NCBI GenBank assembly: GCA_035559535.1
Contig: DATMBG010000043.1
Location: 62,001-126,000 of the forward strand
Origin: Candidatus Limnocylindrales bacterium
Lineage (GTDB): Bacteria; Moduliflexota; Moduliflexia; Moduliflexales; JAUQPW01
Direction: 5' to 3'
Length of the DNA: 64,000 nucleotides
Both the position numbers and the translations under genes were made by a program. Numbering within the stretch: the first letter of the stretch is position 1; each line of letters opens with the position of its first letter. Of this stretch, positions 1-64,000 are shown piece after piece. Below the pieces are notes generated by a model. The model made no database searches. It was given only the letters and a program-made list of their open reading frames with translations, and was not told the DNA's origin.

Positions 1-230
1 GTGGCCCAGATGTTGATAAATACCACCTTGCCTCGATAATCTGACAACTTTCTTTCTGAATCATTTAAATCCGGGAAAGTAAAGTCCGGGGCCAAAGACC
101 CTATTTTAAGAGGTTCAGGTTTTTGAAGGGTTTTTGAGCTTTTATCCCTCTGTATAAAAGCCAGCGCAAACACAGTTAGAACCAGAAGGATCGGGCTGAT
201 CACAAGGATCAAAATTAGCTTTTTCTCCAT
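1..230 (-). CDS. TlpA/ResA-like thioredoxin, N-terminal part only
   Basis: The gene runs off the left edge of the window. From an ATG at 230 it encodes MEKK and then a hydrophobic membrane anchor of about 19 residues. After a short linker come 'IGSLAPDFTFPDL' and 'GKVVFINIWA', the entry to a TlpA/ResA-type thioredoxin fold (compare FLNFWATWCGPC in the second copy at 4539-5249). The catalytic CxxC pair would lie just outside the window, so activity cannot be judged. Family members reduce disulfides on the outer face of the membrane, often for cytochrome c or copper-protein assembly. An in-frame ATG at 245 is an alternative start; neither has a strong ribosome site. Confidence 0.75.
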   Translation of the reverse strand, partial: MEKKLILILVISPILLVLTVFALAFIQRDKSSKTLQKPEPLKIGSLAPDFTFPDLNDSERKLSDYRGKVVFINIWA

Positions 231-352
231 ACCTGATGCGGTCATATTCCAACAAAGTTGAGATTAGCCCGGACTTCCACTTTTCTCCTTTTAAAGTTTG
301 AAAGTAGAACTTTTTGTCTCCCTTCAGGCTTTTTAAGTTAGCTGGCTTCAAG

Positions 353-712
353 CTACCTCTGAAGCCAGGGCCATCTGATAGTTTCTGGGTTAAAAATTGT
401 AGGACCTATCATTTTACCTTCCATAGTCACATTCTTCTTTTGCTCTGCAGTGAGTTTCGACAGATTTTTTTCCAGATCCGGAGTTTCCTGTAAGAGAATC
501 AGTTTGCCATCGGGTGTTTTAAGGACATGGGCGCCATGGCCTTCCCCTCCGGGGCAGACTCCAGGCTCAAGTTTTACACCGGTATCTGTTGGCAATACAC
601 AATAAATATGACCGGTAAGGGTCTGGGTTTCTTCTGCAGCCATGGTTACGGCTGCTGTGGAGATCAAAAGAATTGCACTTATAGTGGATATAATTTTTTT
701 AAAACTAAACAT
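353..712 (-). CDS. small secreted protein, unknown function
   Basis: A 119-residue protein with a clear signal peptide (hydrophobic core ISAILLISTAAVTMAA, cleavage probably before EETQ) and a mature part of about 94 residues. The mature part has two cysteines about 15 residues apart, then a GHGAHVLKTPDGKLILL stretch. A ribosome site AGGAGGT lies a few bases upstream of the ATG. It sits downstream of the Asp-box genes on the same strand and is followed by the thioredoxin at the window edge, so it probably acts in the periplasm with them. I do not recognise the family with confidence. The Cys pair and His-rich loop would fit metal or redox binding, which is inference. Confidence 0.6.
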   Translation of the reverse strand: MFSFKKIISTISAILLISTAAVTMAAEETQTLTGHIYCVLPTDTGVKLEPGVCPGGEGHGAHVLKTPDGKLILLQETPDLEKNLSKLTAEQKKNVTMEGKMIGPTIFNPETIRWPWLQR

Positions 713-846
713 GGTTACTTACCTCCTATTTGTCGGTAATTCGGTAAAAAGGTTAAAAAGATCTTTCCTTACTTCCGATTTTTTAATTTAAAGGGCTCTT
801 CTCCAGGGTTAGAGATCTTCCCTCTTCTGACTCTATACAGGTAGAA

Positions 847-1770
847 CTAATCTGTAACCTTCCAGTGCGCTCCCCCATCCGAGCTTTTGAAAACCTTTCC
901 ATCGCTACTTCCTGCATATAATACCCGGGTTTCAGGGTGAATGACCAGAGTTGTAATGTTGCTTAACCCTTCCCCCACTCGATTCCAACTCCGTCCCTTA
1001 TCCTGGGATTTATAAACCCCATCTTTCATTCCCACGTAGAACACCTGAGGATCTTGGGGATCCAATATAAACGTATAAACCGTTTGGTTTGCAGGTAGAC
1101 CACCCGCTTTGCTCCATCCTCAAAATCAGTCCATGCTTAGATAAAGACCATCGGCTGTCGCAGCTATCAACCAGATTCCTCCCATTCCTGTGGGGACGTT
1201 GGCTACCGTTAGGGTCTTTACATCAGCAGGAGGCCCATCGTCCACCCGTTGCCAACTCGCTCCTCCATCCTTGGATCGGTATAGCCCTTTATCTACTACC
1301 CAGGCATGAAGCCGTTTATCCGTAGGATGAACGGAGAGTCCATGGACATCGCTACTGGGAAGTCCATTTTTAACCGTCTTCCAGCTTATCCCTCCATCGG
1401 TACTCTTAACTACCCACATGTCGTGGCCCGCTGCATACATCACTTGAGGATCTGTCGGATCTAGTACTAAAGCCATAAAGTCAAAGTTTTTAAGATCCCC
1501 TTTGAGATCCAGCTTTTGCCAGGTTTTTCCTTCATCGGTGCTTTTATAAAGTCCATGATGAGTTCCCTTGAAAAGGGTATTATTCTTGGGGTTAAGAACT
1601 AAAACATGGAGATGCTCCATTTCGGTCATCTCCATCCTATGACTTTCAAGTAAGGAGGATTCCTTCTCTTGGGCAGAAACTTCCCTATTGAGAGCCAAGA
1701 AAGAGATCCTTCCTCCAAAAACTGCCATAGTCAACAGGGTCAAGATTAACCACAGATTTTTTCTCATCAT
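847..1770 (-). pseudogene. Asp-box (BNR/sortilin-like) propeller gene split by two in-frame TGA codons
   Basis: An ATG at 1770, nine bases after GGGAGGA, opens a protein with a signal or membrane segment (WLILTLLTMAVFGG) and Asp-box repeats of the form S-x-D-x-G-x-x-W (STDEGKTW, STDGGISW, SKDGGASW). The frame meets TGA at 1126-1128 and again at 1120-1122, then continues in the same frame with GWSKAGGLP, DPQDPQVFYVG and two more Asp-boxes (SQDKGRSW, SSDGGAHW) to a stop at 847. Both TGAs fall inside one Asp-box (S-M-D-TGA-F-TGA-G-W) whose length is exactly preserved. With the stops ignored the product would be about 307 residues, like its 312-residue neighbour. TGA is a normal stop elsewhere in the window, so decay or sequence error is likeliest. 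Confidence 0.65.
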
Positions 1771-1824
1771 TTTTTCATATCCTCCCTTATAATTCAGAAA
1801 GCAGTAGGCCATAATGACTGGTCA

Positions 1825-1859
1825 CCTTTCGCCTTCTACCTTCTGTTTTCTGCTTTCTA
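1825..1859. repeat. heptad array, pyrimidine arm
   Basis: Five consecutive 7-base words (CCTTTCG, CCTTCTA, CCTTCTG, TTTTCTG, CTTTCTA) fill the gap between the two Asp-box genes. It is one of the period-7 members of the word-array family described under findings. Confidence 0.7.
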
Positions 1860-1860
1860 T

Positions 1861-2799
1861 TTATTGCCAGGTGTTTCCACCATCCTGACTTTTAAGAATG
1901 TTTCCCCTGGCCGTTAAAGCATAAACCCTCCTGGATTCTACAGGATGCCGGGCTAGAGCCAGTATGTCTTCCCTAACCCCTTCTACAGGACTCCAGCTTA
2001 ACCCCTCATCCACGGTCTTAAGCATCCCTTGTTGCGTCCCCCCTAAAATCACCTTCGGATTTTCGGGATCTATCAACAAAGAAAATAACGGCTTCTCAGG
2101 GGATCTCTCCCTGACTGGCTGCCAGCTAAACCCTCCATTACGGGTCACTAAAAAACCGGCACTGGTTCCGGCATAAAGGGTTTCCGACTTTTCCGGATGA
2201 ACGGCTAAAGACCACACATTTATCTTGGCTAACCCCGGGCTGATCAATGACCAGCGTTCCCCTCCATTCGAACTTTTAAAGAGGCCTACACCTACTACCC
2301 AGATATAGACCTCCTGGGGATTATGGGGGTTAGAGGTCATGGCATGGACATCGGGGTGTTCAGGCAACCCTTTGACCAGGGAAATCCACCTCTGCCCTCC
2401 ATCGAGACTTTTCATAATGCCGATGTCATGGCCACTGGCATAAATCACCTGATCGGATCTCTGATGCACATAAAGTCCCATCACATCGGTTTTAGTGGCT
2501 TCTCCGGGGACTACCTCCCAGGTTTTTCCTTCGTCGGTGCTTTTGAAAAGCCCTCCATGAGCCCCTACCAGGAGGGTATCTGGATCTCCAGCCAGAACAG
2601 CCAGAGAGTGGAGATGCTGTCCTTTGATAAGAAGTTCTTCTCTTCCTATAGCGCTACCGGAAACCTGAATACTAATCTTTAAACCAACAAAAGCCAGCAC
2701 AAAGGTTATAATCAGACCCGTTATAATTTTATATAGGTTAGTATACCGCTGCATTTTAGATCGTTTCATCTTACTCTGTTTTCCCTTAGGTTCTTTCAT
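1861..2799 (-). CDS. membrane-anchored Asp-box (BNR/sortilin-like) beta-propeller protein
   Basis: 312 residues. A basic N-terminus (KMKRSKMQRYTNL) precedes one membrane segment (about residues 24-48), and the rest is an extracytoplasmic propeller. Six Asp-box motifs are visible: STDEGKTW, SLDGGQRW, SSNGGERW, TRNGGFSW, TVDEGLSW and SQDGGNTW, spaced about 45 residues apart, each preceded by a turn such as 'DPENPKVILGG'. It resembles small bacterial proteins labelled sialidase-like or F510_1955-family glycosylhydrolase. No catalytic residues can be assigned, and such proteins may simply be binding scaffolds. It overlaps the upstream gene by 14 bases, implying a shared transcript, and is a paralogue of the interrupted gene at 847-1770. 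Confidence 0.8.
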   Translation of the reverse strand: MKEPKGKQSKMKRSKMQRYTNLYKIITGLIITFVLAFVGLKISIQVSGSAIGREELLIKGQHLHSLAVLAGDPDTLLVGAHGGLFKSTDEGKTWEVVPGEATKTDVMGLYVHQRSDQVIYASGHDIGIMKSLDGGQRWISLVKGLPEHPDVHAMTSNPHNPQEVYIWVVGVGLFKSSNGGERWSLISPGLAKINVWSLAVHPEKSETLYAGTSAGFLVTRNGGFSWQPVRERSPEKPLFSLLIDPENPKVILGGTQQGMLKTVDEGLSWSPVEGVREDILALARHPVESRRVYALTARGNILKSQDGGNTWQ

Positions 2800-3304
2800 A
2801 GGACTCTCTTTCTCCTTTCGCCCCGTCAGGACCGGCAGATACCGGCTTAATCTCCGTCACAACCTTTGTTTGGACCTTTTCCTCATTCATCTTGCTTTCA
2901 TCCCAACCCTGTTCCCCTTCTCCAGGTAGATCCTTTCCAGCAGTCTCCTGGGCTTTTGGTAAGTCAGGCAATTCTTTAATTGATTTTGGGGAAAATTGTT
3001 CGGCAGATTTGTCCATAGGGGCAGGTTTTAAACCTGCTCTGACTCCAGGTGCCCCTTCTACTTCTGAAGACTGGCCTTTAGAGGGTTGCATCCTTCCCAT
3101 CCTCCACATCATATACCCCATCATGAGAGGACAGGCCAGGGCAGCCAGGAAAGAAGCATTAATTCCAAATGCCCCCAGAACTGCAGCCCCTGCCAGAGGG
3201 CCCACACAACACGCTCCCATTTTGAGCAGGTCTTTTACACCCATTTGCAGGTTATTCGTACCTTGACTACTCTTATCATCCTCGTTCTTATTACAGCAAT
3301 TCAT
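2786..3304 (-). CDS. Cys/Met-rich small membrane protein with hydrophilic tail
   Basis: 172 residues starting MNCCNKNEDD after a good GGGAGG site. A hairpin of two membrane segments (KMGACCVGPLAGAAVLGAFG and SFLAALACPLMMGYMMWRM) carries CC, a CP pair and many methionines, the pattern seen in small membrane proteins of metal-resistance operons (compare the DUF2933 protein at 23354). The C-terminal half is hydrophilic and low in complexity. It contains RAGLKPAPMD, encoded by a near-perfect palindrome at 3021-3037, so that part looks like an in-frame repeat insertion. The gene overlaps the downstream Asp-box gene and lies near CcdA and TlpA. A role in metal or thiol handling is inferred. Confidence 0.65.
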   Translation of the reverse strand: MNCCNKNEDDKSSQGTNNLQMGVKDLLKMGACCVGPLAGAAVLGAFGINASFLAALACPLMMGYMMWRMGRMQPSKGQSSEVEGAPGVRAGLKPAPMDKSAEQFSPKSIKELPDLPKAQETAGKDLPGEGEQGWDESKMNEEKVQTKVVTEIKPVSAGPDGAKGERESYERT

Positions 3305-3331
3305 AGTCTCCCTCCCCGTGAAAAGTTTAAG

Positions 3332-3550
3332 TTAGCAACACCCGACTCGATGACAAGATCTATAAGTAATCTGTTCTTCCGGCTCGGATCTGAATCGGGT
3401 CACTCCGGCTCGCTGAGCTCGAACCTCCTTAACATATTCTTCGGCATGCTCTTCTGAGCATAAGTACTCTCCGAATCGTTTAATGTTGAGATCTCGAACC
3501 TCTCGTCCGCAAATCGGACAATATCTTTCTGTGGTTTGAATGATCATCAT
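3332..3550 (-). CDS. small Cys-rich (zinc-ribbon-like) protein
   Basis: 72 residues. The N-terminal knuckle reads YCPICGREV, followed by YLCSEEHAEEYVKEV, giving a C-x2-C ... C-x3-H arrangement typical of YHS/TRASH-like metal-binding modules. The C-terminus ends SCHRVGCC, a further Cys/His cluster. A strong AAGGAGAT site precedes the ATG at 3550. It is likely a cytoplasmic metal-binding mini-protein in the same operon as the membrane protein downstream. Exact family not recognised. Confidence 0.65.
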   Translation of the reverse strand: MMIIQTTERYCPICGREVRDLNIKRFGEYLCSEEHAEEYVKEVRAQRAGVTRFRSEPEEQITYRSCHRVGCC

Positions 3551-3567
3551 TGTTATCTCCTTCCAAC

Positions 3568-3620
3568 CCTGGAAAGGTGAAAGGTGAAAGTCCTTCTAAC
3601 CTTTAACCTCTCACCCTGGG
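3568..3620. repeat. mirrored heptad array between co-directional genes
   Basis: GGTGAAA-type heptads on the left are answered by CCTTTAA/CCTCTCA-type heptads on the right, bounded by CCCTGG and CCTGGG. The result is a period-7 quasi-palindrome lying between the CcdA-type gene and the small Cys-rich gene. Confidence 0.65.
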
Positions 3621-3621
3621 T

Positions 3622-4377
3622 TCATAACATCCAATAAAGAAAGGTATCATGAAATCCCGCCAACAGGAAAATGATCCCGGCTATTCGACGCAGGTACTTA
3701 TCCAGATTTTTCATTTTTTTCACATAGGATTCAGCCAGCTCGGATCCAAAAAGAAAGATGGACGTGAAGACCAGGAGTGGCAAAGTGGTGCCCAGCGCAA
3801 AGATAGCCGGGAAGACCCATCCTCCGGTAGCGGATAAACTCAAGGGAATGACAACACTGAAAAACAACAGGAATAAGGTCGGGCAGAAAGCAAAGGAAAA
3901 AGCCACGCCTAGGAGAAAAGCTCCCCAGATACCTTGCTGTTGAGCTTGTTCTTTCAACCACCGGCTGAAACCTTGTCCCAGGGATATCCCTGGTTTAAAC
4001 ACCCCCAGCATATATAATCCAACCAGGATCATCAGGGGACCCAGAGCTTTTTTCACCACGATGATCACCGGGATGGAAAGGGCTTGGGCCTGAGTCCCAA
4101 AGAAGACCACCAGGCCCCCAATCAAGGAATACACCAGAACCTTCCCCAACAGGTAGGCCAAAGCAGTCCTGGCAGCCTGGAAAGGGTTAGAGAGTCGTCG
4201 AGATACATAGGCAATGGCGGTGGCATTGGTGGTCAACTGACAAGGGGCCGTAGTTCCTAAAACTCCCATGAGCAACGCGCTTAGAACCGGAATATTAAGG
4301 GCATCGCTTATTTTTGTAATGGGATCGGCAACCGAAGCATAGAATTTACTTAGAAAAGTGTACCACTCAAGTAACAT
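3622..4377 (-). CDS. CcdA/DsbD-type membrane thiol-electron transporter
   Basis: 251 residues with about six membrane segments. Two cysteines sit in family-typical positions: GVLGTTAPCQLTTNA in the first segment and FSFAFCPTLFLLFF in the fourth. In CcdA and the DsbD core these form the redox pair that carries electrons from cytoplasmic thioredoxin to periplasmic thiol proteins. A TlpA-like thioredoxin (4539-5249) lies upstream on the same strand and another at the left edge, the expected partners. Start ATG 4377 has AAGGAG upstream. TauE/SafE exporters look similar, but the two Cys-containing helices favour CcdA. Substrate (cytochrome c apoprotein or a copper protein) unknown. Confidence 0.8.
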   Translation of the reverse strand: MLLEWYTFLSKFYASVADPITKISDALNIPVLSALLMGVLGTTAPCQLTTNATAIAYVSRRLSNPFQAARTALAYLLGKVLVYSLIGGLVVFFGTQAQALSIPVIIVVKKALGPLMILVGLYMLGVFKPGISLGQGFSRWLKEQAQQQGIWGAFLLGVAFSFAFCPTLFLLFFSVVIPLSLSATGGWVFPAIFALGTTLPLLVFTSIFLFGSELAESYVKKMKNLDKYLRRIAGIIFLLAGFHDTFLYWML

Positions 4378-4538
4378 GTCTCGCTCCTTGTTTATAGGTA
4401 ATATCCCTTCCGAAAAGGTTATCTGATTACATAGGGGTAATTTTCTCGTTACCCTTAAACAGGGCAGTTCCAGAGAGTGTTGCTATAACAGGTTATACGG
4501 CTTATTTATTCAGAATCAGTATGAGATAGGATGCCGGC

Positions 4539-5249
4539 TTATTTTTCAGGTTTTTCAAGCAAATGGGCTATCAGCTTTCTCGGCTCATCCTTATCCCACA
4601 ACCGTGCTCCCATAGCTGCCCCGATAATAAACCCCTCTGGATCAATCAAATACGTGACAGGAATTCCTCTTACTGCATAAGCCTTCGCTACCCTTTGCTC
4701 AGGATCCAAAAGTGCCTGGTAGCTGAGCTTGTGCTCCTCCATATAAGATTGAACTAAGTGGGCCGAGTCTCCCTGGTCGACGGAAATAGCCAAAACAATT
4801 AACCCTTTATCCTTAAATTCTTGATAAAGTTTTTCAATGGTTGGTTTCTCAGCGCGGCACGGGCCGCACCAGGTAGCCCAGAAGTTTAAAAATACCAGTT
4901 TACCCCGAAACTCCTTTAAACTAACCTCCTGCCCCTCCAGGTTTTTCAGGGTAAAGTCTGGGGCTTCAATTTTCTCCTTGAACTTCTGCACACCAGCTTT
5001 AACAAAGAGATCTTCTTCGGCTGAAGCTAAGAGCGTCTCGACTTCCACGGCCTGGGACTCATCTACCTGGAGACCGGCCGGTCTTTTGTCTGTTGTCCCT
5101 TGTCGGTTCTCCGTTGTCTGTTGTATCCATACCTTGACCTCTGACAACGGGCCTTTAATAACTGACCAGGAACCACTGATCAGCAACAAAAGAGCTATTC
5201 CACTGACCAGGATCAAGATAAAAATCCTTACTATGATTTTTTTAAGCAT
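4539..5249 (-). CDS. TlpA/ResA-like periplasmic thioredoxin
   Basis: 236 residues. An N-terminal membrane anchor (IFILILVSGIALLLLISGSW) is followed by a linker and then a full thioredoxin-like domain from about residue 93 (FTLKNLEGQEVSL). It has the active site WATWCGPC and the cis-proline region GIPVTYLIDPEG. Such proteins reduce disulfides of cytochrome c or copper-centre proteins, fed by a CcdA-type transporter, and one is encoded just downstream. The linker includes a 14-residue QT/TEN/RQG segment encoded by six 7-base words (5082-5123), an in-frame repeat insertion between anchor and domain. Confidence 0.88.
   Translation of the reverse strand: MLKKIIVRIFILILVSGIALLLLISGSWSVIKGPLSEVKVWIQQTTENRQGTTDKRPAGLQVDESQAVEVETLLASAEEDLFVKAGVQKFKEKIEAPDFTLKNLEGQEVSLKEFRGKLVFLNFWATWCGPCRAEKPTIEKLYQEFKDKGLIVLAISVDQGDSAHLVQSYMEEHKLSYQALLDPEQRVAKAYAVRGIPVTYLIDPEGFIIGAAMGARLWDKDEPRKLIAHLLEKPEK
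5082..5123. repeat. heptad array inside the TlpA-like gene
   Basis: Six 7-base words (TCTTTTG, TCTGTTG, TCCCTTG, TCGGTTC, TCCGTTG, TCTGTTG) total 42 bases, so the frame is kept and 14 residues are added to the linker. The words match those in the intergenic array at 45885-45933. Confidence 0.75.
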
Positions 5250-5512
5250 AAATATCCTTTCAGGCTGTTTTTAGGGAGTAAGATTCCCACATCCCAGAAA
5301 GGTCCTCAGAGGGTTCTGGGTCCATACGGTCATCGCCCTTTCAGATCCACTTCTATCGGTTTATTGGGATAAACCGGAGATCGTAAATGGGAGAAGGACC
5401 TTACTATCCTGCTTCTTTGGAAGCAGCCTGACTACCTGCAGGCTGGAACTTCCTGAGCAAGACACCCAACAACCTCAACTTAAAGGGATTGTGAGAAGAA
5501 AAAAGAAAAGTC

Positions 5513-5821
5513 TTAGGAAAAGCAGATTACGAGCTGAGGGGGTTTAAAAAGGGAATCGATAAATTCTGATAAATGGGGGATAATATCGGCAGGGGGTAAG
5601 AAAAAGAGAAGGATTAAGCCGAATAACATAAAAAGACCAACTTCAAGGACCAGGGTGTTGGACGATAGATTACAGTTTAAAGAAGGTAGGGAATGATAAG
5701 GCTCAAAGGTAGAAGAGCAGCACAGGTGCATAAATAAGGTTAGGTACATGCAACTAATCCCGGCAATCAAGAGCGCTAAGAGACCTATGCTTATTTGTTT
5801 TCTCCGATTTATCTGATCCAT
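5513..5821 (-). CDS. two-TM small membrane protein (metal-efflux-associated family, divergent member)
   Basis: Starting at ATG 5821 (MDQINRRKQISIG) the product is 102 residues: a first membrane segment, an outer loop of about 35 residues with CC and a further Cys, a second membrane segment and a proline-containing tail (LFKPPQLVICF). The layout (TM, Cys/His loop, TM, Pro tail) matches the small proteins at 9362, 9799 and 34365, though sequence identity is low. An upstream TTG start overlapping the LysR gene is possible but adds a polar stretch I do not trust. No strong ribosome site is seen. It follows the LysR gene on the same strand. Confidence 0.5.
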   Translation of the reverse strand: MDQINRRKQISIGLLALLIAGISCMYLTLFMHLCCSSTFEPYHSLPSLNCNLSSNTLVLEVGLFMLFGLILLFFLPPADIIPHLSEFIDSLFKPPQLVICFS

Positions 5822-5996
5822 AAAATATCGACACTGGGTAATATAAACCAGCACCCCTGCATTCAACTTAGAATTTACTAAAGATTCTCCCCATGTCAAG
5901 TCCTTTTTTACTTTTTCTATAATGAATGAATTTTGTATAGCCCTTAGCTTTTTGCCCCTCTTCAAAATCCGGGATTTAGGTAATAGGCTAAGATTG

Positions 5997-6890
5997 TCAC
6001 TGCCCCTGTTTTGCCATTTCAATGAAAGCTTTTGTAGCCCGGCTCAGGTGTTTACCTTTGCGGTAAACCATTTTCAACTCTCGCGAGATAGAGAGTTCCT
6101 GAACTTTTACGATCACCAAAACTTTTGCTTTGAGTTCTGTTTCGACTGAGAACTTCGAAAGAAAAGCAATACCGAGTCCACTCACAACAGCCTGCTTCAC
6201 CGCTTCGGGGTTTCCCAATTCAACGGCTGCCTTGACTTGAAGGTTCCTGGTACGGAAATTATTCTCTATCACGGCCCGGGTAGCGGAACCTGGTTCCCGG
6301 AAAATCAGACGTTCCTTTGCCAAATCGATAAGTTTTATCTGCTGCTGTAATGCCAGGGGGTGGCTGGATGGAACAACCAGTACAATTTCATCTATGAGCC
6401 AGGGGATAGTTTCGACTTCCTCGTTAATCAGATGACCGCCCACAAAACCTAAATCAAATTCGTTTTTTACGATACCTTCTTCGACCCGACGCGTATTTTC
6501 AATGCTAAGGGAGATATCAATTTTTGGATAGACCCCTTTAAATTGGGTAATAATCCTGGGGATCAAATACATACCCGGGGTTGTACTGGCTCCGATTCTC
6601 AACGATCCTTGTTCCAAACCCTGATACTCTTTCATCACCTGCCGGACATTCTCCAGGTCCGCTACAACCCGTCGGGCATAGGGTACCAGGAGATGTCCGG
6701 CCTCCGTCAATAACACCTTCTTACCTGCCTGCTCGAAAAGTTTCACGCCCAGTTCCTCTTCAAGCTGATGAATACGTACAGAGATACTTGGCTGACTGAG
6801 GTGGATTTCCTCTCCTGCACGTGTAAAGTTTAAGTATTTGGCCACTGCCAGAAAAACTTCCAAATCCCGAATATCCATGATTCTTACCAT
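5997..6890 (-). CDS. LysR-family transcriptional regulator
   Basis: 297 residues. The N-terminal winged helix-turn-helix is clear (FLAVAKYLNFTRAGEEI, then LSQPSISVRIHQLEEELG, then KKVLLTEAG). The effector domain begins near GSLRIGASTTPGMYLIPRII. In this family the effector domain senses a small molecule and adjusts bending of the promoter between divergent genes. The start could be ATG 6890 or ATG 6878 (MDIRDLEVF); the second fits the family's usual N-terminus. It is divergent from the hydroxylase at 7048, and an inverted repeat (6930-6944) lies between them. Effector unknown; resemblance to the CysL/CbbR branch is only by eye. Confidence 0.9.
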   Translation of the reverse strand: MVRIMDIRDLEVFLAVAKYLNFTRAGEEIHLSQPSISVRIHQLEEELGVKLFEQAGKKVLLTEAGHLLVPYARRVVADLENVRQVMKEYQGLEQGSLRIGASTTPGMYLIPRIITQFKGVYPKIDISLSIENTRRVEEGIVKNEFDLGFVGGHLINEEVETIPWLIDEIVLVVPSSHPLALQQQIKLIDLAKERLIFREPGSATRAVIENNFRTRNLQVKAAVELGNPEAVKQAVVSGLGIAFLSKFSVETELKAKVLVIVKVQELSISRELKMVYRKGKHLSRATKAFIEMAKQGQ

Positions 6891-6929
6891 TAAGAAAAAC
6901 TATTATAATCATTTAAACAATTCATTTCC

Positions 6930-6944
6930 CTAATGATACATTAG
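6930..6944. promoter_or_regulatory. candidate LysR-type operator
   Basis: Perfect inverted repeat CTAATG-ATA-CATTAG, containing the T-N11-A core typical of LysR-family boxes. It sits between the divergent LysR and hydroxylase genes, 40-54 bases upstream of the LysR start. Binding is inferred from position and symmetry. Confidence 0.5.
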
Positions 6945-7047
6945 AAGTTAATTTTTAAATCAGCAACGAAAATCTGTTCACGGTGAACGGATAGAAGCAG
7001 GCGAGGTATGGAGAGATCCCCTCTGCTTCTTAACGAGGAGAAATCCA

Positions 7048-7875
7048 ATGGACACGTTGGTTCTAAACCATGAAATGATCATTCGGCTTAGCTTCTTTTT
7101 GGGCGTCTTTGCCCTTATGGCTACCTGGGAAGCCGTAACACCACGCCGCACTCTAACAATATCTAAAATTACCCGATGGATAAATAACCTGAGCATTGCC
7201 TTTCTCAATACCTTGACTTTACGATTGTTGCTTCCCATGGGAGTGCTGGGTATGGCTATTTGGGCCCATGAACAAAGATGGGGCTTTTTGAACTATTGGA
7301 AGGTACCCTACGGGCTGGCGGTCCTGGGTAGTGTAGTGGTGCTGGATTTGGTCGTTTATCTTCAACATGTTCTCTTTCATGCCGTTCCAGTATTATGGCG
7401 GTTGCATAGGGTTCATCATACCGATTTAGATTTTGATGTAACAACCGGAATTCGCTTCCATCCTGTTGAGATGGTTCTTTCCACAGGTATTAAGCTGGTG
7501 GCAGTATCGGTACTTGGTTCTCCTGTTTTGGCTGTGGTCATCTTTGAGGTATTACTCAACATCATGGCTCTGTTTAATCACAGCAACGTTCAAATACCCT
7601 TCTATATAGATCGAATTCTACGGGTTTTTGTGGTTACCCCGGATATGCACCGGGTCCATCATTCCGTGTTACGGCATGAAAGAAACAGAAACTTTGGCTT
7701 TAACTTGTCCTGGTGGGATTATTTGTTCGGTACCTATTGGGATCAGCCCAGTGAAGGCCATGAAAAAATGACTCTTGGATTACCCGAATTTCGAAATGCC
7801 GGGTACTTAACTTTACCCTGGATGCTGGCCCTACCTTTCGTCAGTAAGTCTGGCGAATGTGTTCTGGGTCGCTAA
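7048..7875 (+). CDS. sterol desaturase / fatty acid hydroxylase family membrane protein
   Basis: 275 residues with several membrane segments and the histidine clusters of the di-iron hydroxylase family: QHVLFH, HRVHHTDLDFD, FNHSNVQIP and the final HRVHHSVLRHERNRNFG, followed by the typical WWDYLFGTYW. Members hydroxylate or desaturate lipid chains or ring carotenoids and sterols at the membrane. Start ATG 7048 has GAGGAG eight bases upstream. The C-terminus is short after the last helix (FVSKSGECVLGR), and repeat DNA begins soon after the stop, so a repeat may have replaced the original end. Divergent from the LysR regulator, its likely controller. Substrate unknown. Confidence 0.88.
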   Translation: MDTLVLNHEMIIRLSFFLGVFALMATWEAVTPRRTLTISKITRWINNLSIAFLNTLTLRLLLPMGVLGMAIWAHEQRWGFLNYWKVPYGLAVLGSVVVLDLVVYLQHVLFHAVPVLWRLHRVHHTDLDFDVTTGIRFHPVEMVLSTGIKLVAVSVLGSPVLAVVIFEVLLNIMALFNHSNVQIPFYIDRILRVFVVTPDMHRVHHSVLRHERNRNFGFNLSWWDYLFGTYWDQPSEGHEKMTLGLPEFRNAGYLTLPWMLALPFVSKSGECVLGR

Positions 7876-7914
7876 GATAGCGACTACCACCTTGTAAAGG
7901 TTGGTTTTAATATA

Positions 7915-8100
7915 CCTTAAAAACCCCGTTAGGGGGATCTGCTTATAGCAAAACAGCTCCCCAACCTTATGAGAGGAAGCTCCGTCAGGAGCGACCGGTT
8001 CGGAACAGATCGCCGCTGGGGGGGGTCAAACGAGACGTCTGGGGAGTCAAACGAGACGTTTGACCTACTCCAAACCGTCAGCTCCTGACGGAGCTTTTAA
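7915..8100. repeat. cluster of short palindromic modules
   Basis: The gene-free stretch behind the hydroxylase holds several small palindromes in series: CCCCGTTAGGGG, GCTCCGTCAGGAGC, GTCAAACGAGACGTTTGAC, and GCTCCTGACGGAGC followed by TTTT (8081-8098). The last could act as a rho-independent terminator. Related modules occur at 15767-15834 (GCTCCGTAGGAGC) and 32100-32119 (GACAAACGG..CCGTTTGTC). They look like a REP/MITE-like repeat family. No gene is visible in 7876-8545. Confidence 0.55.
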
Positions 8101-8182
8101 GGATTTATCAAGATTAACTTTACAAGGTAGTACTTTGTTTACCTAGTTTTGTTTAACGTTTAAGTGGTCCTCACCCCCGGCC

Positions 8183-8205
8183 CCTCTCCCACGCTGCGGG
8201 AGAGG
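8183..8205. repeat. inverted repeat CCTCTCCC-N7-GGGAGAGG
   Basis: Perfect 8-base arms around ACGCTGC in gene-free DNA. It resembles the common intergenic CCCTCTCCC/GGGAGAGGG palindromes of many bacteria, and a longer relative occurs at 20032-20079. Confidence 0.55.
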
Positions 8206-8380
8206 AGAGCTGAGGAGTGAAAGCAGCCCTATGAGGCCAAAATTAAGTAAACAGTGTAGTAGTCAGATTTTGGTATTTTTTTACAGGTTTAAAAGTTACA
8301 CCCTAACGGGCATACGCATCCGGCTAAGAAGGGGAAAAGCCTTTTTTCGACCTGAACATCTCCTTTCCCCCCTCGAAGAC

Positions 8381-8440
8381 ATACGGGCCAGGATAAGGAG
8401 GTTAACCGTCCCCGGTTAACCTCCTTATCCTGGCCCGTAT
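8381..8440. repeat. 60-base hairpin with perfect 28-base arms
   Basis: Bases 8381-8408 are exactly complementary in reverse to 8413-8440, leaving a 4-base TCCC loop. No T-tract follows, so it is not an ordinary terminator. It could be a cruciform-forming element, a fold-back assembly artefact or a repeat. Confidence 0.8.
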
Positions 8441-8545
8441 GGGGACAAAGAGGTGTCGTCTCATCCTTAACCGGATGAATATGCCCTAAGATGAAACCAG
8501 CCTATCAAAATAGGTAGGTCCTGTTTGCCTGCCAAGTATAAGCTG

Positions 8546-8722
8546 TTACTTCAACTCAGAAAGTTCTCCCTTCAAAATGCTGGTTACCAACAGGTTCCAT
8601 TCTTCTTTGGAGAGTTTTACAAGATTTCCTTCCTCTCCAATATGGACTTCATCTTCATAAACTGTTACCGTTGGACAGGCACTACAGGCAGGGCACAGGG
8701 AGATAATTTGCTTAGCCTTCAT
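8546..8722 (-). CDS. 58-residue Cys-rich mini-protein in a metal-regulator operon
   Basis: A short gene starting MKAKQIISLC. Its ATG at 8722 has AGGAGGG eight bases upstream, and it overlaps the end of the MerR gene by 11 bases, implying translational coupling. Near the N-terminus it has CPACSACP (with the earlier Cys, C-x2-C-x2-C spacing), then VTVYEDEVHIGEEGN and a helical C-terminus (LSKEEWNLLVTSILKGELS). Being made with a heavy-metal MerR regulator suggests it binds or buffers the metal sensed, which is inference. No family recognised. Confidence 0.7.
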   Translation of the reverse strand: MKAKQIISLCPACSACPTVTVYEDEVHIGEEGNLVKLSKEEWNLLVTSILKGELSELK

Positions 8723-9197
8723 GGGATTTCCCTCCTTTCTTTTTTAGATTATTCACCGTTTGGGTTTGTTCACGACCAGGAACCGGGGAATACCTCTGGA
8801 TCTGGGGACAGATAGTTTCTCTTTCAGAAGTCCTCTCGTCTGAACATTCCCACCGATATAGAAGGTCTCGGAGATCCTGTTGGAGCGTCAGCAGATCTTT
8901 GATCTGAATATCAATTTCAGAGATTTTCTGACGGATCATCTTTTGAATATGGGAACAAGGGGTTTGTCCTCTATGATAAATGTCCAGAATCTGTTTGATC
9001 TCCGAAAGTGTTAATCCCAGTCTTTGAGCCTTTTTAATAAAAACTAACCGCTCCTGGATATCCGGGTCGTAAATCCGGTATCCGGACTCCGTTCGTATCG
9101 GCTGAGGAAGAAGTCCCAGTTCTTCATAGTACCGAAGCGTTTTTGGTGAAATTCCTGTGTTTTTAGCTACTTGTCCAATATAAAGTAGTTTCTCCAT
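8712..9197 (-). CDS. MerR-family heavy-metal-responsive regulator
   Basis: 161 residues from ATG 9197 (MEKLLYIGQVAKNTGISPKTL); the open frame extends upstream, but this start fits the family. It has the MerR winged helix with TLRYYEELGLLPQPIR and SGYRIYDP, then a dimerisation coiled coil. Cysteines at about 81 (TPCSH), 118 (WECSD) and 130 (TICPQ) match the metal ligands of MerR/CadR/ZntR-type sensors. These proteins twist a promoter with a 19-20 base spacer when metal binds. Just such a promoter lies directly upstream (9227-9257). It probably controls itself and the Cys-rich mini-protein, and perhaps the divergent efflux operon. Confidence 0.88.
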   Translation of the reverse strand: MEKLLYIGQVAKNTGISPKTLRYYEELGLLPQPIRTESGYRIYDPDIQERLVFIKKAQRLGLTLSEIKQILDIYHRGQTPCSHIQKMIRQKISEIDIQIKDLLTLQQDLRDLLYRWECSDERTSERETICPQIQRYSPVPGREQTQTVNNLKKKGGKSHEG

Positions 9198-9226
9198 AGC
9201 TTTCCCCGATCTTCTGGATACTTTTA

Positions 9227-9257
9227 AGATAAACCTTCCCCTATACGGGAAGGTCAA
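9227..9257 (-). promoter_or_regulatory. MerR-type promoter/operator, copA-like
   Basis: On the minus strand: -35 TTGACC (9257-9252), a 19-base spacer, and -10 TTATCT (9232-9227). The spacer holds the perfect dyad ACCTTCCC-N6-GGGAAGGT (9233-9254). The long spacer with central dyad is the hallmark of MerR-activated promoters. The sequence is strikingly like the E. coli CueR-regulated copA promoter (TTGACCTTCC...GGAAGGTTTA, from memory), pointing to copper or a similar soft metal. Confidence 0.75.
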
Positions 9258-9297
9258 GGGTTTTGTTAAATTTTTGAATGAATAAGAAAGATTAAAG

Positions 9298-9325
9298 TTG
9301 ACAGATGGCAGATAAATTCTATCTT
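9298..9325 (+). promoter_or_regulatory. possible sigma-70 promoter for the small-protein/czc operon
   Basis: TTGACA at 9298-9303 and TATCTT at 9320-9325 with a 16-base spacer, 36 bases before the ATG at 9362. The -10 match is only moderate. Confidence 0.35.
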
Positions 9326-9361
9326 AAAGTTAGAATAGAAGTTTTTTAATTTACTTCCTTT

Positions 9362-9661
9362 ATGCTTACACATTTTGTCCGTTACAGGTTTCTTTTAGTG
9401 GGTGTTATTCTGGTCTTTACAGTGGGATATCTGTGGTGTTTTATAAACCCGGAAGAAATAAAGGGCGAGCAACATAACGACTCCCACGGATCGGGTAATA
9501 ATTTCTGCTTTCACTTCTATAATCAAACGGTTCATATTGAGATACCTCTCATCTTCCTTTCTATCATCTTACTTTTCACCTTTTTCCTATCAAATCTGGG
9601 TGAAATCCTTCCTGGTTTTACCTCTCCTCTCATCGAACCACCTAGATTCCTCCCCTTATAA
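9362..9661 (+). CDS. two-TM small membrane protein (metal-efflux-associated family)
   Basis: 99 residues. TM1 is FLLVGVILVFTVGYLWCF, then an outer loop NPEE...EQHNDSHGSGNNFCFHFYNQ rich in His, Asp and Cys, then TM2 IFLSIILLFTFFLSN and a tail LGEILPGFTSPLIEPP. The protein at 34365 shares YRFLL, VGYLWCF-NP-E, HNDS, FCFHFY and GEILPGFT-PLI-PP, strongly supporting both as real. The loop and its place just before a CzcB-CzcA operon suggest a metal-sensing or accessory role, comparable in position to CzcI-like proteins but not obviously homologous. The ribosome site is weak. Function unknown. Confidence 0.7.
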   Translation: MLTHFVRYRFLLVGVILVFTVGYLWCFINPEEIKGEQHNDSHGSGNNFCFHFYNQTVHIEIPLIFLSIILLFTFFLSNLGEILPGFTSPLIEPPRFLPL

Positions 9662-9798
9662 GGCTTTTTAGTGTCTTTTTCCGGAAATTTCCCCTTTTTT
9701 GTTTAATAGAATTTTTATCTGGGGAGGCTTTTAACTTAGATCTGTTCTGAATAAGGGGTTTAGCTTTAAGAAGCCCCTCTTGCAGAGGCATTCTTTTT

Positions 9799-10104
9799 AT
9801 GGATAAGTACCTTAAATTCTTGATAGGTGGGGTTATTTTAATTCTTTTTGTCACGGTGATAGGATGTTTTTTTGATTCTGAAGAACTAAGCTTGCAAGGG
9901 CCTAATCATGGATCTCTTCACTCCCCAGATGGATTTTGTACCAGTGTAGCCATCCCTTCGACAGCCTGTAAGGAACCCTTTTCTTTGTTTTTACTTTTCA
10001 CTGTTTTATCCTCCCGTTTGGGTTCTATCCTGCCTGGTTTCTCCCGTCCTCAAATTCATCCGCCCGATATAATTCTAACTCAGCCATCACTATCCGATTT
10101 TTAG
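9799..10104 (+). CDS. two-TM small membrane protein (second family member)
   Basis: 101 residues. TM1 is FLIGGVILILFVTVIGCFF, followed by a loop with NHGSLHSPDGFC, then a second segment FSLFLLFTVL and a tail LGSILPGFSRPQIHPPD that aligns with the PGFT-PLI-PP tail of the proteins at 9362 and 34365. It lies between that first copy and the CzcB gene, probably in one transcript. The ribosome site is weak (GAGG). The loop keeps His, Asp and Cys residues but is otherwise diverged. Confidence 0.65.
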   Translation: MDKYLKFLIGGVILILFVTVIGCFFDSEELSLQGPNHGSLHSPDGFCTSVAIPSTACKEPFSLFLLFTVLSSRLGSILPGFSRPQIHPPDIILTQPSLSDF

Positions 10105-10191
10105 TTTAAAACCGGAAAGAGAGTTCGTTTATAGACCTATAAGGGTAAAGTATTTAGTTTGATCGCCTAAAAGGAGTGTTTAAGGGGTATT

Positions 10192-11823
10192 ATGAGCAAA
10201 AAAATAGATAAATCTAGACTTTTTTATCTCTTGTTATTCATAGTCCTGATAGGGTTTTTGATAGGTTACTCTGAATCTCAAAGAACTTCCACGAGTAGAG
10301 TGACTGACCCTCAAGGTTCCGTAACGGAATCCCTATCGGTTACAGAAAAAAATGGGGATAACCATCTGGATAAGCATAATCCTTCAGAGGAAACCCGGCC
10401 AGATCACCATCATGAAAATTCGGATGCCTGTGGTGCCGGGAATACCCGGGCAATTCAATTGAGCCAGCAGGCCATGACCAGCCTGGGAATTCAAGTTGCA
10501 GAGGTCGATATCCGAACCCTTGTAAAAGTGGTCGAGGTACCTGGAATTATCAAACTTCCTCCTCAGCGTATGACTGGAGTGAGCCCTCGGATTTCAGGCC
10601 GGGTAGAAGAAATTCTGGTCAAGCCGGGAGATAAAGTGGAAGTGGGACAAAAACTGGCTACGCTTCGAAGCCTGGAAATTGAAAACCTCCATGTAGAATT
10701 GACCGAGGCTACTCATCGGCTCAAGGCTTTGGAAGCATCTCTGACCCTCCGCCGGGAGGTACTTCAGCGGGCCATTGGAAACGAACTGGAGCGAAATCGG
10801 ATTGAGTTGATCAATGCCAGCAACAAAGTCAAACTGGCTAAACAGAGCATGGAGCGGGCTAAAAGTCTTTCTGATAAGATTCTTCCGGCCAAGGAAATTC
10901 AACAGCGAGAGTCAGAATACCTGATGGCCTTAGGAGAGTTAGAAGGCGTGAAGAAGAAGTTAAGGCTCTTAGGACTCTCAGATAAAGAGATTGACCGATT
11001 GAACTCAAAGGCCGATGGCAAATCGGCGATAGACAGTCTTTCCCTTTCTCCAAAGGAGCTTATTAAGAAGTTCACCCCCCTGGAGAGTAATGAAGCTCTC
11101 AATGAACTCCTTAATCAGGAGGCCGAATATCGGAGTCTTCAGGTAGAAATAGAAGGAAAGAAACAGCGGCTTGAGGTTTTAGGCCATCCTCCCCATCCGG
11201 GTCATCCGACCAAAGATGAAGCTATGGTTGATTTAACCTCTCCTTTAAGCGGAACTGTAACCAGCGTGGACGCAACATTAGGGATCATTGCAGAGCCCGG
11301 GAAAGTTCTCTTCCAGATTGTAGATCCTTCGGTGGTTTATGTGGAAGGAGATGTTCCGGTGGAAAATGTAGCTCTTTTCAGGCAAGGTCAGGAAGTAAGG
11401 GTTCGGGTAGCCAGTTATCCGGATGAGGTTTTTCAAGGTAAAGTCAATTATATATCGGATGTAGCCGATCCGGTAAAACGGACGATCCATATCCTGGCCG
11501 AGGTTCCCAATCCAGATCGGAAACTAAAACCAGAGATTTTTGCAACCCTTACGGTAGTTGTAGAGAAAGCCGTGGAAGCCCTGGCCGTGCCGAAAGAGTC
11601 TCTCCTCACCGAAGGGGTTGAGCGATACGTATTTGTCAAAAATGGTACGACTCTGGTTAAACAGAGTGTTGTAACCGGAATCAGCGATGATCAATATGTA
11701 GAGATCAAAGATGGGCTTTTCCCGGGCGATGTTATTGTTACCAAAGGAGCTTATGAGCTTGGCCTGGCGAGTACTCCCAAAGCAGTTCCTGTTGGAACGG
11801 ATGGGCATGCACACACTCATTGA
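10192..11823 (+). CDS. czcB: RND efflux periplasmic adaptor (CzcB-like)
   Basis: 543 residues. An N-terminal membrane anchor (LFYLLLFIVLIGFLIGY) is followed by a polar His-rich segment (HLDKHNPSEE, RPDHHHENSDAC) likely to bind metal. The HlyD core then follows: barrel-sandwich start ISGRVEEILVKPGDKVEVGQKL, a long alpha-helical hairpin, the second lipoyl half DLTSPLSGTVTSVDATLG, and beta-barrel domains ending EGLFPGDVIVTKGAYELG. The tail ends GHAHTH. CzcB-type proteins link the inner-membrane pump to an outer-membrane channel. The pump gene follows 146 bases downstream; a CzcC-type channel is at 15955. The His clusters favour zinc, cobalt, cadmium or copper as substrate; which one cannot be told. 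Confidence 0.9.
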   Translation: MSKKIDKSRLFYLLLFIVLIGFLIGYSESQRTSTSRVTDPQGSVTESLSVTEKNGDNHLDKHNPSEETRPDHHHENSDACGAGNTRAIQLSQQAMTSLGIQVAEVDIRTLVKVVEVPGIIKLPPQRMTGVSPRISGRVEEILVKPGDKVEVGQKLATLRSLEIENLHVELTEATHRLKALEASLTLRREVLQRAIGNELERNRIELINASNKVKLAKQSMERAKSLSDKILPAKEIQQRESEYLMALGELEGVKKKLRLLGLSDKEIDRLNSKADGKSAIDSLSLSPKELIKKFTPLESNEALNELLNQEAEYRSLQVEIEGKKQRLEVLGHPPHPGHPTKDEAMVDLTSPLSGTVTSVDATLGIIAEPGKVLFQIVDPSVVYVEGDVPVENVALFRQGQEVRVRVASYPDEVFQGKVNYISDVADPVKRTIHILAEVPNPDRKLKPEIFATLTVVVEKAVEALAVPKESLLTEGVERYVFVKNGTTLVKQSVVTGISDDQYVEIKDGLFPGDVIVTKGAYELGLASTPKAVPVGTDGHAHTH

Positions 11824-11832
11824 GAGAGACGC

Positions 11833-11952
11833 GGGGACAGAAAGATATAAGGACACGGAGTTTTGGGATACGGAGACAGGGGGACGTGGCGACACCGGGC
11901 TATATCCCCAAGTCTCCATGTTTCCCAGTCCCAAGTTCCCGCGTTTCCATAC
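11833..11952. repeat. mirrored octad array, 15 words, between czcB and czcA
   Basis: Exactly fifteen 8-base words: a purine arm (GGGGACAG, AAAGATAT, AAGGACAC, GGAGTTTT, GGGATACG, GAGACAGG ...) and a pyrimidine arm (TCCCCAAG, TCTCCATG, TTTCCCAG, TCCCAAGT, TCCCGCGT ...). It fills the intercistronic gap. Confidence 0.8.
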
Positions 11953-11969
11953 CCCTGCATTGTGAAGTT

Positions 11970-14900
11970 ATGTGGGCTAAAATTATCGAGTTTTCACTTA
12001 AAAATAAACTATTTGTTCTGATAACAGCAGGTATTACTCTCATCTGGGGTTACAACCTTTTCCAGAAGATTCCTGTAGATCTTTATCCGGATATCAATAA
12101 CCCCCGGGTAACCATTTTAACCGAAGCGCCTGGATGGTCTCCTGAGGAGGTAGAGGCTTTAGTGACCTTTCCCCTGGAAAGTGTTTTCAATGGAACCCCC
12201 TTTGTGACCCGGGTTCGCTCTTCTTCGGGAATCGGGATTTCTGTGGTGTTTGTTGAATTTGAATGGGGAACGGATATTTTCAAGGCCCGACAGTTGGTTG
12301 CAGAAAAGCTTCAGACGGTAAAATTACCAGCCGGTGTGGAAGCCCCCTTCATGGCCCCTATTACCTCCAGGTTAGGTGAGATTGTAGAATATGCTCTAGA
12401 AGATAAAACCGGAAAGTATTCCCCCATGGATTTGCGGGATGTAGCGGATTGGATCATTCGGTTTCGGTTAAAATCCATCGGAGGGATTGCCAATGTAATC
12501 AATCAAGGAGGACTTCCCCGGCAGTACCAGGTTCAGGTGAGCCAGGATAAGCTGTTGGGCTATGGACTCAGTTTGATGGAGGTTCGGGAGGCTCTGGAAA
12601 AGGGAAATATGAATGCCTCGGGCGGGTTTCTTTTAACTCCCACCCAGGAATACTTAATCCGAGGGTTTGGGCGTGTTCAGGAGGTAAGTGACATTGAAAA
12701 CACGGTTATCACCACCAAAGAAGGTGGAATACCTGTCTTAATCAAGGATGTGGCCACCGTCAAAATAGCAGGACCTGCCATCCGTCGGGGAGCAGGAACT
12801 TTAAACGGCCAGGAGACGGTATTGGGGAAGATAAGTAAACAACCTGACACCAATACCCTTACTTTGACAAAAAAAATTCTGGAAGCTTTCAAGGAGTTGG
12901 AGAAATCCCTCCCCGAGGGGATTGTTATCAAACCCGAATATCTTCAATCGGACCTCATTGAACGTGCCCTGGCTACCGTCAAAGAAGCTCTCTTAGAAGG
13001 AGGTATTCTGGTCGTTGTTATTATTGTGGTTTTTCTGTTCAATCTTAGAACTTCCCTCATCAGCCTGACCGCGATTCCCCTTTCATTTGTCTTAACCTTG
13101 ATGATTCTCTACGGGTACGGATTGAGTATCAATAATATGACTCTGGCCGGGTTGGCCATTGCTGTAGGAATGGTTGTGGATGATGCCATCATCGATGTAG
13201 AGAACATCTTTCGACGCCTGAGGGAATATTTCTTCGGTACAGATCGGGCAGGAACAGGACAGGTTCCATGCCCTGGGGATACCCATAACAGGGCTTTTAC
13301 GTTACTATCTAAAATGGCCCAAACTCCCGGTGAGGTTGTTTTGAAGGCTTCTAACGAGATTCGAAGCGCAGTCGTCTTCGCGACCCTCATCATCATCCTG
13401 GTTTTTATTCCCCTGTTTACCCTGGAAGGGATTGAAGGTCGATTGTTTTATCCCCTGGGTCTGGCCGTAGTCATTTCTATGGCCGCTTCTCTGCTGGTAG
13501 CCCTGACGGTCACACCGGTGTTGAGCGATTTGATGTTAACAAAACCCAAGTATCTTAACGAACGGGAAAGTCCTCTGGTTCGTTGGCTTAAAAAAAGATA
13601 CCGTTCCACCCTCCATAGGGTCCTTAAAAAACCCAGACAAGTTCTGATTCCCATTATTCTCCTATTTTTAGGTTCGTTGGTTTTAATTCCGTTTATGGGT
13701 CGGGAGTTTCTCCCTATTGTAGACGAAGGGACTTTGTTGGTGAATGCAGTACTACCCCCGGGAACTTCCTTAGAGCAAACTCTGCAGGTCGGAGTACAGA
13801 TTGAGAAGGCTCTCCATGAGTTTCCCGAAGTAGTTTCTACCACTAACCGTCTGGGTCGAGCCGAAGAAGATGAACATGCCGAAGGGGTTAATACCTCTGA
13901 AATTTTGGTAAGTCTCCTCCCGCCAGAAAAACGAAAGCGGTCCCGAGAAGAACTTCTTACTGCCATGCGGGAACGGCTCAAGGAGTTTCCAGGGGTTCTC
14001 ATTACCATCGGACAACCCCTTCAACACCGTATTGATCATTTACTCTCTGGGGTCAATGCCCAGGTTGCCATCAAGCTTTTTGGTAATGATTTGAATGTCC
14101 TTCGGACCAAAGCGGAAGAGATTCATCGGGTTGTTTCTACCGTTCCAGGAGTTGCGGATCTCTTTGTAGAGCAACAGGTGGAGGTACCTCAGCTCAAGAT
14201 TCAGGTTGATCGAAAAGCTGTGGCTCGTTACGGCTTGACTATCGCAGACATCTCCCATTTTATTGAAACCGCTTTTAAAGGAGAAGCGGTAAGCCAGGTT
14301 CTCTTGGGACAACGGCAGTATGATCTGGTTGTGATCCTGGATGAAAAGAGTCGGGCGGACCTGGAAAAGCTCAAGAATCTGATTATACAGACCCCAACGG
14401 GATCTCGGGTTTCTTTGGAACAACTGGCAACGATACAGATAAACACCGGCCCTAATACCATCAATCGGGAAAATGTAGCCCGACGTATAGTGATTCAGAG
14501 TAACGTATCCGGGCGAGATCTGGGAGGATTTGTCCAGGAAGTTCAGCAGAAGATCGCAGATCAGGTAAAGCTCCCGGAAGGTTATTTTATTATCTATGGA
14601 GGGCAATTTGAAAGCCAGCAGCGTGCCTTCAAACGATTGGCTATCGAGTTTGTTCTGGTAACCCTTGTTATGTTCAGCTTGCTGTACATCAGCCTTCGCT
14701 CCGCCCCGCTGGCTATCGCCGTACTCCTGAATCTTCCTTTAGCTGTGGTAGGGGGGATTATCAGTGTATACCTGTCCGGTGGCGTACTTAACGTTTCCTC
14801 CCTGGTAGGTTTTATCTTGCTCTTCGGTATTGCCGTCCGAAATGGAGTACTTATGGTTTCCCATATTAACGATCTCCGATACCACGAGGGATTGGAATTG

Positions 14901-15179
14901 GATAAAGCTATCATACAAGGAGCCGAGGAGCGAATGACGCCGGTGTTGATGACGGCGCTGGCAACGGCTATGGGAATGGTTCCTTTGATCTGGGCACAGG
15001 GATCTGGATCAGAACTTCAGAAGCCTCTGGCTACAGTTATTGTAGGCGGAACCCTCTCGGCAACTGCTCTAACCCTGTTGGTATTACCTGTCTTGTACCG
15101 CCTGATAGAGGGACGTGGAAAGAAGGTAGAAAGTAAAAAGTCAGGAACTGGCGATCAGTTCACAGTTGTTAGCAGATAA
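11970..15179 (+). CDS. czcA: RND heavy-metal efflux pump (CzcA/CusA-like)
   Basis: 1069 residues from ATG 11970 (MWAKIIEFSLKNKLFVLI); upstream frame is repeat DNA. It has the RND layout: TM1, large periplasmic loop (DLYPDINNPRVTILTEAPGW), TM2-6 with AVGMVVDDAIIDVENIFRRL, a second loop, and TM7-12 ending with GIAVRNGVLMVSHINDL and PLATVIVGGTLSATALTLLV. The acidic residues of the TM4 motif serve proton coupling in heavy-metal RND pumps. It works with the adaptor at 10192 and a TolC-type channel to move metal ions from periplasm or cytoplasm to outside. The ribosome site is poor, perhaps because the octad array sits immediately upstream. Confidence 0.93.
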   Translation: MWAKIIEFSLKNKLFVLITAGITLIWGYNLFQKIPVDLYPDINNPRVTILTEAPGWSPEEVEALVTFPLESVFNGTPFVTRVRSSSGIGISVVFVEFEWGTDIFKARQLVAEKLQTVKLPAGVEAPFMAPITSRLGEIVEYALEDKTGKYSPMDLRDVADWIIRFRLKSIGGIANVINQGGLPRQYQVQVSQDKLLGYGLSLMEVREALEKGNMNASGGFLLTPTQEYLIRGFGRVQEVSDIENTVITTKEGGIPVLIKDVATVKIAGPAIRRGAGTLNGQETVLGKISKQPDTNTLTLTKKILEAFKELEKSLPEGIVIKPEYLQSDLIERALATVKEALLEGGILVVVIIVVFLFNLRTSLISLTAIPLSFVLTLMILYGYGLSINNMTLAGLAIAVGMVVDDAIIDVENIFRRLREYFFGTDRAGTGQVPCPGDTHNRAFTLLSKMAQTPGEVVLKASNEIRSAVVFATLIIILVFIPLFTLEGIEGRLFYPLGLAVVISMAASLLVALTVTPVLSDLMLTKPKYLNERESPLVRWLKKRYRSTLHRVLKKPRQVLIPIILLFLGSLVLIPFMGREFLPIVDEGTLLVNAVLPPGTSLEQTLQVGVQIEKALHEFPEVVSTTNRLGRAEEDEHAEGVNTSEILVSLLPPEKRKRSREELLTAMRERLKEFPGVLITIGQPLQHRIDHLLSGVNAQVAIKLFGNDLNVLRTKAEEIHRVVSTVPGVADLFVEQQVEVPQLKIQVDRKAVARYGLTIADISHFIETAFKGEAVSQVLLGQRQYDLVVILDEKSRADLEKLKNLIIQTPTGSRVSLEQLATIQINTGPNTINRENVARRIVIQSNVSGRDLGGFVQEVQQKIADQVKLPEGYFIIYGGQFESQQRAFKRLAIEFVLVTLVMFSLLYISLRSAPLAIAVLLNLPLAVVGGIISVYLSGGVLNVSSLVGFILLFGIAVRNGVLMVSHINDLRYHEGLELDKAIIQGAEERMTPVLMTALATAMGMVPLIWAQGSGSELQKPLATVIVGGTLSATALTLLVLPVLYRLIEGRGKKVESKKSGTGDQFTVVSR

Positions 15180-15246
15180 CCGGCTCGTCTCTAGGGTAGA
15201 GAACCCCCAGAGATCAGCTCTGTTAATAAGGAAAGGAGAAAACACT

Positions 15247-15711
15247 ATGAAGTACTTACAACGATCTAAAATCTACTGCCCATTGATTGTATCAATCCTG
15301 TTTGCATTCAGCCCGGTATTCATCGCCCATTTAACCTGGTCTGCTCAAGAAACCGGTAAGGAAGGCCATACCGAGAAAGCGCCCCATCAGGGTCAACTGT
15401 TGGATACCGGGGAGAAACATGTGGAATTTTTAGTAAAAGGAGGAAAAGAAGTTTACGTCTATCTTTACGATAAAAACCTGAAACCCATTTCAGCGGAAGG
15501 GATCGAAGGAGTCGTTTATTTCAGATTAACAGATAACAGCAGAAGAGAATCCAAACTGGCCCCGGTCAAAGAAAAAGACACAACCTTCCTTAAGGGAAAC
15601 GTAGACCTCGGGACGAAAGATTATAGTGAAGCCGTAGTCAGTTTAAAGAGAGGGGATAAGAAAGAGAATTTAAGGTTCGGCCATCCAGCCGGGCAAGAAC
15701 ATCATCAATAG
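15247..15711 (+). CDS. secreted His-containing protein of the czc operon
   Basis: 154 residues from ATG 15247 (AAGGAG upstream). A signal peptide (KIYCPLIVSILFAFSPVFIA) is followed by HTEKAPHQGQLLDTGEKHVE, a pattern also found at the N-terminus of some CzcB proteins and in metal-binding secreted proteins, and then a beta-rich domain (VYVYLYDKNLKPISAEGIEG). It ends HPAGQEHHQ. It lies between the pump gene and the CzcC-like gene. A periplasmic metallochaperone role is inferred from the His residues and context. Confidence 0.7.
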   Translation: MKYLQRSKIYCPLIVSILFAFSPVFIAHLTWSAQETGKEGHTEKAPHQGQLLDTGEKHVEFLVKGGKEVYVYLYDKNLKPISAEGIEGVVYFRLTDNSRRESKLAPVKEKDTTFLKGNVDLGTKDYSEAVVSLKRGDKKENLRFGHPAGQEHHQ

Positions 15712-15766
15712 AGGTAAATGGTAAGAGGGGATGAAGCCTGCCTTGACCAGGTTAAATTACCGAAAA

Positions 15767-15834
15767 GCCCTAGCGGGGCAACCTGTTTGTTACCCATAGG
15801 GTCCTACTCCCAGATCTTTTAGCTCCGTAGGAGC
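15767..15834. repeat. palindromic modules in the czcA-czcC gap
   Basis: GCCC-TAGCG-GGGC (15767-15779) and GCTCC-GTA-GGAGC (15822-15834), separated by ACCTGTTTGTTACCCATAGG. This layout is seen in intergenic repeats of several bacterial groups and is related to the modules at 7915-8100. Confidence 0.5.
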
Positions 15835-15954
15835 CTCTAAGGTTAAAACCTAATTTGACATTATCGAGCTACTAACCACGGTGGTAACTGAGGCTCTTCC
15901 CCTTGGAATTGGAAGTTATTTAAATAAGGTGTTAAATCAAGGAGGAAAAAAATT

Positions 15955-17472
15955 ATGGGTTCAGACAAGTGGCTGGCTAATGTATACTCTGTACAAAAAG
16001 ACGTGGTCGGCATCGTTCTTCCACTAAAGACTGAAAACCTTTCTAGATTTATTGAGCAAATTCAATGGATGAAGTTCTATGGCAAGTCCATATTCTTAGC
16101 AATTATCCTGGTGTGGTATATGATGTCTTTCTTTCCAGAAGTGGGAGCTCAAGAAAACCCACAAACCGTAACCTCTGAGCCCACCTTACGCCTTGAAGAC
16201 CTGGAACAGAAGGCCTTGCAGAATAACCCGACTCTCGTTCAGGCGGAGGCTGTCATCCGCGTAGCCGAAGGACGAAGGATTCAGGCAGGTCTATACCCCA
16301 ATCCAGTGATGGGCTACAGGGGTGAACAGCTCAGCTTGCGGGCTCCTTCAAAGACCAGTGAGCATATGTTCTTCCTGGAACAGCGTATCATTACGGCTGG
16401 AAAACTCAGGAAAGGTCGCAATGTTTTTGCTCAGGAAAAGGCTCAGGCTCAAGCTGAAGCAGAAGCCCAGAAACTTCGGGTGCTCAGTACCGTTCGTCTT
16501 CTCTATTATGAAGCCCTGGGGGCCCAACAGTTGATCGAGTTGCATAATCAACTGGTTAAAATCGCCCGGGAAGCAGTGGATATTTCTGAGCAGCTTTTCA
16601 ACGTGGGTCAGGCTGATCAACCAGACGTCCTTGAGGCCCAGATTGAGGCACAGAGAGCCGAATTAGGTTTCAGGATAGCTGAAAATGATCGAGAGCGTAT
16701 CTGGCAGCAATTAGCAGCCGCTGTGGGTGATCCATCCCTCAAGCCGACTCGATTGGTAGGGAATCTGGAAGAAGAGATACCGATGCTTAACCGGGAGGAA
16801 ATCCTGGCCGCTCTTCTGCGTGAGAGTCCCGAGATCAAGAAGGCACAGGCCAGAGTGGAGCAGGCCCGGGCAGATTTGGAGCGGGCCCGGGCAGAGCCTA
16901 CTCCGGATCTCCTGGTGCGGGGTGCGTTTGGATACAACTTTGAGCCGTTGGAAGCACTGGGTGGGCCTACAAGACTGGAAGGAGCCATTGAAGTAGGGGT
17001 CCGGGTCCCACTTTTTAATCGTAACCAGGGGAATGTGGCAGCAGCCCGGGCTGAAGTCGATAGGGCCGAGCAGGAAGTGAAGCGTTTGGAGTTAGCTCTG
17101 CGGGCAAATCTGGCCTTGGCTTTTACACGTTACCTCAATGCCCTAAGTATGGTACAGCGTTATCAGAAGGATATTTTGCCACCGGCCCAAAAAGCCTATG
17201 AACTTTATTTAACGAGGTTTAGAGAGATGGCTGTAGCCTATCCTCAGGTGCTTATTGCACAGCGTACCCTGTTCCAGGTGCGTGTTGAATACGTAAGAGC
17301 CCTTGTGGATCTATGGCAGAATGTGATTCAACTCCGAGGATTGCTGCTGGCAGGGGGACTGAATGCACCGGACATGTCTCCAACTGGAGGCGAAATCCAG
17401 ACCGGTGAGACCCCGGGGAGCAGTCCCGGGATGCCAAGCCCTAGAATCCACGAGGTGCAGGAACAACGATGA
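15955..17472 (+). CDS. czcC: outer-membrane efflux channel (CzcC/TolC-like)
   Basis: 505 residues. A strong AAGGAGG precedes ATG 15955, but the natural signal sequence (FLAIILVWYMMSFFPEVGAQ) begins about 45 residues in, so a 38-residue leader precedes an internal Met (MKFYGKS). Either this start is real and the signal is internal, or translation starts at the second ATG. The mature protein has the two TolC-family repeats: LRLEDLEQKALQNNPTLVQAE and the conserved GLYPNPVMGY, then the second-half repeat with VGVRVPLFNRNQGNVAAARAE. The tail contains TPGSSPGMPSP, encoded over a CCCGGG...CCCGGG palindrome. It completes a CzcCBA set with 10192 and 11970. Confidence 0.9.
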   Translation: MGSDKWLANVYSVQKDVVGIVLPLKTENLSRFIEQIQWMKFYGKSIFLAIILVWYMMSFFPEVGAQENPQTVTSEPTLRLEDLEQKALQNNPTLVQAEAVIRVAEGRRIQAGLYPNPVMGYRGEQLSLRAPSKTSEHMFFLEQRIITAGKLRKGRNVFAQEKAQAQAEAEAQKLRVLSTVRLLYYEALGAQQLIELHNQLVKIAREAVDISEQLFNVGQADQPDVLEAQIEAQRAELGFRIAENDRERIWQQLAAAVGDPSLKPTRLVGNLEEEIPMLNREEILAALLRESPEIKKAQARVEQARADLERARAEPTPDLLVRGAFGYNFEPLEALGGPTRLEGAIEVGVRVPLFNRNQGNVAAARAEVDRAEQEVKRLELALRANLALAFTRYLNALSMVQRYQKDILPPAQKAYELYLTRFREMAVAYPQVLIAQRTLFQVRVEYVRALVDLWQNVIQLRGLLLAGGLNAPDMSPTGGEIQTGETPGSSPGMPSPRIHEVQEQR

Positions 17473-17508
17473 TGAAGCAGCTAATAAAACAATCGAAGAA
17501 CCCTAAAA

Positions 17509-17570
17509 AGTATGGGAGTATGGGGGTGTGGGAGTGTGGGGGTGTCCATACTTCTCCACTCTTCGTGGAT
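17509..17570. repeat. octad array between czcC and the multicopper oxidase gene
   Basis: AGTATGGG, AGTATGGG, GGTGTGGG, AGTGTGGG, GGTGTCCA follow each other in strict 8-base register. A short pyrimidine-rich answer (CTTCTCCACTCTTC) comes after. Same word type as 43211-43314 and 62781-62924. Confidence 0.75.
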
Positions 17571-17628
17571 AAATAACATCCATAACTTACAAGAAAATGT
17601 AAAAGTATAGCAAGGAGGAAAATATCCC

Positions 17629-19056
17629 ATGGATAAAGGCAGGCGTAATTTCTTGAAAAGTTTGGTACTTCTTGGAGCTACAGGGTTATTGACAGGGCGA
17701 AAAGCCATAGCCCAGAACACTCCTTCTAAGAGAAGGATATCATCCAGTCAAGCAACTATCCGGCCACCAGAAGGATTTGTTCCGGTTATCACGCCCGATG
17801 TTCCTAAACTTCCCTACACACTGGAGAATGGTATCAAGGTTTTTCATCTGATTGCCGAGCCGGTCCGGCAAGAGTTTATTCCGGGGAGAGTCTTTGATAT
17901 TTGGGGTTACAACGGCCATGTACCAGGGCCTACCATCGAGGTAATGGAAGGAGATCGGGTACGCTTCCTCTTTCATAACAAATTACCCGAGGCCACGACG
18001 ATACACTGGCATGGTCTGGAGGTCCCCCTGGAGATGGATGGTGTGCCGGCTATCAGCCAACCTTTGGTTAAACCGGGTGAGATGTTCACTTATGAATTCA
18101 CCCTTCATCAAAACGGTACTTTCTTCTACCACTCCCATATGGCAATGCAAGAAATGATGGGCCTCATAGGACTTTTTATCATTCATCCCAAAAAACCTTA
18201 CCAACCCCCTGTTCATAAGGATTTTGGGCTGATCCTTCAGGAGTTTGCCGTGTTACCCAATAATACCATTCCCAACTCCCTTTCCATGGAATTTAACTGG
18301 CTGACCATAAATGGCAAAGCGGGGCCCGCCACGACTCCTATGATCGTCAAATTGGGAGAACGTGTTCGCATTCGTATGGTGAATCTGGGTATGAACCATC
18401 ATCCCATGCATATACATGGGAACACGTTCTATGTTACCGGAACAGAAGGAGGACGTATACCAGAATCTGCCTGGTACCCTGGAAATACCGTGCTGGTCGG
18501 CGTGGCCCAGGCTCGTGATATTGAGTTCGATGCGAAGTATCCGGGGGATTGGCTACTGCACTGTCACCTCCCTCATCACATGATGAACAATATGGTCTCT
18601 ATGGTAGGCCCCATAGCACACGCAGGTTCTGGGATGCCTACCGGTATGGGAATGGAAGAAGGGATGGGGATAATCCGGCAAGGGAACGCTCTGGATGAAG
18701 ATCTTGGACCTGCTTTGGGACGTGGTACCGGCATGGTCACCCGAGAAAAACCGACTTCTCATCTCGTAGGTGTTCAGAGCACCGAACCCCACCAGGGTCA
18801 CGGGACTCCTACCGAAAATGGGAACAAAAAACGGGTACCCGGATTTCCGCAAGACATGTTCATGCTTATGGATGAAGCCGTTGCTAAACCGGAGACCTAC
18901 GGGTTACGCCCGGGATGGTCAGGCGGCATACAGGGTATGATGACCTTAGTCCGTGTCCTTCCACCAGATATGTACGAAAAAGTGATGGCTATGATGAAAG
19001 AGAGACAGACGAAACAACCCCCCCAACAGCCAGCTCCTCTTCACAGGGATCATTAA
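17629..19056 (+). CDS. TAT-exported multicopper oxidase
   Basis: 475 residues; AAGGAGG precedes ATG 17629. The twin-arginine signal is GRRNFLKSLVLLGATGLLTG. All four copper-binding segments are present: TIHWHGLEVP, FFYHSHMAMQ, HHPMHIHGNTF and LLHCHLPHHMMNNM. Such enzymes oxidise Cu(I) or organic substrates in the periplasm, reducing oxygen to water, and protect against copper. After the oxidase fold there is a tail of about 140 residues rich in Met, Gly and His (MPTGMGMEEGMGII; GFPQDMFMLMDEAV; GGIQGMMTLVRVLPPDMYE). The even pattern suggests a functional copper-binding extension. It stands between the CzcC gene and the copper ATPase group. Confidence 0.92.
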   Translation: MDKGRRNFLKSLVLLGATGLLTGRKAIAQNTPSKRRISSSQATIRPPEGFVPVITPDVPKLPYTLENGIKVFHLIAEPVRQEFIPGRVFDIWGYNGHVPGPTIEVMEGDRVRFLFHNKLPEATTIHWHGLEVPLEMDGVPAISQPLVKPGEMFTYEFTLHQNGTFFYHSHMAMQEMMGLIGLFIIHPKKPYQPPVHKDFGLILQEFAVLPNNTIPNSLSMEFNWLTINGKAGPATTPMIVKLGERVRIRMVNLGMNHHPMHIHGNTFYVTGTEGGRIPESAWYPGNTVLVGVAQARDIEFDAKYPGDWLLHCHLPHHMMNNMVSMVGPIAHAGSGMPTGMGMEEGMGIIRQGNALDEDLGPALGRGTGMVTREKPTSHLVGVQSTEPHQGHGTPTENGNKKRVPGFPQDMFMLMDEAVAKPETYGLRPGWSGGIQGMMTLVRVLPPDMYEKVMAMMKERQTKQPPQQPAPLHRDH

Positions 19057-19420
19057 AGGTACTTGTTTTTGTCCTGATATCTGACATCCCAGGATAAACC
19101 TGTAAATATTAGGTTTTTGAGGGTAATGTAAGATTTCAGGACAGGTAAATTAAATCCAAATCTTGGATTTATATCTTGAATTTGTAGAGGGTTAATAACT
19201 ATCATCATAAGTCCTGTCACCTCTTATGAAGTTTGGAGTCTCTCTTGCATTAGTTTTGATAGTTATAGAGGAAAGGGATCATCTGAACTAAAAGAGTCGA
19301 GGTATTTAAACTCTGGGGATAGGATCCTCTGACGGCTATACCTGGAGGACCATTCCCCCTATGCCCCCAACGAGGGTCCTTTCTCCGGCTCTTTAATTTA
19401 AATTGAAAAGGAGGGTCAAG
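19057..19420. other. gene-free stretch with a 21-base inverted repeat
   Basis: No coding region seen. It contains the perfect inverted repeat TAAATCCAA-ATC-TTGGATTTA (19151-19171), a candidate operator or hairpin, and a GC-rich imperfect stem GAGGACC...GGGTCC near 19350-19380, ahead of the Met-rich protein gene. Confidence 0.4.
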
Positions 19421-19885
19421 ATGAAACTCTTTTTAACTTTTAGTTTAATTTCTCTATTCTTCCTGGTTCCCTTTGGAATTGCTCTGGCTCAACAATCTGA
19501 GCAACATGAACAACATCATTCCCAATCATCCCAGGAGTCTCAACAACCTCAACCATCCCAAAGGCCTCAACAACCCCAGCAAGGTATGATGGGAGGCGGC
19601 ATGATGGGAGGCATGATGGGGGGTGGTATGATGGGTCCTGGAATGATGAGGGATATGGGAACGATGATGGAAAACATGTCTTCCATGCTGGAGCAGATGT
19701 CCAAAGATCTGGCGCAGGGGAGTATAACGCCAGAAATGGCCAAGCAGATGTCTGAGAATATGCAGGAGATGGCCCAGATGCTGAAACAAATGTCAGAGAT
19801 GATGGGCGGTGGGAATATGATGAAACGGATGATGGAGCGGATGTCGGAGATGCAGAAGAGGATGCAAGGGGGGAAACAACCCTGA
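19421..19885 (+). CDS. secreted Met-rich protein
   Basis: 154 residues from ATG 19421 (GGAGG upstream). A signal peptide ends LAQQ. It is followed by a Gln/His/Ser-rich segment, then a Gly-Met block (MMGGGMMGGMMGG) and a helical Met-heptad region (MRDMGTMMENMSSMLEQMSK ... MKRMMERMSEMQKRM). Methionine clusters bind Cu(I), as in periplasmic copper chaperones, and the gene sits between a multicopper oxidase and a copper ATPase. It shares 'GMMRDMGTMM-x2-MSSM' with the protein at 29238, so the two are paralogues. Function inferred from composition and context. Confidence 0.75.
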   Translation: MKLFLTFSLISLFFLVPFGIALAQQSEQHEQHHSQSSQESQQPQPSQRPQQPQQGMMGGGMMGGMMGGGMMGPGMMRDMGTMMENMSSMLEQMSKDLAQGSITPEMAKQMSENMQEMAQMLKQMSEMMGGGNMMKRMMERMSEMQKRMQGGKQP

Positions 19886-20031
19886 TTGGAGAAAGTATCT
19901 ATAGATAAGGTATCTGCTATACGATACGCACCAAGCTAAGAATAAGAATTAGACCTGGGGTCTAGACACCTCCCTTACCCCCGTGGTATTAAGTTAAGGC
20001 CCCCTTTCCTGACCTTTCCCTGCTCCCCTCA

Positions 20032-20079
20032 CCCCCTCTCCGTAGGGGCGGGAGGCCTCCCGCCCCTACGGAGAGGGGG
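20032..20079. repeat. 48-base perfect palindrome without loop
   Basis: Two exactly complementary 24-base arms meet at 20055/20056. The arms consist of CCCCCTCTCC, GTAGGGGC and GGGAGG blocks. Gene-free DNA (19886-20298) surrounds it, between the Met-rich protein and the copper ATPase. Confidence 0.8.
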
Positions 20080-20241
20080 AACTGGGGGGCTAGGGGGGAT
20101 CGAGTAAAAATGAAAAAATGTGGGTAATGGTTAAAGGGGGGGGGAAGGGGGTGTTCAGGCAGAAAATAGGGCTTTCCCCCTTCTTAGGGTGATGCCTATG
20201 AGGTATTCGTTATAAGTCGGATACCTTATGAATCAGAGGGT

Positions 20242-20258
20242 GCAGGCATCTTGCCTGC
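20242..20258. repeat. short hairpin GCAGGCA-TCT-TGCCTGC
   Basis: Perfect 7-base arms with a 3-base loop, about 40 bases before the copper ATPase start. It resembles dispersed GCAGGCA/TGCCTGC repeats of other bacteria. It may also be a transcript hairpin in the leader. Confidence 0.5.
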
Positions 20259-20298
20259 TTCACAATTCCTGTGATTTTAGATCAAAGGAGTAAGTAAC

Positions 20299-22968
20299 AT
20301 GGCCCAGGTGAAAGATCCAGTATGTGGTATGCAGGTGGAAGAGAATATGGCTGCAGGTACTTCCACCTATGACGGGACCGTCTATTATTTTTGTTCGGAT
20401 AAATGTCTGGGTGAGTTTAAAGCGAACCCTGGGGAATATCTTGAAAAAACTACTGAAGAAGAAAATAAAGACGCTGCCGAAACCACGGTCCATCTACCTA
20501 TCGAGGGTATCGATTATGCCAGTTCGGCGCAGGCCCTTGAACGTGAACTTAAAAAGGTCAAAGGTATAAAACGAGTATTCGTTAATCCGATTACAGGAGT
20601 GGCCAGTATAACCTTTGATCCCCATGAGACCGGAATCGCGAAGTTTGTCAAAGTGATCCGACAGAATGGGTATCAAGCCGGATTTGTGAGCACAGTTATA
20701 CCGATCTCTGGGATGTATTGTGCTTCCTGTGTGGTCGCTATTGAAAAAGCGCTGAAAAAAACGCCCGGTGTCCTGACAGCTTCGGTTAACCTGGGAACGG
20801 AATCAGCCCATGTAACCTATTTACCTGCCAAGGTAGATATGGCGGCCCTACGCGAGGCCATCGAGTCTACCGGATATCATGTCAAGTCTATCTCTGGCCT
20901 GGCACAAAATGCAATTACTGAGGAGGAACAGAATAGGGTTGAAGAATATCAAACTCTTATGCGCAAATTTTGGTTTGCAGCTATTGTGTCGCTTCCTGTG
21001 ATTGTTTTCAGCTATCCAGATTTGATTCCTGGCCTGCGGGAATGGATGCCCAGGGGGAGCATCGAACGACGTATTGTGTGGGGACTGTTGGGAGTGTTGA
21101 CATTACCTGTGATGTTATGGTCCGGTTCCCAGTTCTTCATAGGGATGTGGGAGGCTTTGAAACATCGCTCTGCAAACATGCATACCTTAATTGCCATGGG
21201 CATTTCTGCTGCCTTTCTCTATTCTGTGGTAGCTGTGGCATTTCCTGGCTTATTTCCCAAAGAGGAACTGGCCGAAGTATTCTGGGATGTAAGTGTAGTT
21301 GTAACGGCCTTAGTTGTATTAGGTCTGGCCCTTGAGGTAAAAGCCAAGGGTAAGACTTCCGAAGCAATCAGGAGGCTCATCGGCTTGCAGGCTAAAACTG
21401 CGCGGGTCATACGGGATGGTAAGGAACTCGACTTGCCGGTAGAAGAAGTTGTGGTAGGAGATATAGTCGTGGTGCGACCGGGTGAGAAGATTCCGGTGGA
21501 TGGAACGATCATTGAGGGAAGTAGCGCCGTGGATGAATCCATGATCACCGGTGAGTCCATTCCTGTAGAGAAGCATGTAGGTGATGAGGTGATTGGTGCT
21601 ACCCTCAATAAAACCGGTAGCTTCAAATTTCGGGCTACTAAGGTAGGTAAGGATACAGCACTTGCCAATATCATCCGTATGGTACAAGATGCTCAGGGTT
21701 CTAAGGCTCCTATTCAACGTGTGGTGGATACCGTTTCTGGCTATTTTGTACCGGCCGTGATGATTCTCGCGGTGCTCGCCTTCATAATCTGGTACGATTT
21801 CGGTCCTGAACCGCGTATCATCTATGCTACCATCGTGTTTGTTACCACACTCATTATTGCCTGCCCTTGTGCTTTAGGTCTTGCCACGCCTACCTCACTC
21901 ACTGTAGGTATCGGCAAGGCTGCAGAAAATGGTATTTTGATTCGTTCTGGTGATGCCTTGCAAACCACTAAGGCGTTGGATACGATCGTATTAGACAAGA
22001 CGGGTACCATTACCCAGGGTGAGCCTGCCCTGACCGATGTAATTCCGGTAACAGGCTTTCCAGGGCTCAAGCCAAGCTTTGATGAAGCCGAAATCCTACG
22101 CCTTGCGGCTTCACTGGAACGTGGCTCAGAACATCCCCTGGGAGATGCTATTGTCAAGGCCGCAAAGGCAAAAGACCTTCCACTTATGGAAGCATCGGAG
22201 TTCGTTGCTGTTCCAGGTCAAGGAGTTAAGGGTCGAGTAGGTAAGCAGGAGGTACTGCTGGGTAATATCCGGCTCATGCAGGATCACCACATTGATATTA
22301 AAGCCCTTTCCAGTTATTGGGAGCGATTAGCCGGGGAGGGCAAAACAGCCATGTATGTGGCTGTAGATGGTCAGGCGGTAGGATTGGTAGCCGTAGCGGA
22401 TACCATCAAGCCGGATTCCAAGACTGCCATTTCTGCCTTGCGCAAGTTAGGATTAGAGGTCATCATGATCACCGGGGACAATCAACGTACAGCTCAGGCT
22501 GTTGCTCGACAGGTTGGCGTGGACCGGGTACTGGCAGAAGTCCTACCCCAAGACAAAGCCCATGAAGTACAAAAACTACAACTGGAAGGTAAGACAGTGG
22601 CTATGGTGGGTGATGGGATCAATGATGCTCCGGCCTTAGCCCAAGCAGATGTGGGAATAGCCATAGGTACTGGTACGGATGTGGCCATAGAAGCCAGTGA
22701 CATTACTCTCATCAGAGGAAGTCTTATGGGAGTGGTAACAGCTATTGAGATCAGCCGTGCAACGATGCGCAATGTATATCAAAACCTGTTTGGTGCTTTC
22801 ATTTATAATGTGTTGGGTATTCCCATTGCCATGGGAGTACTTTACCCATTTTTTGGTATCTTACTTTCTCCCTTGATCGCCGCAGCAGCCATGGCTTTCA
22901 GTTCTGTAACGGTGGTTAGTAACGCCAACCGTTTACGCTACTTTAAACCGAAAGGAGGAGTCCTATGA
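20299..22968 (+). CDS. copA: copper-translocating P1B-type ATPase with YHS and two HMA domains
   Basis: 889 residues; AAGGAG precedes ATG 20299. Order: a YHS metal domain (DPVCGM, FCSDKC; Cys 9, 32, 36), an HMA fold lacking its Cys pair (GIDYASSAQ near residues 70-78), an HMA with intact GMYCASC (Cys 141/144), then eight membrane helices. The ion site is [11 protein letters not shown], followed by phosphorylation motif [19 protein letters not shown], and [16 protein letters not shown]. The C-terminal YN...[11 protein letters not shown] pattern matches the Cu+ (P1B-1) class. It exports Cu(I) from the cytoplasm using ATP. Its stop overlaps the next gene by 4 bases, forming a tight operon. Confidence 0.93.
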
Positions 22969-23342
22969 CCCCAGATCGCTGGATCGTTACGGTATTTGGC
23001 TTACTATTGATAGCCTTTATTATCTGGTTTTTCTGGCTCAAGAAGCCTAAGGGTACGCGGGCAGCTATTACCCGTAGTGGCTATCAAGAAGCTATGATCC
23101 TGGTCAAGGGGGGGTACACACCAGATGTGATTGTCGTGGAGCATGGGAAGCCGGTGCGTCTCAACTTCCGCCGAGAAGAGACTGCCTCTTGTTCGGAGAT
23201 GGTGTTGTTTCCAGACTTCAACAAAAGTGCCAGACTACCTACCGGTGAAACCGTGGCAGTCGAATTCCTGCCAGAAAAACCCGGTGAGTATGAATTCGCC
23301 TGTCAGATGGGTATGCTCCGTGGCAAACTTATCGTCGAATAG
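22965..23342 (+). CDS. membrane-anchored cupredoxin-like protein
   Basis: 125 residues. An N-terminal membrane segment ([16 protein letters not shown]) is followed by a cupredoxin fold ([20 protein letters not shown]). Candidate copper ligands lie at ETASCSEMV and at the end in [16 protein letters not shown], where the His usually found after the Cys is replaced by Met/Gly. Overlap of 4 bases with the ATPase start-stop suggests coupling. It probably receives or passes copper on the outer face of the membrane beside the ATPase; the role is inferred from family and context. Confidence 0.78.
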
Positions 23343-23353
23343 GAAGAAAAAAC

Positions 23354-23614
23354 ATGGAAACCCAACAAAATTCAAATGGCCTGTTCTCCTCACGGAGTGG
23401 TTTTGTGCTGATTGCCTTCCTTGTTATTATTGCTTTTTTTCTCGTGACCGAGCATACCGCTCATCTCTTCGGTATCTTACCTTGGTTGATGCTGTTTGCC
23501 TGCCCATTTCTGCATTTCCTCCACGGAAGACGTGGCGGGCATAGCAAAGACAGGAAAGAACCTATGAATCACGCCGAAAACCCCAATCATAACCCTCAAG
23601 GAGGTAAAAAATGA
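23354..23614 (+). CDS. DUF2933 small membrane protein
   Basis: 86 residues. SGFVLIAFLVIIAFFLVTEH, then HLFGILPWLMLFACPFLHFLHG and a His/Asn-rich tail with GRRGGHSKD and MNHAENPNHN. This is the DUF2933 pattern (TEH-x2-HLFG, CP-x2-H), common next to copper ATPases and cupredoxins. Function not established; the His and Cys suggest metal handling. It overlaps the next gene by 4 bases (ATGA). Confidence 0.8.
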   Translation: METQQNSNGLFSSRSGFVLIAFLVIIAFFLVTEHTAHLFGILPWLMLFACPFLHFLHGRRGGHSKDRKEPMNHAENPNHNPQGGKK

Positions 23615-24261
23615 GCGATACCCCTGCCTATGGCCTGTGGGGGTTGGTCATCATCAACTCCTTAGTCTTCATCATCTTTGCCTTTAGCTTTACTCGTCCG
23701 CATACGCGCCGTGACTGGCGGTCGTTCGGTGCTTTTGCAGCTTTCATCGTGGCACTCTTTACCGAAATGTATGGTTTTCCGTTAACCCTTTACCTGCTTT
23801 CGGGCTGGCTGGAGAGCCGCTATCCCCAGCTTAACCTCCTCTCGCACAATGCCGGGCACCTCTGGCATACGTTATTTCGTATGAAAGGGGATCCTCATTT
23901 TGACATGTTTCATATCCTCAGTAATCTGCTCATCTTCGGCGGTTTCTTCCTGATTGCATCTGCTTGGCAGGTGCTCTACAAGGCACAGCAAGGCCATAAA
24001 TTAGCGGTGACCGGCCCATACGCCTACGTACGTCATCCCCAGTATGATGGTTTTATATTGATCATGTTGGGATTCCTTCTACAGTGGCCAACCTTACTGA
24101 CATTGCTTATGTTTCCTGTACTGGTTTATAGGTACGTTCGACTGGCGCGCCAGGAGGAACGCGAGATGTTGGCAGAATTTGGTGAAGAATATGCCCACTA
24201 TGCTGAGACAACACCGGCTTTCTTTCCGTGCCTTGGCCGTGCAATTGCACACAGTAAATGA
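23611..24261 (+). CDS. isoprenylcysteine carboxyl methyltransferase-like membrane protein
   Basis: 216 residues with several membrane segments. The C-terminal half has the ICMT/PEMT signature: GPYAYVRHPQYDGFILIMLG, then RLARQEEREMLAEFGEEYAHY and a closing Pro. AAGGAGG lies upstream. Such proteins often occur in copper and heavy-metal operons of bacteria (after DUF2933), where their substrate is unknown. Putative S-adenosylmethionine-dependent methylation at the membrane is inferred from the family. Confidence 0.82.
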   Translation: MSDTPAYGLWGLVIINSLVFIIFAFSFTRPHTRRDWRSFGAFAAFIVALFTEMYGFPLTLYLLSGWLESRYPQLNLLSHNAGHLWHTLFRMKGDPHFDMFHILSNLLIFGGFFLIASAWQVLYKAQQGHKLAVTGPYAYVRHPQYDGFILIMLGFLLQWPTLLTLLMFPVLVYRYVRLARQEEREMLAEFGEEYAHYAETTPAFFPCLGRAIAHSK

Positions 24262-24284
24262 TAGGTTGAGATTATAGGTTGGTT

Positions 24285-24393
24285 GGAGCATTTTGATGCT
24301 CCTCCCCGATTATTCATGACAGACCCGTTGCGATATCGGATCGAGGAACAGCCGAGATAGCCCTGTCGGGTACTGAAGTATCTGGAACGGGTC
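24285..24393. other. structured intergenic sequence
   Basis: A perfect hairpin GGAGCAT-TTTG-ATGCTCC (24285-24302) is followed by a long-range pairing GACCCGTT (24322-24329) with AACGGGTC (24386-24393). It could be a terminator-like stem plus leader structure for the SHOCT gene, or a repeat. No T-tract follows. Confidence 0.35.
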
Positions 24394-24473
24394 CGGTTGG
24401 AATAAAACAAGATCTTTAGAGTTGTTCTTAGGATGAAGAATACATGTTTTTTCAATTTAAAGGAGGTAAAACT

Positions 24474-24731
24474 ATGATGCATGATGGAGGATGGTTTTGG
24501 GGAATGCATATATTTTGGTGGCTTTTCTGGATAATCTTAATCATCTTGTTCTTTTCATTACTAACTCCGGTACCGAAAAAAAAGGCGCGACTTCACCGCG
24601 AAACGCCCTTGGAGATTCTACAACGTCGCTATGCAACGGGGGAGATATCTACCGAAGAGTATGAAGAGCGAAAGGCGAGACTGGAACGAGACAAACCACC
24701 GACCGAGCCGTCGACGGGTAAACAGATTTAG
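24474..24731 (+). CDS. SHOCT-domain small membrane protein
   Basis: 85 residues from ATG 24474 (AAAGGAGGT upstream). One membrane segment rich in Trp/Phe (WFWGMHIFWWLFWIILIILF) precedes a typical SHOCT motif: PLEILQRRYATGEISTEEYEERKARL. SHOCT domains are short helical pairs believed to mediate assembly. Similar WFWGMH-SHOCT proteins are common near copper ATPases and multicopper oxidases. Role unknown. Confidence 0.8.
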   Translation: MMHDGGWFWGMHIFWWLFWIILIILFFSLLTPVPKKKARLHRETPLEILQRRYATGEISTEEYEERKARLERDKPPTEPSTGKQI

Positions 24732-24790
24732 ACTAAGAGGTTTGTGACAAGTTTATTTATCAGAATATCCATTTTTAGTAGTCAGGTGTT

Positions 24791-24870
24791 TAGGGGGCTC
24801 CGCCAGGGGGCTGCTTCCTCCCCACGCCAGCTTTGGGCTGGTTATTGATCGCTGCTGGATCGGTTCCAGT
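24791..24870. repeat. palindromic-module remnants
   Basis: GGGGGCTCCGCCAGGGGGC and the hairpin CCAGC-TTTGG-GCTGG (24827-24841), followed by a GATCGCTGCTGGATC stretch. It resembles the modules behind the hydroxylase gene. No gene in 24732-24972. Confidence 0.4.
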
Positions 24871-24972
24871 GATTTGGGGACACGTGTGTCTTTATATTTA
24901 AACTGTTTATCTTTAATAAGGGGTAAATTTTTGGTATTTAATATCTGTTTATTTAACGAAAGGAGATAAGTT

Positions 24973-26013
24973 ATGAGCTCAAAAAAGACCCTAAAAGTGG
25001 CTGTTAACGGTTATGGTGTCATAGGAAAGCGCGTTGCAGACGCCGTGGCCCTACAAGAAGATATGGAATTAGTTGGTGTTTGCGATGTGGCCACCGATTG
25101 GCGTATCCGGGTTGCAGTCAATAAAGGCTATTCCCTGTTTGGTTCAACCCCTGATACCGTATTGGCTATGCGTAAGGCCGGGTTAAAAGTGGAAGGTACT
25201 TTAGATGATTTGCTAAAGCAGGTAGATGTAATTGTTGACTGTGCACCGAAGAAGTTTGGTGCAGAAAATGCCAAAAAATATCGGCAGGCCCATGTAAAGT
25301 TCATCGTTCAGGGAGGAGAAAAACATGAAGTAACCGGTCATTCCTTTGTGGCTGAATCCAATTATGAAAGTGCCCTTGGACGGGATTCAACAAGAGTAGT
25401 GTCTTGTAATACCACTTCCATTGTTAGAACCCTGACCGCTTTAAAAAGGGCTGGATTACTTTTACAGGCTCGCGGAACTTTACTCAGAAGGGCTACAGAT
25501 CCCTGGGAAAGCCATTTGGATGGGATTATGAACACGTTGGTGCCCGAAGAAGGTATTCCGAGTCATCAAGGTCCTGACGCACAAACGGTGGATCCGGAGC
25601 TGAATGTTGTGACCATGGCCGTTAAAGTACCCGAAACCCTGGGTCATCTCCATTATTGGTCTGTAAAACTGACCCGAAGGGCCTCCAACGATGAAATCCT
25701 GGATGCCTTTCATAGCTCTTCCCGCATTGCGATGGTTCGTGCCAGTGATGGATTAAAAGCCCTCAATACTGTAAAAGAGCTTATGCTGGATCTGGGTAAA
25801 CCTCAAGGGAACCTCTATGAAGTGGCCCTTTGGGAGGATATTTTAAAGGTACAGGGAGATGAGGTTTTTTATTCTTACATGGTGGACAATCAAGCCATTG
25901 TGATTCCTGAGACCATCGATGCAATTCGTGCCTTAACAGGAACGGTTAAGAATGCCCAGGAATCCATAGAAATGACGAATAAATCGTTGGGTATCCAACA
26001 ACGATTTTTATAG
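24973..26013 (+). CDS. type II (archaeal-type) glyceraldehyde-3-phosphate dehydrogenase
   Basis: 346 residues; AAAGGAG upstream. The Rossmann start is VAVNGYGVIGKRVADAVA and the catalytic Cys sits in VSCNTTSIVRTL. Features of the archaeal (type II) family are visible throughout, e.g. FIVQGGEKHEVTGHSFV, RRATDPWESHLDGIMNTLVP and GHLHYWSVKL. It interconverts glyceraldehyde-3-phosphate and 1,3-bisphosphoglycerate, generally accepting NADP or NAD. Type II enzymes are rare in bacteria, so its presence beside PFK and a copper island suggests acquisition. Whether it serves glycolysis or gluconeogenesis is not clear from sequence. Confidence 0.92.
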   Translation: MSSKKTLKVAVNGYGVIGKRVADAVALQEDMELVGVCDVATDWRIRVAVNKGYSLFGSTPDTVLAMRKAGLKVEGTLDDLLKQVDVIVDCAPKKFGAENAKKYRQAHVKFIVQGGEKHEVTGHSFVAESNYESALGRDSTRVVSCNTTSIVRTLTALKRAGLLLQARGTLLRRATDPWESHLDGIMNTLVPEEGIPSHQGPDAQTVDPELNVVTMAVKVPETLGHLHYWSVKLTRRASNDEILDAFHSSSRIAMVRASDGLKALNTVKELMLDLGKPQGNLYEVALWEDILKVQGDEVFYSYMVDNQAIVIPETIDAIRALTGTVKNAQESIEMTNKSLGIQQRFL

Positions 26014-26023
26014 GGTAAGCAGG

Positions 26024-27700
26024 ATGCTGATAGGATCAAGGCGGGTTCGTCATCTGCGGCGTTATCGGGAGATTGCCAGCACCCTGGTTCGTCATGGCCT
26101 TGGTTGGCTGGTGATGCAATTGGGTCTGGGTGATCTTGTCCCCTTCCATTGGGGATGGTTGGGTCATCCCCGGCGATCGGAGCCTTATACTCAGCCGGAA
26201 CATGTGCGTATGGTTCTGGAGGATCTAGGTACAACGTTTATCAAGCTGGGTCAGGTGTTGAGTACCCGTCCTGACCTGGTACCCCCCGATTACCTTATTC
26301 AGTTCAGCAAACTGCAGGACAGCGCGCCACCAGTATCTTACTCCCAGGTAGTCGAAGTGATCCAACGCGAGCTGGGGGCGCCACCCGGGGAGATTTTTAA
26401 AACCTTTGAAACCCAACCCTGCGCCTCAGCTTCCATTGGCCAGGTACATCTGGCCCGTTTGCCGGATGGTACTCCGGTGGTAGTCAAGGTACAGCGTCCT
26501 GGTGTAGAAGTTCAGGTGGAGCAGGATCTAGAAGTATTGGTTGATTTAGCCCACCTGGCTACTCAATATACCACGCTGGGTACGTATCTCGATATTGAGG
26601 GTTGGGTGGAGGAGTTCGCCTTTACCTTGCGCAATGAGTTAGATTACACGCGGGAGGGTCAAAACGCCGATCGCTTTCGTCGAAACTTTGCCCATGAGCC
26701 GGCTCTCCATGTCCCTCGGATTTATTGGGAATACACCACCCAAAGGGTTCTCACCATGGAAGAGATCCGGGGGATCAAAATTAGTGATCTAGAAGCTCTG
26801 GAGGCTGCCGGGCTAGACCGCCACCGCATCGCTGAGAACAGTGCACGCATCATGCTCACCATGGTCTTTGAGCATGGTTTCTTCCACGCTGATCCCCATC
26901 CTGGCAACTTCTTTGTGTTGCCCGGTGAGGTGATTGGTCTGATTGACTACGGTATGGTCGGTCGCCTGGATACCTCTTTACGGGCGGGATTGATTCGACT
27001 ATTCCTGGCTCTGGTTCGCCAGGACGCAGATCGGTTGGTAGACGAATTTCTGGCTTTTGGCATCGCTCGAAGGCGCGTGCAACGCCAGGCCCTTAAGCGA
27101 GACCTGGATCACTTCATCCAGCGCTATTACGATCGGCCGATCAAAGAAATCGCGGCGGGGCAGGCCTTTAACGAACTGATGGCCATTGCCCTGCGTCACC
27201 GACTGCAGCTCCCCACCGATTGGACCTTAATGGCCAAGGTCATTGCCATGAGCGAGGGGTTAGGAGCTCAGTTGGATCCGGAATTTAAGCTGATGGAGTT
27301 TGCACAACCGTACTTCGAGCGCTTCTGGTGGCAGAGTCACTCTCCCAGAACACAAGCCTATCGGATTGCGGAAGGGGCGCTGGATCTGATCGATCTGGGG
27401 GTTGATCTTCCCAGACGATTCGGGCGCCTATTGGGACAGTTGGAACGGGGTGAGATTACCATTGTCAGCCGCCGTGAGGAACCAGAAGAGATCTTGAGAG
27501 AACTCCATCGAGCTACCAACCGGCAGGCAATGAGTACCCTCACAGCAGCCTTGATCATTGGACTTGGCTTGCTTATGCTGGTCTATCATCCTCCGGGTTG
27601 GGAGCGATTCGGGAGCCGGGTATTTGGGCTACTGTTCGGGATGGTCCTGTTTTTCGGCCTGGGGCTACTATGGTCTATCTGGCGGTCAGGTCGTTCATAG
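26024..27700 (+). CDS. ubiB: ABC1/UbiB-family atypical kinase
   Basis: 558 residues. The family hallmarks are TFIKLGQVLSTRPDLVP (KxGQ), ASASIGQVHLARLPDGTPVVVKVQRP (Ala/Ser-rich loop and the catalytic Lys), the ExD-type helix LRNELDYTREGQNADRFRRNF, HADPHPGNFFVLP (catalytic loop) and LIDYGMVGRL (metal motif). Two C-terminal membrane segments follow (STLTAALIIGLGLLMLVYH and VFGLLFGMVLFFGLGLLW). UbiB proteins support quinone or other lipid biosynthesis by ATPase activity. It begins 10 bases after the GAPDH stop, so both share a transcript. Codons look richer in G/C than in neighbouring left-hand genes (by eye). Confidence 0.92.
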   Translation: MLIGSRRVRHLRRYREIASTLVRHGLGWLVMQLGLGDLVPFHWGWLGHPRRSEPYTQPEHVRMVLEDLGTTFIKLGQVLSTRPDLVPPDYLIQFSKLQDSAPPVSYSQVVEVIQRELGAPPGEIFKTFETQPCASASIGQVHLARLPDGTPVVVKVQRPGVEVQVEQDLEVLVDLAHLATQYTTLGTYLDIEGWVEEFAFTLRNELDYTREGQNADRFRRNFAHEPALHVPRIYWEYTTQRVLTMEEIRGIKISDLEALEAAGLDRHRIAENSARIMLTMVFEHGFFHADPHPGNFFVLPGEVIGLIDYGMVGRLDTSLRAGLIRLFLALVRQDADRLVDEFLAFGIARRRVQRQALKRDLDHFIQRYYDRPIKEIAAGQAFNELMAIALRHRLQLPTDWTLMAKVIAMSEGLGAQLDPEFKLMEFAQPYFERFWWQSHSPRTQAYRIAEGALDLIDLGVDLPRRFGRLLGQLERGEITIVSRREEPEEILRELHRATNRQAMSTLTAALIIGLGLLMLVYHPPGWERFGSRVFGLLFGMVLFFGLGLLWSIWRSGRS

Positions 27701-28007
27701 ATGGCTTCTATCCGCCAGGAATTATCAACCCGGAATCATGGCCTCATTAAACTCTACCGCCAGTTGAATCACGATTTGTGAGAAGAGTGGCCGGGTCGAT
27801 ACGTAATGGGGTAAAGACACGTTCCCCCCCGGCGGATGCCATAAAGTTAGTGATGTCCGTCTAAGCTAAGTTTACCCGCTGCTATAGGGAGAGGCGTCGG
27901 AGGGAGTCTTAAATTAGAACTAAGTTTACAAGAGGTCGAGGGTTTGCTTAAATTTGTTGAAACCCAGGAAATGACTTTGGCTCAATTAAAATGGGAGGGA
28001 ACATGAC
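27701..28007. other. gene-free stretch before pfkA
   Basis: No convincing gene. The last 150 bases keep an open frame ending at the TGA at 28004-28006 with protein-like wording (LSLQEVEGLLKFVETQEM), but it has no start codon or ribosome site before 27971. It may be a decayed gene end or chance. Confidence 0.3.
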
Positions 28008-28979
28008 ATGAAACGTATTGCGGTATTAACCAGTGGAGGGGATGCTCCCGGTATGAATGCTGCCATCCGGGCCGTGGTCCGGACCGGACTCGATAAAGGC
28101 TGGGAGGTCTTCGGTGTACGCCATGGTTACACGGGTCTTATGAGAGGTGATTTTATACCCCTGGGAGCTCGAGACGTGGGGGGTATCATCCAGCGAGGAG
28201 GTACTATACTTGGCAGTACCCGTTGTCCCGAGTTCAAGACCGAGGAAGGGCGTTTAAAAGCTCTGAACCAGCTTCAAGAACAAAACGTCTCCGGCCTGGT
28301 TGTCATCGGAGGTAATGGGTCTCAGACCGGTGCCCACAGGCTATCTCAGATGGGTTTCCCGGTGATTGGTATGGCCTCAACCATTGATAATGACCTCTAT
28401 GGGTCTGAAATCACCATCGGAGTAGATACCGCCCTCAACATTGCCCTGGAAGCTATAGATCGGTTGAAAGTTACAGCTTCGTCCCATCAACGAGCCTTTC
28501 TGGTTGAAGTTATGGGTCGAGATTGTGGCTATCTGGCCCTGATGGCCGGCATTGCTGGCGGTGCTGAAGCTGTAGTCATCCCTGAGGTGGAAACGGATCC
28601 GGAAACTATAGCCGCCGAGTTACGAGCCGCCTACGAGCGAGGCAAGGCCCATGCGCTGGTGGTGGTAGCCGAAGGGGCCCGGTATAACGCTGAAGGACTT
28701 GCACGCTACTTCCAAAAACATCAGGAACGATTGGGCTTTGAGCTACGGGTGACTGTATTGGGCCATGTTCAGCGAGGTGGAGCCCCGGGCGCCTTCGATC
28801 GGCTCCTGGCTACCCGACTGGGTGCGACAGCAGTAGAATCCCTGGCTCGGGGCGAGCATGGGCGGCTGATAGGCTTGCTTAAAGGGGAAGTTACGGCTAC
28901 GCCGCTGGCCGAAGTGGTTGTCAACAAGAAACTACCGGATCTCCATCTGCTAGAGTTGGCGCGCGTGTTGGCAAAATAA
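28008..28979 (+). CDS. pfkA: 6-phosphofructokinase
   Basis: 323 residues; GGAGGG upstream of ATG 28008. PFK motifs: LTSGGDAPGMNAAIRAVVR, RGGTILGSTRCPEF, STIDNDLYGSEITIGVDTALN (catalytic TIDND), SSHQRAFLVEVMGRDCGYLAL and LGHVQRGGAPGAFDRLLA. The metal-binding loop GGDGS of the classic enzymes reads GGNGSQTGA here, a variant I believe occurs in some bacterial subfamilies. The enzyme phosphorylates fructose-6-phosphate. Whether ATP or pyrophosphate is the donor cannot be fixed from this alone; the small size and GGDAPG favour the ATP-type fold. It stands with GAPDH and UbiB in a compact right-pointing group. Confidence 0.92.
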   Translation: MKRIAVLTSGGDAPGMNAAIRAVVRTGLDKGWEVFGVRHGYTGLMRGDFIPLGARDVGGIIQRGGTILGSTRCPEFKTEEGRLKALNQLQEQNVSGLVVIGGNGSQTGAHRLSQMGFPVIGMASTIDNDLYGSEITIGVDTALNIALEAIDRLKVTASSHQRAFLVEVMGRDCGYLALMAGIAGGAEAVVIPEVETDPETIAAELRAAYERGKAHALVVVAEGARYNAEGLARYFQKHQERLGFELRVTVLGHVQRGGAPGAFDRLLATRLGATAVESLARGEHGRLIGLLKGEVTATPLAEVVVNKKLPDLHLLELARVLAK

Positions 28980-29237
28980 CCGAATTAAGAGTAAAAGTCG
29001 TATGCAACGATACCTTTTGTGGCCTATCTGACCTGTATCCGGGCCGATGACTGTCCGGATTGTACCGATTGGCTGGGATCATCACTGCGGATGCAGTCCA
29101 GAATAAAGGGAGGAGGTGAGGATTATAAATAAAGATCTGACTCTTTAACTGTTAAAACCATTAAAACTATCGATCCTAAGACAAAGCTATAAACTTGTAG
29201 TCATGTGAACTAAATCAAAAAGGGGAATAGAATAAAA

Positions 29238-29633
29238 ATGAAACACTTTTTAACTCTTAGTTTAGTCACCCTATTGGGGTTGGCCCTCAGTGGGGCTATT
29301 CTGGCCCAACCCACCACTCAGGAATCCCAACCTTCTGGACAATCTAGAGGAATGATGATGGACCAGGGGATGATGAGGGATATGGGAACGATGATGGGGG
29401 CCATGTCTTCCATGATGAAACAGATGTCGGAGATGATGAGCAGTGGAAAGATGATGAACCAGGATATGATGAAACAGATGTCTGAATATATGAACCAGAT
29501 GACTCAGATGATGAAACAGATGTCGGAGATGATGAGCAGCGGAAAGATGATGAACCAGGATATGATAAAACAGATGAAAGAACGGATGTCAGAGATGCAC
29601 AAGGGAATGTCGGAGATGATGAAGCAACAATAA
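29238..29633 (+). CDS. secreted Met-rich protein with internal duplication
   Basis: 131 residues: signal peptide (LVTLLGLALSGAILAQ), then an almost entirely Met/Gln/Ser helix. The segment QMSEMMSSGKMMNQDM occurs twice, 32 residues apart; the DNA copies 29412-29480 and 29508-29576 differ at only two bases, so the duplication is recent. It shares GMMRDMGTMM-x2-MSSM with the protein at 19421. Methionine-only clusters favour Cu(I) or Ag(I) binding in the periplasm (inferred). A stem-loop (29653-29680) follows. Confidence 0.75.
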   Translation: MKHFLTLSLVTLLGLALSGAILAQPTTQESQPSGQSRGMMMDQGMMRDMGTMMGAMSSMMKQMSEMMSSGKMMNQDMMKQMSEYMNQMTQMMKQMSEMMSSGKMMNQDMIKQMKERMSEMHKGMSEMMKQQ

Positions 29634-29652
29634 GACTGAAGAGCCGGGGGAA

Positions 29653-29680
29653 GGGGCATCCCTTACAAATCGGATGCCCC
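29653..29680 (+). terminator. stem-loop behind the Met-rich gene
   Basis: GGGGCATCC (29653-29661) pairs perfectly with GGATGCCCC (29672-29680) around a 10-base loop. An outer GAAGAG...CTCTTC pair extends it. No T-run follows, so it is either a weak terminator or an mRNA-stabilising hairpin. Confidence 0.5.
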
Positions 29681-29726
29681 GCTATCTCGACTCTTCCTAT
29701 TAAACGAGATGAAGGGAGAAAGTACT

Positions 29727-30113
29727 ATGAGTTATTATTTTAGCAAAGTTTTAGAAATGACTTTCGATGAAGCAATAGCCAAAGTAACAGAAGAATTAAA
29801 AAAAGAGGGTTTTGGTGTTCTTACGGAAATAGATGTCAAGGAGACCCTAAAGAAAAAACTGGGGGTCGATTTTCAGAAGTACCGAATCCTGGGAGCCTGT
29901 AACCCACCTTTTGCCTATCAGGCTTTACAGGCAGAAAATAAAATTGGTACCATGCTTCCTTGTAATGTAATTGTGCAGGAAACTTCTGATGGACAAGTAG
30001 AGGTGTCTGCCATTGATCCCGTGGCCTCCATGCAGGCAATCGAAAATCCTGCGCTAAAGAAAATTGCTACAGAGGTTCGAAATAAATTAAAAAAAGTTAT
30101 CGATAGTTTATAA
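29727..30113 (+). CDS. DUF302 family protein
   Basis: 128 residues from ATG 29727 (GGGAGA upstream). Signature: MTFDEAIAKVTEELKKEGFGVLTEIDVKETLKKKLGVDF, then YRILGACNPPFAYQAL and IGTMLPCNVIVQE. This is the DUF302 fold, a small alpha/beta dimer seen in many bacteria, frequently near redox and metal genes; its biochemical role is unknown. Two Cys (GACNPP and LPCNV) are family-typical. Cytoplasmic, with no signal. Confidence 0.88.
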   Translation: MSYYFSKVLEMTFDEAIAKVTEELKKEGFGVLTEIDVKETLKKKLGVDFQKYRILGACNPPFAYQALQAENKIGTMLPCNVIVQETSDGQVEVSAIDPVASMQAIENPALKKIATEVRNKLKKVIDSL

Positions 30114-30163
30114 AAAGAGACGCCATCTAGAAGTTAAAATTTTACCGGGAATCTATACGGAGG

Positions 30164-30796
30164 TTAATAACTCCTTCTGGGACCTATGGAACCTATGAAA
30201 CCTCCTGCAGCGACCAGAGCACCTTCTACTAACTTAAGGGGTAATGCTGCAAGCCGCCGAGAAGCCGGTCCGTGCACAACCTGAGCCTCATTCTTGGGGT
30301 CGAATTCAGATTCATGGCAGGGGCATAGGAAAACCTTCTCTTTGCTTTTCCATTCCGTCACATCACATCCCTGATGGGTGCAGATAGCCGAGTACGCTAC
30401 AATCCCCTCGACGGAATGTGCACGGGTCTCTTCAGAAAGTTCTATCGGATCCAGGTGGATAATAATAATCTTGTTAAGACGGGAGCCGTCCTTTACAACT
30501 TTGGTTTTAGGATCCATGGGATAAGCCATCACCTGGGGTCCGCCCAGAGGGAGATCTTTAGGGGTAATAATTTCTCCCTTTTTATCTCCAAAGGCAAAAA
30601 CAAATTGATCCCCTTCCTCAGGAGGCGCTGCGGTGGGACTGGTGGGTTGAGCCAGAGCAGGATCTATAAATGGCAACCCTAAGACCATACCCAGTGCCGC
30701 TTTCAGTAAGGTACGCCGCTCCAGTAATGGATTAAAACAAGAGCAAATCTCACATTCTTCATCCATAAGGCTTACAGGTATAACATTTTTATCCAT
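30164..30796 (-). CDS. Rieske 2Fe-2S protein, TAT-type
   Basis: 210 residues. A Cys-containing N-terminus (EECEICSCFNPL) is followed by a twin-arginine-type membrane anchor ERRTLLKAALGMVLGLPF. The Rieske cluster ligands are ICTHQGCDV and CPCHESEFD (two Cys, two His), then HGPASRRLAALPL. It likely serves a quinol-oxidising complex or another periplasmic redox chain. No cytochrome b gene is adjacent, so its partner is elsewhere. The neighbouring propeller gene (30985) is on the same strand. Confidence 0.9.
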   Translation of the reverse strand: MDKNVIPVSLMDEECEICSCFNPLLERRTLLKAALGMVLGLPFIDPALAQPTSPTAAPPEEGDQFVFAFGDKKGEIITPKDLPLGGPQVMAYPMDPKTKVVKDGSRLNKIIIIHLDPIELSEETRAHSVEGIVAYSAICTHQGCDVTEWKSKEKVFLCPCHESEFDPKNEAQVVHGPASRRLAALPLKLVEGALVAAGGFIGSIGPRRSY

Positions 30797-30984
30797 AATT
30801 CCTAAAATCCTTTTTAGAAAAGATATGGACAGAAATGTTATAAAGACTCCTTTCTTTTCTTTATAAATCCAGAAATACCCTTTAACTTGAAAGAAATTCC
30901 ATAAATGAATTCCGTTATAATCCTAACATTTCTCTCTATCCTATAATCTAGCATAAGTTGGGGTAAAAAGCTATTTTCTTCCTT

Positions 30985-31974
30985 TCATCCCAAAACTTCA
31001 TAAACCCATATCTCTGCTTTTTGATTTCCACGGTGGGAGACTGCAAGGTAAAGGCGATTAAACTGAGGCACGAAAAGTCCTGTACGGGCTCCAGAAGCCG
31101 TTGGAATTTTGGTGACCCTTTCATAGTGGTCTGCATCCTTCTGTTCAAAAACATCGATAAAACCTTCTCCACCTATCCCATATATCCGTCGGTGTATAGG
31201 ATCATAGAAGATATCATCACTATCCCCCACACTGTTTAATTCAGTCACTATCCGGCCTGATTCAGTATCAAAAACGATGAGTTTTGAAGGTTTTCGAAAG
31301 CCAACGAACAGTCGGTGATGGGTTTCATCTAATGCCATGGGAAAGTTTGCTTGAGCATTTTTGAGCGGCCATTTTGCCAGCACCGTGCGTTTTTCTCGAT
31401 CCACTATGGCTATGTGATGGGCCGATGGAATATTCACAAAAATCCTCGGCCCTTGCTTCTCTAACTGGAAGGACTCGGGATGGCCTTCTAGTTGGATATT
31501 CCCAAGGTACTTGCCACTGGCTGCATCTACCAGGGCCAGGGCCCCATCACCGTAGCCGATATAAATAAACTGGGTGGTTGCATCGTAACGAATATTATCC
31601 GCATCATCTAGAGATTTGATACTTTGAAGGAGCTTGAAGGAGTTTCCGTCGAAGATATCACAGGTACCGCTTTGCCCGTTGGTTACGAAAATCTTGTTGA
31701 ATTCCGGAATGAAAGTAACCCCTTGGGGTTCGTACAATCCTGTAATACTATGGGCCGGTTTACCTGCCCGCAGGTCCAGGATTTCCAAGGTATTATTACC
31801 CAGGGCAGCAATAAAGAGTCGTTGGCCTGTAAGATCTACATCCAGATGATCTATACGACCTTCAACATGGGGTAAAGGAATGGTTTGTACCAGTTGAAGG
31901 GGTGGAGGGTTCTGAGCCTGCACTTTGAGAACGAGCAGGATAACCGGAGTTAGCAATAAGTAAAGCTTTTTCAT
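30985..31974 (-). CDS. secreted YVTN-type beta-propeller protein
   Basis: 329 residues with a signal peptide (LYLLLTPVILLVLKVQAQ). Repeats of about 42 residues carry YVTN/NHL-like turns: GRIDHLDVDLTGQRLFIAAL, TFIPEFNKIFVTNGQSG, IRYDATTQFIYIGYGDGALA, IFVNIPSAHHIAIVDREK. These proteins form seven-bladed propellers in the periplasm or outside. No catalytic motif is visible. It precedes the Rieske gene on the same strand, with a gap of about 190 bases. Confidence 0.85.
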   Translation of the reverse strand: MKKLYLLLTPVILLVLKVQAQNPPPLQLVQTIPLPHVEGRIDHLDVDLTGQRLFIAALGNNTLEILDLRAGKPAHSITGLYEPQGVTFIPEFNKIFVTNGQSGTCDIFDGNSFKLLQSIKSLDDADNIRYDATTQFIYIGYGDGALALVDAASGKYLGNIQLEGHPESFQLEKQGPRIFVNIPSAHHIAIVDREKRTVLAKWPLKNAQANFPMALDETHHRLFVGFRKPSKLIVFDTESGRIVTELNSVGDSDDIFYDPIHRRIYGIGGEGFIDVFEQKDADHYERVTKIPTASGARTGLFVPQFNRLYLAVSHRGNQKAEIWVYEVLG

Positions 31975-32460
31975 TCAGGTTTTTAGGCTTTTGCAGTTTT
32001 ATATAATACTTCAGTCCAGAGCAAAACAAAGGGGCCAAAGCCGCTTCCCTCTTCGTAAGAGAGGGTTTCGCTCCCCTCGTCGCCCACAAGGACCTGAAAG
32101 ACAAACGGGGCCGTTTGTCCTACTTAAAGTGTTCTTCTCAACTTGAGAAATACCTCCTGACTGAAAGGACGACCCATTGTTAATTAAAATGTAAGCTAAA
32201 TTTTCAAACTTCCTACTGAAGGATTTCTTAAATTTGTGTAAGAATTCAGGAGTAAGGGTGAGGACCTGCAGAAAGGGGAATCGGGTTCCCTCTTTTCCTG
32301 CTAAGGACAGAGGTTATGTCAGTTTGTTGCATTTCATGGAGTAGGGGGGGAGGTTTCAAACCTGCCCCCACGGTCCCATGACCCCATGAAAGGTATGTTG
32401 GCATCGGGGAATTCGATGAAAAAGTATCCGGATCAGGCTTCCTGATAATCTCTAAAAGGC
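31975..32460. repeat. gene-free stretch with three palindromic modules
   Basis: CCCTCT-TCGTAAG-AGAGGG (32047-32065); GACAAACGG-GG-CCGTTTGTC (32100-32119), whose core matches CAAACG...CGTTTG at 8047-8063; and a near-perfect stem centred on GGTTTCAAACC (32345-32369) of the same kind as the one inside the gene at 2786-3304. No gene seen. Confidence 0.5.
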
Positions 32461-33870
32461 CTAAGGGTTTTCGGTTACCACTTCGAACCCTGCAGCGAGC
32501 CAGGCACTCATCCCACCAACGACATTTGTAATGTGTCGGAACCCTTGCTGCTCAAGAAGGCTTGTAGCGATCGAAGAGCGATAGCCTCCTGCACAGATAG
32601 TTGCAATGGCCTTATCTTTATGGAGTTGAATGGTGTTCTCTACAAGATGATTAAGGGGTATATGGATGGCTTCCTTAATGTGGCCGGCGTTCCACTCCCC
32701 AGGACGCCTTACATCTACTACCTGCAAGGGCATACCTTCTTGGATCCGGGCATTTAATTCGTTAACCGTTATCTGTTCAGTTGTAGTAAGGGGTAACCCT
32801 GCCCTGTCCCAGGCGGATATTCCTCCGGCCAGATATCCTGCGGCATTTTCAAGTCCAACACGTGCCAGCCTGATCCTGGCTTCGCGGACCCGTCCTTCAT
32901 CTTCTGCAACGATGATGATGGGAACTTCTGGTTTGATAAGGGACCCTGCCCATGAGGCAAATTGACCACCCAGACCGATATTAAGGGAGCCTGGAATATG
33001 ACCCGTTCCATATTGGGCGGAGGATCGGGTATCTAAAATTACACAGGTACGGCCTTCAGGTTCTTCCGACCGGTTTCTCATCCTTTCGATTTCTTCCGGT
33101 GAAAGAGCCGGTAGCTCCGGTAATTCATCCAATGAAGAGGGACCCTGGCGGTTTATTTGGGCATCCATGCTGAAATAAGCCGGTGCTTCGGGTAAATCGG
33201 TCGTAACCATTTGTATAAAGGTTTCTTTTGGCATTTCCTTCAAGGCGTAATTGAACCGCCTCTGCTCTCCGATGGTAGAACTTGTTTCGCTTGAAATATT
33301 TCTCCCACACAAAGAGCCGGCCCCATGGGCTGGATAAACCTTCACAGAATCAGGTAATTTTAACAACTTTTCATGGAGCGAATCATAAAGCAGGCCAGCC
33401 AGTTCTCTGGAACTCATCTTTGAGCCAAGAAGATCAGGGCGCCCAACATCTCCAATAAATAAGGTGTCACCTGTAAGTACTGCCTCGGGCTCGTCGGATT
33501 TCTCTGTATCAATCACCAGGATTGAGATGGATTCAGGGGTATGGCCGGGTGTTTCCATGAAGCGCAGAACGACTTTGCCCATCCTGATCTCATTTCCTTC
33601 ATAGACAGGAACGTGCTCAAACTTCGCTCCGGCTTTTGCACCCAGATAAATCTTTGCACCGGTACGTTTGGCAAGCTCGCAATGACCGGATACAAAATCA
33701 GCATGGAGATGGGTTTCAATCACGTGTTTGATCGTCAGTCCCTGTTGCTTCGCTTCCTCAAGATAAATATCTACATCACGTTGTGGATCGACTACAGCAG
33801 CTTCCCCGTCGGATCCTATGAGATAAGAAGCATGGGCAAGACATCCCAGATAAAATTGTCTAAAATACAT
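32461..33870 (-). CDS. persulfide dioxygenase-rhodanese (CstB-like)
   Basis: 469 residues; AAGGAGA precedes ATG 33870. The N-terminal metallo-beta-lactamase domain has ETHLHADFVSGH, METPGHTPES and LTGDTLFIGDVGRPDL (iron site of persulfide dioxygenases). Two rhodanese folds follow. The first (ILDTRSSAQYGTGHIPGS) lacks the catalytic Cys (IIIVAEDEGRVREA); the second has TICAGGYRSSIA. This MBL-pseudorhodanese-rhodanese order is that of CstB, which oxidises persulfides and forms thiosulfate. Cytoplasmic; likely protects against reactive sulfur. Confidence 0.9.
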   Translation of the reverse strand: MYFRQFYLGCLAHASYLIGSDGEAAVVDPQRDVDIYLEEAKQQGLTIKHVIETHLHADFVSGHCELAKRTGAKIYLGAKAGAKFEHVPVYEGNEIRMGKVVLRFMETPGHTPESISILVIDTEKSDEPEAVLTGDTLFIGDVGRPDLLGSKMSSRELAGLLYDSLHEKLLKLPDSVKVYPAHGAGSLCGRNISSETSSTIGEQRRFNYALKEMPKETFIQMVTTDLPEAPAYFSMDAQINRQGPSSLDELPELPALSPEEIERMRNRSEEPEGRTCVILDTRSSAQYGTGHIPGSLNIGLGGQFASWAGSLIKPEVPIIIVAEDEGRVREARIRLARVGLENAAGYLAGGISAWDRAGLPLTTTEQITVNELNARIQEGMPLQVVDVRRPGEWNAGHIKEAIHIPLNHLVENTIQLHKDKAIATICAGGYRSSIATSLLEQQGFRHITNVVGGMSAWLAAGFEVVTENP

Positions 33871-34278
33871 AGTTGTCTCCTTTAACTAAATTAAGGGAAA
33901 CTCCCTCTATGAAGCGAATCCCATTCACTCAAAGAGTCTTTCGTGAACTACGAATTCGCCCTACCCATGAAAAGAAATTCCCCTTCTCAGGATGAGCCCA
34001 ATAAACAATAAAAAAGGATAAATTCCCCTGCCTGCTTGTCCTTTTTACTCCTCACGAAGCACTTCAAATACCGGGGCCGTTGAAGCGCGAAAGATTCACC
34101 TACCTTCCAGAGTACGATGTGAGGATTCACACAACCTCTGGTTTCTCCCGTTTTACCACTTCAATGAATACTCTTGTTAGTGGTTTAAGTTCATTTCCTT
34201 ACTTTATTAAATTACCCTATTAAATAAATAATTCAATTAACTAAGTAAGAAAATTCAGATAATTAGAAGAGATTTCCG
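33871..34278. other. gene-free stretch
   Basis: AT-rich toward the right. It holds an imperfect CTTCAA...TTGAAG pairing near 34060-34095. No coding region, RNA gene or terminator was recognised. Confidence 0.4.
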
Positions 34279-34307
34279 TTGACGAGATCCAAATAGATGG
34301 TTATACT
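34279..34307 (+). promoter_or_regulatory. sigma-70 promoter for the small membrane protein / CzcC pair
   Basis: TTGACG (34279-34284), a 17-base spacer and TATACT (34302-34307), 57 bases before the ATG at 34365. Both boxes are close to consensus with ideal spacing. Confidence 0.65.
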
Positions 34308-34364
34308 TCAAACCTGTAAAAATTTCTCTGGTAAACCTCTTCGCTCTAAAAGTCTACAAAATTT

Positions 34365-34649
34365 ATGCCGCGGAATTCTAGACCTTACAGATTTCTTTTA
34401 ATAGTAGCTATTTTGCTATTTTCCGTGGGATACCTGTGGTGCTTTCTAAATCCCCATGAATGGAGAGATATAGAGCATAATGATTCTTCTAACTTAGGAA
34501 ACGGCTTCTGTTTTCATTTTTATTATCAGCATCTTCATCTGATGGTCCCCGGAGTATTGGTTTTTATAGTAGTACTTTCTACGATCTCGCTTCCAACCCC
34601 TGGCGAAATCCTTCCCGGTTTTACCTATCCTCTCATCCAGCCACCTTGA
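34365..34649 (+). CDS. two-TM small membrane protein (metal-efflux-associated family)
   Basis: 94 residues. TM1 is FLLIVAILLFSVGYLWCFLN, a loop HEWRDIEHNDSSNLGNGFCF, a second segment VLVFIVVLSTIS, and the tail GEILPGFTYPLIQPP. It is clearly related to the protein at 9362 (shared YLWCF-NP-E, EHNDS/QHNDS, FCFHFY, PGFT-PLI-PP). A sigma-70-like promoter lies upstream and an orphan CzcC-type channel gene downstream, again next to an efflux gene. No ribosome site is seen, so translation may be weak. Function unknown. Confidence 0.7.
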   Translation: MPRNSRPYRFLLIVAILLFSVGYLWCFLNPHEWRDIEHNDSSNLGNGFCFHFYYQHLHLMVPGVLVFIVVLSTISLPTPGEILPGFTYPLIQPP

Positions 34650-34939
34650 TCCCTTTGAGGGGAGATACTTATCCCATTTACCAGGGTCCAAAGCCTTCGA
34701 AGAATTAAAATAGAAGTAGTTGTTTTATAACAATCTTCCTGTTTAAAATTAAAAGTCTTTCTACAAAAGAAAGTTACGCTTATTTGCTGTGAAACTATAA
34801 CCTGAAGGGTTGGGAACCCTACCTAGGGTTGGTCTTTAATTGTTTTTTCATAAAAGCACAAAGAGCTCTGTCCTGAATTTTGGAAAGGGAACCCGGATGC
34901 TAATTCCCCGGTATTCCTTCGACTAAATCAGTACAAAGC

Positions 34940-36292
34940 TTGGCGTGTGAACCCTATCTTGTGAAGCGTGTTAAACCCTTTTTTTCAATCTTATTCTCTG
35001 TACTGGTGAGTCTGAACGGTTTGTTGAACGATCCATTACAGGTAATGGGTCAGGAGGTTCCTAAACTCAATCCCACTAAGTCTTATACTTTAGATGAACT
35101 TTTGACCTTTACCATGGAGCATAATCCGGAAATATTGGCAGCTAAGGCAGAAATCGATATAGCCAGGGGAGAGTTGATAACCTCGGGACTCCTTCCCAAT
35201 CCAAGAATTGAGTTTACGGGAAGAAATCAGCGTATTCCGGATGGAGATTTGTCCGGGTTTAATTATGATGTGAACTTAAGCCAGGAAATTCCCCTGGGTG
35301 GGAAAATAGGACATCGCAAACGGGTGGCCCAATTAAAACTGGAAAAAGCCCATTTAGATTTTCAGAATGTGGTTCGGCTAAAAACGGCCGAGGTCAAAAA
35401 AGCTTTTTATGCCGTGTTATTTAATCAAAGGCGACAGGAGTTAATAAAGGAAGTCCTGGAGGTTAACAGGATTATTTTAGATATTGCTAACAAACGCTAT
35501 AAAGCCGGAGATATCCCTCTCATGGGAGTCAATCTGGCCTCTATTGAATTACAGAGGACAACTACGGAAAGTCTAAACCTTCAAAATGAGCTCAGTCAGG
35601 CGAATTCCGAGCTTTTAATGGCTCTGGGGGTTATCCTGGATTCCGGGGGGCCTTCCGGGGTGGAGGGTCTCAAAGTGGAAGGGACCCTCTCTAAGGAAGA
35701 GATTCAGTTTAATCTGACCGAATTAATCCAATTTGCTCTGGCCAATCGGCCGGATTATAAAAGTCTTCAAGTAGCCGTAAAAGCAGCAGAGGCCGATATT
35801 TCCCTGGCCCGGGCAGAAGGAGTTCCGGATATCGAGGTTGGGGGCACTTTTGAGCGAGAGTTAGGAAATGAGCGCCGTATAGGGGGGTTTGTTTCTATTC
35901 CTCTTCCTCTCTTTAACCGGAATCAGGGGGAGATTGCTAAGTCTCTGAGCCGCAAGGATCAGGTAAGCCTGGAATTGGCAGCTTTGAAAAATAGGATCGA
36001 GCAAGAGGTACGAATCGGATTTGCCAAGGTTGAAACCGGTAAGAAAAATCTGGATGTGTTTCAGCGAGGTCTTATCCAACTGGTCCGAGAAAATCTGGAG
36101 TTAAACCGGAAAGCTTTCCAGGCAGGGGAGATTGAATTTCTGGAAGTTGCTCGGGCAGAAGAAGACTTCATTCGAACAAATACCCTCTTTTTAGAAGCCC
36201 TCTATAACTATAATCTGGCTTTGATCGAGCTGGAAACGGCTATGGGAAGTCAATTTACCAGGGCTTTGAGGGGTACCGAAGAGAAGAAATAA
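34940..36292 (+). CDS. outer-membrane efflux channel (CzcC/TolC-like), stand-alone
   Basis: 450 residues if the TTG at 34940 is used; GTG at 34961 (VKRVKPFFS) is an alternative, and no strong ribosome site is seen. A signal segment FFSILFSVLVSLNGLLN is followed by the TolC family repeats: YTLDELLTFTMEHNPEILAAK, SGLLPNPRIEFTGRNQR, then GGFVSIPLPLFNRNQGEIAK in the second half. No pump or adaptor lies beside it. It may serve the second pump at 56153, which lacks its own channel gene. The preceding small membrane gene is probably in the same transcript. Confidence 0.85.
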   Translation: MACEPYLVKRVKPFFSILFSVLVSLNGLLNDPLQVMGQEVPKLNPTKSYTLDELLTFTMEHNPEILAAKAEIDIARGELITSGLLPNPRIEFTGRNQRIPDGDLSGFNYDVNLSQEIPLGGKIGHRKRVAQLKLEKAHLDFQNVVRLKTAEVKKAFYAVLFNQRRQELIKEVLEVNRIILDIANKRYKAGDIPLMGVNLASIELQRTTTESLNLQNELSQANSELLMALGVILDSGGPSGVEGLKVEGTLSKEEIQFNLTELIQFALANRPDYKSLQVAVKAAEADISLARAEGVPDIEVGGTFERELGNERRIGGFVSIPLPLFNRNQGEIAKSLSRKDQVSLELAALKNRIEQEVRIGFAKVETGKKNLDVFQRGLIQLVRENLELNRKAFQAGEIEFLEVARAEEDFIRTNTLFLEALYNYNLALIELETAMGSQFTRALRGTEEKK

Positions 36293-36388
36293 GGATCAAG
36301 AACCAGGTTTATTCCAGCTGGCTTGATGTGTAGAGGGTAAACTCTTTCTTCCCTTCCATTCAGCCTGAGATGGCTTCGTGTTTCTTTG

Positions 36389-37996
36389 CTATTTGACTTT
36401 GTCAGGCAGGACATTCCGCTCTGCTAATTTTACCAGTTCGAGTTCTTCTTCTTTTTCTTCTGCTTCTCGCTGTCTTTTCCATTCCTGACGGTATCTTTCG
36501 GTGATTGTAACCGTTAATTCGTGCTGACGCTCCGCGGAAATTCCTGCCCCGGTAGAATTCAGGATAAAATTGGCTTCTCCAATATTCTGAATCATTCGTA
36601 ATATCAGGTCGTTAAAGGTACAGTAACTCACTCCCTGGACTTCATAGTCGGTTTCTCTATAAAGACTTATAAAGTCGTACTTTTCACCCAAGGTTTTATA
36701 ATCTGCAATGGCCTTATCCAGAAGTTCCAGGGCTTTTATATAATCGGTATTGGTCCGAATGATCTGAATCTCCTTCTCCGATAATTCCTGCTGTTCCAGC
36801 TCCTTTAAAGTCTTCTCGGCGGATTTAAGGACTCCGATAGGATATTTATTTAATTCTTCTAAAGTGAGTGAGGAAAGGGTTTCAAAAAGTCCATAAAAGG
36901 ACAATCGAATTAAAGCCAGGGCTTTTTGGGTTAAAGTTAAAGTCTCAAAGTGCTTCATTTCTTCCTGAATTTCCCGCTCACCCGGGGTTATTTTTACTTC
37001 CAGGGGCGAATCTGCAGGTTCTTGCTTTTCAATTCTCAGGCTCCGGATTTTTTCGGCTTCGGCAATGGTAAAACTTATTAAAATGTCGTACAGATCTAAA
37101 ATCGACTCTGAAGGTTTAGAAATCTCGATCAGTAACTCGGCCAGTTTCCTGTTATGGCGGATAATGGTGAGGGGATATTTTTCCGCTATAGCCTCGGGGA
37201 TGAGATTGGAGAAACGCTCGATAATTTCATGGGCAAACTCTGCTTCCAGGCCACTTATATTTGTTTCAATAAGATTTAAGATCTGTCTATATTGAGACTT
37301 ATCAAAAGTCTCCACGGATTCAAGGGCTCGAACGGCCAAAGCCTCCAGAATTTTGATCAGAGTTCCTTTGAGCTGCTGAATCTGTTGAGGTTTAACGGTA
37401 ATGTGGGTCTTCGTCATCAAGAGAGCGTCTTCCAGAAATCTTTTATATTGTTCTAATTCCTGTTGGGGGAATTTAGTCTTATTTTTCGCAATTTCTTCAT
37501 AGGTGGTGGAATAAAGTTCTTTGTAAATGCTCAAAGCCTCGTTAAATCGAAATTTTAAAACCTTCACCAGTTTTTGAAGAACTTCATTGTACTCTGTTTC
37601 CTCCATCTCCGGAGAAATTCCAACGTCTTTCATAAGATCCACATGGTGAAGGATATCCGACGTAGGGGCCGTTTCCAGGAAGTATTTACTATTTAAGGGG
37701 GATTCCTTCCCTAATACCTGTTGAATGAAGCCCTTTACATAATCAACCCGGGTGGTAATCAGACCGGACAGACGCTTAAGGATTTTATCGTACGTATTAT
37801 ACGACTCACTCTGGGAGGAGACAGATTCGACGGCTTCACTGAGGATTTTCTTCAATTTTTCTAATCTTGATAATGGATAAGCGTTACAATCCAGCGTATA
37901 TTCGGTTATATCAGGTATTTTTTTAAAATACTCTACGATGTCCTCTGCAGGGAGCTGTTCTAATTTTTCCCTATCGGATAAAGAAAATACTTGCAT
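36389..37996 (-). CDS. unrecognised 535-residue helical protein behind an NtrC-type regulator
   Basis: 535 residues with no signal peptide or membrane segment. It is almost entirely charged amphipathic helix: repeated LEKLKKIL, EVLQKLVKVLKFRFNEAL, EEIAKNKTKFPQQELEQYKR, and a Glu/Lys-rich C-terminus (REAEEKEEELELVKLAERN). Only a few cysteines. Its ATG follows the regulator's stop codon after two bases, so the two are co-translated. I recognise no domain. Possibilities are a scaffold or an effector of the two-component system; neither is supported by a motif. Confidence 0.75.
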   Translation of the reverse strand: MQVFSLSDREKLEQLPAEDIVEYFKKIPDITEYTLDCNAYPLSRLEKLKKILSEAVESVSSQSESYNTYDKILKRLSGLITTRVDYVKGFIQQVLGKESPLNSKYFLETAPTSDILHHVDLMKDVGISPEMEETEYNEVLQKLVKVLKFRFNEALSIYKELYSTTYEEIAKNKTKFPQQELEQYKRFLEDALLMTKTHITVKPQQIQQLKGTLIKILEALAVRALESVETFDKSQYRQILNLIETNISGLEAEFAHEIIERFSNLIPEAIAEKYPLTIIRHNRKLAELLIEISKPSESILDLYDILISFTIAEAEKIRSLRIEKQEPADSPLEVKITPGEREIQEEMKHFETLTLTQKALALIRLSFYGLFETLSSLTLEELNKYPIGVLKSAEKTLKELEQQELSEKEIQIIRTNTDYIKALELLDKAIADYKTLGEKYDFISLYRETDYEVQGVSYCTFNDLILRMIQNIGEANFILNSTGAGISAERQHELTVTITERYRQEWKRQREAEEKEEELELVKLAERNVLPDKVK

Positions 37997-37998
37997 GG

Positions 37999-39525
37999 CT
38001 AGTTATTCCATTCTTTTTCCCTTAGCTCATATTCCTTCATTTTAGTTTGAAGGCTCTTTCTACTGATGCCCAATTTTTTAGCTGCCCGGGTCACATTTCC
38101 TCGGGTTTCTTGAAGCGCTTTAATAATTAAATTTCTCTCCACTTGAGCAGTAGCCTGTTTAACAGCTTCTTTTAGACTCAGATCTGATTTTAAATCGGAG
38201 CCACCCTCCCTTGAACCGGTAATCTGGCCTTCTGAAGTAGAATTGGGAGGGGAACCGGTTCCCACCAACTCTCCGGACTGAGGTGCAGATATAGATTTCA
38301 AATCAGGTTCTACTCTGCCGGGTAATTCAGTTGAAATATTATATGCAACTCTTGTACTCACCAGGCTTCTCAGTTCCTCCGGTAAATCTTTCAAGGTAAT
38401 AAAATCAGAATCTAAAAGCAAAACAGTTCGTTCGATGACATTTTCCAGTTCTCGAATATTCCCCGGCCAGTTATATTCCATCAAAGCGGCCTTAGCTTCT
38501 TCGCTGATACCCTGTACGCTCTTATTCAGACGTTTATTGTATTTGGCAATAAAGTGGTGAATGAGGAGGGGGATATCTTCTTTTCGTTCCCGCAAAGGGG
38601 GTACTTTAATGGGAATTACATTGAGTCGATAAAATAAATCTTCTCGAAAATTTCCTTCCCTGACCTCTTTTTGTAAATCTCGGTTTGTGGCCGCGATGAG
38701 GCGCACATCCACCTTTAAGGTCTTAATTCCCCCCACCCTTTCAAATTCTTGTTCTTGAAGAACTCGCAGAAGTTTTACCTGCACTTCCCTTTTGATCTCG
38801 GCAATTTCATCCAAAAAAAGTGTACCGGTGTGGGCCAGCTCGAATCGACCGGGTTTACTTCCCACAGCCCCTGTGAAAGCTCCTTTCTCATAACCGAAAA
38901 GCTCACTCTCTACCAGGTTTTCGGGGATGGCAGCACAATTCACTTTGATAAAAGGCCTTCCTTTTCTGAAACTTCTTTCATGGAGAACCCGGGCAATCAA
39001 TTCTTTTCCTGTACCACTTTCACCGGTAATCAGAACGGTTGAAGGACTATCCCATATCTTTTCAAGAATTTTGTAAATTTCTTTCATAACCGGGCTATCC
39101 CCAATAATTCCAAACCGTTCCTGATACTCAAATTCAGGGAGAATATCCTTCTGGTTGAGTTCCTGGGTCTTAACTGCCTTATAAACAATGGTTCTCATCT
39201 CATCCTGCTCAAAGGGTTTTGTGATATAATCGAAGGCTCCTTTTTTCATGGCATCTACAGCCGTCTCAATGGTTCCATGTGCCGTAATAATAATGACAGG
39301 GAGACCGGGATGATCTTTTAAGATGTGCTCCATAAGAACAAGTCCATCCATTCCCGGCATCAATAAATCCGTGATGACTGCATGACAGATATTCCCTTTT
39401 AGCCAGGCGAGGGCACTTTCCCCATCCACGGCCTCGGCGACCTCATAACCCTCTTTGGTTAATAAGGCCTCTAAAATCCGACGCATGTTTTTTTCGTCAT
39501 CTACGATAAGGATCCTTTTTTTCAA
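37999..39525 (-). CDS. sigma-54-dependent response regulator (NtrC family)
   Basis: 508 residues. The receiver domain has the DDE pocket and phospho-acceptor in [12 protein letters not shown]. The AAA+ domain has [15 protein letters not shown] (Walker A), [13 protein letters not shown] (sigma-54 contact loop) and [11 protein letters not shown]. The C-terminal Fis-type helix-turn-helix is [21 protein letters not shown] Ser/Gly/Pro-rich linker of about 55 residues sits between AAA+ and HTH, and its DNA includes a perfect GGGAACCGGTTCCC palindrome (38250-38263). It activates sigma-54 promoters when phosphorylated, most likely by the kinase encoded just upstream. Targets unknown. Confidence 0.93.
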
Positions 39526-39540
39526 GGGCTCTTTATGGGT

Positions 39541-39652
39541 AGTGAAGGGTGAAAAGGGGCTCTTTATCCTTATCTTACCCCTTCACTCTCTCACTCCCGC
39601 GTAACTACCTTCCTGGGCTCCCTCACTACCTTATCACTTTACCCCCTCATTG
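39541..39652. repeat. octad array, 14 words, between kinase and regulator genes
   Basis: Short purine start (AGTGAAGG, GTGAAAAG), then pyrimidine-rich 8-base words (TCTTACCC, CTTCACTC, TCTCACTC, CTACCTTC, CCTCACTA, CTTTACCC ...) reaching the kinase stop codon region. Confidence 0.65.
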
Positions 39653-41752
39653 AACAGGTAATTTTACCACAAATTGACTTCCCTTACCGATTTGACTGCT
39701 AACTTCAATGGCCCCGCCATGTCCTTCGATAATACGATGGCAAATGGCCAGGCCAAGCCCTGTTCCCTCTTTTTTGGTGGTAAAAAATGGATTAAACAAT
39801 TTATCTATATGATCTGCAGGAATTCCAACCCCGGTGTCTATAAATTTTATACTTAAATACGTTCCGGTTTTATCGGGATCATTCTCCAGAGTCGTAGAAA
39901 CAACTAAACTTCCACCTTCCGGCATGGCCTGGATGGCATTTAAAAAAAGGTTTAAAAAAACCTGTCGAAGTTGTTCTGCATCGGCATGGATCAAAGGTAA
40001 ATTTTCTTCAAAGTCCAGGATTACTTTTATCTGTTCGGGAATCCCCTCGGCTTTAATCAAAGCATAGGTTTTCTCCAGGATCTTATTGATTTCACAAAGG
40101 GTGATATTTTTCTTGAAGGGACGTGCATAATCCAGGAACTGAGAAACTACATGATTCAATCGATCGACCTCTTCAATAATAATACTTAAAAACTCTTTTC
40201 TTTCCTCTATGGAAGGTTCTACTTGAAGATATTGGGCTGCACCTTTAATAGCTCCCAGGGGGTTTCTTATTTCATGGGCCAGACCCGTAGCCATCTCTCC
40301 TAAGGCCGCTAAACGATCTTTCCTTTTCATGGTTTCGTAGATTTTGTAATTCTCAATAATGATAGCCGCCTGATTGGCAACGGTCATAAGCAAGGCAATC
40401 TCGTGACTGGAGTAAGCCTCTTCAGAACCTGCGTCTTTAAGGTTCCAGAGTCCCAGGACCCTGTCTTGTCTACACATCAGAGGGATGCAAACCTGGGCTT
40501 CCATTTTCTTCAACAACTCACAAATGGACTTAATAACAGCCGGAGAAGGGAGGGAGGGAGTGGAGGAACGAGTCAAAGAAGATGGGTTGTTGGTATATCC
40601 TTTTCCCCCCTCTTCTCCTCTCCCGTTCTCCATCTCGTAAGTTCTCAACTCCCGTTCCAGTTCTTCCAGAATCAAGGCACCTCTTTTCTCCTTGATATAC
40701 TCGGTGAGAACTTTAGTCTCAAGGAATTTGGGAATTCTCTCCCGATGATCGCCGATTGCTTCTACCAGCTTAAACAGATCCTCCCGTTCATCCAAAACGT
40801 AAACCGATGCATGGGTTATACGGGGAAACTCTTTAATCGTGCTGATAATCAGGCTAAAGAGTTCATCCACCGTTAAAACCCGGGCCATTTTTCGACTCAA
40901 GGTATTCAAAATATTTTGGAGATTATAACTTTCCCTGAGAAAAATACGATTTGCCCGGTCCTGGACTTTCAATTTAATCGGTTCGTAAAGAAGTAAAATC
41001 AGTAAAGAGGCAATAAAAGTGTTAAAGATAGCAAGTCCCGGCTTGTTCCCAATCCATAACACCAGAGCTCCATAGATACCTCCAGTTATAGAAGCCAGGG
41101 TAACAAGCACGATTCCCCTTCCGATGATTTCGTGGAGATCCAGTAATCGATACTTTACAATAGATTGAGAGATAAAATACATATAAACCATAACGGCCAG
41201 GTTTCCCAACTGGGGAAAGTCAATTCCTATTCCCGGTAAAAAATCTGTGATTCCGGCAGTTGTGGCAATAACTCCACCGATTATCATGTATTTGAGCTTA
41301 GCCCTTTCTGTAGTTGATTCTGTTTCAGAATACCGTTTATAGATCAAATACAGGCAAAGATAAAGAACCGGAAAGAAATAACAAACCGTTATGATACTCC
41401 ACTCTCGCATGAAAAAGAAGGGAGTCAGAACGGTTATGAAGAGACCGATACTGATTCCGTAGGTATATCTTAAAAGTCTCCATTTTATGGGATTTCGAGC
41501 CGAAAGAAATACAAGGGTAAAGTGAAGCGCGCTGGGAGGAATAAAAAGAGAACCGAGAAAAAGAATCCGGTACCAGAAATCACTTTGGGTGAGCTTATAA
41601 AGGAAAAATCCTAGATTCCAGACAAAAATATTAAAGCTGAGATAGGAGAAAGTTCGGTGAAGTTGGTTCTTTCGATCCTTAAGGATAAAGTAAACAGCAA
41701 AGCAGAGATTTACGATAGCTGCGATGAGAGCGCTCTGGACTTGAAAAGTCAT
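39647..41752 (-). CDS. sensor histidine kinase with 7TM N-terminus and GAF domain
   Basis: About 701 residues from ATG 41752 (MTFQVQSALIAA); upstream codons come from a repeat array. Order: seven to eight N-terminal membrane helices (7TM-type sensor), a GAF domain, then HisKA with GEMATGLAHEIRNPLGAIKG (phospho-acceptor His), the N-box FLNLFLNAIQAMPEGG, G1 FIDTGVGIP, and GTGLGLAICHRIIEGHGG. The GAF part carries an in-frame 32-residue low-complexity insert encoded by twelve 8-base words (40542-40637). It presumably phosphorylates the downstream NtrC-type regulator. Signal unknown. Gene order suggests a link with the phenylacetate-CoA ligase upstream. Confidence 0.9.
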   Translation of the reverse strand: MTFQVQSALIAAIVNLCFAVYFILKDRKNQLHRTFSYLSFNIFVWNLGFFLYKLTQSDFWYRILFLGSLFIPPSALHFTLVFLSARNPIKWRLLRYTYGISIGLFITVLTPFFFMREWSIITVCYFFPVLYLCLYLIYKRYSETESTTERAKLKYMIIGGVIATTAGITDFLPGIGIDFPQLGNLAVMVYMYFISQSIVKYRLLDLHEIIGRGIVLVTLASITGGIYGALVLWIGNKPGLAIFNTFIASLLILLLYEPIKLKVQDRANRIFLRESYNLQNILNTLSRKMARVLTVDELFSLIISTIKEFPRITHASVYVLDEREDLFKLVEAIGDHRERIPKFLETKVLTEYIKEKRGALILEELERELRTYEMENGRGEEGGKGYTNNPSSLTRSSTPSLPSPAVIKSICELLKKMEAQVCIPLMCRQDRVLGLWNLKDAGSEEAYSSHEIALLMTVANQAAIIIENYKIYETMKRKDRLAALGEMATGLAHEIRNPLGAIKGAAQYLQVEPSIEERKEFLSIIIEEVDRLNHVVSQFLDYARPFKKNITLCEINKILEKTYALIKAEGIPEQIKVILDFEENLPLIHADAEQLRQVFLNLFLNAIQAMPEGGSLVVSTTLENDPDKTGTYLSIKFIDTGVGIPADHIDKLFNPFFTTKKEGTGLGLAICHRIIEGHGGAIEVSSQIGKGSQFVVKLPVQ
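40542..40637. repeat. mirrored octad array inside the kinase gene
   Basis: Twelve 8-base words (GGAGAAGG, GAGGGAGG, GAGTGGAG, GAACGAGT ... CCCCCTCT, TCTCCTCT, CCCGTTCT, CCATCTCG), 96 bases in total, hence exactly 32 codons in frame. Confidence 0.75.
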
Positions 41753-41758
41753 AGCTTT

Positions 41759-41814
41759 CAGAATCCAGAAATCAGAATTCAGGATGTAAATTTCTGGATT
41801 CTGATTTCCGGTTT
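41759..41814. repeat. mirrored heptad array between ligase and kinase genes
   Basis: CAGAATC, CAGAAAT, CAGAATT, CAGGATG | TAAATTT, CTGGATT, CTGATTT, CCGGTTT: eight words of exactly 7 bases forming a quasi-palindrome up to the ligase stop codon. Confidence 0.75.
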
Positions 41815-43205
41815 TAACGTTTATCAATAACCCTTCGCGCTTTGAACTGGGTCCGCTCTAGTTTTCCTGGCTCTATCAACTCAACTCTCGTTCGAACTCC
41901 AAGGCGGACCCGTAGCCTGGTTTCCAGGGTTTCCCGTAATCTCTCCAGTATCTGGGGATTCTCTTCAGCTTCCTTTTGGAAGCGGGGGCTATACTCGGCC
42001 TGGACGGTCAGTTCGTCCATGGTCCGTTCCCGGGTAATGAAAATACGAAACTCTTCACCAAATCCCTCGGTGGCCCTTAGTACATCCTCAATAGCACTGG
42101 GATAAATGTTTTCGCCGCGAACAATGAACATGTCATCAATCCGACCGTATATCCCTTTGGGGAGTCTGGGATACGTCCTTCCACAACTGCAGGGTTCCTG
42201 GGTCCAGGTAGATAAATCTCCGGACCAGAAGCGAATCATAGGTTGAGAAGTCCGCTCCAGGTGGGTATAGACGGGAACACCTTCTTTTCCATAGGGGACG
42301 ACCTGCCGGGTATCCGGATCGATGAGTTCTGTGTAAACAATATCCTGCCACAGGTGCATTCCCTGACGATCTGCACATTCCCCATTACTCATCCAGGGAG
42401 TCATCTCTGCCGTACTTCCCGTATCAATACAAATAGCCCCGTAAGTTTCTTCTATGAGTTTCTTGGTGGAGGGGATTCCGGCTCCGGGCTCTCCAGAAAA
42501 GAACATGATTTTCAATCCGAAGTCCCTGGGATCGTATCCGGCTTGCCGGGTTTTCTCGGCAATATATAAAGCATAGGAAGGGGTCCCATAAAAGGCAGTT
42601 GGTTTGATGTCTCGCATCCATTCAATTCCCCGTTCGGTTTGCCCGGGAACTCCGGCTCCGAAGGGAAAACAGGTCAAACCAAGTCGCTCGGCGCCAACGA
42701 GAGCCCCCCAACTTCCCAAATAAAGGCTAAAAAAAGAGCCGATAAAAACGGTATCCCCTGGTCGTAATCCCATTCCCCACATGACCCGCGCGTGGGCATT
42801 GGCAATTCGTCTCCAATCGTCCCGACTAATGGCAAAAGCCGTTGGTTTTCCCGTTGTTCCAGAAGTCCCATGGATTCTTAACACCTGCTCCCGGGGTATA
42901 CAGAGATAGGATCCAAAAGGTGGGTGCTCCATCTGATCCTTTCGAATTTCCTGCTTAGTCACTACGGGCATCTTGTGGAAATCTTCCAGAGTTTTAATAT
43001 CTCCCGGTTGAAGTCCAGCTTCATCCCATTTTTTACGATAGAAAGGAGCGTGTTGATAGGCATAGGTAATTTGAGCCTGAAGCTTTTTCAAAATGATTTT
43101 CTCCCGTTCTTCAGGATCCATGGTTTCTTCTCGTGGGAACCAATATTTCTGATGCAACTCCGGCAAATAAGTTTCATCATAAATAGGAGGCCAGTTCATA
43201 CTCAT
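41814..43205 (-). CDS. paaK: phenylacetate-CoA ligase family (AMP-forming)
   Basis: About 463 residues from ATG 43205 (MSMNWPPIYDETY; ATG 43199 also possible); the upstream frame is translated repeat DNA and is not trusted. AMP-binding motifs: LRIHGTSGTTGKPTAF, FYGTPSYALYIAEKTRQAG, and the C-terminal subdomain IYGRIDDMFIVRGENIYPSA. It activates phenylacetate or a similar aryl acid to its CoA thioester in the cytoplasm. No other paa genes are present, so the substrate is uncertain. No good ribosome site is visible, as the array at 43211-43314 occupies the leader. Confidence 0.88.
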   Translation of the reverse strand: MSMNWPPIYDETYLPELHQKYWFPREETMDPEEREKIILKKLQAQITYAYQHAPFYRKKWDEAGLQPGDIKTLEDFHKMPVVTKQEIRKDQMEHPPFGSYLCIPREQVLRIHGTSGTTGKPTAFAISRDDWRRIANAHARVMWGMGLRPGDTVFIGSFFSLYLGSWGALVGAERLGLTCFPFGAGVPGQTERGIEWMRDIKPTAFYGTPSYALYIAEKTRQAGYDPRDFGLKIMFFSGEPGAGIPSTKKLIEETYGAICIDTGSTAEMTPWMSNGECADRQGMHLWQDIVYTELIDPDTRQVVPYGKEGVPVYTHLERTSQPMIRFWSGDLSTWTQEPCSCGRTYPRLPKGIYGRIDDMFIVRGENIYPSAIEDVLRATEGFGEEFRIFITRERTMDELTVQAEYSPRFQKEAEENPQILERLRETLETRLRVRLGVRTRVELIEPGKLERTQFKARRVIDKR

Positions 43206-43210
43206 AAAAG

Positions 43211-43314
43211 AGTAGGGAAGTGTGGAAGTGTGGAAGTATGGGGGTATGGGGGTATGGAAGTATGGGTGTAAATTCTCCCATACCCCCATACTTCCACACT
43301 TCCACACCCCTCTA
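43211..43314. repeat. mirrored octad array, 13 words
   Basis: Thirteen 8-base words: AGTAGGGA, AGTGTGGA (x2), AGTATGGG, GGTATGGG, GGTATGGA, AGTATGGG | TGTAAATT | CTCCCATA, CCCCCATA, CTTCCACA (x2), CCCCTCTA. It spans from the RecG stop to the ligase start. Confidence 0.8.
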
Positions 43315-43315
43315 C

Positions 43316-45865
43316 TTACCCTACGCTGATCAGCTCCAATTTCTTAGCCCAACGTTTTTCTAGAGCCCATTTAAGTTTTTGATGTTCGGGTCGGGAAAGG
43401 GTAGGATCTTGTCGGACAATCCGAAAGGCTTCTTCTCGGGCCAGTTCCAGAATTTTCGCATCGCGAAGGATATTGGCTACCCTCAGGTCGGGCAAACCCG
43501 ATTGCTTGGTACCGAAAAATTCTCCAGGCCCTCGAATTTCCAGATCTCGTTCCGCGATGATAAATCCATCGGTAGTTTCGATCATGGCATTAAGACGCCT
43601 CTTAGCCTCTTCGCCAACAGGTTGATGGGCCAGAAGCAGGCAGTAGGATTTATAAGGACCTCGCCCGACACGACCCCGAAGTTGATGGAGTTGAGAAAGA
43701 CCGAATCGTTCTGCGTGCTCTACCAACATCACAGAGGCATTGGGCACATCGATCCCTACTTCTAAAACCGTTGTAGAAACCAAGATTTGAATCTCCCGGT
43801 TTTTAAAAGCCGTCATGATCTGTTCCTTTTCTTCACTACTCATTCGCCCATGGACTAATCCTACTTTGAATTGGGGAAAGATTTCGGTGCTTAATTGATT
43901 TGCCATTTCTGTTGCGGCTTTCAAGTCTAAGATTTCAGATTCCTCCACCAGCGGATAGATCACATAAGCCTGACGGCCCTGTTCTACTTCCTGTCTGATC
44001 CGGTTATAGACCCGATCCCGGTCCCGATCATAAAATAAAAGGGTTGTCACCGGAGTTCGACCCGGAGGTAACTCATCGATAATGGATACATCCAAATCCC
44101 CATAAATTGTTAGTGAAAGCGTCCTGGGAATCGGAGTTGCCGTCATGATAAGAACATCCGGTTGATATCCCTTTTCTTTTAGAGTGGCTCGCTGCATAAC
44201 CCCAAATTTATGCTGCTCATCGATAATAACAAGTCCCAATTTCTGGAACTCTACATCTTTCTGAATTAAGGCGTGGGTTCCGATAATTATCTGAGTCCGT
44301 CCTTCCCTTATGTTGGACAGGTATTGCTCTCGTTCCTTCTTCCGAAGCTTGCTGGTCAGCAGGCAGGTCGTAAGTCCTAGTTTTTCTACAAACCCGGAGA
44401 TATTTCGATAGTGTTGTTCCGCCAGGATTTCTGTGGGAACCATGATGGCTCCTTGATAGCCGGCTTCTACAGCCCAGAGCAGCGCAATAAGGGCCACAAT
44501 TGTTTTTCCGGAACCCACATCTCCTTGAAGCAGCCGGTTCATGGGATGGACGGATTGCATATCCCTTTTAATTTCAGAAAGCACACGCTCCTGGGCCTTG
44601 GTCAATTGATACGGAAGTAAAGCTCTCAGGCGCTGCTCCAGTTCTCCGGTAAACTGAAACTGAATTCCTTTCTGTTTGGTGGCAACCCCACGCTTCTTCA
44701 AACCAAGTCCCAGTTCCAGGAGAAAAAATTCGTCGAAAACCAATCGGCGATGGGGTTCGGAAGTTCCTCGATTCAGTTTTTCAATGTCATCCTCCTCCTC
44801 GGGAAAATGGACCCGACGTATTGCTTCCGGCAGATCCAACAGGCCGTACTTTTCTTTGATTCCAGGCGGAAGTATTTCTTCCAAAGCATCTGCGTAGCGA
44901 TCTACGATGGACTTCATAACCCCTCGTAAAGTCTTTTGGTAGAGTCCTTCACTGAGGGGATAGATGGGTACAATGCGTCCCATATGGACATGGGTCGTTT
45001 GCCGGGCTCCTGCCCCAACAGACAGGTCGGGTTCTTCCTCATCCAGGATTTCATATTCCGGTTGGATCATTTCCCTGGGAGCATAGCGGAAGCTGGTTTG
45101 AAACCCTCCTTTACTGAATTTAACTTTTCCATAGAGGATGACTTTGCTTCCTTTTTTAAAGATCTGTTTTAAATAAGGCTGATTAAACCATTTAGCCACC
45201 AGGGTGCCGCTATCATCTCCGATGAAAGCCTCGAAGATTTTGGTTTTCTGTCGAGGTGTTGTAACCACGCCGGTATTTTTAACTTCTCCATAAACTGTTT
45301 CCCACGCCTCGGCTTCCAGCGCTGCAATGGTTTTAATATGCCTTCTATCTTCATAACGTCGGGGAAGAAAGAAAAGAGCATCTTCAACGGTCGTCAGGTT
45401 AAGCTTCTTTAAAATTTGGGCCCGCTTTGGGCCCACTCCCTTGATATACTGAAGTGGAGTACTTAAGCTAAAGGGGGAGACATCGAAATCATCATTTTGA
45501 GACTCTGAGGCGTTCTGAGGCCCGGAGGTGTAGGGAGATTGGGATACGGGGCTTACTTTTTCGTCTCCGTATCTTCGGGTCTCCTCCTCCCCACGTCCCG
45601 AAATGGCGTCTATCACCTGTAAGGCTTCGGTGATAATCTCTATTTTTCTCTGTCGAGGAACCGTATCATATCCTTGGAACAATCCTTCTAAGACCTGAAG
45701 TTTTTGTTGAATTCCAGAAGGAAGGGATTGGATATCTAAATTTCGAATACAACTTAAAACAGTTTTCTCCAGATCTTGAACGCGCTCTATGTTGGCGAAG
45801 TTATTTTTAGCAGCATATTGAAGGGGTTTTTGTATAATAGCCAGAAAAGCTTCAAATAAAATCAA
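43316..45865 (-). CDS. recG: ATP-dependent DNA helicase RecG
   Basis: 849 residues, longer than the usual 690 or so because of an N-terminal helical extension. The start appears to be TTG 45865 with GGAAAG before it; no suitable ATG exists. Motifs: wedge-domain start LQYIKGVGPKRAQILKKLNL, RLLQGDVGSGKTIVALIAL (Walker A), IIIDEQ-type box VIIDEQHKFGV, MTATPIPRTLSLTIYGD, LVHGRMSSEEK and HQLRGRVGRGPYKSYC. It unwinds stalled replication forks and Holliday junctions. An octad array (45524-45603) is translated between the extension and the wedge (around SGRGEEETRRYGDEK), making a low-complexity linker. Confidence 0.93.
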   Translation of the reverse strand: MILFEAFLAIIQKPLQYAAKNNFANIERVQDLEKTVLSCIRNLDIQSLPSGIQQKLQVLEGLFQGYDTVPRQRKIEIITEALQVIDAISGRGEEETRRYGDEKVSPVSQSPYTSGPQNASESQNDDFDVSPFSLSTPLQYIKGVGPKRAQILKKLNLTTVEDALFFLPRRYEDRRHIKTIAALEAEAWETVYGEVKNTGVVTTPRQKTKIFEAFIGDDSGTLVAKWFNQPYLKQIFKKGSKVILYGKVKFSKGGFQTSFRYAPREMIQPEYEILDEEEPDLSVGAGARQTTHVHMGRIVPIYPLSEGLYQKTLRGVMKSIVDRYADALEEILPPGIKEKYGLLDLPEAIRRVHFPEEEDDIEKLNRGTSEPHRRLVFDEFFLLELGLGLKKRGVATKQKGIQFQFTGELEQRLRALLPYQLTKAQERVLSEIKRDMQSVHPMNRLLQGDVGSGKTIVALIALLWAVEAGYQGAIMVPTEILAEQHYRNISGFVEKLGLTTCLLTSKLRKKEREQYLSNIREGRTQIIIGTHALIQKDVEFQKLGLVIIDEQHKFGVMQRATLKEKGYQPDVLIMTATPIPRTLSLTIYGDLDVSIIDELPPGRTPVTTLLFYDRDRDRVYNRIRQEVEQGRQAYVIYPLVEESEILDLKAATEMANQLSTEIFPQFKVGLVHGRMSSEEKEQIMTAFKNREIQILVSTTVLEVGIDVPNASVMLVEHAERFGLSQLHQLRGRVGRGPYKSYCLLLAHQPVGEEAKRRLNAMIETTDGFIIAERDLEIRGPGEFFGTKQSGLPDLRVANILRDAKILELAREEAFRIVRQDPTLSRPEHQKLKWALEKRWAKKLELISVG
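45524..45603. repeat. mirrored octad array inside recG
   Basis: GGAGGTGT, AGGGAGAT, TGGGATAC, GGGGCTTA | CTTTTTCG, TCTCCGTA, TCTTCGGG, TCTCCTCC, TCCCCACG, TCCCGAAA. It shares words with the czcB-czcA array (GGGATACG, TCTCC). The translated segment is an acidic/Ser-rich linker. Confidence 0.7.
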
Positions 45866-45884
45866 TACTTTCCATGATCCGTGA

Positions 45885-45933
45885 TCTGTTGTCCGTTATG
45901 GCTCTTCAAGAGCAACGGACAACAGACAACAGA
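45885..45933. repeat. mirrored heptad array, 7 words
   Basis: TCTGTTG, TCCGTTA, TGGCTCT | TCAAGAG, CAACGGA, CAACAGA, CAACAGA. A 49-base hairpin just upstream of recG, made of the same words as the insert in the TlpA-like gene. Confidence 0.8.
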
Positions 45934-45945
45934 TTAAGGGCGTCT

Positions 45946-46515
45946 TTACTGCCGGTAGGGAACCCAGACCCCATTGGCATCGAAGTACCCGTAGGGAGTG
46001 GATCCCCCTCTTCCCGTATCGGGTACTGTTGCGGGCATCCCGCTACTTCTATAATCCTGCCATGGTGAACGGTAGGAGTCGTAATAGTCAGAGTTGTAAT
46101 AGCCATAGTTGTAGTAACCATAGCAAGATGGGGAGGTACACCGTGATTCCCAACGTCCCGGTACCCATTTTTTATCATATTTCCAATAATCCGGTATCCA
46201 AATCGGCTGATAGGACCAATATCCCGGTACCCAACGTTTGTAGTATTTATAATGGCCCGGGATCCAACGATAACAAATCTCACTACATCCTCTATATCTA
46301 TCCCCACAGGAATAAGGATATTGGGAGTTATAACACTCGGGATAACTCCAACTATAATCCGACCATCGAGAAGGATAAACTTCTTGAGGTGAAGTTGAAG
46401 GAACCAGAGAACGTTCCTGGGCTCCGGTCGGTAGAGCAAAATATGAATTTAATAATAAGCCAGCCATTAAGAAACTTATAAGAAAAAATACCCTACAGCT
46501 TATTGTGAAACGCAT
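45946..46515 (-). CDS. secreted Tyr/Trp-rich protein with WVPGYW-type repeats
   Basis: 189 residues from ATG 46515 (AAAGGAGG upstream). A signal peptide (FFLISFLMAGLLLNSYFA) is followed by four repeats of a W-[IV]-P-x-x-[YW] motif (RWIPGHYK, RWVPGYWS, IWIPDYWK, KWVPGRWE) spaced 11-12 residues apart and Cys pairs (PECYNSQYPYSC, RYRGCSEIC, RCTSPSCYG). The Tyr-rich tail ends with GYFDANGVWVPYRQ. It belongs to the WXXGXW/YXWGXW-repeat type of outer-surface proteins, of unknown function. The many Tyr and Cys may cross-link. Confidence 0.75.
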   Translation of the reverse strand: MRFTISCRVFFLISFLMAGLLLNSYFALPTGAQERSLVPSTSPQEVYPSRWSDYSWSYPECYNSQYPYSCGDRYRGCSEICYRWIPGHYKYYKRWVPGYWSYQPIWIPDYWKYDKKWVPGRWESRCTSPSCYGYYNYGYYNSDYYDSYRSPWQDYRSSGMPATVPDTGRGGSTPYGYFDANGVWVPYRQ

Positions 46516-46541
46516 AAGGAAACCTCCTTTTTGGTTCAATA

Positions 46542-46626
46542 TGAGATGGTGAGGTAAAGGGGGGTGGTGGGGTCTCATCTCCTATCCTGTTCCTATCCCC
46601 TCACCATCTCACTGCTTCACCACCCC
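46542..46626. repeat. mirrored octad array before the WVPGYW gene
   Basis: TGAGATGG, TGAGGTAA, AGGGGGGT, GGTGGGGT | CTCATCTC, CTATCCTG, TTCCTATC, CCCTCACC, ATCTCACT, GCTTCACC: purine words mirrored by pyrimidine words. Confidence 0.7.
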
Positions 46627-46660
46627 ATCATCACGGATAAAAGACACCTATCCGTTCTCT

Positions 46661-46984
46661 TTATTTATCCACAGAGTCTTTTCTCCAAAAAATACCCAAA
46701 ACAAGCCCTACGATGATTCCTACAGCGATGAAAATAACAAGATTAACCACAAGATTTTTAACCGTATCCAACCCATAATAGTTTGTTATCCGGTCGTAGA
46801 CATTCCACATGACCCAATTTAAAATCCCAAAGCATCCTATCACAAACCCTTTAATTGTATCCGAATGGACCCGATGGCGGATTTTCCCTACGATAAAGCC
46901 TATAAGAATACCTGAAAGGGGACCTATAACGGCTATCCAATTAATGATCATCACCACCGTCTTTTCATCCACAATTTCTTTCAC
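46661..46984 (-). CDS. small two-TM membrane protein
   Basis: 107 residues starting at GTG 46984, which follows GGGAGGTGAAGAT; that Shine-Dalgarno sequence lies in the last codons of the carbonic anhydrase gene, so translation is coupled. Two or three membrane segments (IGPLSGILIGFIVGKI, FVIGCFGILNWVMWNVY, VNLVIFIAVGIIVGLVLGIFW) with Gly-zipper spacing. No family recognised; the Gly-rich helices recall the GlsB/YeaQ type but the length differs. Confidence 0.65.
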   Translation of the reverse strand: MKEIVDEKTVVMIINWIAVIGPLSGILIGFIVGKIRHRVHSDTIKGFVIGCFGILNWVMWNVYDRITNYYGLDTVKNLVVNLVIFIAVGIIVGLVLGIFWRKDSVDK

Positions 46985-46988
46985 ATCT

Positions 46989-47522
46989 TCACCTCCCTCT
47001 TAGGACATTCTGAACTTCTCTTTTATAAGTTTCCTTATTTAAAACATACCGTTCGCATCCTGCCCGAACTCTTTCCAGATCCTTCTCGGTTACGGCCCGT
47101 TTTGGCTTTGCCGGAATACCCATTACAAGGGTATTAGGTGGAATGATGCTTCCTTCGGCCACTACGGCTCCAGAGGCTACTATGCAATTCTCTCCAATCT
47201 TGGCTCCATCCAGGATGATGGCTCCCATACCGATTAAACAATTCGATTCAATATGACATCCGTGAATAATGGCACCGTGGCCAATCGTCACATTATCTCC
47301 TATGATAAGGTCATGTCTATCCAGGGTAACATGGAGAAGGCATCCATCCTGGATGTTGGTTCTTTCCCCAATCCGTATAGAATTAACATCTGCCCTTATA
47401 ACTGCATTAAACCAGACACTGGAATGGGCTCCAATTTTTACATCGCCAATAACCTGGGCACTTTCCTCTACAAAAGCAGTTTCATGAACTTCAGGAACGA
47501 TACCTCGATAGCTTTTGAGCAT
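46989..47522 (-). CDS. gamma-carbonic anhydrase-like hexapeptide-repeat protein
   Basis: 177 residues, a left-handed beta-helix of hexapeptide repeats (GDVKIGAHSSVWFNAVIRAD, IGERTNIQDGCLLH, IGDNVTIGHGAIIHGC, IGMGAIILDGAKIGEN). The metal-binding histidines are in LLHVTLDRHD and IGHGAIIHGC, as in YrdA/PaaY-type gamma-carbonic anhydrases. It probably binds zinc or iron and may hydrate CO2, but many homologues are inactive in vitro. Translationally coupled to the membrane protein downstream. Confidence 0.9.
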   Translation of the reverse strand: MLKSYRGIVPEVHETAFVEESAQVIGDVKIGAHSSVWFNAVIRADVNSIRIGERTNIQDGCLLHVTLDRHDLIIGDNVTIGHGAIIHGCHIESNCLIGMGAIILDGAKIGENCIVASGAVVAEGSIIPPNTLVMGIPAKPKRAVTEKDLERVRAGCERYVLNKETYKREVQNVLRGR

Positions 47523-47916
47523 ATAAGCTGATGATAAAGGCCTCTGTGGGGAGGTTTTGGCTGGCTATTCTGAACCCAGCTCAGAACCTGGCCTTGACAA
47601 GGGACAAATTTGTCAATCTTGTTCTTATAACCTTAGGACATTCAGGAAAAATTGAATCACACTTACAAAATAATTTCAAGAAAAAAGTTCGTGTTTTTAT
47701 CTTATAATGATAGTTTCAGAAAGTATAACGGATTCCTCCACGTGTCCTGACAAGTCAAGCAAAGCCATCCCTTCAAGTCATGGGAAGATTTTATCCCCTT
47801 CCCTTTACTTTGGATTTCAGCTCACCTCGCTCCTCACAAAGACATCCCGGGTTGCGGACCCGGCGTAAGAGACGGAATGTCCTCACCCGTCATTCCCTTA
47901 AAGAACTTAAAAAGAT
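47523..47916. promoter_or_regulatory. intergenic region with operator-like palindrome
   Basis: No gene. GACAAATTTGTC (47603-47614) is a perfect 12-base palindrome within TTGACAA...TTGTCAA (47594-47616), about 80-95 bases upstream of the carbonic anhydrase start: a candidate repressor site. Confidence 0.35.
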
Positions 47917-48687
47917 TTAAACATCGCTTTCTTCCTTGAAACAAGGCCGGGGCCTGGTTTTTACGGCTAAACAGAGAAGCGAGGTACCGAACGGAAAATT
48001 CATTTTTCTCAGGAAGAAGGATTCACTCTTGAAGATTTGGGTAAGTAGGTTATTAATAAAAATGGGTAGAGGTTCCAGGTTAGATTTAGATAAGGTTTTG
48101 GGTCTGAAAAATTTGTTGAAGGTAATGATGGAGAAAATCACAGGGAATAAAAACGTATTGACATAGGAGAGTTTCTTGACCAGGAATCCACTCTTCTGGA
48201 TTTTGCTCAAGAGTTCTTTTGCCGTGTATCTTCTCCGATGTTGGGAGACCACATCCTCTCCGCTCCATAAAAATGCATAGGCCGGAACGAAAAGAAGCAG
48301 ATACCCCCCATCTTTACAGATCCGATGCATCTCTTTGAGTACCTCGACATCCTCATCCAGATGTTCCAGAAGGTCCAGCATGGTAATCAGATCAAACTGA
48401 TTGGAGGCAAAGGGAGAATTTTGGATATTTCCTCGAATCAGATTTTTTAAATTTCGAGATTTACAAAACAGAAGTCCTTCCTTGGAGAGTTCTATTCCAA
48501 AAGTTTTTCCATAGGCACTTAAAAGTTTGGTGGTCAGTCCCGTTCCACACCCCGCATCCAGGATGAGGGACTTTTCTGAATGAAGGGGCAACAGGGCAAT
48601 TTGATCGAAGATTATTTTTCTTCTACCTCTGAACCACCAGTAATCTTCTTCAAAATCATAATGCCGTTGATATACTTCAGGATTCAT
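47917..48687 (-). CDS. SAM-dependent methyltransferase (class I)
   Basis: 256 residues. SAM-binding motif I is LILDAGCGTGLTTKLLSAYG; acidic motif II is KTFGIELSK; motif IV is FDLITMLDLLEHLDED, then HRICKDGGYLLLFVPAY. The N-terminus starts MNPEVYQRHYDFEEDYWWFRGRR, usual for methyltransferases in glycan clusters. It overlaps the GT2 gene by 11 bases. Substrate unknown; it may modify a sugar or lipid intermediate. Confidence 0.87.
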   Translation of the reverse strand: MNPEVYQRHYDFEEDYWWFRGRRKIIFDQIALLPLHSEKSLILDAGCGTGLTTKLLSAYGKTFGIELSKEGLLFCKSRNLKNLIRGNIQNSPFASNQFDLITMLDLLEHLDEDVEVLKEMHRICKDGGYLLLFVPAYAFLWSGEDVVSQHRRRYTAKELLSKIQKSGFLVKKLSYVNTFLFPVIFSIITFNKFFRPKTLSKSNLEPLPIFINNLLTQIFKSESFFLRKMNFPFGTSLLCLAVKTRPRPCFKEESDV

Positions 48688-49429
48688 AGCCTTTCCAGGT
48701 TTTAACCACCTTCCGGAATTTCAAAAGTTTAATAAGATACTCCCAGGAATCTCTAAAGAATCTTACCGTAGAAGGTACCTCATAGCGTTTGATAAAGAGG
48801 ATGGGGATTTCTTCGATTCTCAACTGCTTGTAATAGGCCCGTACCATAATTTCCGTATCCCAAAACCACCGTTTATCTTCGATCTCATCTAAAATGGGAA
48901 GAATCTTCTCTCGATTAAAAAATTTATAACCGGTTTCGGTATCTTTGAGTCGGGTATGAAGGAGCCGATTAACCAGGGTGATATAAGTTTTACTGGAAAT
49001 CGCCCGATGCAAAGTTCTTAACTGAAGCTTATAAATCCTCCAGCCTACGGCAATATCAGCTCCATTATCGATAGCCATAATCATGGAGGGGATATAGCGG
49101 GCATGGGCTTCCAGGTCGATATCTATATAACCGACCACCCTCCCTTCTGCCTGCCGAAAACCATCGGCTACCGTTTGACCTCGTCCCTGATTCTCTAAAT
49201 GGAAGATTTTTTTTATGGATCGTAAAGACCGTCCGGGTTTGTCTTTATATCTACTTACCAGCTCGTCAATAATTTTTCTTGTACCATCCTGGCTACAATC
49301 ATCGACAAAGATGAGTTCATAGGTATATCGGGTGGAGTCTAAAACTTGAAGGATCTCCTTCACACTCTGTTCTAAAACCAGTTCTTCATTGTAACAGGCA
49401 ATCACAAGACTTAAATCGAGGGTCTCCAT
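48677..49429 (-). CDS. family 2 glycosyltransferase (polyprenyl-phosphate sugar synthase-like)
   Basis: 250 residues, GT-A fold: LSLVIACYNEELVLEQSV, LIFVDDCSQDGTRKIIDEL, GYIDIDLEAHARYIPSM (DxD-like site) and DTETGYKFFNREKILPIL. No membrane segments at the C-terminus. Resembles dolichyl/undecaprenyl-phosphate mannose synthases, which make the lipid-linked sugar donor for GT-C enzymes such as the one upstream. Gap of 5 bases from the methyltransferase upstream. Confidence 0.88.
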   Translation of the reverse strand: METLDLSLVIACYNEELVLEQSVKEILQVLDSTRYTYELIFVDDCSQDGTRKIIDELVSRYKDKPGRSLRSIKKIFHLENQGRGQTVADGFRQAEGRVVGYIDIDLEAHARYIPSMIMAIDNGADIAVGWRIYKLQLRTLHRAISSKTYITLVNRLLHTRLKDTETGYKFFNREKILPILDEIEDKRWFWDTEIMVRAYYKQLRIEEIPILFIKRYEVPSTVRFFRDSWEYLIKLLKFRKVVKTWKGYES

Positions 49430-49434
49430 ATTGA

Positions 49435-50241
49435 TTATTTTTCAAACCTCATCACGGTCATCCAACAAAAGGAACGGAGAAAGGGAACCCATTGGATTAA
49501 CCAGGAGTCTATGTATTCTAAATTTTGTTTTATTTTCTGATAAACCTTTCTCTCTCTGTTTAAGCAAATACCCAACAAAGCAGTTAAATAAAATTCTCGA
49601 TGAAAGGAGGTTTTAAAAAAACTTCCCATCTGCTCGACGTCTTTCAGGTTTATATAGTGAGGAGACGTCAATTTAAATGTTGATCGGAACTTTCGATAGA
49701 AGTAAAGAAGAGGGTTGAGTCGGAGAGGTTCCATGAAAACGGCTATTCCTCCAGGACGTAAGATTCGGGCGCTTTCTCTGGCAACCTGGAGAAAGTCCGT
49801 ATGCATCAGCATGGTCTGTGCAAAAATCCGATCGAAGGTCTCTTCCTTAAACGGCAGTTGTTCTGCATTGGCCTGAATGAGCGTGATGTGTCTATGGTTT
49901 ACTGTCCGTTGTTCACTCTGGGTGATTCGTGGCCCCTCAGGTAGGGTAAGATCCTCCATCTCATGGGCAACAGATATGTTTTTAATTAGTCGGAGGCTTT
50001 TACAGGATATATCCACAGCATAAACCTGTGCACCCTCTTTAGCAAAAAAGAGGGTTTCCTGTCCCTGTCCTGGGCCTATTTCTAGAAGTCTTTTACCTTT
50101 CAGGTCACCCAAACACTCAAAGGCAAATTCCCTACAGGAAGTCTGGAACCGAAGTCTGGTTAGGATCTCTGTATTGGGAGAGGACCAGACCAAATCATAG
50201 TACGCTTGTAGATGTTGGAGTTTCCTGTTTTGGAGAGTCAT
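49435..50241 (-). CDS. SAM-dependent methyltransferase
   Basis: 268 residues. Motif I is LLEIGPGQGQETLFFAKEGA, acidic end VYAVDIS, later FDRIFAQTMLMHTDF and RILRPGGIAVFMEPLRLNP. Class I methyltransferase fold. It overlaps the GT-C gene by 47 bases. Substrate unknown; it probably modifies the glycan or its lipid carrier. Confidence 0.86.
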   Translation of the reverse strand: MTLQNRKLQHLQAYYDLVWSSPNTEILTRLRFQTSCREFAFECLGDLKGKRLLEIGPGQGQETLFFAKEGAQVYAVDISCKSLRLIKNISVAHEMEDLTLPEGPRITQSEQRTVNHRHITLIQANAEQLPFKEETFDRIFAQTMLMHTDFLQVARESARILRPGGIAVFMEPLRLNPLLYFYRKFRSTFKLTSPHYINLKDVEQMGSFFKTSFHREFYLTALLGICLNRERKVYQKIKQNLEYIDSWLIQWVPFLRSFCWMTVMRFEK

Positions 50242-51925
50242 TTTTCATGGCCTCGGCTTGGCTTTTAGGCACTTTTTTGAAAAGGCGTACCCTGGATTGA
50301 TCTGGAAGGCTAATATCGCAGGCGACTTCTTTAAAAGGTAATTTATTTTCTTCAAGCATCTTTATAATGGAAGCATTATAAGGAACCGAGTAGGCCGGTC
50401 CCTGATCTCCGGTTTTAAACAAAACATAATCGGACATGTTCACAACCCAAAGGCATTCTTCAAGGGAAAATGTGATAGAGTAGTGATCACAGTGCCTGAT
50501 GCCTAAACCTAATTTTTGGTGATAGGAAAAGTACTTAAAAATGTCCCAGTTAAAATATTTTTGATTAGAAATAATTGCGATCTGAGGGGATGCACCGTTG
50601 GAGTTTCCAATAGAAGTTCGTAAGGTGTTAAGGATCTGTTCTGTCTTCCAGTCCTCCTGAACTGGAGGAAGGTTATAATAACCTCGTCCCATGGCTACAA
50701 ATTTGGTTCCAAACAAAACGTAATAAAGTTTATGGTTGAACATCTCAGAAGGGAGAAAGGAAAGGGAGTAGAAACTAAAGAGAGGGATTCCTAAAAGAAT
50801 CCCATAGACAGGATACAAATCCTTTTGAAAAAAAGATGTCAGAAGTAAACTTAAAAAAATTCCGAAAGCCGGTAAAGAAGGAGCGAAGAATCGCAGATCT
50901 TTATTTGTGGCAAAGGTAAAAGCGAAAAGGGGAAGTAAAAACCAGAGTACAATTACCGGCAAATAAGGGGTCTGACTCAGTGTAAGATTTTTGTGAAGGA
51001 TCCTTCTGAGGAAGACATAATAAAGAAGTGCAACCGTGAAGAGTGTAAAGTAGTAATTGGAGATTCCTCGATAGATTACAAGATGTTGGTAGTCTAAAAT
51101 CGTTTTGGGGGAAAAAACATTTTGATCAAACCCATGAACTTCCGTTAAGTGTCCATATCCTCCCCATAGGAATATCCAGATGGCATAGGCTGTGTTCGGA
51201 AAATACCAAATCGAGGAGATCACCAGAGTCAGTAAGATCATGATGCCTACATCTTGAATGAATCGGGAGGGGGTTATGGGATGAGTTTGCTTATGAAGGA
51301 AAATTTCTTCGGAAATTCGTTTAAAAAGGATGAAAAGGAAGGGGCCGATCATAAAAAGGGGGAATGTGATCTTGATTAACATCCCAAGCCCCATGGAAAG
51401 ACCCAGGTAGATGTTGTACCTGGTTTTTTTAAAATAATCGGATTTAAGTAACAGGTAGACGTTCAGCGCTACAATGGCTACCAGGGGGAATTCCGGGAAA
51501 AACATGCGAGATAAGCCGAATATGAGCGGCATGGTCGTTGTGATGTAAGCAGCCAGCAGGCCTGTTTTTTCATCTTTGAGAACTTTACCGATTCCATATA
51601 GGGAAAGACAAAGGACCGCCAGGCTGGTCATATGAACCATCATGGCCGACATTTCTGATTCTCCAAAGAGGAAGTAAAAAGGGAATGTCAAAAATAAAGA
51701 GAGGGTTCGATAGCCTTCATAGATAAAATTTTTCATGAAGAGCGAGAGGCCCCCCTCTTTCAAGGAACGGTAAAGCAGTTCGCTTTTGTAAAGATAATCG
51801 GCTGGATCCCAGGTAGGAGGCGCGGTATCCCTGATGAGCCAGATATAGTTGATAAGGAGATGGAAGCCGATTAATACAAGGAGCAGTATCGGGCAAAGAA
51901 TGGATAATCTTAAGTGGCGGTTCAT
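50195..51925 (-). CDS. GT-C family membrane glycosyltransferase (ArnT/PMT-like)
   Basis: 576 residues with about eleven membrane segments. An acidic motif in the first periplasmic loop (APPTWDPADYLYKSELL) resembles the Asp/Glu catalytic region of GT39/GT83 enzymes that use polyprenyl-phosphate sugars. The C-terminal soluble portion has NQKYFNWDIFKYFSYHQ and ends near DQSRVRLFKKVPK. It probably transfers a sugar on the outer face of the membrane; acceptor unknown. Confidence 0.82.
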   Translation of the reverse strand: MNRHLRLSILCPILLLVLIGFHLLINYIWLIRDTAPPTWDPADYLYKSELLYRSLKEGGLSLFMKNFIYEGYRTLSLFLTFPFYFLFGESEMSAMMVHMTSLAVLCLSLYGIGKVLKDEKTGLLAAYITTTMPLIFGLSRMFFPEFPLVAIVALNVYLLLKSDYFKKTRYNIYLGLSMGLGMLIKITFPLFMIGPFLFILFKRISEEIFLHKQTHPITPSRFIQDVGIMILLTLVISSIWYFPNTAYAIWIFLWGGYGHLTEVHGFDQNVFSPKTILDYQHLVIYRGISNYYFTLFTVALLYYVFLRRILHKNLTLSQTPYLPVIVLWFLLPLFAFTFATNKDLRFFAPSLPAFGIFLSLLLTSFFQKDLYPVYGILLGIPLFSFYSLSFLPSEMFNHKLYYVLFGTKFVAMGRGYYNLPPVQEDWKTEQILNTLRTSIGNSNGASPQIAIISNQKYFNWDIFKYFSYHQKLGLGIRHCDHYSITFSLEECLWVVNMSDYVLFKTGDQGPAYSVPYNASIIKMLEENKLPFKEVACDISLPDQSRVRLFKKVPKSQAEAMKNDSPKQETPTSTSVL

Positions 51926-52028
51926 AAGTATTAGCGTTTAAATCTGGTTTGGGGAACTCGTTGTCTTGAGAGAATAATTCTCGCGCTATGATCTTCTTTT
52001 TAAGAACAATTCTATCGAATCCCTCCCG

Positions 52029-54692
52029 TTATAAACCCAGCGAATAATTAACGGTTCTGTAGAAGTAGAAGTTAAGGTCTGCAAACCTTTCCAGTATATG
52101 GAAGTAGTACCAACAACTTCCCAGCATGGTGATCAGGACTATCAAGATAACGAGTTTGTGATGCCGCGACCAATATTCCCCTGCATACATGGCAATAAGG
52201 GGTAGAATTAAATAAATATAGCGATAATTTTCAGAAAAAAGCCCCAGTCCAATGCAGAGAACGAAAAGCAAAAAATAAACTAAAGTGAAATTCCATATGG
52301 GATTGTTTCGACTGTTTTTATAGGTTAAAATCCATCCCACAAAGAGGGGAAGAGCCGAGATGAGTATAAGCTTCATGAAAGAAAAAGCCTGGAACCACCT
52401 CGACGGATTCCAATAGCGCCAGCTTATGACCGAGAACCAGAAATCAGGAACCAGAAAAGGACTCCATACACCCGGCGCCATACCCCCTGCTTCCAGAAAC
52501 CTGGAGCGATTGCCCCACAACCCTATTATCATAATGAGCAGTGAAGGTAGAGATAGCCAAAGAATTCTTTGAAGCGTAAAGAGTTCCTTTTCAGTAAGAT
52601 TCTGATATCTTAACTTTTTGTAGGATGCCAGGAGTCGATTTTTAAGAGTTGCCAGGGAAAAATATCCGAGAAAAAAGAGGCTAAAAATCCAGGCTTCATA
52701 TCCTGTCAGGGAAGCCAAACCCAGGAAAATAGAGGGGAGGAAAACCTGTTCGTTTTTTAGAAAAAGGGTGAGGGCAACCAGGAGGAAAAAGGTCATCAAA
52801 GGCTCCCGGATAGACATGGAGGAGGCCAGAATGTCCATGGGAGTTAGGGAGAGAATTAAGGAAGCAATCAGGCCGGATTTCCAGTTCTTTGAATTGATAT
52901 AAACCAGAAAGATAATAATCAAAGAAAGGAAGATATTGCTCAATTTCAAGGTCAGCAAGCTCCAGGAGCTGATCAGGCAGTCGATAAATATGCTGAAGAT
53001 GGTGTAGAGAGGTAACCATAACTTATCCGGATCCAGATGTTGAGGGACTCCCATCCAACTGGCAGGGATGAAACCATATTCCTGCGGATTTGAAAAATCC
53101 CCTTGAAAGACCTTGAGGAAACGCAGAATAAAACCTATCAAGAGGACCAACCAGATTCCCTTGTGTTGGGTAAGGGTCTTCCAAAGATTATAAAGTACCC
53201 CATTTTGTCCGGAAAAAGAATGAACGAAGGTAAGCAGCGAAACATATAGGAAACCTCCCGTGTAAATGGCCAGGAAAGGTCCGATAAAATAACCTCGATT
53301 AGAAAGGAAAAGATAAAGCCCTATCAGGCAGTAAATTCCCATGAAGAATTCCAGAATCATCAGAAAATCCACCGGGGGAAGGTAACTTTTATTTCTCCAA
53401 TCATCGGCTTTGGATTCTACCTTAAACTTGGGAGTTCTTCGAAAACTACTTTCGATATTAAACAAGGCTTCTAAGACCGCCTTGGTGTTGCTGATGGCTA
53501 TACCGGTTCCCAGGCACATCAAAACCGGCAGATAACAAATTCTTCGATACCAGTTTTTATAAAGTTCTCGTTGGGAAAATACATACAGGGAAGAGGGACC
53601 AAAGGTAGCCAGGGCAAAAAAGGCCGCAATCACAAAGACCGTCGAAAAGTTCTGAAAAAGAGTGCTGATTTTTAAAAGGGGAATGGAGAGTAAGGCAACG
53701 GTCAGCATGAGAGGATGGACCAGGTAATGGGTCAGGTGTAAAACAGCCTGATATTTCGTAAACCAGGGGACCTGGGCTTTTAAAATTCGAGGAATGTTCT
53801 TTTTGGCTGTTTGGATAGAACCTTTAGCCCATCGATGTTGTTGAGATTTAAAAGCATTAATCTGAACCGGAAGTTCCGCAGGGGAGACCGTCCTTTGAAG
53901 AAATTTCATCTTCCATCCTCTCAGGAGGGCTCGATAACTGAGATCCAGGTCTTCTGTCAGGGTATCGGCCTGCCAGCCACCTGCATCGTAGATGGCCAGT
54001 TTTCTCCATATTCCCGCCGTGCCATTGAAATTCATGAAAAGTCCAGACCAGACACGGCCTGCCTGTTCTACGGCAAAATGTCCATCAATACCAATGGATT
54101 GTCCTAACGTAAGCAACGAATAATCCCAATTGATATGCCCCCAACGGGTTTGAACCATGGCTATCCGTGGATCTTCAAAAAATGGAATGGTATCTCTCAA
54201 AAACTCCTTGCCGGGAACAAAATCCGCATCAAAAATAGCCACAAATTCTCCACGGGCCTTTTCAAGACCGTTTTTTAATGCTCCGGCTTTATAGCCAGAT
54301 CGATTGGTACGATGGATATACGAGATATCAAAACCTTCTCGCCGATATTTTTCAACGATCTCCCGAGCAATATGAACCGTATCGTCTGTGGAATCGTCTA
54401 AGACCTGGATTTCTAATAGCTCCTTGGGATATTCTATGCGGGTAACCGCTTCAATGAGTCGTCGAATGACATACTTTTCATTATAAATGGGAAGTTGAAT
54501 GGTAACAACCGGAAGGTCTTGGGTCTTTTTGCTTCGCCAGAACCTTTCTATAATTTCCTGATCTCTCTCGTGTTGTCCTTTTTTATTCCGAATATACAAC
54601 CAGATGAGAATATAGCTATTAATGCCGTAAAGAAAAAGTAAAAATAGCGAAAAAATATAGACAAACGCCAAGACAACAGCAATAACAATCAT
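52029..54692 (-). CDS. fusion of a family 2 glycosyltransferase and a GT-C-like membrane module
   Basis: 887 residues. The first 480 or so form a cellulose-synthase-like processive GT2: VVTIQLPIYNEKYVIRRLIE, LDDSTDD, FVAIFDADFVPG (DxD), TEDLDLSYR (TED) and SQQHRWAKGS (QxxRW), with membrane helices on both sides. From about residue 500 a second multi-helix module follows (GIWLVLLIGFILRFLKVF to the end) with GT39/GT-C character, including a periplasmic loop IREPLMTFFLLVAL and SENYRYIYLILPLIAMY. GT2 makes or extends a glycan or lipid-linked sugar and GT-C may use it; the fusion implies coupling. Divergent from the CusB gene. Confidence 0.85.
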   Translation of the reverse strand: MIVIAVVLAFVYIFSLFLLFLYGINSYILIWLYIRNKKGQHERDQEIIERFWRSKKTQDLPVVTIQLPIYNEKYVIRRLIEAVTRIEYPKELLEIQVLDDSTDDTVHIAREIVEKYRREGFDISYIHRTNRSGYKAGALKNGLEKARGEFVAIFDADFVPGKEFLRDTIPFFEDPRIAMVQTRWGHINWDYSLLTLGQSIGIDGHFAVEQAGRVWSGLFMNFNGTAGIWRKLAIYDAGGWQADTLTEDLDLSYRALLRGWKMKFLQRTVSPAELPVQINAFKSQQHRWAKGSIQTAKKNIPRILKAQVPWFTKYQAVLHLTHYLVHPLMLTVALLSIPLLKISTLFQNFSTVFVIAAFFALATFGPSSLYVFSQRELYKNWYRRICYLPVLMCLGTGIAISNTKAVLEALFNIESSFRRTPKFKVESKADDWRNKSYLPPVDFLMILEFFMGIYCLIGLYLFLSNRGYFIGPFLAIYTGGFLYVSLLTFVHSFSGQNGVLYNLWKTLTQHKGIWLVLLIGFILRFLKVFQGDFSNPQEYGFIPASWMGVPQHLDPDKLWLPLYTIFSIFIDCLISSWSLLTLKLSNIFLSLIIIFLVYINSKNWKSGLIASLILSLTPMDILASSMSIREPLMTFFLLVALTLFLKNEQVFLPSIFLGLASLTGYEAWIFSLFFLGYFSLATLKNRLLASYKKLRYQNLTEKELFTLQRILWLSLPSLLIMIIGLWGNRSRFLEAGGMAPGVWSPFLVPDFWFSVISWRYWNPSRWFQAFSFMKLILISALPLFVGWILTYKNSRNNPIWNFTLVYFLLFVLCIGLGLFSENYRYIYLILPLIAMYAGEYWSRHHKLVILIVLITMLGSCWYYFHILERFADLNFYFYRTVNYSLGL

Positions 54693-54891
54693 AAAGAAAA
54701 CTCCTATATTCTTCTAGTATACTTCGTGGGAATTATAGAATAAAACTGCGTGAGACCCAGTTACAACTATAAACGATAATTCAATACAAAAATTCTTGCA
54801 AGTGGAAGATGTAAGAGATTCTAGAATTGATAATTGACAATTAACCTTAGATAGGTGATAATTTTCCATGGAGGGGGTTATAAAGATTTAC

Positions 54892-56118
54892 ATGAAAAAT
54901 TTTTACTTTTTGTATATTTGGCTACTTTTGTTATTACTTCCCGGCTGTGAGAGGCTTAAATCGGAAAGGGGAGAAGAACGGGAAGAAGGGCTAAAGTCAC
55001 AGGTCAAGACCGAAGTCCTTCCGGACACTCAGGAGACATTCCTGATACTTGAAAAAGAAAAACAGGAGTTGATTGATCTCAAGGTCGAAACGGCAGTCGA
55101 GAAAGAGGTAGAAAAAACGGTTAAAAGCTTTGGTAAGGTCATTCCAAAAGTCCAGGCTGAAGCAGAAGTTTCTTCTCCGGTAGCAGGTCGGATTATTCCA
55201 GAGAGTGCCCAGTTTATTCCCCCGGTAGGTTCCCAGGTAGAAGAAGGCCAGCTTTTGGCTCAGGTGGAGCAAATTCTCAATGCTCCTGAAAAAATCCAGA
55301 TGGACGTGGACACCCGCAAAGTCGAAGCAGATATAGCCCAGGCTAAAGAGGAGATGGAAATTTATCGGGCCGAACTCGCCCGGGCGAAAAACTTATATGA
55401 AGAGCATGTCGCTCCGCTCAAACGGGTTCAGGAAGCTGAGTTGGCTTATAAACTTGCCGAGATAAAATATAAAAATGCTCTCCAGCAGAGAAAGATTTAT
55501 ACTTCTGCCAATCACGGTAATAACAGCCGCATCCGCCAGTTTCCCATCAAAGCCCCCATTGCAGGTACCCTTACGTTTGTCGATGTAACCCCAGGTCAAC
55601 AGGTCGATACATCTCAAAAACTTTTTACCATTGTCAATTTATCTGTGGTCTGGGTTGAAGCCCAACTCTTTGAGGAATATCTTCCCTACATCCAGGGTCT
55701 CAAGAAGGCTCGAATGAGCTTTACACCTTTTCCCGATGAGGTTTTTGAAGGAGAATTGATCCATGTCGGAGACAGCATTCATCCGGAAACCCGAACCGTT
55801 CAACTTATTTTTGAAGTCAAAAACCCGGACCGAAAATTAAAACTGGGTATGCAGGCAGATGTCCTGATTCCCATGGGTGAAAAGATTCAGGCTGTTTTGG
55901 TACCGGCCTCGGCGGTTTTAGAGGAAGGAGGCAAGAAGTTGGTGTTTGTTAAAATCGGTGAGGAGAAATTTGTTCGCCGAAATGTAACCTTCTTTTCCAG
56001 GGAAGGAAATCAGATGGCTCTTTCAGAGGGATTGAAACCTGGAGAGGAGGTCGTGGCGGTAGGAGCTCAGGAGCTGCTAGCAGAGAGCTTGAAATATCGA
56101 ATATCGGTGGCCGATTAA
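54892..56118 (+). CDS. RND efflux adaptor lipoprotein (CusB/CzcB-like)
   Basis: 408 residues from ATG 54892 with lipoprotein signal YFLYIWLLLLLLPGC (lipobox LPGC). ATG 54868 adds eight residues and is possible; GGAGGGGG lies between the two ATGs. HlyD-type core: AEVSSPVAGRIIPESAQFIP, helical hairpin around KVEADIAQAKEEMEI, FPIKAPIAGTLTFVDVTPGQ, then beta-barrel with FTPFPDEVFEGELIHVGDS. It links the RND pump encoded next to an outer-membrane channel, presumably that of 34940 or another elsewhere, since none is adjacent. Confidence 0.88.
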   Translation: MKNFYFLYIWLLLLLLPGCERLKSERGEEREEGLKSQVKTEVLPDTQETFLILEKEKQELIDLKVETAVEKEVEKTVKSFGKVIPKVQAEAEVSSPVAGRIIPESAQFIPPVGSQVEEGQLLAQVEQILNAPEKIQMDVDTRKVEADIAQAKEEMEIYRAELARAKNLYEEHVAPLKRVQEAELAYKLAEIKYKNALQQRKIYTSANHGNNSRIRQFPIKAPIAGTLTFVDVTPGQQVDTSQKLFTIVNLSVVWVEAQLFEEYLPYIQGLKKARMSFTPFPDEVFEGELIHVGDSIHPETRTVQLIFEVKNPDRKLKLGMQADVLIPMGEKIQAVLVPASAVLEEGGKKLVFVKIGEEKFVRRNVTFFSREGNQMALSEGLKPGEEVVAVGAQELLAESLKYRISVAD

Positions 56119-56152
56119 GTGAAGAACTTTACCCGAATAATCCTTTTTACCT

Positions 56153-59100
56153 ATGCTCAACCATATCATCCTTTGGTCCCTTCATAATCGGGTGGTTGTC
56201 CTGGTTTTGGCAGGTATCTTATTTGGTTATGGATTGTTCGCGGCCAAAACAGCCCCTTTAGATGTTTTTCCAGAATTTGCTCCGCCTCAGGTGGTCATTC
56301 AAACCGAAGCTCCCGGGCTTTCCCCGGATGAAGTGGAGGCCCTGGTGACGATTCCCCTGGAACAGGAAATCAACGGGACGAGTAACGTAGTCAGTGTACG
56401 ATCCTCTTCGGCGGTGGGACTCTCGGTCATTACCGTTGTTTTTACGGATCAGACCAATGTTATTACCGCCCGCCAGCTCATTGCAGAGAAATTGAGCCTG
56501 GCCGCTTCCCGATTGCCCCAAGGGGTCGGCTCCCCGGAGATGGCCCCCATAACCTCTTCGAGTAGTACCATCCTGATGATCGGTTTGACTTCCAAAAGCC
56601 TCCCTCCCATGGAATTGCGGACCATAGCCGACTGGATCATCAAGCCTCGATTGTTAGCAGTTCCGGGAATTGCTAAAGTCGTTGTGTATGGAGGTGGCGT
56701 TAAACAATATCAGGTTTTAGTATCGCCCAAGAAACTCAGAACCTATGGCGTGACCCTTCAACAAGTCATTGAAGCTGCCAGACGCTCTAATTCCATGGCC
56801 GGGGCCGGATTCGCCTTCTCTCCTAATCAACAACTGGTTATTCGGGGAGATGGACGAATTAACTCCCTGGAAGATTTAAAAAATACCCTCATCATAAGTC
56901 GGGACGGCGTTCCTATTACCCTTCAACAGGTCGCTAAGGTCCAGTTTGGACCTGGAATTAAGGTTGGAGAAGCCACCATCAACGGGGAAGATGGGGTCAT
57001 CTTGATGATCTCCAAACAACCCTGGTTTAATACCCTGTCGGTCACGGAAAGCCTGGAGAAAGCACTTGCTGAACTGAAAGAAGCCATCCCCCAGGAAGTT
57101 GTCCTCTATCCGGCCTTATTCCGGCAGGCCAGTTTCATCGAAACCTCCATCCGCAATATGACCCAGGCCCTCTGGCAAGGAGGGGTTCTGGTCGCTGTGG
57201 TTCTTTTCCTTTTCCTTTTTAATACCCGCTCGGCTTTGATCAGTTTGATTGCAATTCCCCTCTCTCTTCTCGTTGCAATTATTATCCTTCGACTCTTCGG
57301 AGCCACATTGAATACCATGACCCTGGGTGGGCTTGCCATTGCTATTGGGGAGGTCGTCGATGACGCCATCATCGATGTGGAAAATATCTTCAGGCGATTG
57401 CGGGAAAATCGACGGGCTGAATACCCCAGGCCGAGCCTGGAAGTGGTTCTAAGAGCTTCTTTGGAAGTTCGTAACTCCGTGGTATATGCCACCTTCATCG
57501 TAGTTCTGGTTTTTCTTCCCATCTTTTTCTTAAGCGGCATCCAGGGAAAGATCTTTGCTCCCCTGGGTTACGCCTATATCCTTTCCATCCTGGCTTCTCT
57601 GCTGGTAGCTATTCTGGTAACTCCGGCTCTATGCCTTCTGTTGCTACCCGGGGCAGCCCAAAAGGTTGAAGAAAGCTTTCTGGTAAGAGGTCTTAAACAA
57701 TTCTACCGACCCCTTATTAGTGGAGTACTCCGACATCCGGTCCGGGTAATCCTCGCCTCCCTTCTCCTGTTCATGGGAGCTCTGTCCCTTTTTCCTTTCC
57801 TGGGAGGGGAATTTCTTCCGGAGTTCAATGAAGGTAATTTTATTGTCCATATGGCAGGTCTTCCGGGAACTTCTTTAGAGGAATCGGTACGAATGGGAAA
57901 AATAGTGGCCCGGGAGTTACTGAAAAATCCCGCCGTAGCTTCGGTGGGCCAACAGGCCGGTCGGGCTGAACTGTCCGATGATACCTGGGGCCCGGATTAT
58001 AGTGAGCTGGTCGTGGCCTTGAAAGACACAGAACTGGATATGGAGGAGGTGTTGAAAGATATCCGGGAAAGGTTGAGTCGTATTCCGGGCTTTTACTTTA
58101 ATATTATGCAATTCCTATCAGAGCGCATTGATGAAGTCATCTCCGGTACGACAGCTCAGGTGGTTGTAAAGGTCTTCGGTCCGGATCTTTCCGTTCTGAG
58201 GGAGAAGGTAGCTGAAATTCAAGGGGTATTGGCAGGAATTCCAGGGGTTGCAGATTTACAGGCGGAACAACAGGTCGATGTACCCGAGATCAAAATTAAA
58301 TTTAATCGAGATATGGCCGCCCGTTATGGCTTAAGTGTTGGAGATCTGGCCGATATTGTAACCGCCATTTTCCGGGGCGTCCACGTTTCGCAAGTCTACG
58401 AAGGACAAAGGGTCTATGATCTCGTGGTCCGATACGAAGATACCAGCGGATTTAGTCTGGATGAGATTCAAAATACCTGGATTGATACCCCTTCGGGTTC
58501 CAAAATTCCCCTTCGTAAGGTTGCAGAAATCTCCGTGGAGAATGGTCCCAATACCATTAATCGGGAAAATGTCTCTCGAAGAATGTTGGTTCAGTGCAAC
58601 GTGACCGGGCGAGATGTGGTGGGATTTGTCAATGAAGTTAAACAAAAGGTCCGTGAAAAAGTTCGGTTCCCAACAGGCTATTATGTGGAGTATAGCGGGC
58701 AATTCGAAAGTCAGGAGCAGGCCAAGCGAGAAATTTTGTTGCTGGGGATCGTCTCCGCCATTGGTATTCTGCTTCTTCTCTATATGTCCTTCCGCTCTCT
58801 GGGACTATCCCTCCTCATTATGACCAACCTTCCTTTGGCTCTTATCGGAGGTATTGTGGCGGCCTTCCTCTCAGGTGGCGTCCTTTCCGTCGGATCTATG
58901 ATCGGATTTGTGACTCTGTTTGGAATTACCACCCGAAATGGTATTATGCTCATCTCCCATTACCACCATCTCCTGACCGAGGAAGGGATGTCTTTCGGAA
59001 AAGAATTGATCATACGGGGAGCCATGGAGCGCCTCTCTCCTATTTTGATGACCGCTTTAGTCACCGGATTAGGTCTTCTTCCCATTGCTATCAGCGTAGG

Positions 59101-59275
59101 GGAACCCGGTCGGGAGTTGGAACAACCTATGGCAGTTATTATTTTAGGTGGACTCGTCACCTCTACTTTACTCAATATGATCGTTATTCCGGCCCTTTAT
59201 TTCAAATTCGGAGAGCGAACTTCCAGGCCCCTTCAAAAAGAACAGGCTTCCCGATCTATCCAACCCGTTTACTAG
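56153..59275 (+). CDS. RND heavy-metal efflux pump (CusA/CzcA-like)
   Basis: 1040 residues, twelve membrane helices and two periplasmic loops. TM4 contains IGEVVDDAIIDVENIFRRL, like the pump at 11970 (VDDAIIDVEN), so both belong to one heavy-metal subfamily. Other marks: LDVFPEFAPPQVVIQTEAPG, NIMQFLSERIDEVISGTTAQ and GITTRNGIMLISHYHHL. It exports metal ions with the lipoprotein adaptor encoded 34 bases upstream. Substrate not determinable. The ribosome site is weak. Confidence 0.93.
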   Translation: MLNHIILWSLHNRVVVLVLAGILFGYGLFAAKTAPLDVFPEFAPPQVVIQTEAPGLSPDEVEALVTIPLEQEINGTSNVVSVRSSSAVGLSVITVVFTDQTNVITARQLIAEKLSLAASRLPQGVGSPEMAPITSSSSTILMIGLTSKSLPPMELRTIADWIIKPRLLAVPGIAKVVVYGGGVKQYQVLVSPKKLRTYGVTLQQVIEAARRSNSMAGAGFAFSPNQQLVIRGDGRINSLEDLKNTLIISRDGVPITLQQVAKVQFGPGIKVGEATINGEDGVILMISKQPWFNTLSVTESLEKALAELKEAIPQEVVLYPALFRQASFIETSIRNMTQALWQGGVLVAVVLFLFLFNTRSALISLIAIPLSLLVAIIILRLFGATLNTMTLGGLAIAIGEVVDDAIIDVENIFRRLRENRRAEYPRPSLEVVLRASLEVRNSVVYATFIVVLVFLPIFFLSGIQGKIFAPLGYAYILSILASLLVAILVTPALCLLLLPGAAQKVEESFLVRGLKQFYRPLISGVLRHPVRVILASLLLFMGALSLFPFLGGEFLPEFNEGNFIVHMAGLPGTSLEESVRMGKIVARELLKNPAVASVGQQAGRAELSDDTWGPDYSELVVALKDTELDMEEVLKDIRERLSRIPGFYFNIMQFLSERIDEVISGTTAQVVVKVFGPDLSVLREKVAEIQGVLAGIPGVADLQAEQQVDVPEIKIKFNRDMAARYGLSVGDLADIVTAIFRGVHVSQVYEGQRVYDLVVRYEDTSGFSLDEIQNTWIDTPSGSKIPLRKVAEISVENGPNTINRENVSRRMLVQCNVTGRDVVGFVNEVKQKVREKVRFPTGYYVEYSGQFESQEQAKREILLLGIVSAIGILLLLYMSFRSLGLSLLIMTNLPLALIGGIVAAFLSGGVLSVGSMIGFVTLFGITTRNGIMLISHYHHLLTEEGMSFGKELIIRGAMERLSPILMTALVTGLGLLPIAISVGEPGRELEQPMAVIILGGLVTSTLLNMIVIPALYFKFGERTSRPLQKEQASRSIQPVY

Positions 59276-59471
59276 CCCCTTAACCTTCAGAGGTCCTTTC
59301 TGTAAAAATATCTTGATCCTGTTTCCCCCAAGGTATACGATGGATCATCCCAAACAGGGGAAACCCCTAACTTGTTAAAAAGACGGTCCCGGAAGGACAG
59401 GGTTAATGAAAGAATTTTATAGCACGAAAGTAACCTGAAAGAATAAATAGAAAGAATAAATAAAGGAAAGT

Positions 59472-60239
59472 ATGTCTAAACATTTGAATAACTCACATAA
59501 ACTGCCAGAATCTCCCGAAATTAGTATTATTGTTCCTTGCTTAAATGAAGAGCAAAATATTCCCATACTGGTACAAAAATTGGAATCGGTTATTCAGCAC
59601 TACGATTTGTCTGCGGAAATTCTTATTGTAGACGATTGTAGCGATGATTATACCTTTCGAGAAGCTTTTATCTTACAAAATGAACATCCCAGAGTTAAAG
59701 CCCTGCATAAAGGACTACCTCGAGGGATAGGCCATGCCATACGATTTGGTATCCAACATGCCCGAGGACGAATGGGAGTTGTGGTGATGGGAGATTGTGT
59801 GGATCCGCTTATGGCCATTGCAGATTTCAGGAAAAAAATCCTCGGTGAAGGTTATCACCTGGCTTTGCTTTCCAGATATTTGGACCCTGAGGATTCTGCC
59901 AATATTCCTTTCTCCTACAAATTTTATCAATGGTGGTATCGATTTTTTTGCCGTTCCCTGATTGGTATAACCATTAAAGATATTACATATGCCTTTCGGG
60001 GTTTTGATATTGAATATATCCGGCAGCTTAATCTGGAATCCGGCGGGTTTGAAATTTCCCCGGAAATCACCTTGAAAACCTGGCTATCTGGGGGAAGAAT
60101 TTGTGAGATTAAAGGGCGTCAAGGCCGTAGAATTGCAGGAGAATCCAAATTTCTCTTTTCTAAACAGGGGTTTGGATATGCCCGGATCTTGATTAAAGGT
60201 ATTATCAAGAAGCGGACCGGTCGATGGATAGGATCCTGA
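59472..60239 (+). CDS. family 2 glycosyltransferase
   Basis: 255 residues; AAAGGAAAG upstream. ISIIVPCLNEEQNIPILVQ, ILIVDDCSDDYTF and the acceptor-side motif IKGRQGRRIAGESKF. The position usually holding DxD is MGDCVDP, so one Asp is displaced, though a D-x2-D remains. Resembles polyprenyl-phosphate-sugar synthases. It overlaps the next gene, a GT-C-like transferase, by 16 bases, so it may supply its donor. Confidence 0.85.
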   Translation: MSKHLNNSHKLPESPEISIIVPCLNEEQNIPILVQKLESVIQHYDLSAEILIVDDCSDDYTFREAFILQNEHPRVKALHKGLPRGIGHAIRFGIQHARGRMGVVVMGDCVDPLMAIADFRKKILGEGYHLALLSRYLDPEDSANIPFSYKFYQWWYRFFCRSLIGITIKDITYAFRGFDIEYIRQLNLESGGFEISPEITLKTWLSGGRICEIKGRQGRRIAGESKFLFSKQGFGYARILIKGIIKKRTGRWIGS

Positions 60240-61801
60240 CTGTGGTGTGGAAAGTAAAGAAATTCATCTTATCTTTCCCTGGTTTGATTGCATCAACTAA
60301 GGATCGGAGCCGGAGCTGGCTCGGATTGATGTCCGTCCTACTGATTACGATCTATGTCCATGCTCCGTCCCTATATCTGGGCTTTACAGGTGACGATTTT
60401 CAGTGGTGGCAACAGGCTCGTATGGCACTGGACAAGCCTTCTCTGTTATTAGCTCCGGGAGGGGGTTACCGTCCTGTCAATACCTGGACGCTTTCCCTTA
60501 ATCATCTCCTGTTCGGTACAAAACCCCTGGGCTATCATGCCACCAATCTTTTCCTTCACCTTCTCTGCGGGGTACTTTTCTGGTTTCTCCTGGGCCGTTT
60601 TTCCCTTTCTGTCCAGGTCCGTTGGATAGTTGTTATTCTCTGGCTTTGCTCCCCTTACTCTCTGGAACCGGCGCAGATTGTCAATACCCGTTATGATCTC
60701 ATTCTACCTCTCTGCTGGCTTGCTTTGGCACTGATCTGGCCTGGACCCAGGGAATCCTGGAATCGAGGCCGCCTGGCAGGTGTTATAGTCCTTGCCGGCC
60801 TTACCCTCTTTACGGTTGAAACCTGGGTGGTACTTCCCGCTTTTGTCCTCTGCTTCGATCTTTGTTTGAGCCAGATCCACCTGCGCAGGGCGCTCCTTCA
60901 TACGCTGTGGGCGGGAATAGCACCGTTGATGTATCTCTTTATTTATTTTCTCCATCCTCCCATAGACAGGAGTATTTATTACGCGGGGGGTTTGAAAGCG
61001 GCCGCTAAAGTACCCCATGCCTGGGCCGTCTTCTCTAACCTGACCTTTCTCCATCCCTTGGAATTCCCCTTTGGAAGTAGGGAAGTACTTTCCTTGCTGA
61101 TGATGGGTTCCCTGGCCTGGTTCGGTTGGCGACGATCTCAGCCCTTGATGGGAATTGGATTTGCTTTTTTTCTGTTGCCTTTTCTTCCTATCCTCCCCGT
61201 AGGATTCATGACCACCCGCTATACGTCTATCCCGCTCATGGGATTTTTGATGATGGTTTGCGCCGGGGTACGAGAACTCCTCCTATCTTTGAAAGGTTGG
61301 CAGCAACGGGTAGCCAAAGTCCTTGTTGGGGCTGTGGTGTTGCTTGAGTTCATTGCAAACTTAGCAGGGTTACAGGGAGATATGATAGATGCCCAGAGAT
61401 ATACGGACCTCCATACCAGATTACTCACAGAAGCCCAGGCGTTTCTACCTTCCCTTCCCCGTGATCGCTTGATCGTCGCCGTCCGTCTGGAAAATGAGAA
61501 TCCACTCTTCGAACTTGCTCTGGATTCCAAAGGAATTCCTAAGCTTTACTATCCACGTCATCTGGATCCCTACGGACTTATTGACTGGGCTGCACTTCTG
61601 TCCTATGTCCTCGAGCCTGTTGGTGGACCCCTGTATGGGATAGCTCCCTTAGACGAAACCAAAACTCCTAACTATACCGTTGTAGGTCATATCCAGGGGG
61701 GTTTCGTCATATTACCTACGGACGCCCCTACGGCCTATGATGCGGCCTTGATCTGGCAAAACCAACACCGTTACGTTCGCTTCTTAAAACCCTGGCCATA
61801 G
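60224..61801 (+). CDS. GT-C-like membrane glycosyltransferase
   Basis: 525 residues with about ten membrane segments. The first periplasmic loop carries YLGFTGDDFQWWQQARMAL (an Asp pair typical of GT-C enzymes) and GGGYRPVNTWTLSLNHLLFG. The C-terminal soluble portion is compact (IVAVRLENENPLFELALDSK, LDETKTPNYTVVGH). It probably moves a sugar from a lipid carrier to an unknown acceptor outside. It overlaps the GT2 gene upstream. Confidence 0.78.
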   Translation: MDRILTVVWKVKKFILSFPGLIASTKDRSRSWLGLMSVLLITIYVHAPSLYLGFTGDDFQWWQQARMALDKPSLLLAPGGGYRPVNTWTLSLNHLLFGTKPLGYHATNLFLHLLCGVLFWFLLGRFSLSVQVRWIVVILWLCSPYSLEPAQIVNTRYDLILPLCWLALALIWPGPRESWNRGRLAGVIVLAGLTLFTVETWVVLPAFVLCFDLCLSQIHLRRALLHTLWAGIAPLMYLFIYFLHPPIDRSIYYAGGLKAAAKVPHAWAVFSNLTFLHPLEFPFGSREVLSLLMMGSLAWFGWRRSQPLMGIGFAFFLLPFLPILPVGFMTTRYTSIPLMGFLMMVCAGVRELLLSLKGWQQRVAKVLVGAVVLLEFIANLAGLQGDMIDAQRYTDLHTRLLTEAQAFLPSLPRDRLIVAVRLENENPLFELALDSKGIPKLYYPRHLDPYGLIDWAALLSYVLEPVGGPLYGIAPLDETKTPNYTVVGHIQGGFVILPTDAPTAYDAALIWQNQHRYVRFLKPWP

Positions 61802-61829
61802 CTTAACCCTCCTTGAAATTTTTGGCAAA

Positions 61830-62696
61830 TTACTTATTGATGTATTTACCGATCAATAACTCAAGGTTCATAAGGGTTTGGGAAGGAGCCAGTTTGGGTG
61901 ATGTAATCAGCGCGTCTTTCAGAGCCGTCGCACAAGGGCAGGTCCGCTCTTTAGGTATCCTGGCGATCGCTCCTCTGATGATTTTTTTAGCAGTTCCTAC
62001 ATTTTTTAATAAATTGGCGATGATGGCTTCGGCGGTTACATCCTCCTCGGTTTCATGCCAGCAATCATAATCGGTTACCAGAGCCATAGTTGCGTAGCAA
62101 ATTTCTGCTTCCCTGGCCAGCTTGGCTTCTGGAATATTGGTCATTCCGATAACATCTACTCCCCATTGCCGATATATTCTGGATTCTGCCCGGGTAGAAA
62201 ACTGTGGCCCTTCAATGCAGAGATAGGTACCTCCCTGATGCATGGTGGCCCCGGCTTCTATCCCGGCCTCATATAAGATCTTGCTTAGAACCGGACATAC
62301 AGGGTCTGCAAAGGCAATATGTGCCACGAACCCCTCTCCAAAAAAAGTACTAACCCGACTTTTGGTTCGATCAAAAAACTGGTCTGGAATGACAATGTCA
62401 AGGGGTTTAATATCTTCCCGCATACTTCCCACGGCACTGGCCGAAAGTAACCACTCTACCCCTAATTTTTTAAAACCGTAAATATTAGCCCGAAAATTCA
62501 GTTCGCTGGGAAGAATTCGATGCCCCCGTCCATGTCTTGGAAGGAAAGCAATTCGAATCCCATCCAAAGTTCCCAGAACATATTCATCCGAGGGGTTTCC
62601 AAAGGGAGTATCTATCTCTACCGACTCGATATCGGTAAGTCCTTCCATTTCATATAAACCACTTCCTCCAATAACACCTATTTTGACTTCAGCCAT
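61830..62696 (-). CDS. mtnP: S-methyl-5'-thioadenosine phosphorylase
   Basis: 288 residues from ATG 62696 (MAEVKIGVIGGSGLYEMEG; AAGGAG upstream); the frame upstream is translated repeat DNA. Motifs: LPRHGRGHRILPSELNFRAN, SASAVGSMREDIKPLDIVIP, TYLCIEGPQFSTRAES and VIGMTNIPEAKLAREAEICY. The C-terminus has CPCATALKDALIT. It phosphorolyses methylthioadenosine to adenine and 5-methylthioribose-1-phosphate (methionine salvage). Convergent with the GT-C gene, with only 28 bases between stops. Confidence 0.93.
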   Translation of the reverse strand: MAEVKIGVIGGSGLYEMEGLTDIESVEIDTPFGNPSDEYVLGTLDGIRIAFLPRHGRGHRILPSELNFRANIYGFKKLGVEWLLSASAVGSMREDIKPLDIVIPDQFFDRTKSRVSTFFGEGFVAHIAFADPVCPVLSKILYEAGIEAGATMHQGGTYLCIEGPQFSTRAESRIYRQWGVDVIGMTNIPEAKLAREAEICYATMALVTDYDCWHETEEDVTAEAIIANLLKNVGTAKKIIRGAIARIPKERTCPCATALKDALITSPKLAPSQTLMNLELLIGKYINK

Positions 62697-62780
62697 ATTC
62701 TTTTCTCCTTTTCTAAATATACCTATACTTTGCCTTTTCTCGTAAGTTATTGATTTTATGTATCCACGAAGGGATAGGAA

Positions 62781-62924
62781 AGTATGGGGGTGTGGGAGTA
62801 TGGGAGTGTGGAAGTATGGGAGTATAGGAGTATATACTTCCATACTTCCATACTTCCATACTCCCCTACCCCCCTACTCCCATACTCCCATACCTCCATA
62901 CCCCCACCCTCCCATACTCCCACT
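62781..62924. repeat. mirrored octad array, 18 words, upstream of mtnP
   Basis: Eighteen 8-base words: AGTATGGG, GGTGTGGG, AGTATGGG, AGTGTGGA, AGTATGGG, AGTATAGG, AGTATATA | CTTCCATA (x3), CTCCCCTA, CCCCCCTA, CTCCCATA (x2), CCTCCATA ... CTCCCACT. The centre (AGTATATACT) joins the purine and pyrimidine arms. It is the longest array here and lies between mtnP and ligA. Confidence 0.85.
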
Positions 62925-63028
62925 TTTTTGAGACTCTATTTAATTTAAAATGGATTGTCAAGGGTAGAGGTGAACGAATTCCACAGATAGGATTTAATTA
63001 ATTCAGGTTATAAAATTATTGACTCTGA

Positions 63029-64000
<972 letters not shown>

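Follow-up and report, generated by a model that had tools for sequence, protein, structure and literature searches.

Small proteins at the head of metal and redox genes

Within the window (the whole 64,000-nucleotide stretch of DNA that was analysed), four small ORFs, here called sp1 to sp4, are located in front of genes for metal-efflux or thiol-redox proteins. These ORFs and the genes around them are as follows.

9362-9661, plus strand: sp1, 99 aa, with TM1, a Cys/His loop, TM2 and the tail GEILPGFTSPLIEPP; first gene upstream of czcB/czcA
9799-10104, plus strand: sp2, a 101-aa paralogue immediately upstream of czcB, with the tail GSILPGFSRPQIHPP
34365-34649, plus strand: sp3, a 94-aa paralogue upstream of a czcC-like gene; di-proline (PP) at 34641-34646, followed at once by the stop codon
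5513-5821, minus strand: sp4, 102 aa, with the architecture of sp1-sp3; PP at 5537-5542
10192-11823, plus strand: czcB-like periplasmic adaptor (PF16576, TIGR01730), a proposed target
11820-15179, plus strand: czcA-like HME-RND permease (TIGR00914, 950 bits against a cut-off of 701; the true start is likely further in), a proposed target
15955-17472: OEP gene downstream of czcA
17629-19056: multicopper oxidase
20299-22968: P-type ATPase with YHS and HMA domains (CopA-type)
34940-36292, plus strand: OEP (czcC-like) outer-membrane efflux gene (PF02321, E 5e-56; dN/dS 0.12), the proposed target of sp3
4539-5249, minus strand: TlpA-like AhpC/TSA gene (PF00578, E 3e-32), the proposed target of sp4

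A sequence-only reading of this DNA had reported the four ORFs, with two TM segments in each, a tail of the form LPGF-x2-P-x-I-x-PP in three of them and the motifs VGYLWCF, HNDS and FCFHFY in the closest pair. All of this was recovered: the ORFs are present at these coordinates, each of sp1-sp4 has two hydrophobic segments, the first of them N-terminal (as judged from hydropathy alone), the tail is exact in sp1-sp3, and the three motifs are common to sp1 and sp3. The neighbours are likewise as it had described, with sp1-sp2 before czcB/czcA, sp3 before the OEP gene, and sp4 behind a LysR gene and near TlpA/CcdA-like genes. On its own strand, sp4 precedes the AhpC/TSA (TlpA-like) gene and then a DsbD_2 (CcdA-like) gene. 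The gaps measure 137 nt between sp1 and sp2, 87 nt between sp2 and czcB, about 290 nt between sp3 and czcC, and 263 nt between sp4 and the tlpA-like gene. The tandem pair sp1-sp2 heads czcB/czcA; a second HME pair (54868-59275) lies behind a divergent gene and has no such leader. Given that the multicopper oxidase and the CopA-type YHS/HMA ATPase adjoin, copper is suggested as the likely metal.

Metal pumps usually carry DFG-type or VDAA motifs at the position where the czcA-like permease (11820-15179) carries GMVVDDAIIDVEN.

Kinship and distribution

Homology among sp1-sp3 is clear: sp1 and sp3 are 57% identical (blastp E 8e-36), sp1 and sp2 match at E 1e-15, and the profile scores of sp2 and sp3 were reached by none of 2000 segment-preserving shuffles. 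For sp4, in contrast, the profile score against sp1-sp3 was reached by 311 of 2000 shuffles, and the best blastp E value was 0.65. The family of four claimed earlier therefore shrinks to sp1-sp3, and a single family including sp4, which has no detectable sequence kinship with the others, was rejected.

No Pfam or NCBIfam family was matched by sp1-sp4. Membership in DUF2946 (PF11162) was also rejected, as the Pfam scan gave no match at E values up to 1 and the PF11162 profile found none in genomes G000 and G001 at E values up to 10. The hallmarks of DUF2946/CruR, a CXXC motif and a C-terminal RAPP, were not found in sp1-sp3, whose Cys residues are single and separated and form neither CxxC nor CxxxC.

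A profile search of other genomes, suggested in the sequence-only reading, was run on 385 genomes and returned relatives in the genus only. The best match outside the genus (G262, E 8e-5), antisense to a regulator gene, was taken to be chance, and a match in G371 that sits inside another ORF was likewise rejected as a distant homologue. A scan with sp1 of one genome per species across 84,980 species, sensitive only to close relatives, recovered a single locus, again from this genus (contig JAUQPW010000010.1), and no relatives were found among the viral contigs of IMG/VR or the plasmids of PLSDB. In two other genomes searched from the order, no CzcA scored above the family cut-off. By sequence comparison, sp1-sp3 thus make up a new family; within the genomes, viral contigs and plasmids searched, it is restricted to a single genus, in a lineage that has been sampled sparsely.

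Selection and the proline tail

Synteny with a second genome from the genus (G001, contig C143) extends over the entire region, at about 93% identity (94% at the nucleotide level for sp1). All four frames are open there, with dN/dS of 0.43, 0.48, 0.25 and 0.22 for sp1-sp4, respectively, and sp1-sp4 are therefore real, selected proteins, although the constraint on sp1 and sp2 is only moderate. The sequence-only reading was to count as refuted if there were no homologues beyond this genome and no conserved loop residues among relatives, and on these points the outcome is mixed. Homologues occur in only one other genome, of the same genus, but C26, E32 and C49 are invariant in all six family copies, and the layout recurs before efflux operons of unrelated genomes (see below).

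The proline tail named in that reading turns out to be the key feature.

9638-9643, plus strand: PP codons of sp1, the proposed stall site, 5 residues before the stop and the family's last conserved position

The tails of sp1-sp3 end in IEPP, IHPP and IQPP, that of sp4 in FKPP, and 5, 12, 0 and 7 residues follow the PP in sp1-sp4. In G001, the sp2 frame is kept and its stop position after PP differs; sp3 ends with PP and a stop in one species and with PPRSL in the other. Between the species, the stops of sp2 and sp3 thus shift, while the residues up to PP are unchanged. Across the six sequences, 8 of 15 positions are invariant in the tail up to PP, 11 of 79 before it and 0 of 5 after it (Fisher P 0.002, tail versus before). 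Constraint that ends at PP is expected of a stalling sequence.

Such tails are uncommon in this genome, where 15 of 468 ORFs of at least 200 aa (3.2%) have PP in the last 15 residues. Small N-hydrophobic ORFs number 41 in the 826 kb covered, and only sp1, sp2, sp3 and two others among them have a PP tail; sp4 was left out of this count because a longer TTG-started ORF overlaps it.

The Cys residues lie 67 and 44 residues before PP in sp1, 65, 41 and 31 in sp2, 67 and 44 in sp3, and 70, 60, 59 and 44 in sp4, so that all four proteins have a Cys 41-44 residues before PP and a second at 65-70. The ribosome tunnel holds roughly forty residues. A Cys located 40-45 residues before PP would therefore have just emerged when the ribosome stands at PP.

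It is possible, if rather doubtful, that sp4 is functionally unrelated to sp1-sp3 and resembles them by chance, given its lack of significant sequence similarity and the occurrence of PP in the last 15 residues of about 3-6% of proteins. Against this, sp4 matches them in length and has two hydrophobic segments, a PP tail, and Cys residues at 44 and 70. All six frames were scanned for ORFs that carry an N-terminal hydrophobic segment, have PP among their last 15 residues and contain a Cys 38-48 residues ahead of that PP. In the window, sp1-sp4 and no others were returned; a further 762 kb of the genome gave four ORFs, mostly noise-like. The result favours placing sp4 with sp1-sp3 as one kind of protein, although the scan is not independent, its criteria being partly drawn from sp1-sp4.

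Leaders of HME-RND operons in unrelated genomes

Small proteins head HME-RND operons of unrelated genomes too, and several of them end in PP (DIFHPPPFS, LPKVYLSLFVPPDS, LIHAPPLV). Loci were taken from a list of HME-RND permeases of the 385 genomes, the first 40 in score order and later 40 more, and by rule a single N-hydrophobic ORF, 80-190 aa long and lying upstream of the final two genes that precede czcA, was counted as the leader. In the first sample, 13 of 25 leaders had a PP tail, compared with 12 of 194 other ORFs (P 5e-8), and in this sample together with three earlier leaders, the Cys residues cluster 40-45 residues before PP. The prediction for the second sample (PP tail, Cys at 40-45) was fixed before its loci were fetched. 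There, PP tails were found in 9 of 24 leaders versus 10 of 189 other ORFs (P 3e-5), and 7 of the 9 PP leaders had a Cys at 40-45, where 2.25 were expected from circular shifts (P 0.0012). Over both samples, the PP tail is present in 22 of 49 leaders against about 6% of the other proteins there, a count made without tree correction in which related leaders are possibly counted repeatedly. Of the 21 PP leaders having Cys, 15 carry one at 40-45, a ruler that was first noticed on a set including sp1-sp4.

The closest architectural match to sp1-sp3 seen outside this genome is the 89-aa leader of locus L147 (4186-4455 of the oriented locus), which ends in NLLYRPPKF and has two hydrophobic segments and Cys residues 43 and 40 before PP.

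A second class of leaders has no PP and ends, at the stop, in [IL]R[ST][VT]xLLI (L066, 2900-3346, plus strand; L117, L171, L182 and L185). Examples are IRSTILLI, LRTVVLLI, IRTVTLLI and IRSVVLLI. Each of these leaders has a pair of Cys residues 69-74 positions from its end, and none of 511 long ORFs ends in this way. This end may represent another, undescribed stalling tail.

Promoters, RNA structure and ribosome-binding sites

Three features of the nucleotide sequence flank the small genes.

9298-9325, plus strand: promoter-like TTGACA-16-TATCTT before sp1, with 10 of 12 matches; such sites are no more numerous than in shuffles; in G001, TTGACA is kept and the -10 is TATATT
34279-34307, plus strand: promoter-like TTGACG-17-TATACT before sp3, with 10 of 12 matches and identical in G001
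9662-9798, plus strand: sp1-sp2 intergenic RNA, in which GGGGAGG can pair with CCTCCCC of the sp1 tail codons

The sigma-70 promoter claimed earlier for sp3 is thus present as a site and conserved in G001, but such matches are no commoner here than in shuffles. Over the aligned stretch 9640-9815, identity to G001 is 96%, and a short hairpin at 9776-9788 contains the ribosome-binding site of sp2 and shows a compensatory difference there. The sp2-czcB spacer is poorly conserved (75%). Accessibility at the ribosome-binding sites of sp2, czcB and the tlpA-like gene is no lower than is usual in the genome (42nd percentile for the sp2 site, 46th for the tlpA-like site). As occlusion did not exceed background, masked ribosome-binding sites were dropped as proof of a CutF mechanism. 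The sp1 ribosome-binding site is unusually weak, with 4% of genes as weak or weaker; those of sp3 and sp4 are weak (22% and 17%).

Between sp3 and the czcC-like gene, at 34815-34830, a terminator-like stem AACCCTACCTAGGGTT is followed by GGTCTTTAATTGTTTTTT, and is a possible attenuator.

A MerR/CueR-type box, CCTTCC-N8-GGAAGG, is located at 9234-9253 and conserved in G001. It lies in the leftward promoter of a merR-like gene (8712-9257, with the likely true start at the ATG at 9197) and outside the promoter of sp1. Control of sp1 by a MerR-type operator was rejected, as this leftward promoter (TTGACC-20-TATCTT, minus strand) is a better fit for the box than the rightward one of sp1. Just behind merR, at 8546-8722 on the minus strand, a small unlisted ORF starts with MKAKQIISLCPACSACPTVTVYEDE and contains CxxCxxC, possibly encoding a metal-binding protein of the merR operon.

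A possible role in sensing metal during translation

CutF of Rhodobacter capsulatus (PMC9973294) and CruR (PMC9426467) are exported proteins whose genes come first in metal operons; they carry Cys metal motifs as well as a C-terminal PP, and both act in cis as nascent-chain metal sensors (PMC9973294, PMC9426467). CruR stalls ribosomes in vitro at its RAPP (PMC12992588), and a change of five residues in its Cys-RAPP spacing is reported to weaken the response (PMC9426467, PMC12992588). By analogy, we consider it probable that sp1-sp3 and, by architecture, sp4 are cis-acting leader proteins of the CutF/CruR-like kind, which would sense metal during their own synthesis. Among the roles offered in the sequence-only reading (metal sensor, pump accessory or assembly factor), the metal sensor is thus the best supported, though the sensing would probably be done in cis by a nascent-chain leader and not by a stand-alone protein.

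In the proposed mechanism, the N-terminal hydrophobic segment would bring the nascent chain to the membrane, and the ribosome would pause at the C-terminal PP, at a point where about 40-45 residues occupy the tunnel and the loop Cys has just left it. Metal binding would then alter the length of the pause and so decide the expression of the downstream czcB/czcA, czcC or TlpA/CcdA genes. As in CutF, the expected effect of metal on the efflux genes would be to turn them on. Opening of a stem-loop, a terminator or Rho are candidates for coupling the stall to expression.

Several observations speak against this reading. The IEPP, IHPP, IQPP and FKPP tails contain no arrest motif of a proven type and are unlike RAPP, sp1-sp3 lack CxxC and CxxxC, and the proteins appear to have two hydrophobic segments and not one signal peptide. 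In addition, the accessible ribosome-binding sites do not support the stem-loop mechanism of CutF, the sp2-czcB spacer is only 75% identical, and the dN/dS values of 0.43 and 0.48 for sp1 and sp2 are no more than moderately low.

Alternatively, the small proteins could be stable, trans-acting modulators of the pump in the periplasm or inner membrane, similar to CzcI, with a metal-binding loop that restrains or feeds CzcCBA. In Cupriavidus metallidurans, the gene for CzcI lies immediately before czcC, and the protein reportedly quenches CzcCBA for zinc and cobalt (PMC10127602); the sp genes occupy the same position, and their products have a Cys/His loop. We nevertheless regard this as unlikely, given that CzcI has no C-terminal proline motif (PMC9973294), which is the best-conserved part of sp1-sp3, and that sp4 precedes redox genes and not a pump. 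Moreover, a trans-acting protein needs no copy at each operon head, whereas sp1-sp3 are found one per metal-gene head, as expected of a cis element. Least probable of all is that these are small membrane proteins of unrelated role (assembly, or thiol or metal delivery) with the proline tail as a structural or interaction motif: two hydrophobic segments, purifying selection and the TlpA/CcdA-like genes next to sp4 would fit, but the tail lies at the extreme C-terminus, the residues past PP are free to change, and the Cys spacing recurs in unrelated leaders.

A broader picture can be put forward tentatively, as a generalization slightly more apt to fail than to hold. The HME-RND operons of many bacterial lineages would be headed by unrelated leaders with one physical rule in common: a metal-binding Cys that lies 40-45 residues ahead of a PP stall site at the C-terminus. 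The sp family would be a new arrest type among them (LPGF-x2-P-x-I-x-PP, two membrane segments), with tandem sensors before one pump and copies at other metal and thiol-redox operons. A large share of bacterial metal-efflux operons would then be under proteins that sense metal on the ribosome, recognizable by their architecture and the Cys-PP ruler even where no sequence similarity remains, and an arrest motif that is not of the RAPP type would be added. The small 'hypothetical' proteins found next to czc genes, commonly presumed to be accessories of the pump, would gain a concrete and testable role.

Comparison with known systems

CzcI resembles sp1-sp3 as a small protein immediately upstream of czcC/czcB in an HME-RND operon (sp1-sp2 before czcB, sp3 before OEP), but its description, as a protein without the proline motif that is reported to act on the pump, sets sp1-sp4 apart from it.

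The RAPP-like (RQH) arrest peptides that are encoded before secA, secDF and other genes share with sp1-sp4 a short upstream ORF, an N-terminal localisation signal and a C-terminal di-proline, and some precede metal or thioredoxin genes, as sp1-sp4 do (PMC10987492, PMC12992588). RAPP/RGPP proteins upstream of thioredoxin-domain genes (PMC12992588) are in the same setting as sp4. In the sp tails, R/Q/H-A/G-P-P is absent and a hydrophobic-x-P-P follows LPGF instead.

CruR of Bordetella pertussis (DUF2946/PF11162) is also encoded by an upstream ORF and has a Cys tens of residues before the C-terminal PP (48 from C93 to P141). The sp proteins differ in having no RAPP and no sequence match to it, and copper makes CruR shut off its own operon, an improbable response where efflux genes are concerned (PMC9426467, PMC12992588).

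CutF-like proteins form 29 published clusters, and their genes are most often located upstream of OEP genes (PMC9973294). Like them, sp1-sp4 are small, apparently exported proteins with a Cys/His motif and PP no more than 15 residues from the end, encoded first in a metal operon, and OEP and czcB/czcA are typical CutF-like neighbours. The published filters (under 150 aa, PP in the last 15 residues, a downstream gene; PMC9973294) retain all four, with N-terminal hydrophobicity used in place of a signal-peptide call. In contrast to CutF, sp1-sp4 have no DUF2946 match and have two hydrophobic segments, sp1-sp3 lack CxxxC, and no clear stem-loop masks a downstream ribosome-binding site at the sp loci. 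By their layout, sp1-sp3 appear to belong with the CutF/CruR-like leaders, as a variant with two hydrophobic segments and neither DUF2946 similarity nor RAPP.

Follow-up and report, generated by a model that had tools for sequence, protein, structure and literature searches.

Mirrored arrays of octad and heptad words in intergenic DNA of a bacterial genome

Word arrays in the window and in the source genome

The window, that is the whole stretch of 64,000 nucleotides analysed here, carries among others HlyD-type and AcrB-type genes, a histidine kinase gene, recG and an AhpC/TSA gene. In or between its genes lie thirteen tracts that an initial annotation had described as arrays of 8- or 7-nucleotide words (Table 1); their coordinates and word splits match that description. 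Each tract was tested by a shuffle keeping its purine/pyrimidine (RY) string, with P values uncorrected for the tracts having been picked by eye. The three F1 octad arrays gave a strong signal, as did each of the five heptad tracts (P 0.0004-0.0074), and these eight can be retained, whereas three tracts were borderline and two (39541-39652 and 46542-46626) did not rise above the shuffle. The tract at 40542..40637 is probably coding sequence rather than an array. Curated Rfam families gave no match in the window at gathering thresholds.

Table 1. Tracts of the window, their periodicity under the RY-preserving shuffle, their gene context and the corresponding site in the sister species G001
Tract	Position	Strand	Periodicity	Gene context	Sister species
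Heptad array (CCTTCTG type), single arm	1825..1859		lag-7 0.71, P 0.007	gap 1813-1860	about 93% identical
Mirrored heptad array (AAGGTGA / TTAACCT)	3568..3620		P 0.0006		array common to both genomes
Heptad array (TCTGTTG type)	5082..5123		P 0.0004	within AhpC/TSA gene, N-terminal to the domain (begins at residue 95)	98% identical
F2 octad array (GGGACRCG / CGTCTCC type)	11833..11952		lag-8 0.47, borderline (P 0.04)	gap of HlyD-type and AcrB-type genes	colinear, 88% identity vs 94% in flanks
Short F1 octad array	17509..17570		P 0.006	outer-membrane efflux / multicopper oxidase gene gap	in a 141-bp stretch wholly missing
Degenerate pyrimidine-rich octad-like tract	39541..39652		not significant (P 0.11)	sigma-54 response regulator / histidine kinase gene gap	119-bp MITE-like insert
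Weak octad-like tract	40542..40637	-	borderline (P 0.02)	within histidine kinase gene, ORF 39647-41827	free of indels
Mirrored heptad array (CAGAATC / CTGATTT)	41759..41814		P 0.004	where two gene ends overlap	86% identical
F1 octad array	43211..43314		lag-8 match 0.71, P 0.0002	fills gap, recG stop (43316) to AMP-binding gene start (43205)	contigs C143 and C84 both end within array
F2-like octad tract	45524..45603		borderline (P 0.03)	within recG reading frame, N-terminal part, upstream of the wedge domain (begins at residue 138)	18-bp frame-keeping insertion
Mirrored heptad array (TCYGTTG / CAACRGA)	45885..45933		P 0.003		about 95% identical
Purine-then-pyrimidine hairpin-like tract	46542..46626		octad period unsupported (P 0.19, best lag 5)		99% conserved
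F1 octad array, G-rich then C-rich arm	62781..62924		lag-8 match 0.78, P 0.0002	upstream of phosphorylase-superfamily gene (61830-62696, -)	F2 mirrored array instead, flanks 91-93% identical

The same periods were found on a larger scale. A scan of 464 kb of the same genome gave 24 strong segments at lag 8 and 11 at lag 7, compared to none in Markov shuffles. No strong segment was observed at lags 5, 10, 11 and 13. Multiples of 7 and 8 aside, the remaining lags gave 0-5 segments, the exceptions being 7 segments at lag 15 and 6 at lag 30. Mirrored arm pairs occurred at lag 7 (n=8), lag 8 (n=12) and lag 14 (n=1), at no other lag and never in shuffles; 14 is itself a multiple of 7. Mirrored word arrays in the source genome are real, and their periods are 7 and 8, essentially none other. 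The initial annotation had tied its observation to an excess of lag-7/8 autocorrelation over shuffled sequence; this excess was found, and the array observation is therefore not refuted. The observation is partly confirmed: not all of the listed tracts pass the RY-preserving shuffle, and three are intragenic.

Grammar, polarity and distribution of the octad arrays

Octads use two vocabularies, F1 (RGTRTGGR) and F2 (about CGGGGACR), and heptad arrays mostly have one array-specific word each, so that several word vocabularies do coexist in one mirrored period-7/8 family, as had been proposed. An F1 array is composed of a G-rich RGTRTGGR arm, a short core and a C-rich arm, in which this word stands on the opposite strand; the term 'mirrored' is correct in the sense of an inverted repeat. 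In the source genome 46 F1 arrays were found in 1.36 Mb, compared to 0 in shuffles, which extrapolates to ~200 per genome. The announced order, a purine-rich arm followed by its pyrimidine-rich mirror, is strictly kept: the G-rich arm came first ('+-') 54 times and the reverse order ('-+') 0 times. Because the hairpin is its own reverse complement, this is a true polarity, the same from either strand. The core is most often 10 nt long and commonly near NGTAAATTCT, and cores recur within a genome, both in the source genome and in a Chloroflexi genome. Arm length is broad (2-15 words, commonest 5-7).

The claim that words keep register holds best in F1 and less well elsewhere. Within the F1 word, A or G is free at positions 1, 4 and 8, whereas the G and T positions are fixed. 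At positions 1 and 4 the choice does not depend on that in the neighbouring word, and the two positions are mutually independent within a word. Position 8 is an A in 33% of words, interrupting the GGG run, with slight clustering only. Deamination was considered as the source of the A/G variation and rejected, no consistent sequence context being seen when the word was inspected by eye.

F1 arrays lie in 36 co-directional, 7 convergent and 1 divergent gaps, against 724/134/141 background gaps (P 0.01 when gaps are counted, 1e-5 when bases are); gene calls for this count were made with array sequence down-weighted. The described placement, mostly in gaps between co-directional genes, is supported genome-wide; tracts 40542-40637, 45524-45603 and 5082-5123 are inside predicted genes. 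F1 arrays begin close to stop codons and are also placed before gene starts. In the source genome 16% of arrays have an edge ≤3 nt from an open-frame stop codon, compared to 1.7% of random positions; in the Chloroflexi genome the figure is 38%, with random values of 2-3% across both genomes.

Bacteria of several other phyla likewise carry F1 arrays throughout their genomes. Among other records, from several phyla, G-rich-first polarity was counted 24 vs 0; this count excludes two arrays of contig L125, a contig of the sister species G001. The Chloroflexi genome gave 20 vs 0, its arrays being compact (about 3 + 3 words), and arrays from Bacteroidota are nearly uniform AGTATGGG. Ten viral contig records carry the F1 word, with no mirrored pairs among them. 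A plasmid origin was rejected, as a plasmid search with the 62781 array gave no match. The same word in the same polarity across phyla argues for a shared cause, spread or mechanism.

Conserved sites and rewritten words in a sister species

Array flanks in the sister species are ~93% identical to those of the source genome. The orthologous-gap comparison suggested in the initial annotation showed array presence and absence in both directions, with six gaps lacking an array in one of the two species. F1 sites mostly persist, but almost all their words have changed, and at two sites one species carries F1 and the other F2. Of 18 sites common to both species, most have unrelated words: the best shared run is 15.7, compared to 12.7 for unrelated arrays, and 14% of arms exceed the 95th percentile. 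The words are rewritten much more quickly than the neighbouring genes change. Heptads a few kb from F1 sites are 79-99% identical between the two species. Conservation declines from the outside of arrays inwards, for which loss of register could be an alternative source.

Known relatives and possible origins

Among known bacterial repeats of period 7 are the STRR heptads of cyanobacteria. In Brasilonema and Nostoc we found heptads of variable words (e.g. GTCATTR, GTCCTTT), some loci having an opposed second arm; they differ from F1 by their period of 7 and by being often single-armed or having a different word in the second arm. Arrays of TAACTGA heptads occur in Beggiatoaceae, cyanobacteria and Bacteroidetes, intergenic and close to start codons (MacGregor 2015, PMC4679880). 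Like F1, they are arrays of an identical short word in distant phyla; unlike F1, they are direct repeats of a single word, with one indirect repeat noted, and have period 7.

The closest relatives are the G-rich heptads described by Rehm et al. (2015, PMC4692102), GGGAATC in Xanthomonas and GGGGA(C/T)T in Nostoc PCC 7120. As described there, they are genome-wide and mostly intergenic, lie between aligned ORFs and rarely between divergent ones, and are close to stops in sense orientation and to starts in antisense orientation; GGGAATC forms 70-75 convergent pairs per Xanthomonas genome, and 83% of sites are kept between two species with extensive variation in length and sequence. The mirrored grammar had been presented as one that was not recognised; these pairs, with the same gene-context preferences in that description, are a precedent for it. 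F1 shares with the heptads, as that paper presents them, the preference for gaps between aligned ORFs over divergent ones, the convergent arm pairs, the G-rich strand near a sense-strand stop, and a gene context that is kept while sequence varies between close species. It differs from that description in its unit (8 nt RGTRTGGR, with three free A/G positions, compared to 7 nt GGGNATC / GGGGAYT), in being mostly convergent pairs, in arms with no four-unit preference, and in its vocabulary replacement, core and multi-phylum spread. F1 arrays are best read as an octameric variant of the Xanthomonas and Nostoc G-rich heptads, as far as these are described.

The role of the heptads is left open at the end of that paper (PMC4692102), and F1 arrays bear on the function and origin of bacterial heptad and octad word arrays. 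The genus offers sister species, array number is high, the random A/G positions can serve as bar codes for tracking how words get written, and vocabularies are replaced at the same site; together these make the writing mechanism directly testable.

Selection on an RNA element is one possible explanation: a hairpin between cistrons would block exonucleases, be a processing site or uncouple downstream translation. Transcript folding does predict strong hairpins for two F1 arrays (z -8.0 for 62781..62924 and -11.9 for 43211..43314; the F2 array 11833..11952 gave -4.8), arrays sit tight behind stops and ahead of starts and avoid divergent gaps, and sites persist through word turnover, including an F1/F2 swap in the same gap. 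However, the variable positions bear no mark of the RNA-level role suggested in the initial annotation (91 G.U vs 84 A.C on the transcript strand, P 0.65), and selection for RNA pairing was dropped since there is no such strand bias. The 5′ and 3′ arms do not differ in composition, and the six array-free gaps also speak against it. The two arms of an array complement each other, on average, no better than they do arms taken from elsewhere (own-arm rank 0.50), so that compensatory pairing between arms was dropped as well. We hold an RNA element to be doubtful. A selected DNA element, either a tandem site at which a protein would read RGTRTGGR from both sides at 8-bp intervals or a G-quadruplex, appears unlikely. 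It would fit the position-specific A/G freedom beside fixed G and T, the compact arrays of the Chloroflexi genome and the GGG at 8-nt spacing where position 8 is a G; against it stand the frequent A at this position, the variable arm length and the several sites missing in one sister species. Selection for G4 was rejected, as position 8 interrupts the GGG run.

The constant polarity, and the independent random A/G at exactly three template-T positions, would be accounted for by a word-writing end repair, in which an enzyme extends 3′ break ends from a fixed 8-nt template TCATACCT, inserting A or G opposite template T, and the two ends are then sealed; this would be a bacterial counterpart of telomere addition at breaks. 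So would the little common word order between arrays, the lack of a clear target duplication and the wholesale vocabulary replacement at a site. Yet the reverse-transcriptase domain PF00078 is absent from all five carriers searched (G000, G001, G041, G042 and G043), and a reverse-transcriptase writer was rejected for this reason. Copying is indicated by the cores that recur within a genome and by the variants shared from arm to arm; the arrays of Bacteroidota are nearly uniform, and heptads with array-specific words are left unaccounted for. Fully independent de novo words were demoted to a rival because larger samples revealed clustering of rare variants and sharing between arms; we give this word-writing a slim chance. 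Slimmer still is that of an unrecognised multi-phylum activity that would use a fixed template, with A or G opposite T, to write G-rich octads on 3′ ends of DNA and so close breaks in gene gaps with opposed word arrays; this would be a telomere-addition-like repair with no recognisable reverse transcriptase. REP/REPIN-like or MITE-like elements moved by a transposase are highly improbable. The arrays do resemble REP and REPIN as dispersed multicopy intergenic palindromes, patchily distributed and present or absent in sister species, but they consist of tandem words, whose order varies among arrays, with no fixed REP sequence and no RAYT gene. The RAYT / Y1 transposase (PF01797) had no match in G000 and G001, control genomes being positive, and a RAYT/REPIN origin was rejected accordingly. 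The arrays have no conserved outer termini, empty sites show no target duplication at array edges, and no terminal inverted repeats with target-site duplication indicative of a MITE or an IS-borne minisatellite were found. Least probable is an artefact of composition or misassembly: the shuffle left part of the listed tracts non-significant or borderline and G001 contigs end at arrays, but the F1 count far from shuffles, the recurrence of this grammar in independently assembled genomes from several phyla and the partial conservation across sister species all speak against it.

Our preferred reading, with about an even chance of being right, is that the arrays are intergenic DNA hairpin minisatellites, tolerated in tight gaps, whose words are rewritten through slippage and copying between arms. 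Slippage from the 3′ end of the G-rich strand would lengthen arms in 8-nt steps, fold-back template switching would let the two arms copy each other, and short tracts may be exchanged between arrays. Insertions would survive mainly in tight gaps, sparing reading frames and promoters, and the RNA hairpin would mostly be a side effect, setting neighbouring cistrons apart. The slippage or templated-copy origin considered in the initial annotation gains from rare word variants, which cluster within arms and across both arms: single-change variants were adjacent in 19 cases vs 5.6 expected, and in opposite arms of the same array in 32 vs 19.3 (P 0.0025). Plain slippage, however, predicts similar neighbours, a prediction at odds with the independence of A/G at positions 1 and 4, both between neighbours and within a word; the own-arm rank of 0.50 also speaks against it. 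Nor does the minisatellite reading account for free positions 1, 4 and 8 with a fixed remainder, and in two phyla arrays sit closer to stop codons than passive tolerance would obviously predict. Word runs common to both arms of one array were found in 12/48, compared to 3.1 expected. Between different arrays, shared word runs with a score ≥32 numbered 54 vs 29 expected, an excess of which a word-junction rule, not exchange, may be a partial source.

Word arrays and the anatomy of F1

On re-inspection, the tract coordinates of the initial annotation were correct. In 464 kb of the source genome (G000), 24 lag-8 and 11 lag-7 segments were detected, compared to 0 in shuffles; mirrored arm pairs, also 0 in shuffles, were confined to period 7, period 8 and, in one case, period 14. 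The tracts at 39541 and 46542, listed initially as octad arrays, failed a purine/pyrimidine-preserving shuffle; since tracts had been picked by eye, single-tract P values are uncorrected for that choice. The existence of several vocabularies was confirmed: octads split into F1 (RGTRTGGR) and F2 (approximately CGGGGACR), and most heptad (7-base word) arrays have their own private word.

A 1.361-Mb sample of the genome, chosen mostly without regard to arrays, carried 46 F1 arrays, which extrapolates to ~190 per genome; Markov-shuffled sequence gave none, and reversed-word controls rarely matched the two-word pattern. The order G-rich arm, core, C-rich arm was found in 54/54 opposed F1 pairs of a wider sample, and the C-rich-first order in 0. 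The core is most commonly exactly 10 nt long, often with a sequence near NGTAAATTCT. Word positions 2, 3, 5, 6 and 7 are 85–96% fixed; positions 1, 4 and 8 carry A or G at roughly 2:1, in either direction. These A/G choices are mutually independent within a word (chi-square 3.6, 4 df), and those at positions 1 and 4 do not depend on the neighbouring words either; at word junctions a position-8 A seldom precedes a position-1 G. Such nearly random choices imply that turnover is fast or copying loose.

Co-directional gaps house 36 of the 46 arrays, convergent gaps 7 and divergent gaps 1; the remaining 2 are within genes (background gaps: 724 co-directional, 134 convergent, 141 divergent). Many begin a few bases from a stop codon, and they frequently extend nearly to the following start codon, as predicted by our own simple gene caller. 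Location between genes, proposed initially, holds for most F1 arrays; predicted genes contain the tracts at 40542, 45524 and 5082.

Turnover between sister species

Flanks aligned between the source genome and a sister species of the same genus (G001) are ~93% identical. In the window and on contig C12, most heptads align colinearly, as do most F2 arrays and the remaining degenerate octads, with ~70–99% identity. F1 sites are mostly kept with changed words: at most of 18 shared sites, partly selected through F1 matches in either species, words were no more alike than between unrelated arrays. For the two outermost words A/G agreement was 0.76 and 0.67, dropping to ~0.5 inside; this drop could partly be register loss. 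Some gaps are nearly empty in G001 yet occupied by an array in G000, and others the reverse, differences that may be gains or losses; no target duplications were seen at array-free sites. All closely compared genomes are metagenome assemblies, and because that of G001 breaks at arrays, its array counts and some absences are uncertain.

Replaced arrays, and other repeats and loci
Location	Source genome	Sister species
Window 62781-62924	F1 array	Mirrored F2 array
Contig C7, L182:13089	F1 array	Mirrored F2 array
C12:227757	F1 array nested in F2-like array	F2-like array without F1
Window 39541-39652	Tract	119-bp MITE-like insert on contig C143, ends TTGTAAAGTTAA / TTAACTTTACAAGGTA
Window 7894-8263; C43 46212-46579	Ends resembling TTGTAAAGTTAA / TTAACTTTACAAGGTA	
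Window 8020-8059, ~32097; C43 ~42769-42883, 45540	Dispersed short palindromes, type GTCAAACGAGACGTTTGAC	Several missing
Window 15742-15836	~95-bp dispersed repeat family	Other copies 70-80% identical
Window 29412-29588	96-bp near-identical pair in small ORF, encoding Met-rich ATGATGAAACAG	
Window 61160-61487	328 bp within predicted gene 60329-61801	Missing

How words move

Rare single-change variants were found side by side 19 times (5.6 expected) and in opposite arms of one array 32 times (19.3 expected, P 0.0025), and word runs were common to both arms in 12/48 cases (3.1 expected). Slippage and arm-to-arm copying therefore do happen in F1 arrays, in agreement with the slippage or templated-repair origin initially considered. 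Runs common to different arrays (54, compared to 29 in shuffles) may reflect exchange, or instead the word-junction rule.

An RNA-level role had also been envisaged. Predicted RNA folds have z scores of -8.0 and -11.9 for two F1 arrays of the window and -4.8 for one F2 array; RNA-pairing selection, looked for at variable word positions, was not found. Polarity, site persistence, turnover, variant clustering and gene context are directly observed. Our favoured reading, given an even chance, is a DNA-level account of the arrays as hairpin minisatellites, in which growth would occur at the 3′ end of the G-rich strand, giving the fixed polarity. Arms would be copied from each other by fold-back, words would be exchanged, arrays in promoters and genes would be purged by selection, and the hairpin would be a by-product. 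An origin driven by RAYT, the Y1 transposase of REP/REPIN elements, was considered, and RAYT was searched for and not found in either species; a reverse transcriptase as writer was likewise searched for and found neither in these two nor in three further carriers. Against the 0 matches in G000 and G001, the Y1 transposase search gave 12 in G003, a genome of the same order.

Precedents and other phyla

For the mirrored word grammar, initially not recognised from any known system, the closest precedent in the open-licence papers searched is Rehm et al. 2015 (PMC4692102), which describes G-rich heptads with convergent pairs in Xanthomonas and Nostoc, at sites kept in sister species with extensively variable sequence, and leaves their role unresolved. 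Gene-context rules are the same; F1 differs in being octameric and mostly paired, with degenerate words and vocabulary replacement. We regard F1 arrays as a new variant of these heptads, not a new category, and an earlier octad description may exist outside the open-licence literature. A single heptad word was also found in distant phyla (MacGregor 2015, PMC4679880).

A three-word F1 pattern retrieved many genomes among the matches listed. Two-word matches, set against reversed-word controls, numbered 168/8 (matches/controls) in Chloroflexi, 141/41 in Armatimonadetes, 125/2 in Saprospiraceae, 88/2 in another Bacteroidetes MAG, whose listed words are almost uniformly AGTATGGG, 45/0 in Planctomycetota and 32/0 in Gemmatimonadales. 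Beyond the genus, the G-rich arm came first in 24/24 opposed pairs. Mirrored heptads are present in Armatimonadetes, Anaerolineae and Bacteroidetes records, and the cyanobacterial heptads of Brasilonema and Nostoc have varied words, with opposed arms in some.

The Chloroflexi genome G041 (L305-L324) has the G-rich arm first in 20/20 opposed pairs and a fixed G at position 8; as in G000, whether A or G stands at positions 1 and 4 does not depend on the neighbouring word. At 13/40 edges the first A of the array is the last base of the upstream stop, mostly TGA (TGAGTRTGGG). These arrays are compact, with ~3 + 3 words. Gemmatimonadales F1 arrays (L033, L039, L276, L278, L286, L290) have a different common core, near TTGGGCAGTRTKGT, which suggests that founder cores may be specific to each genome.
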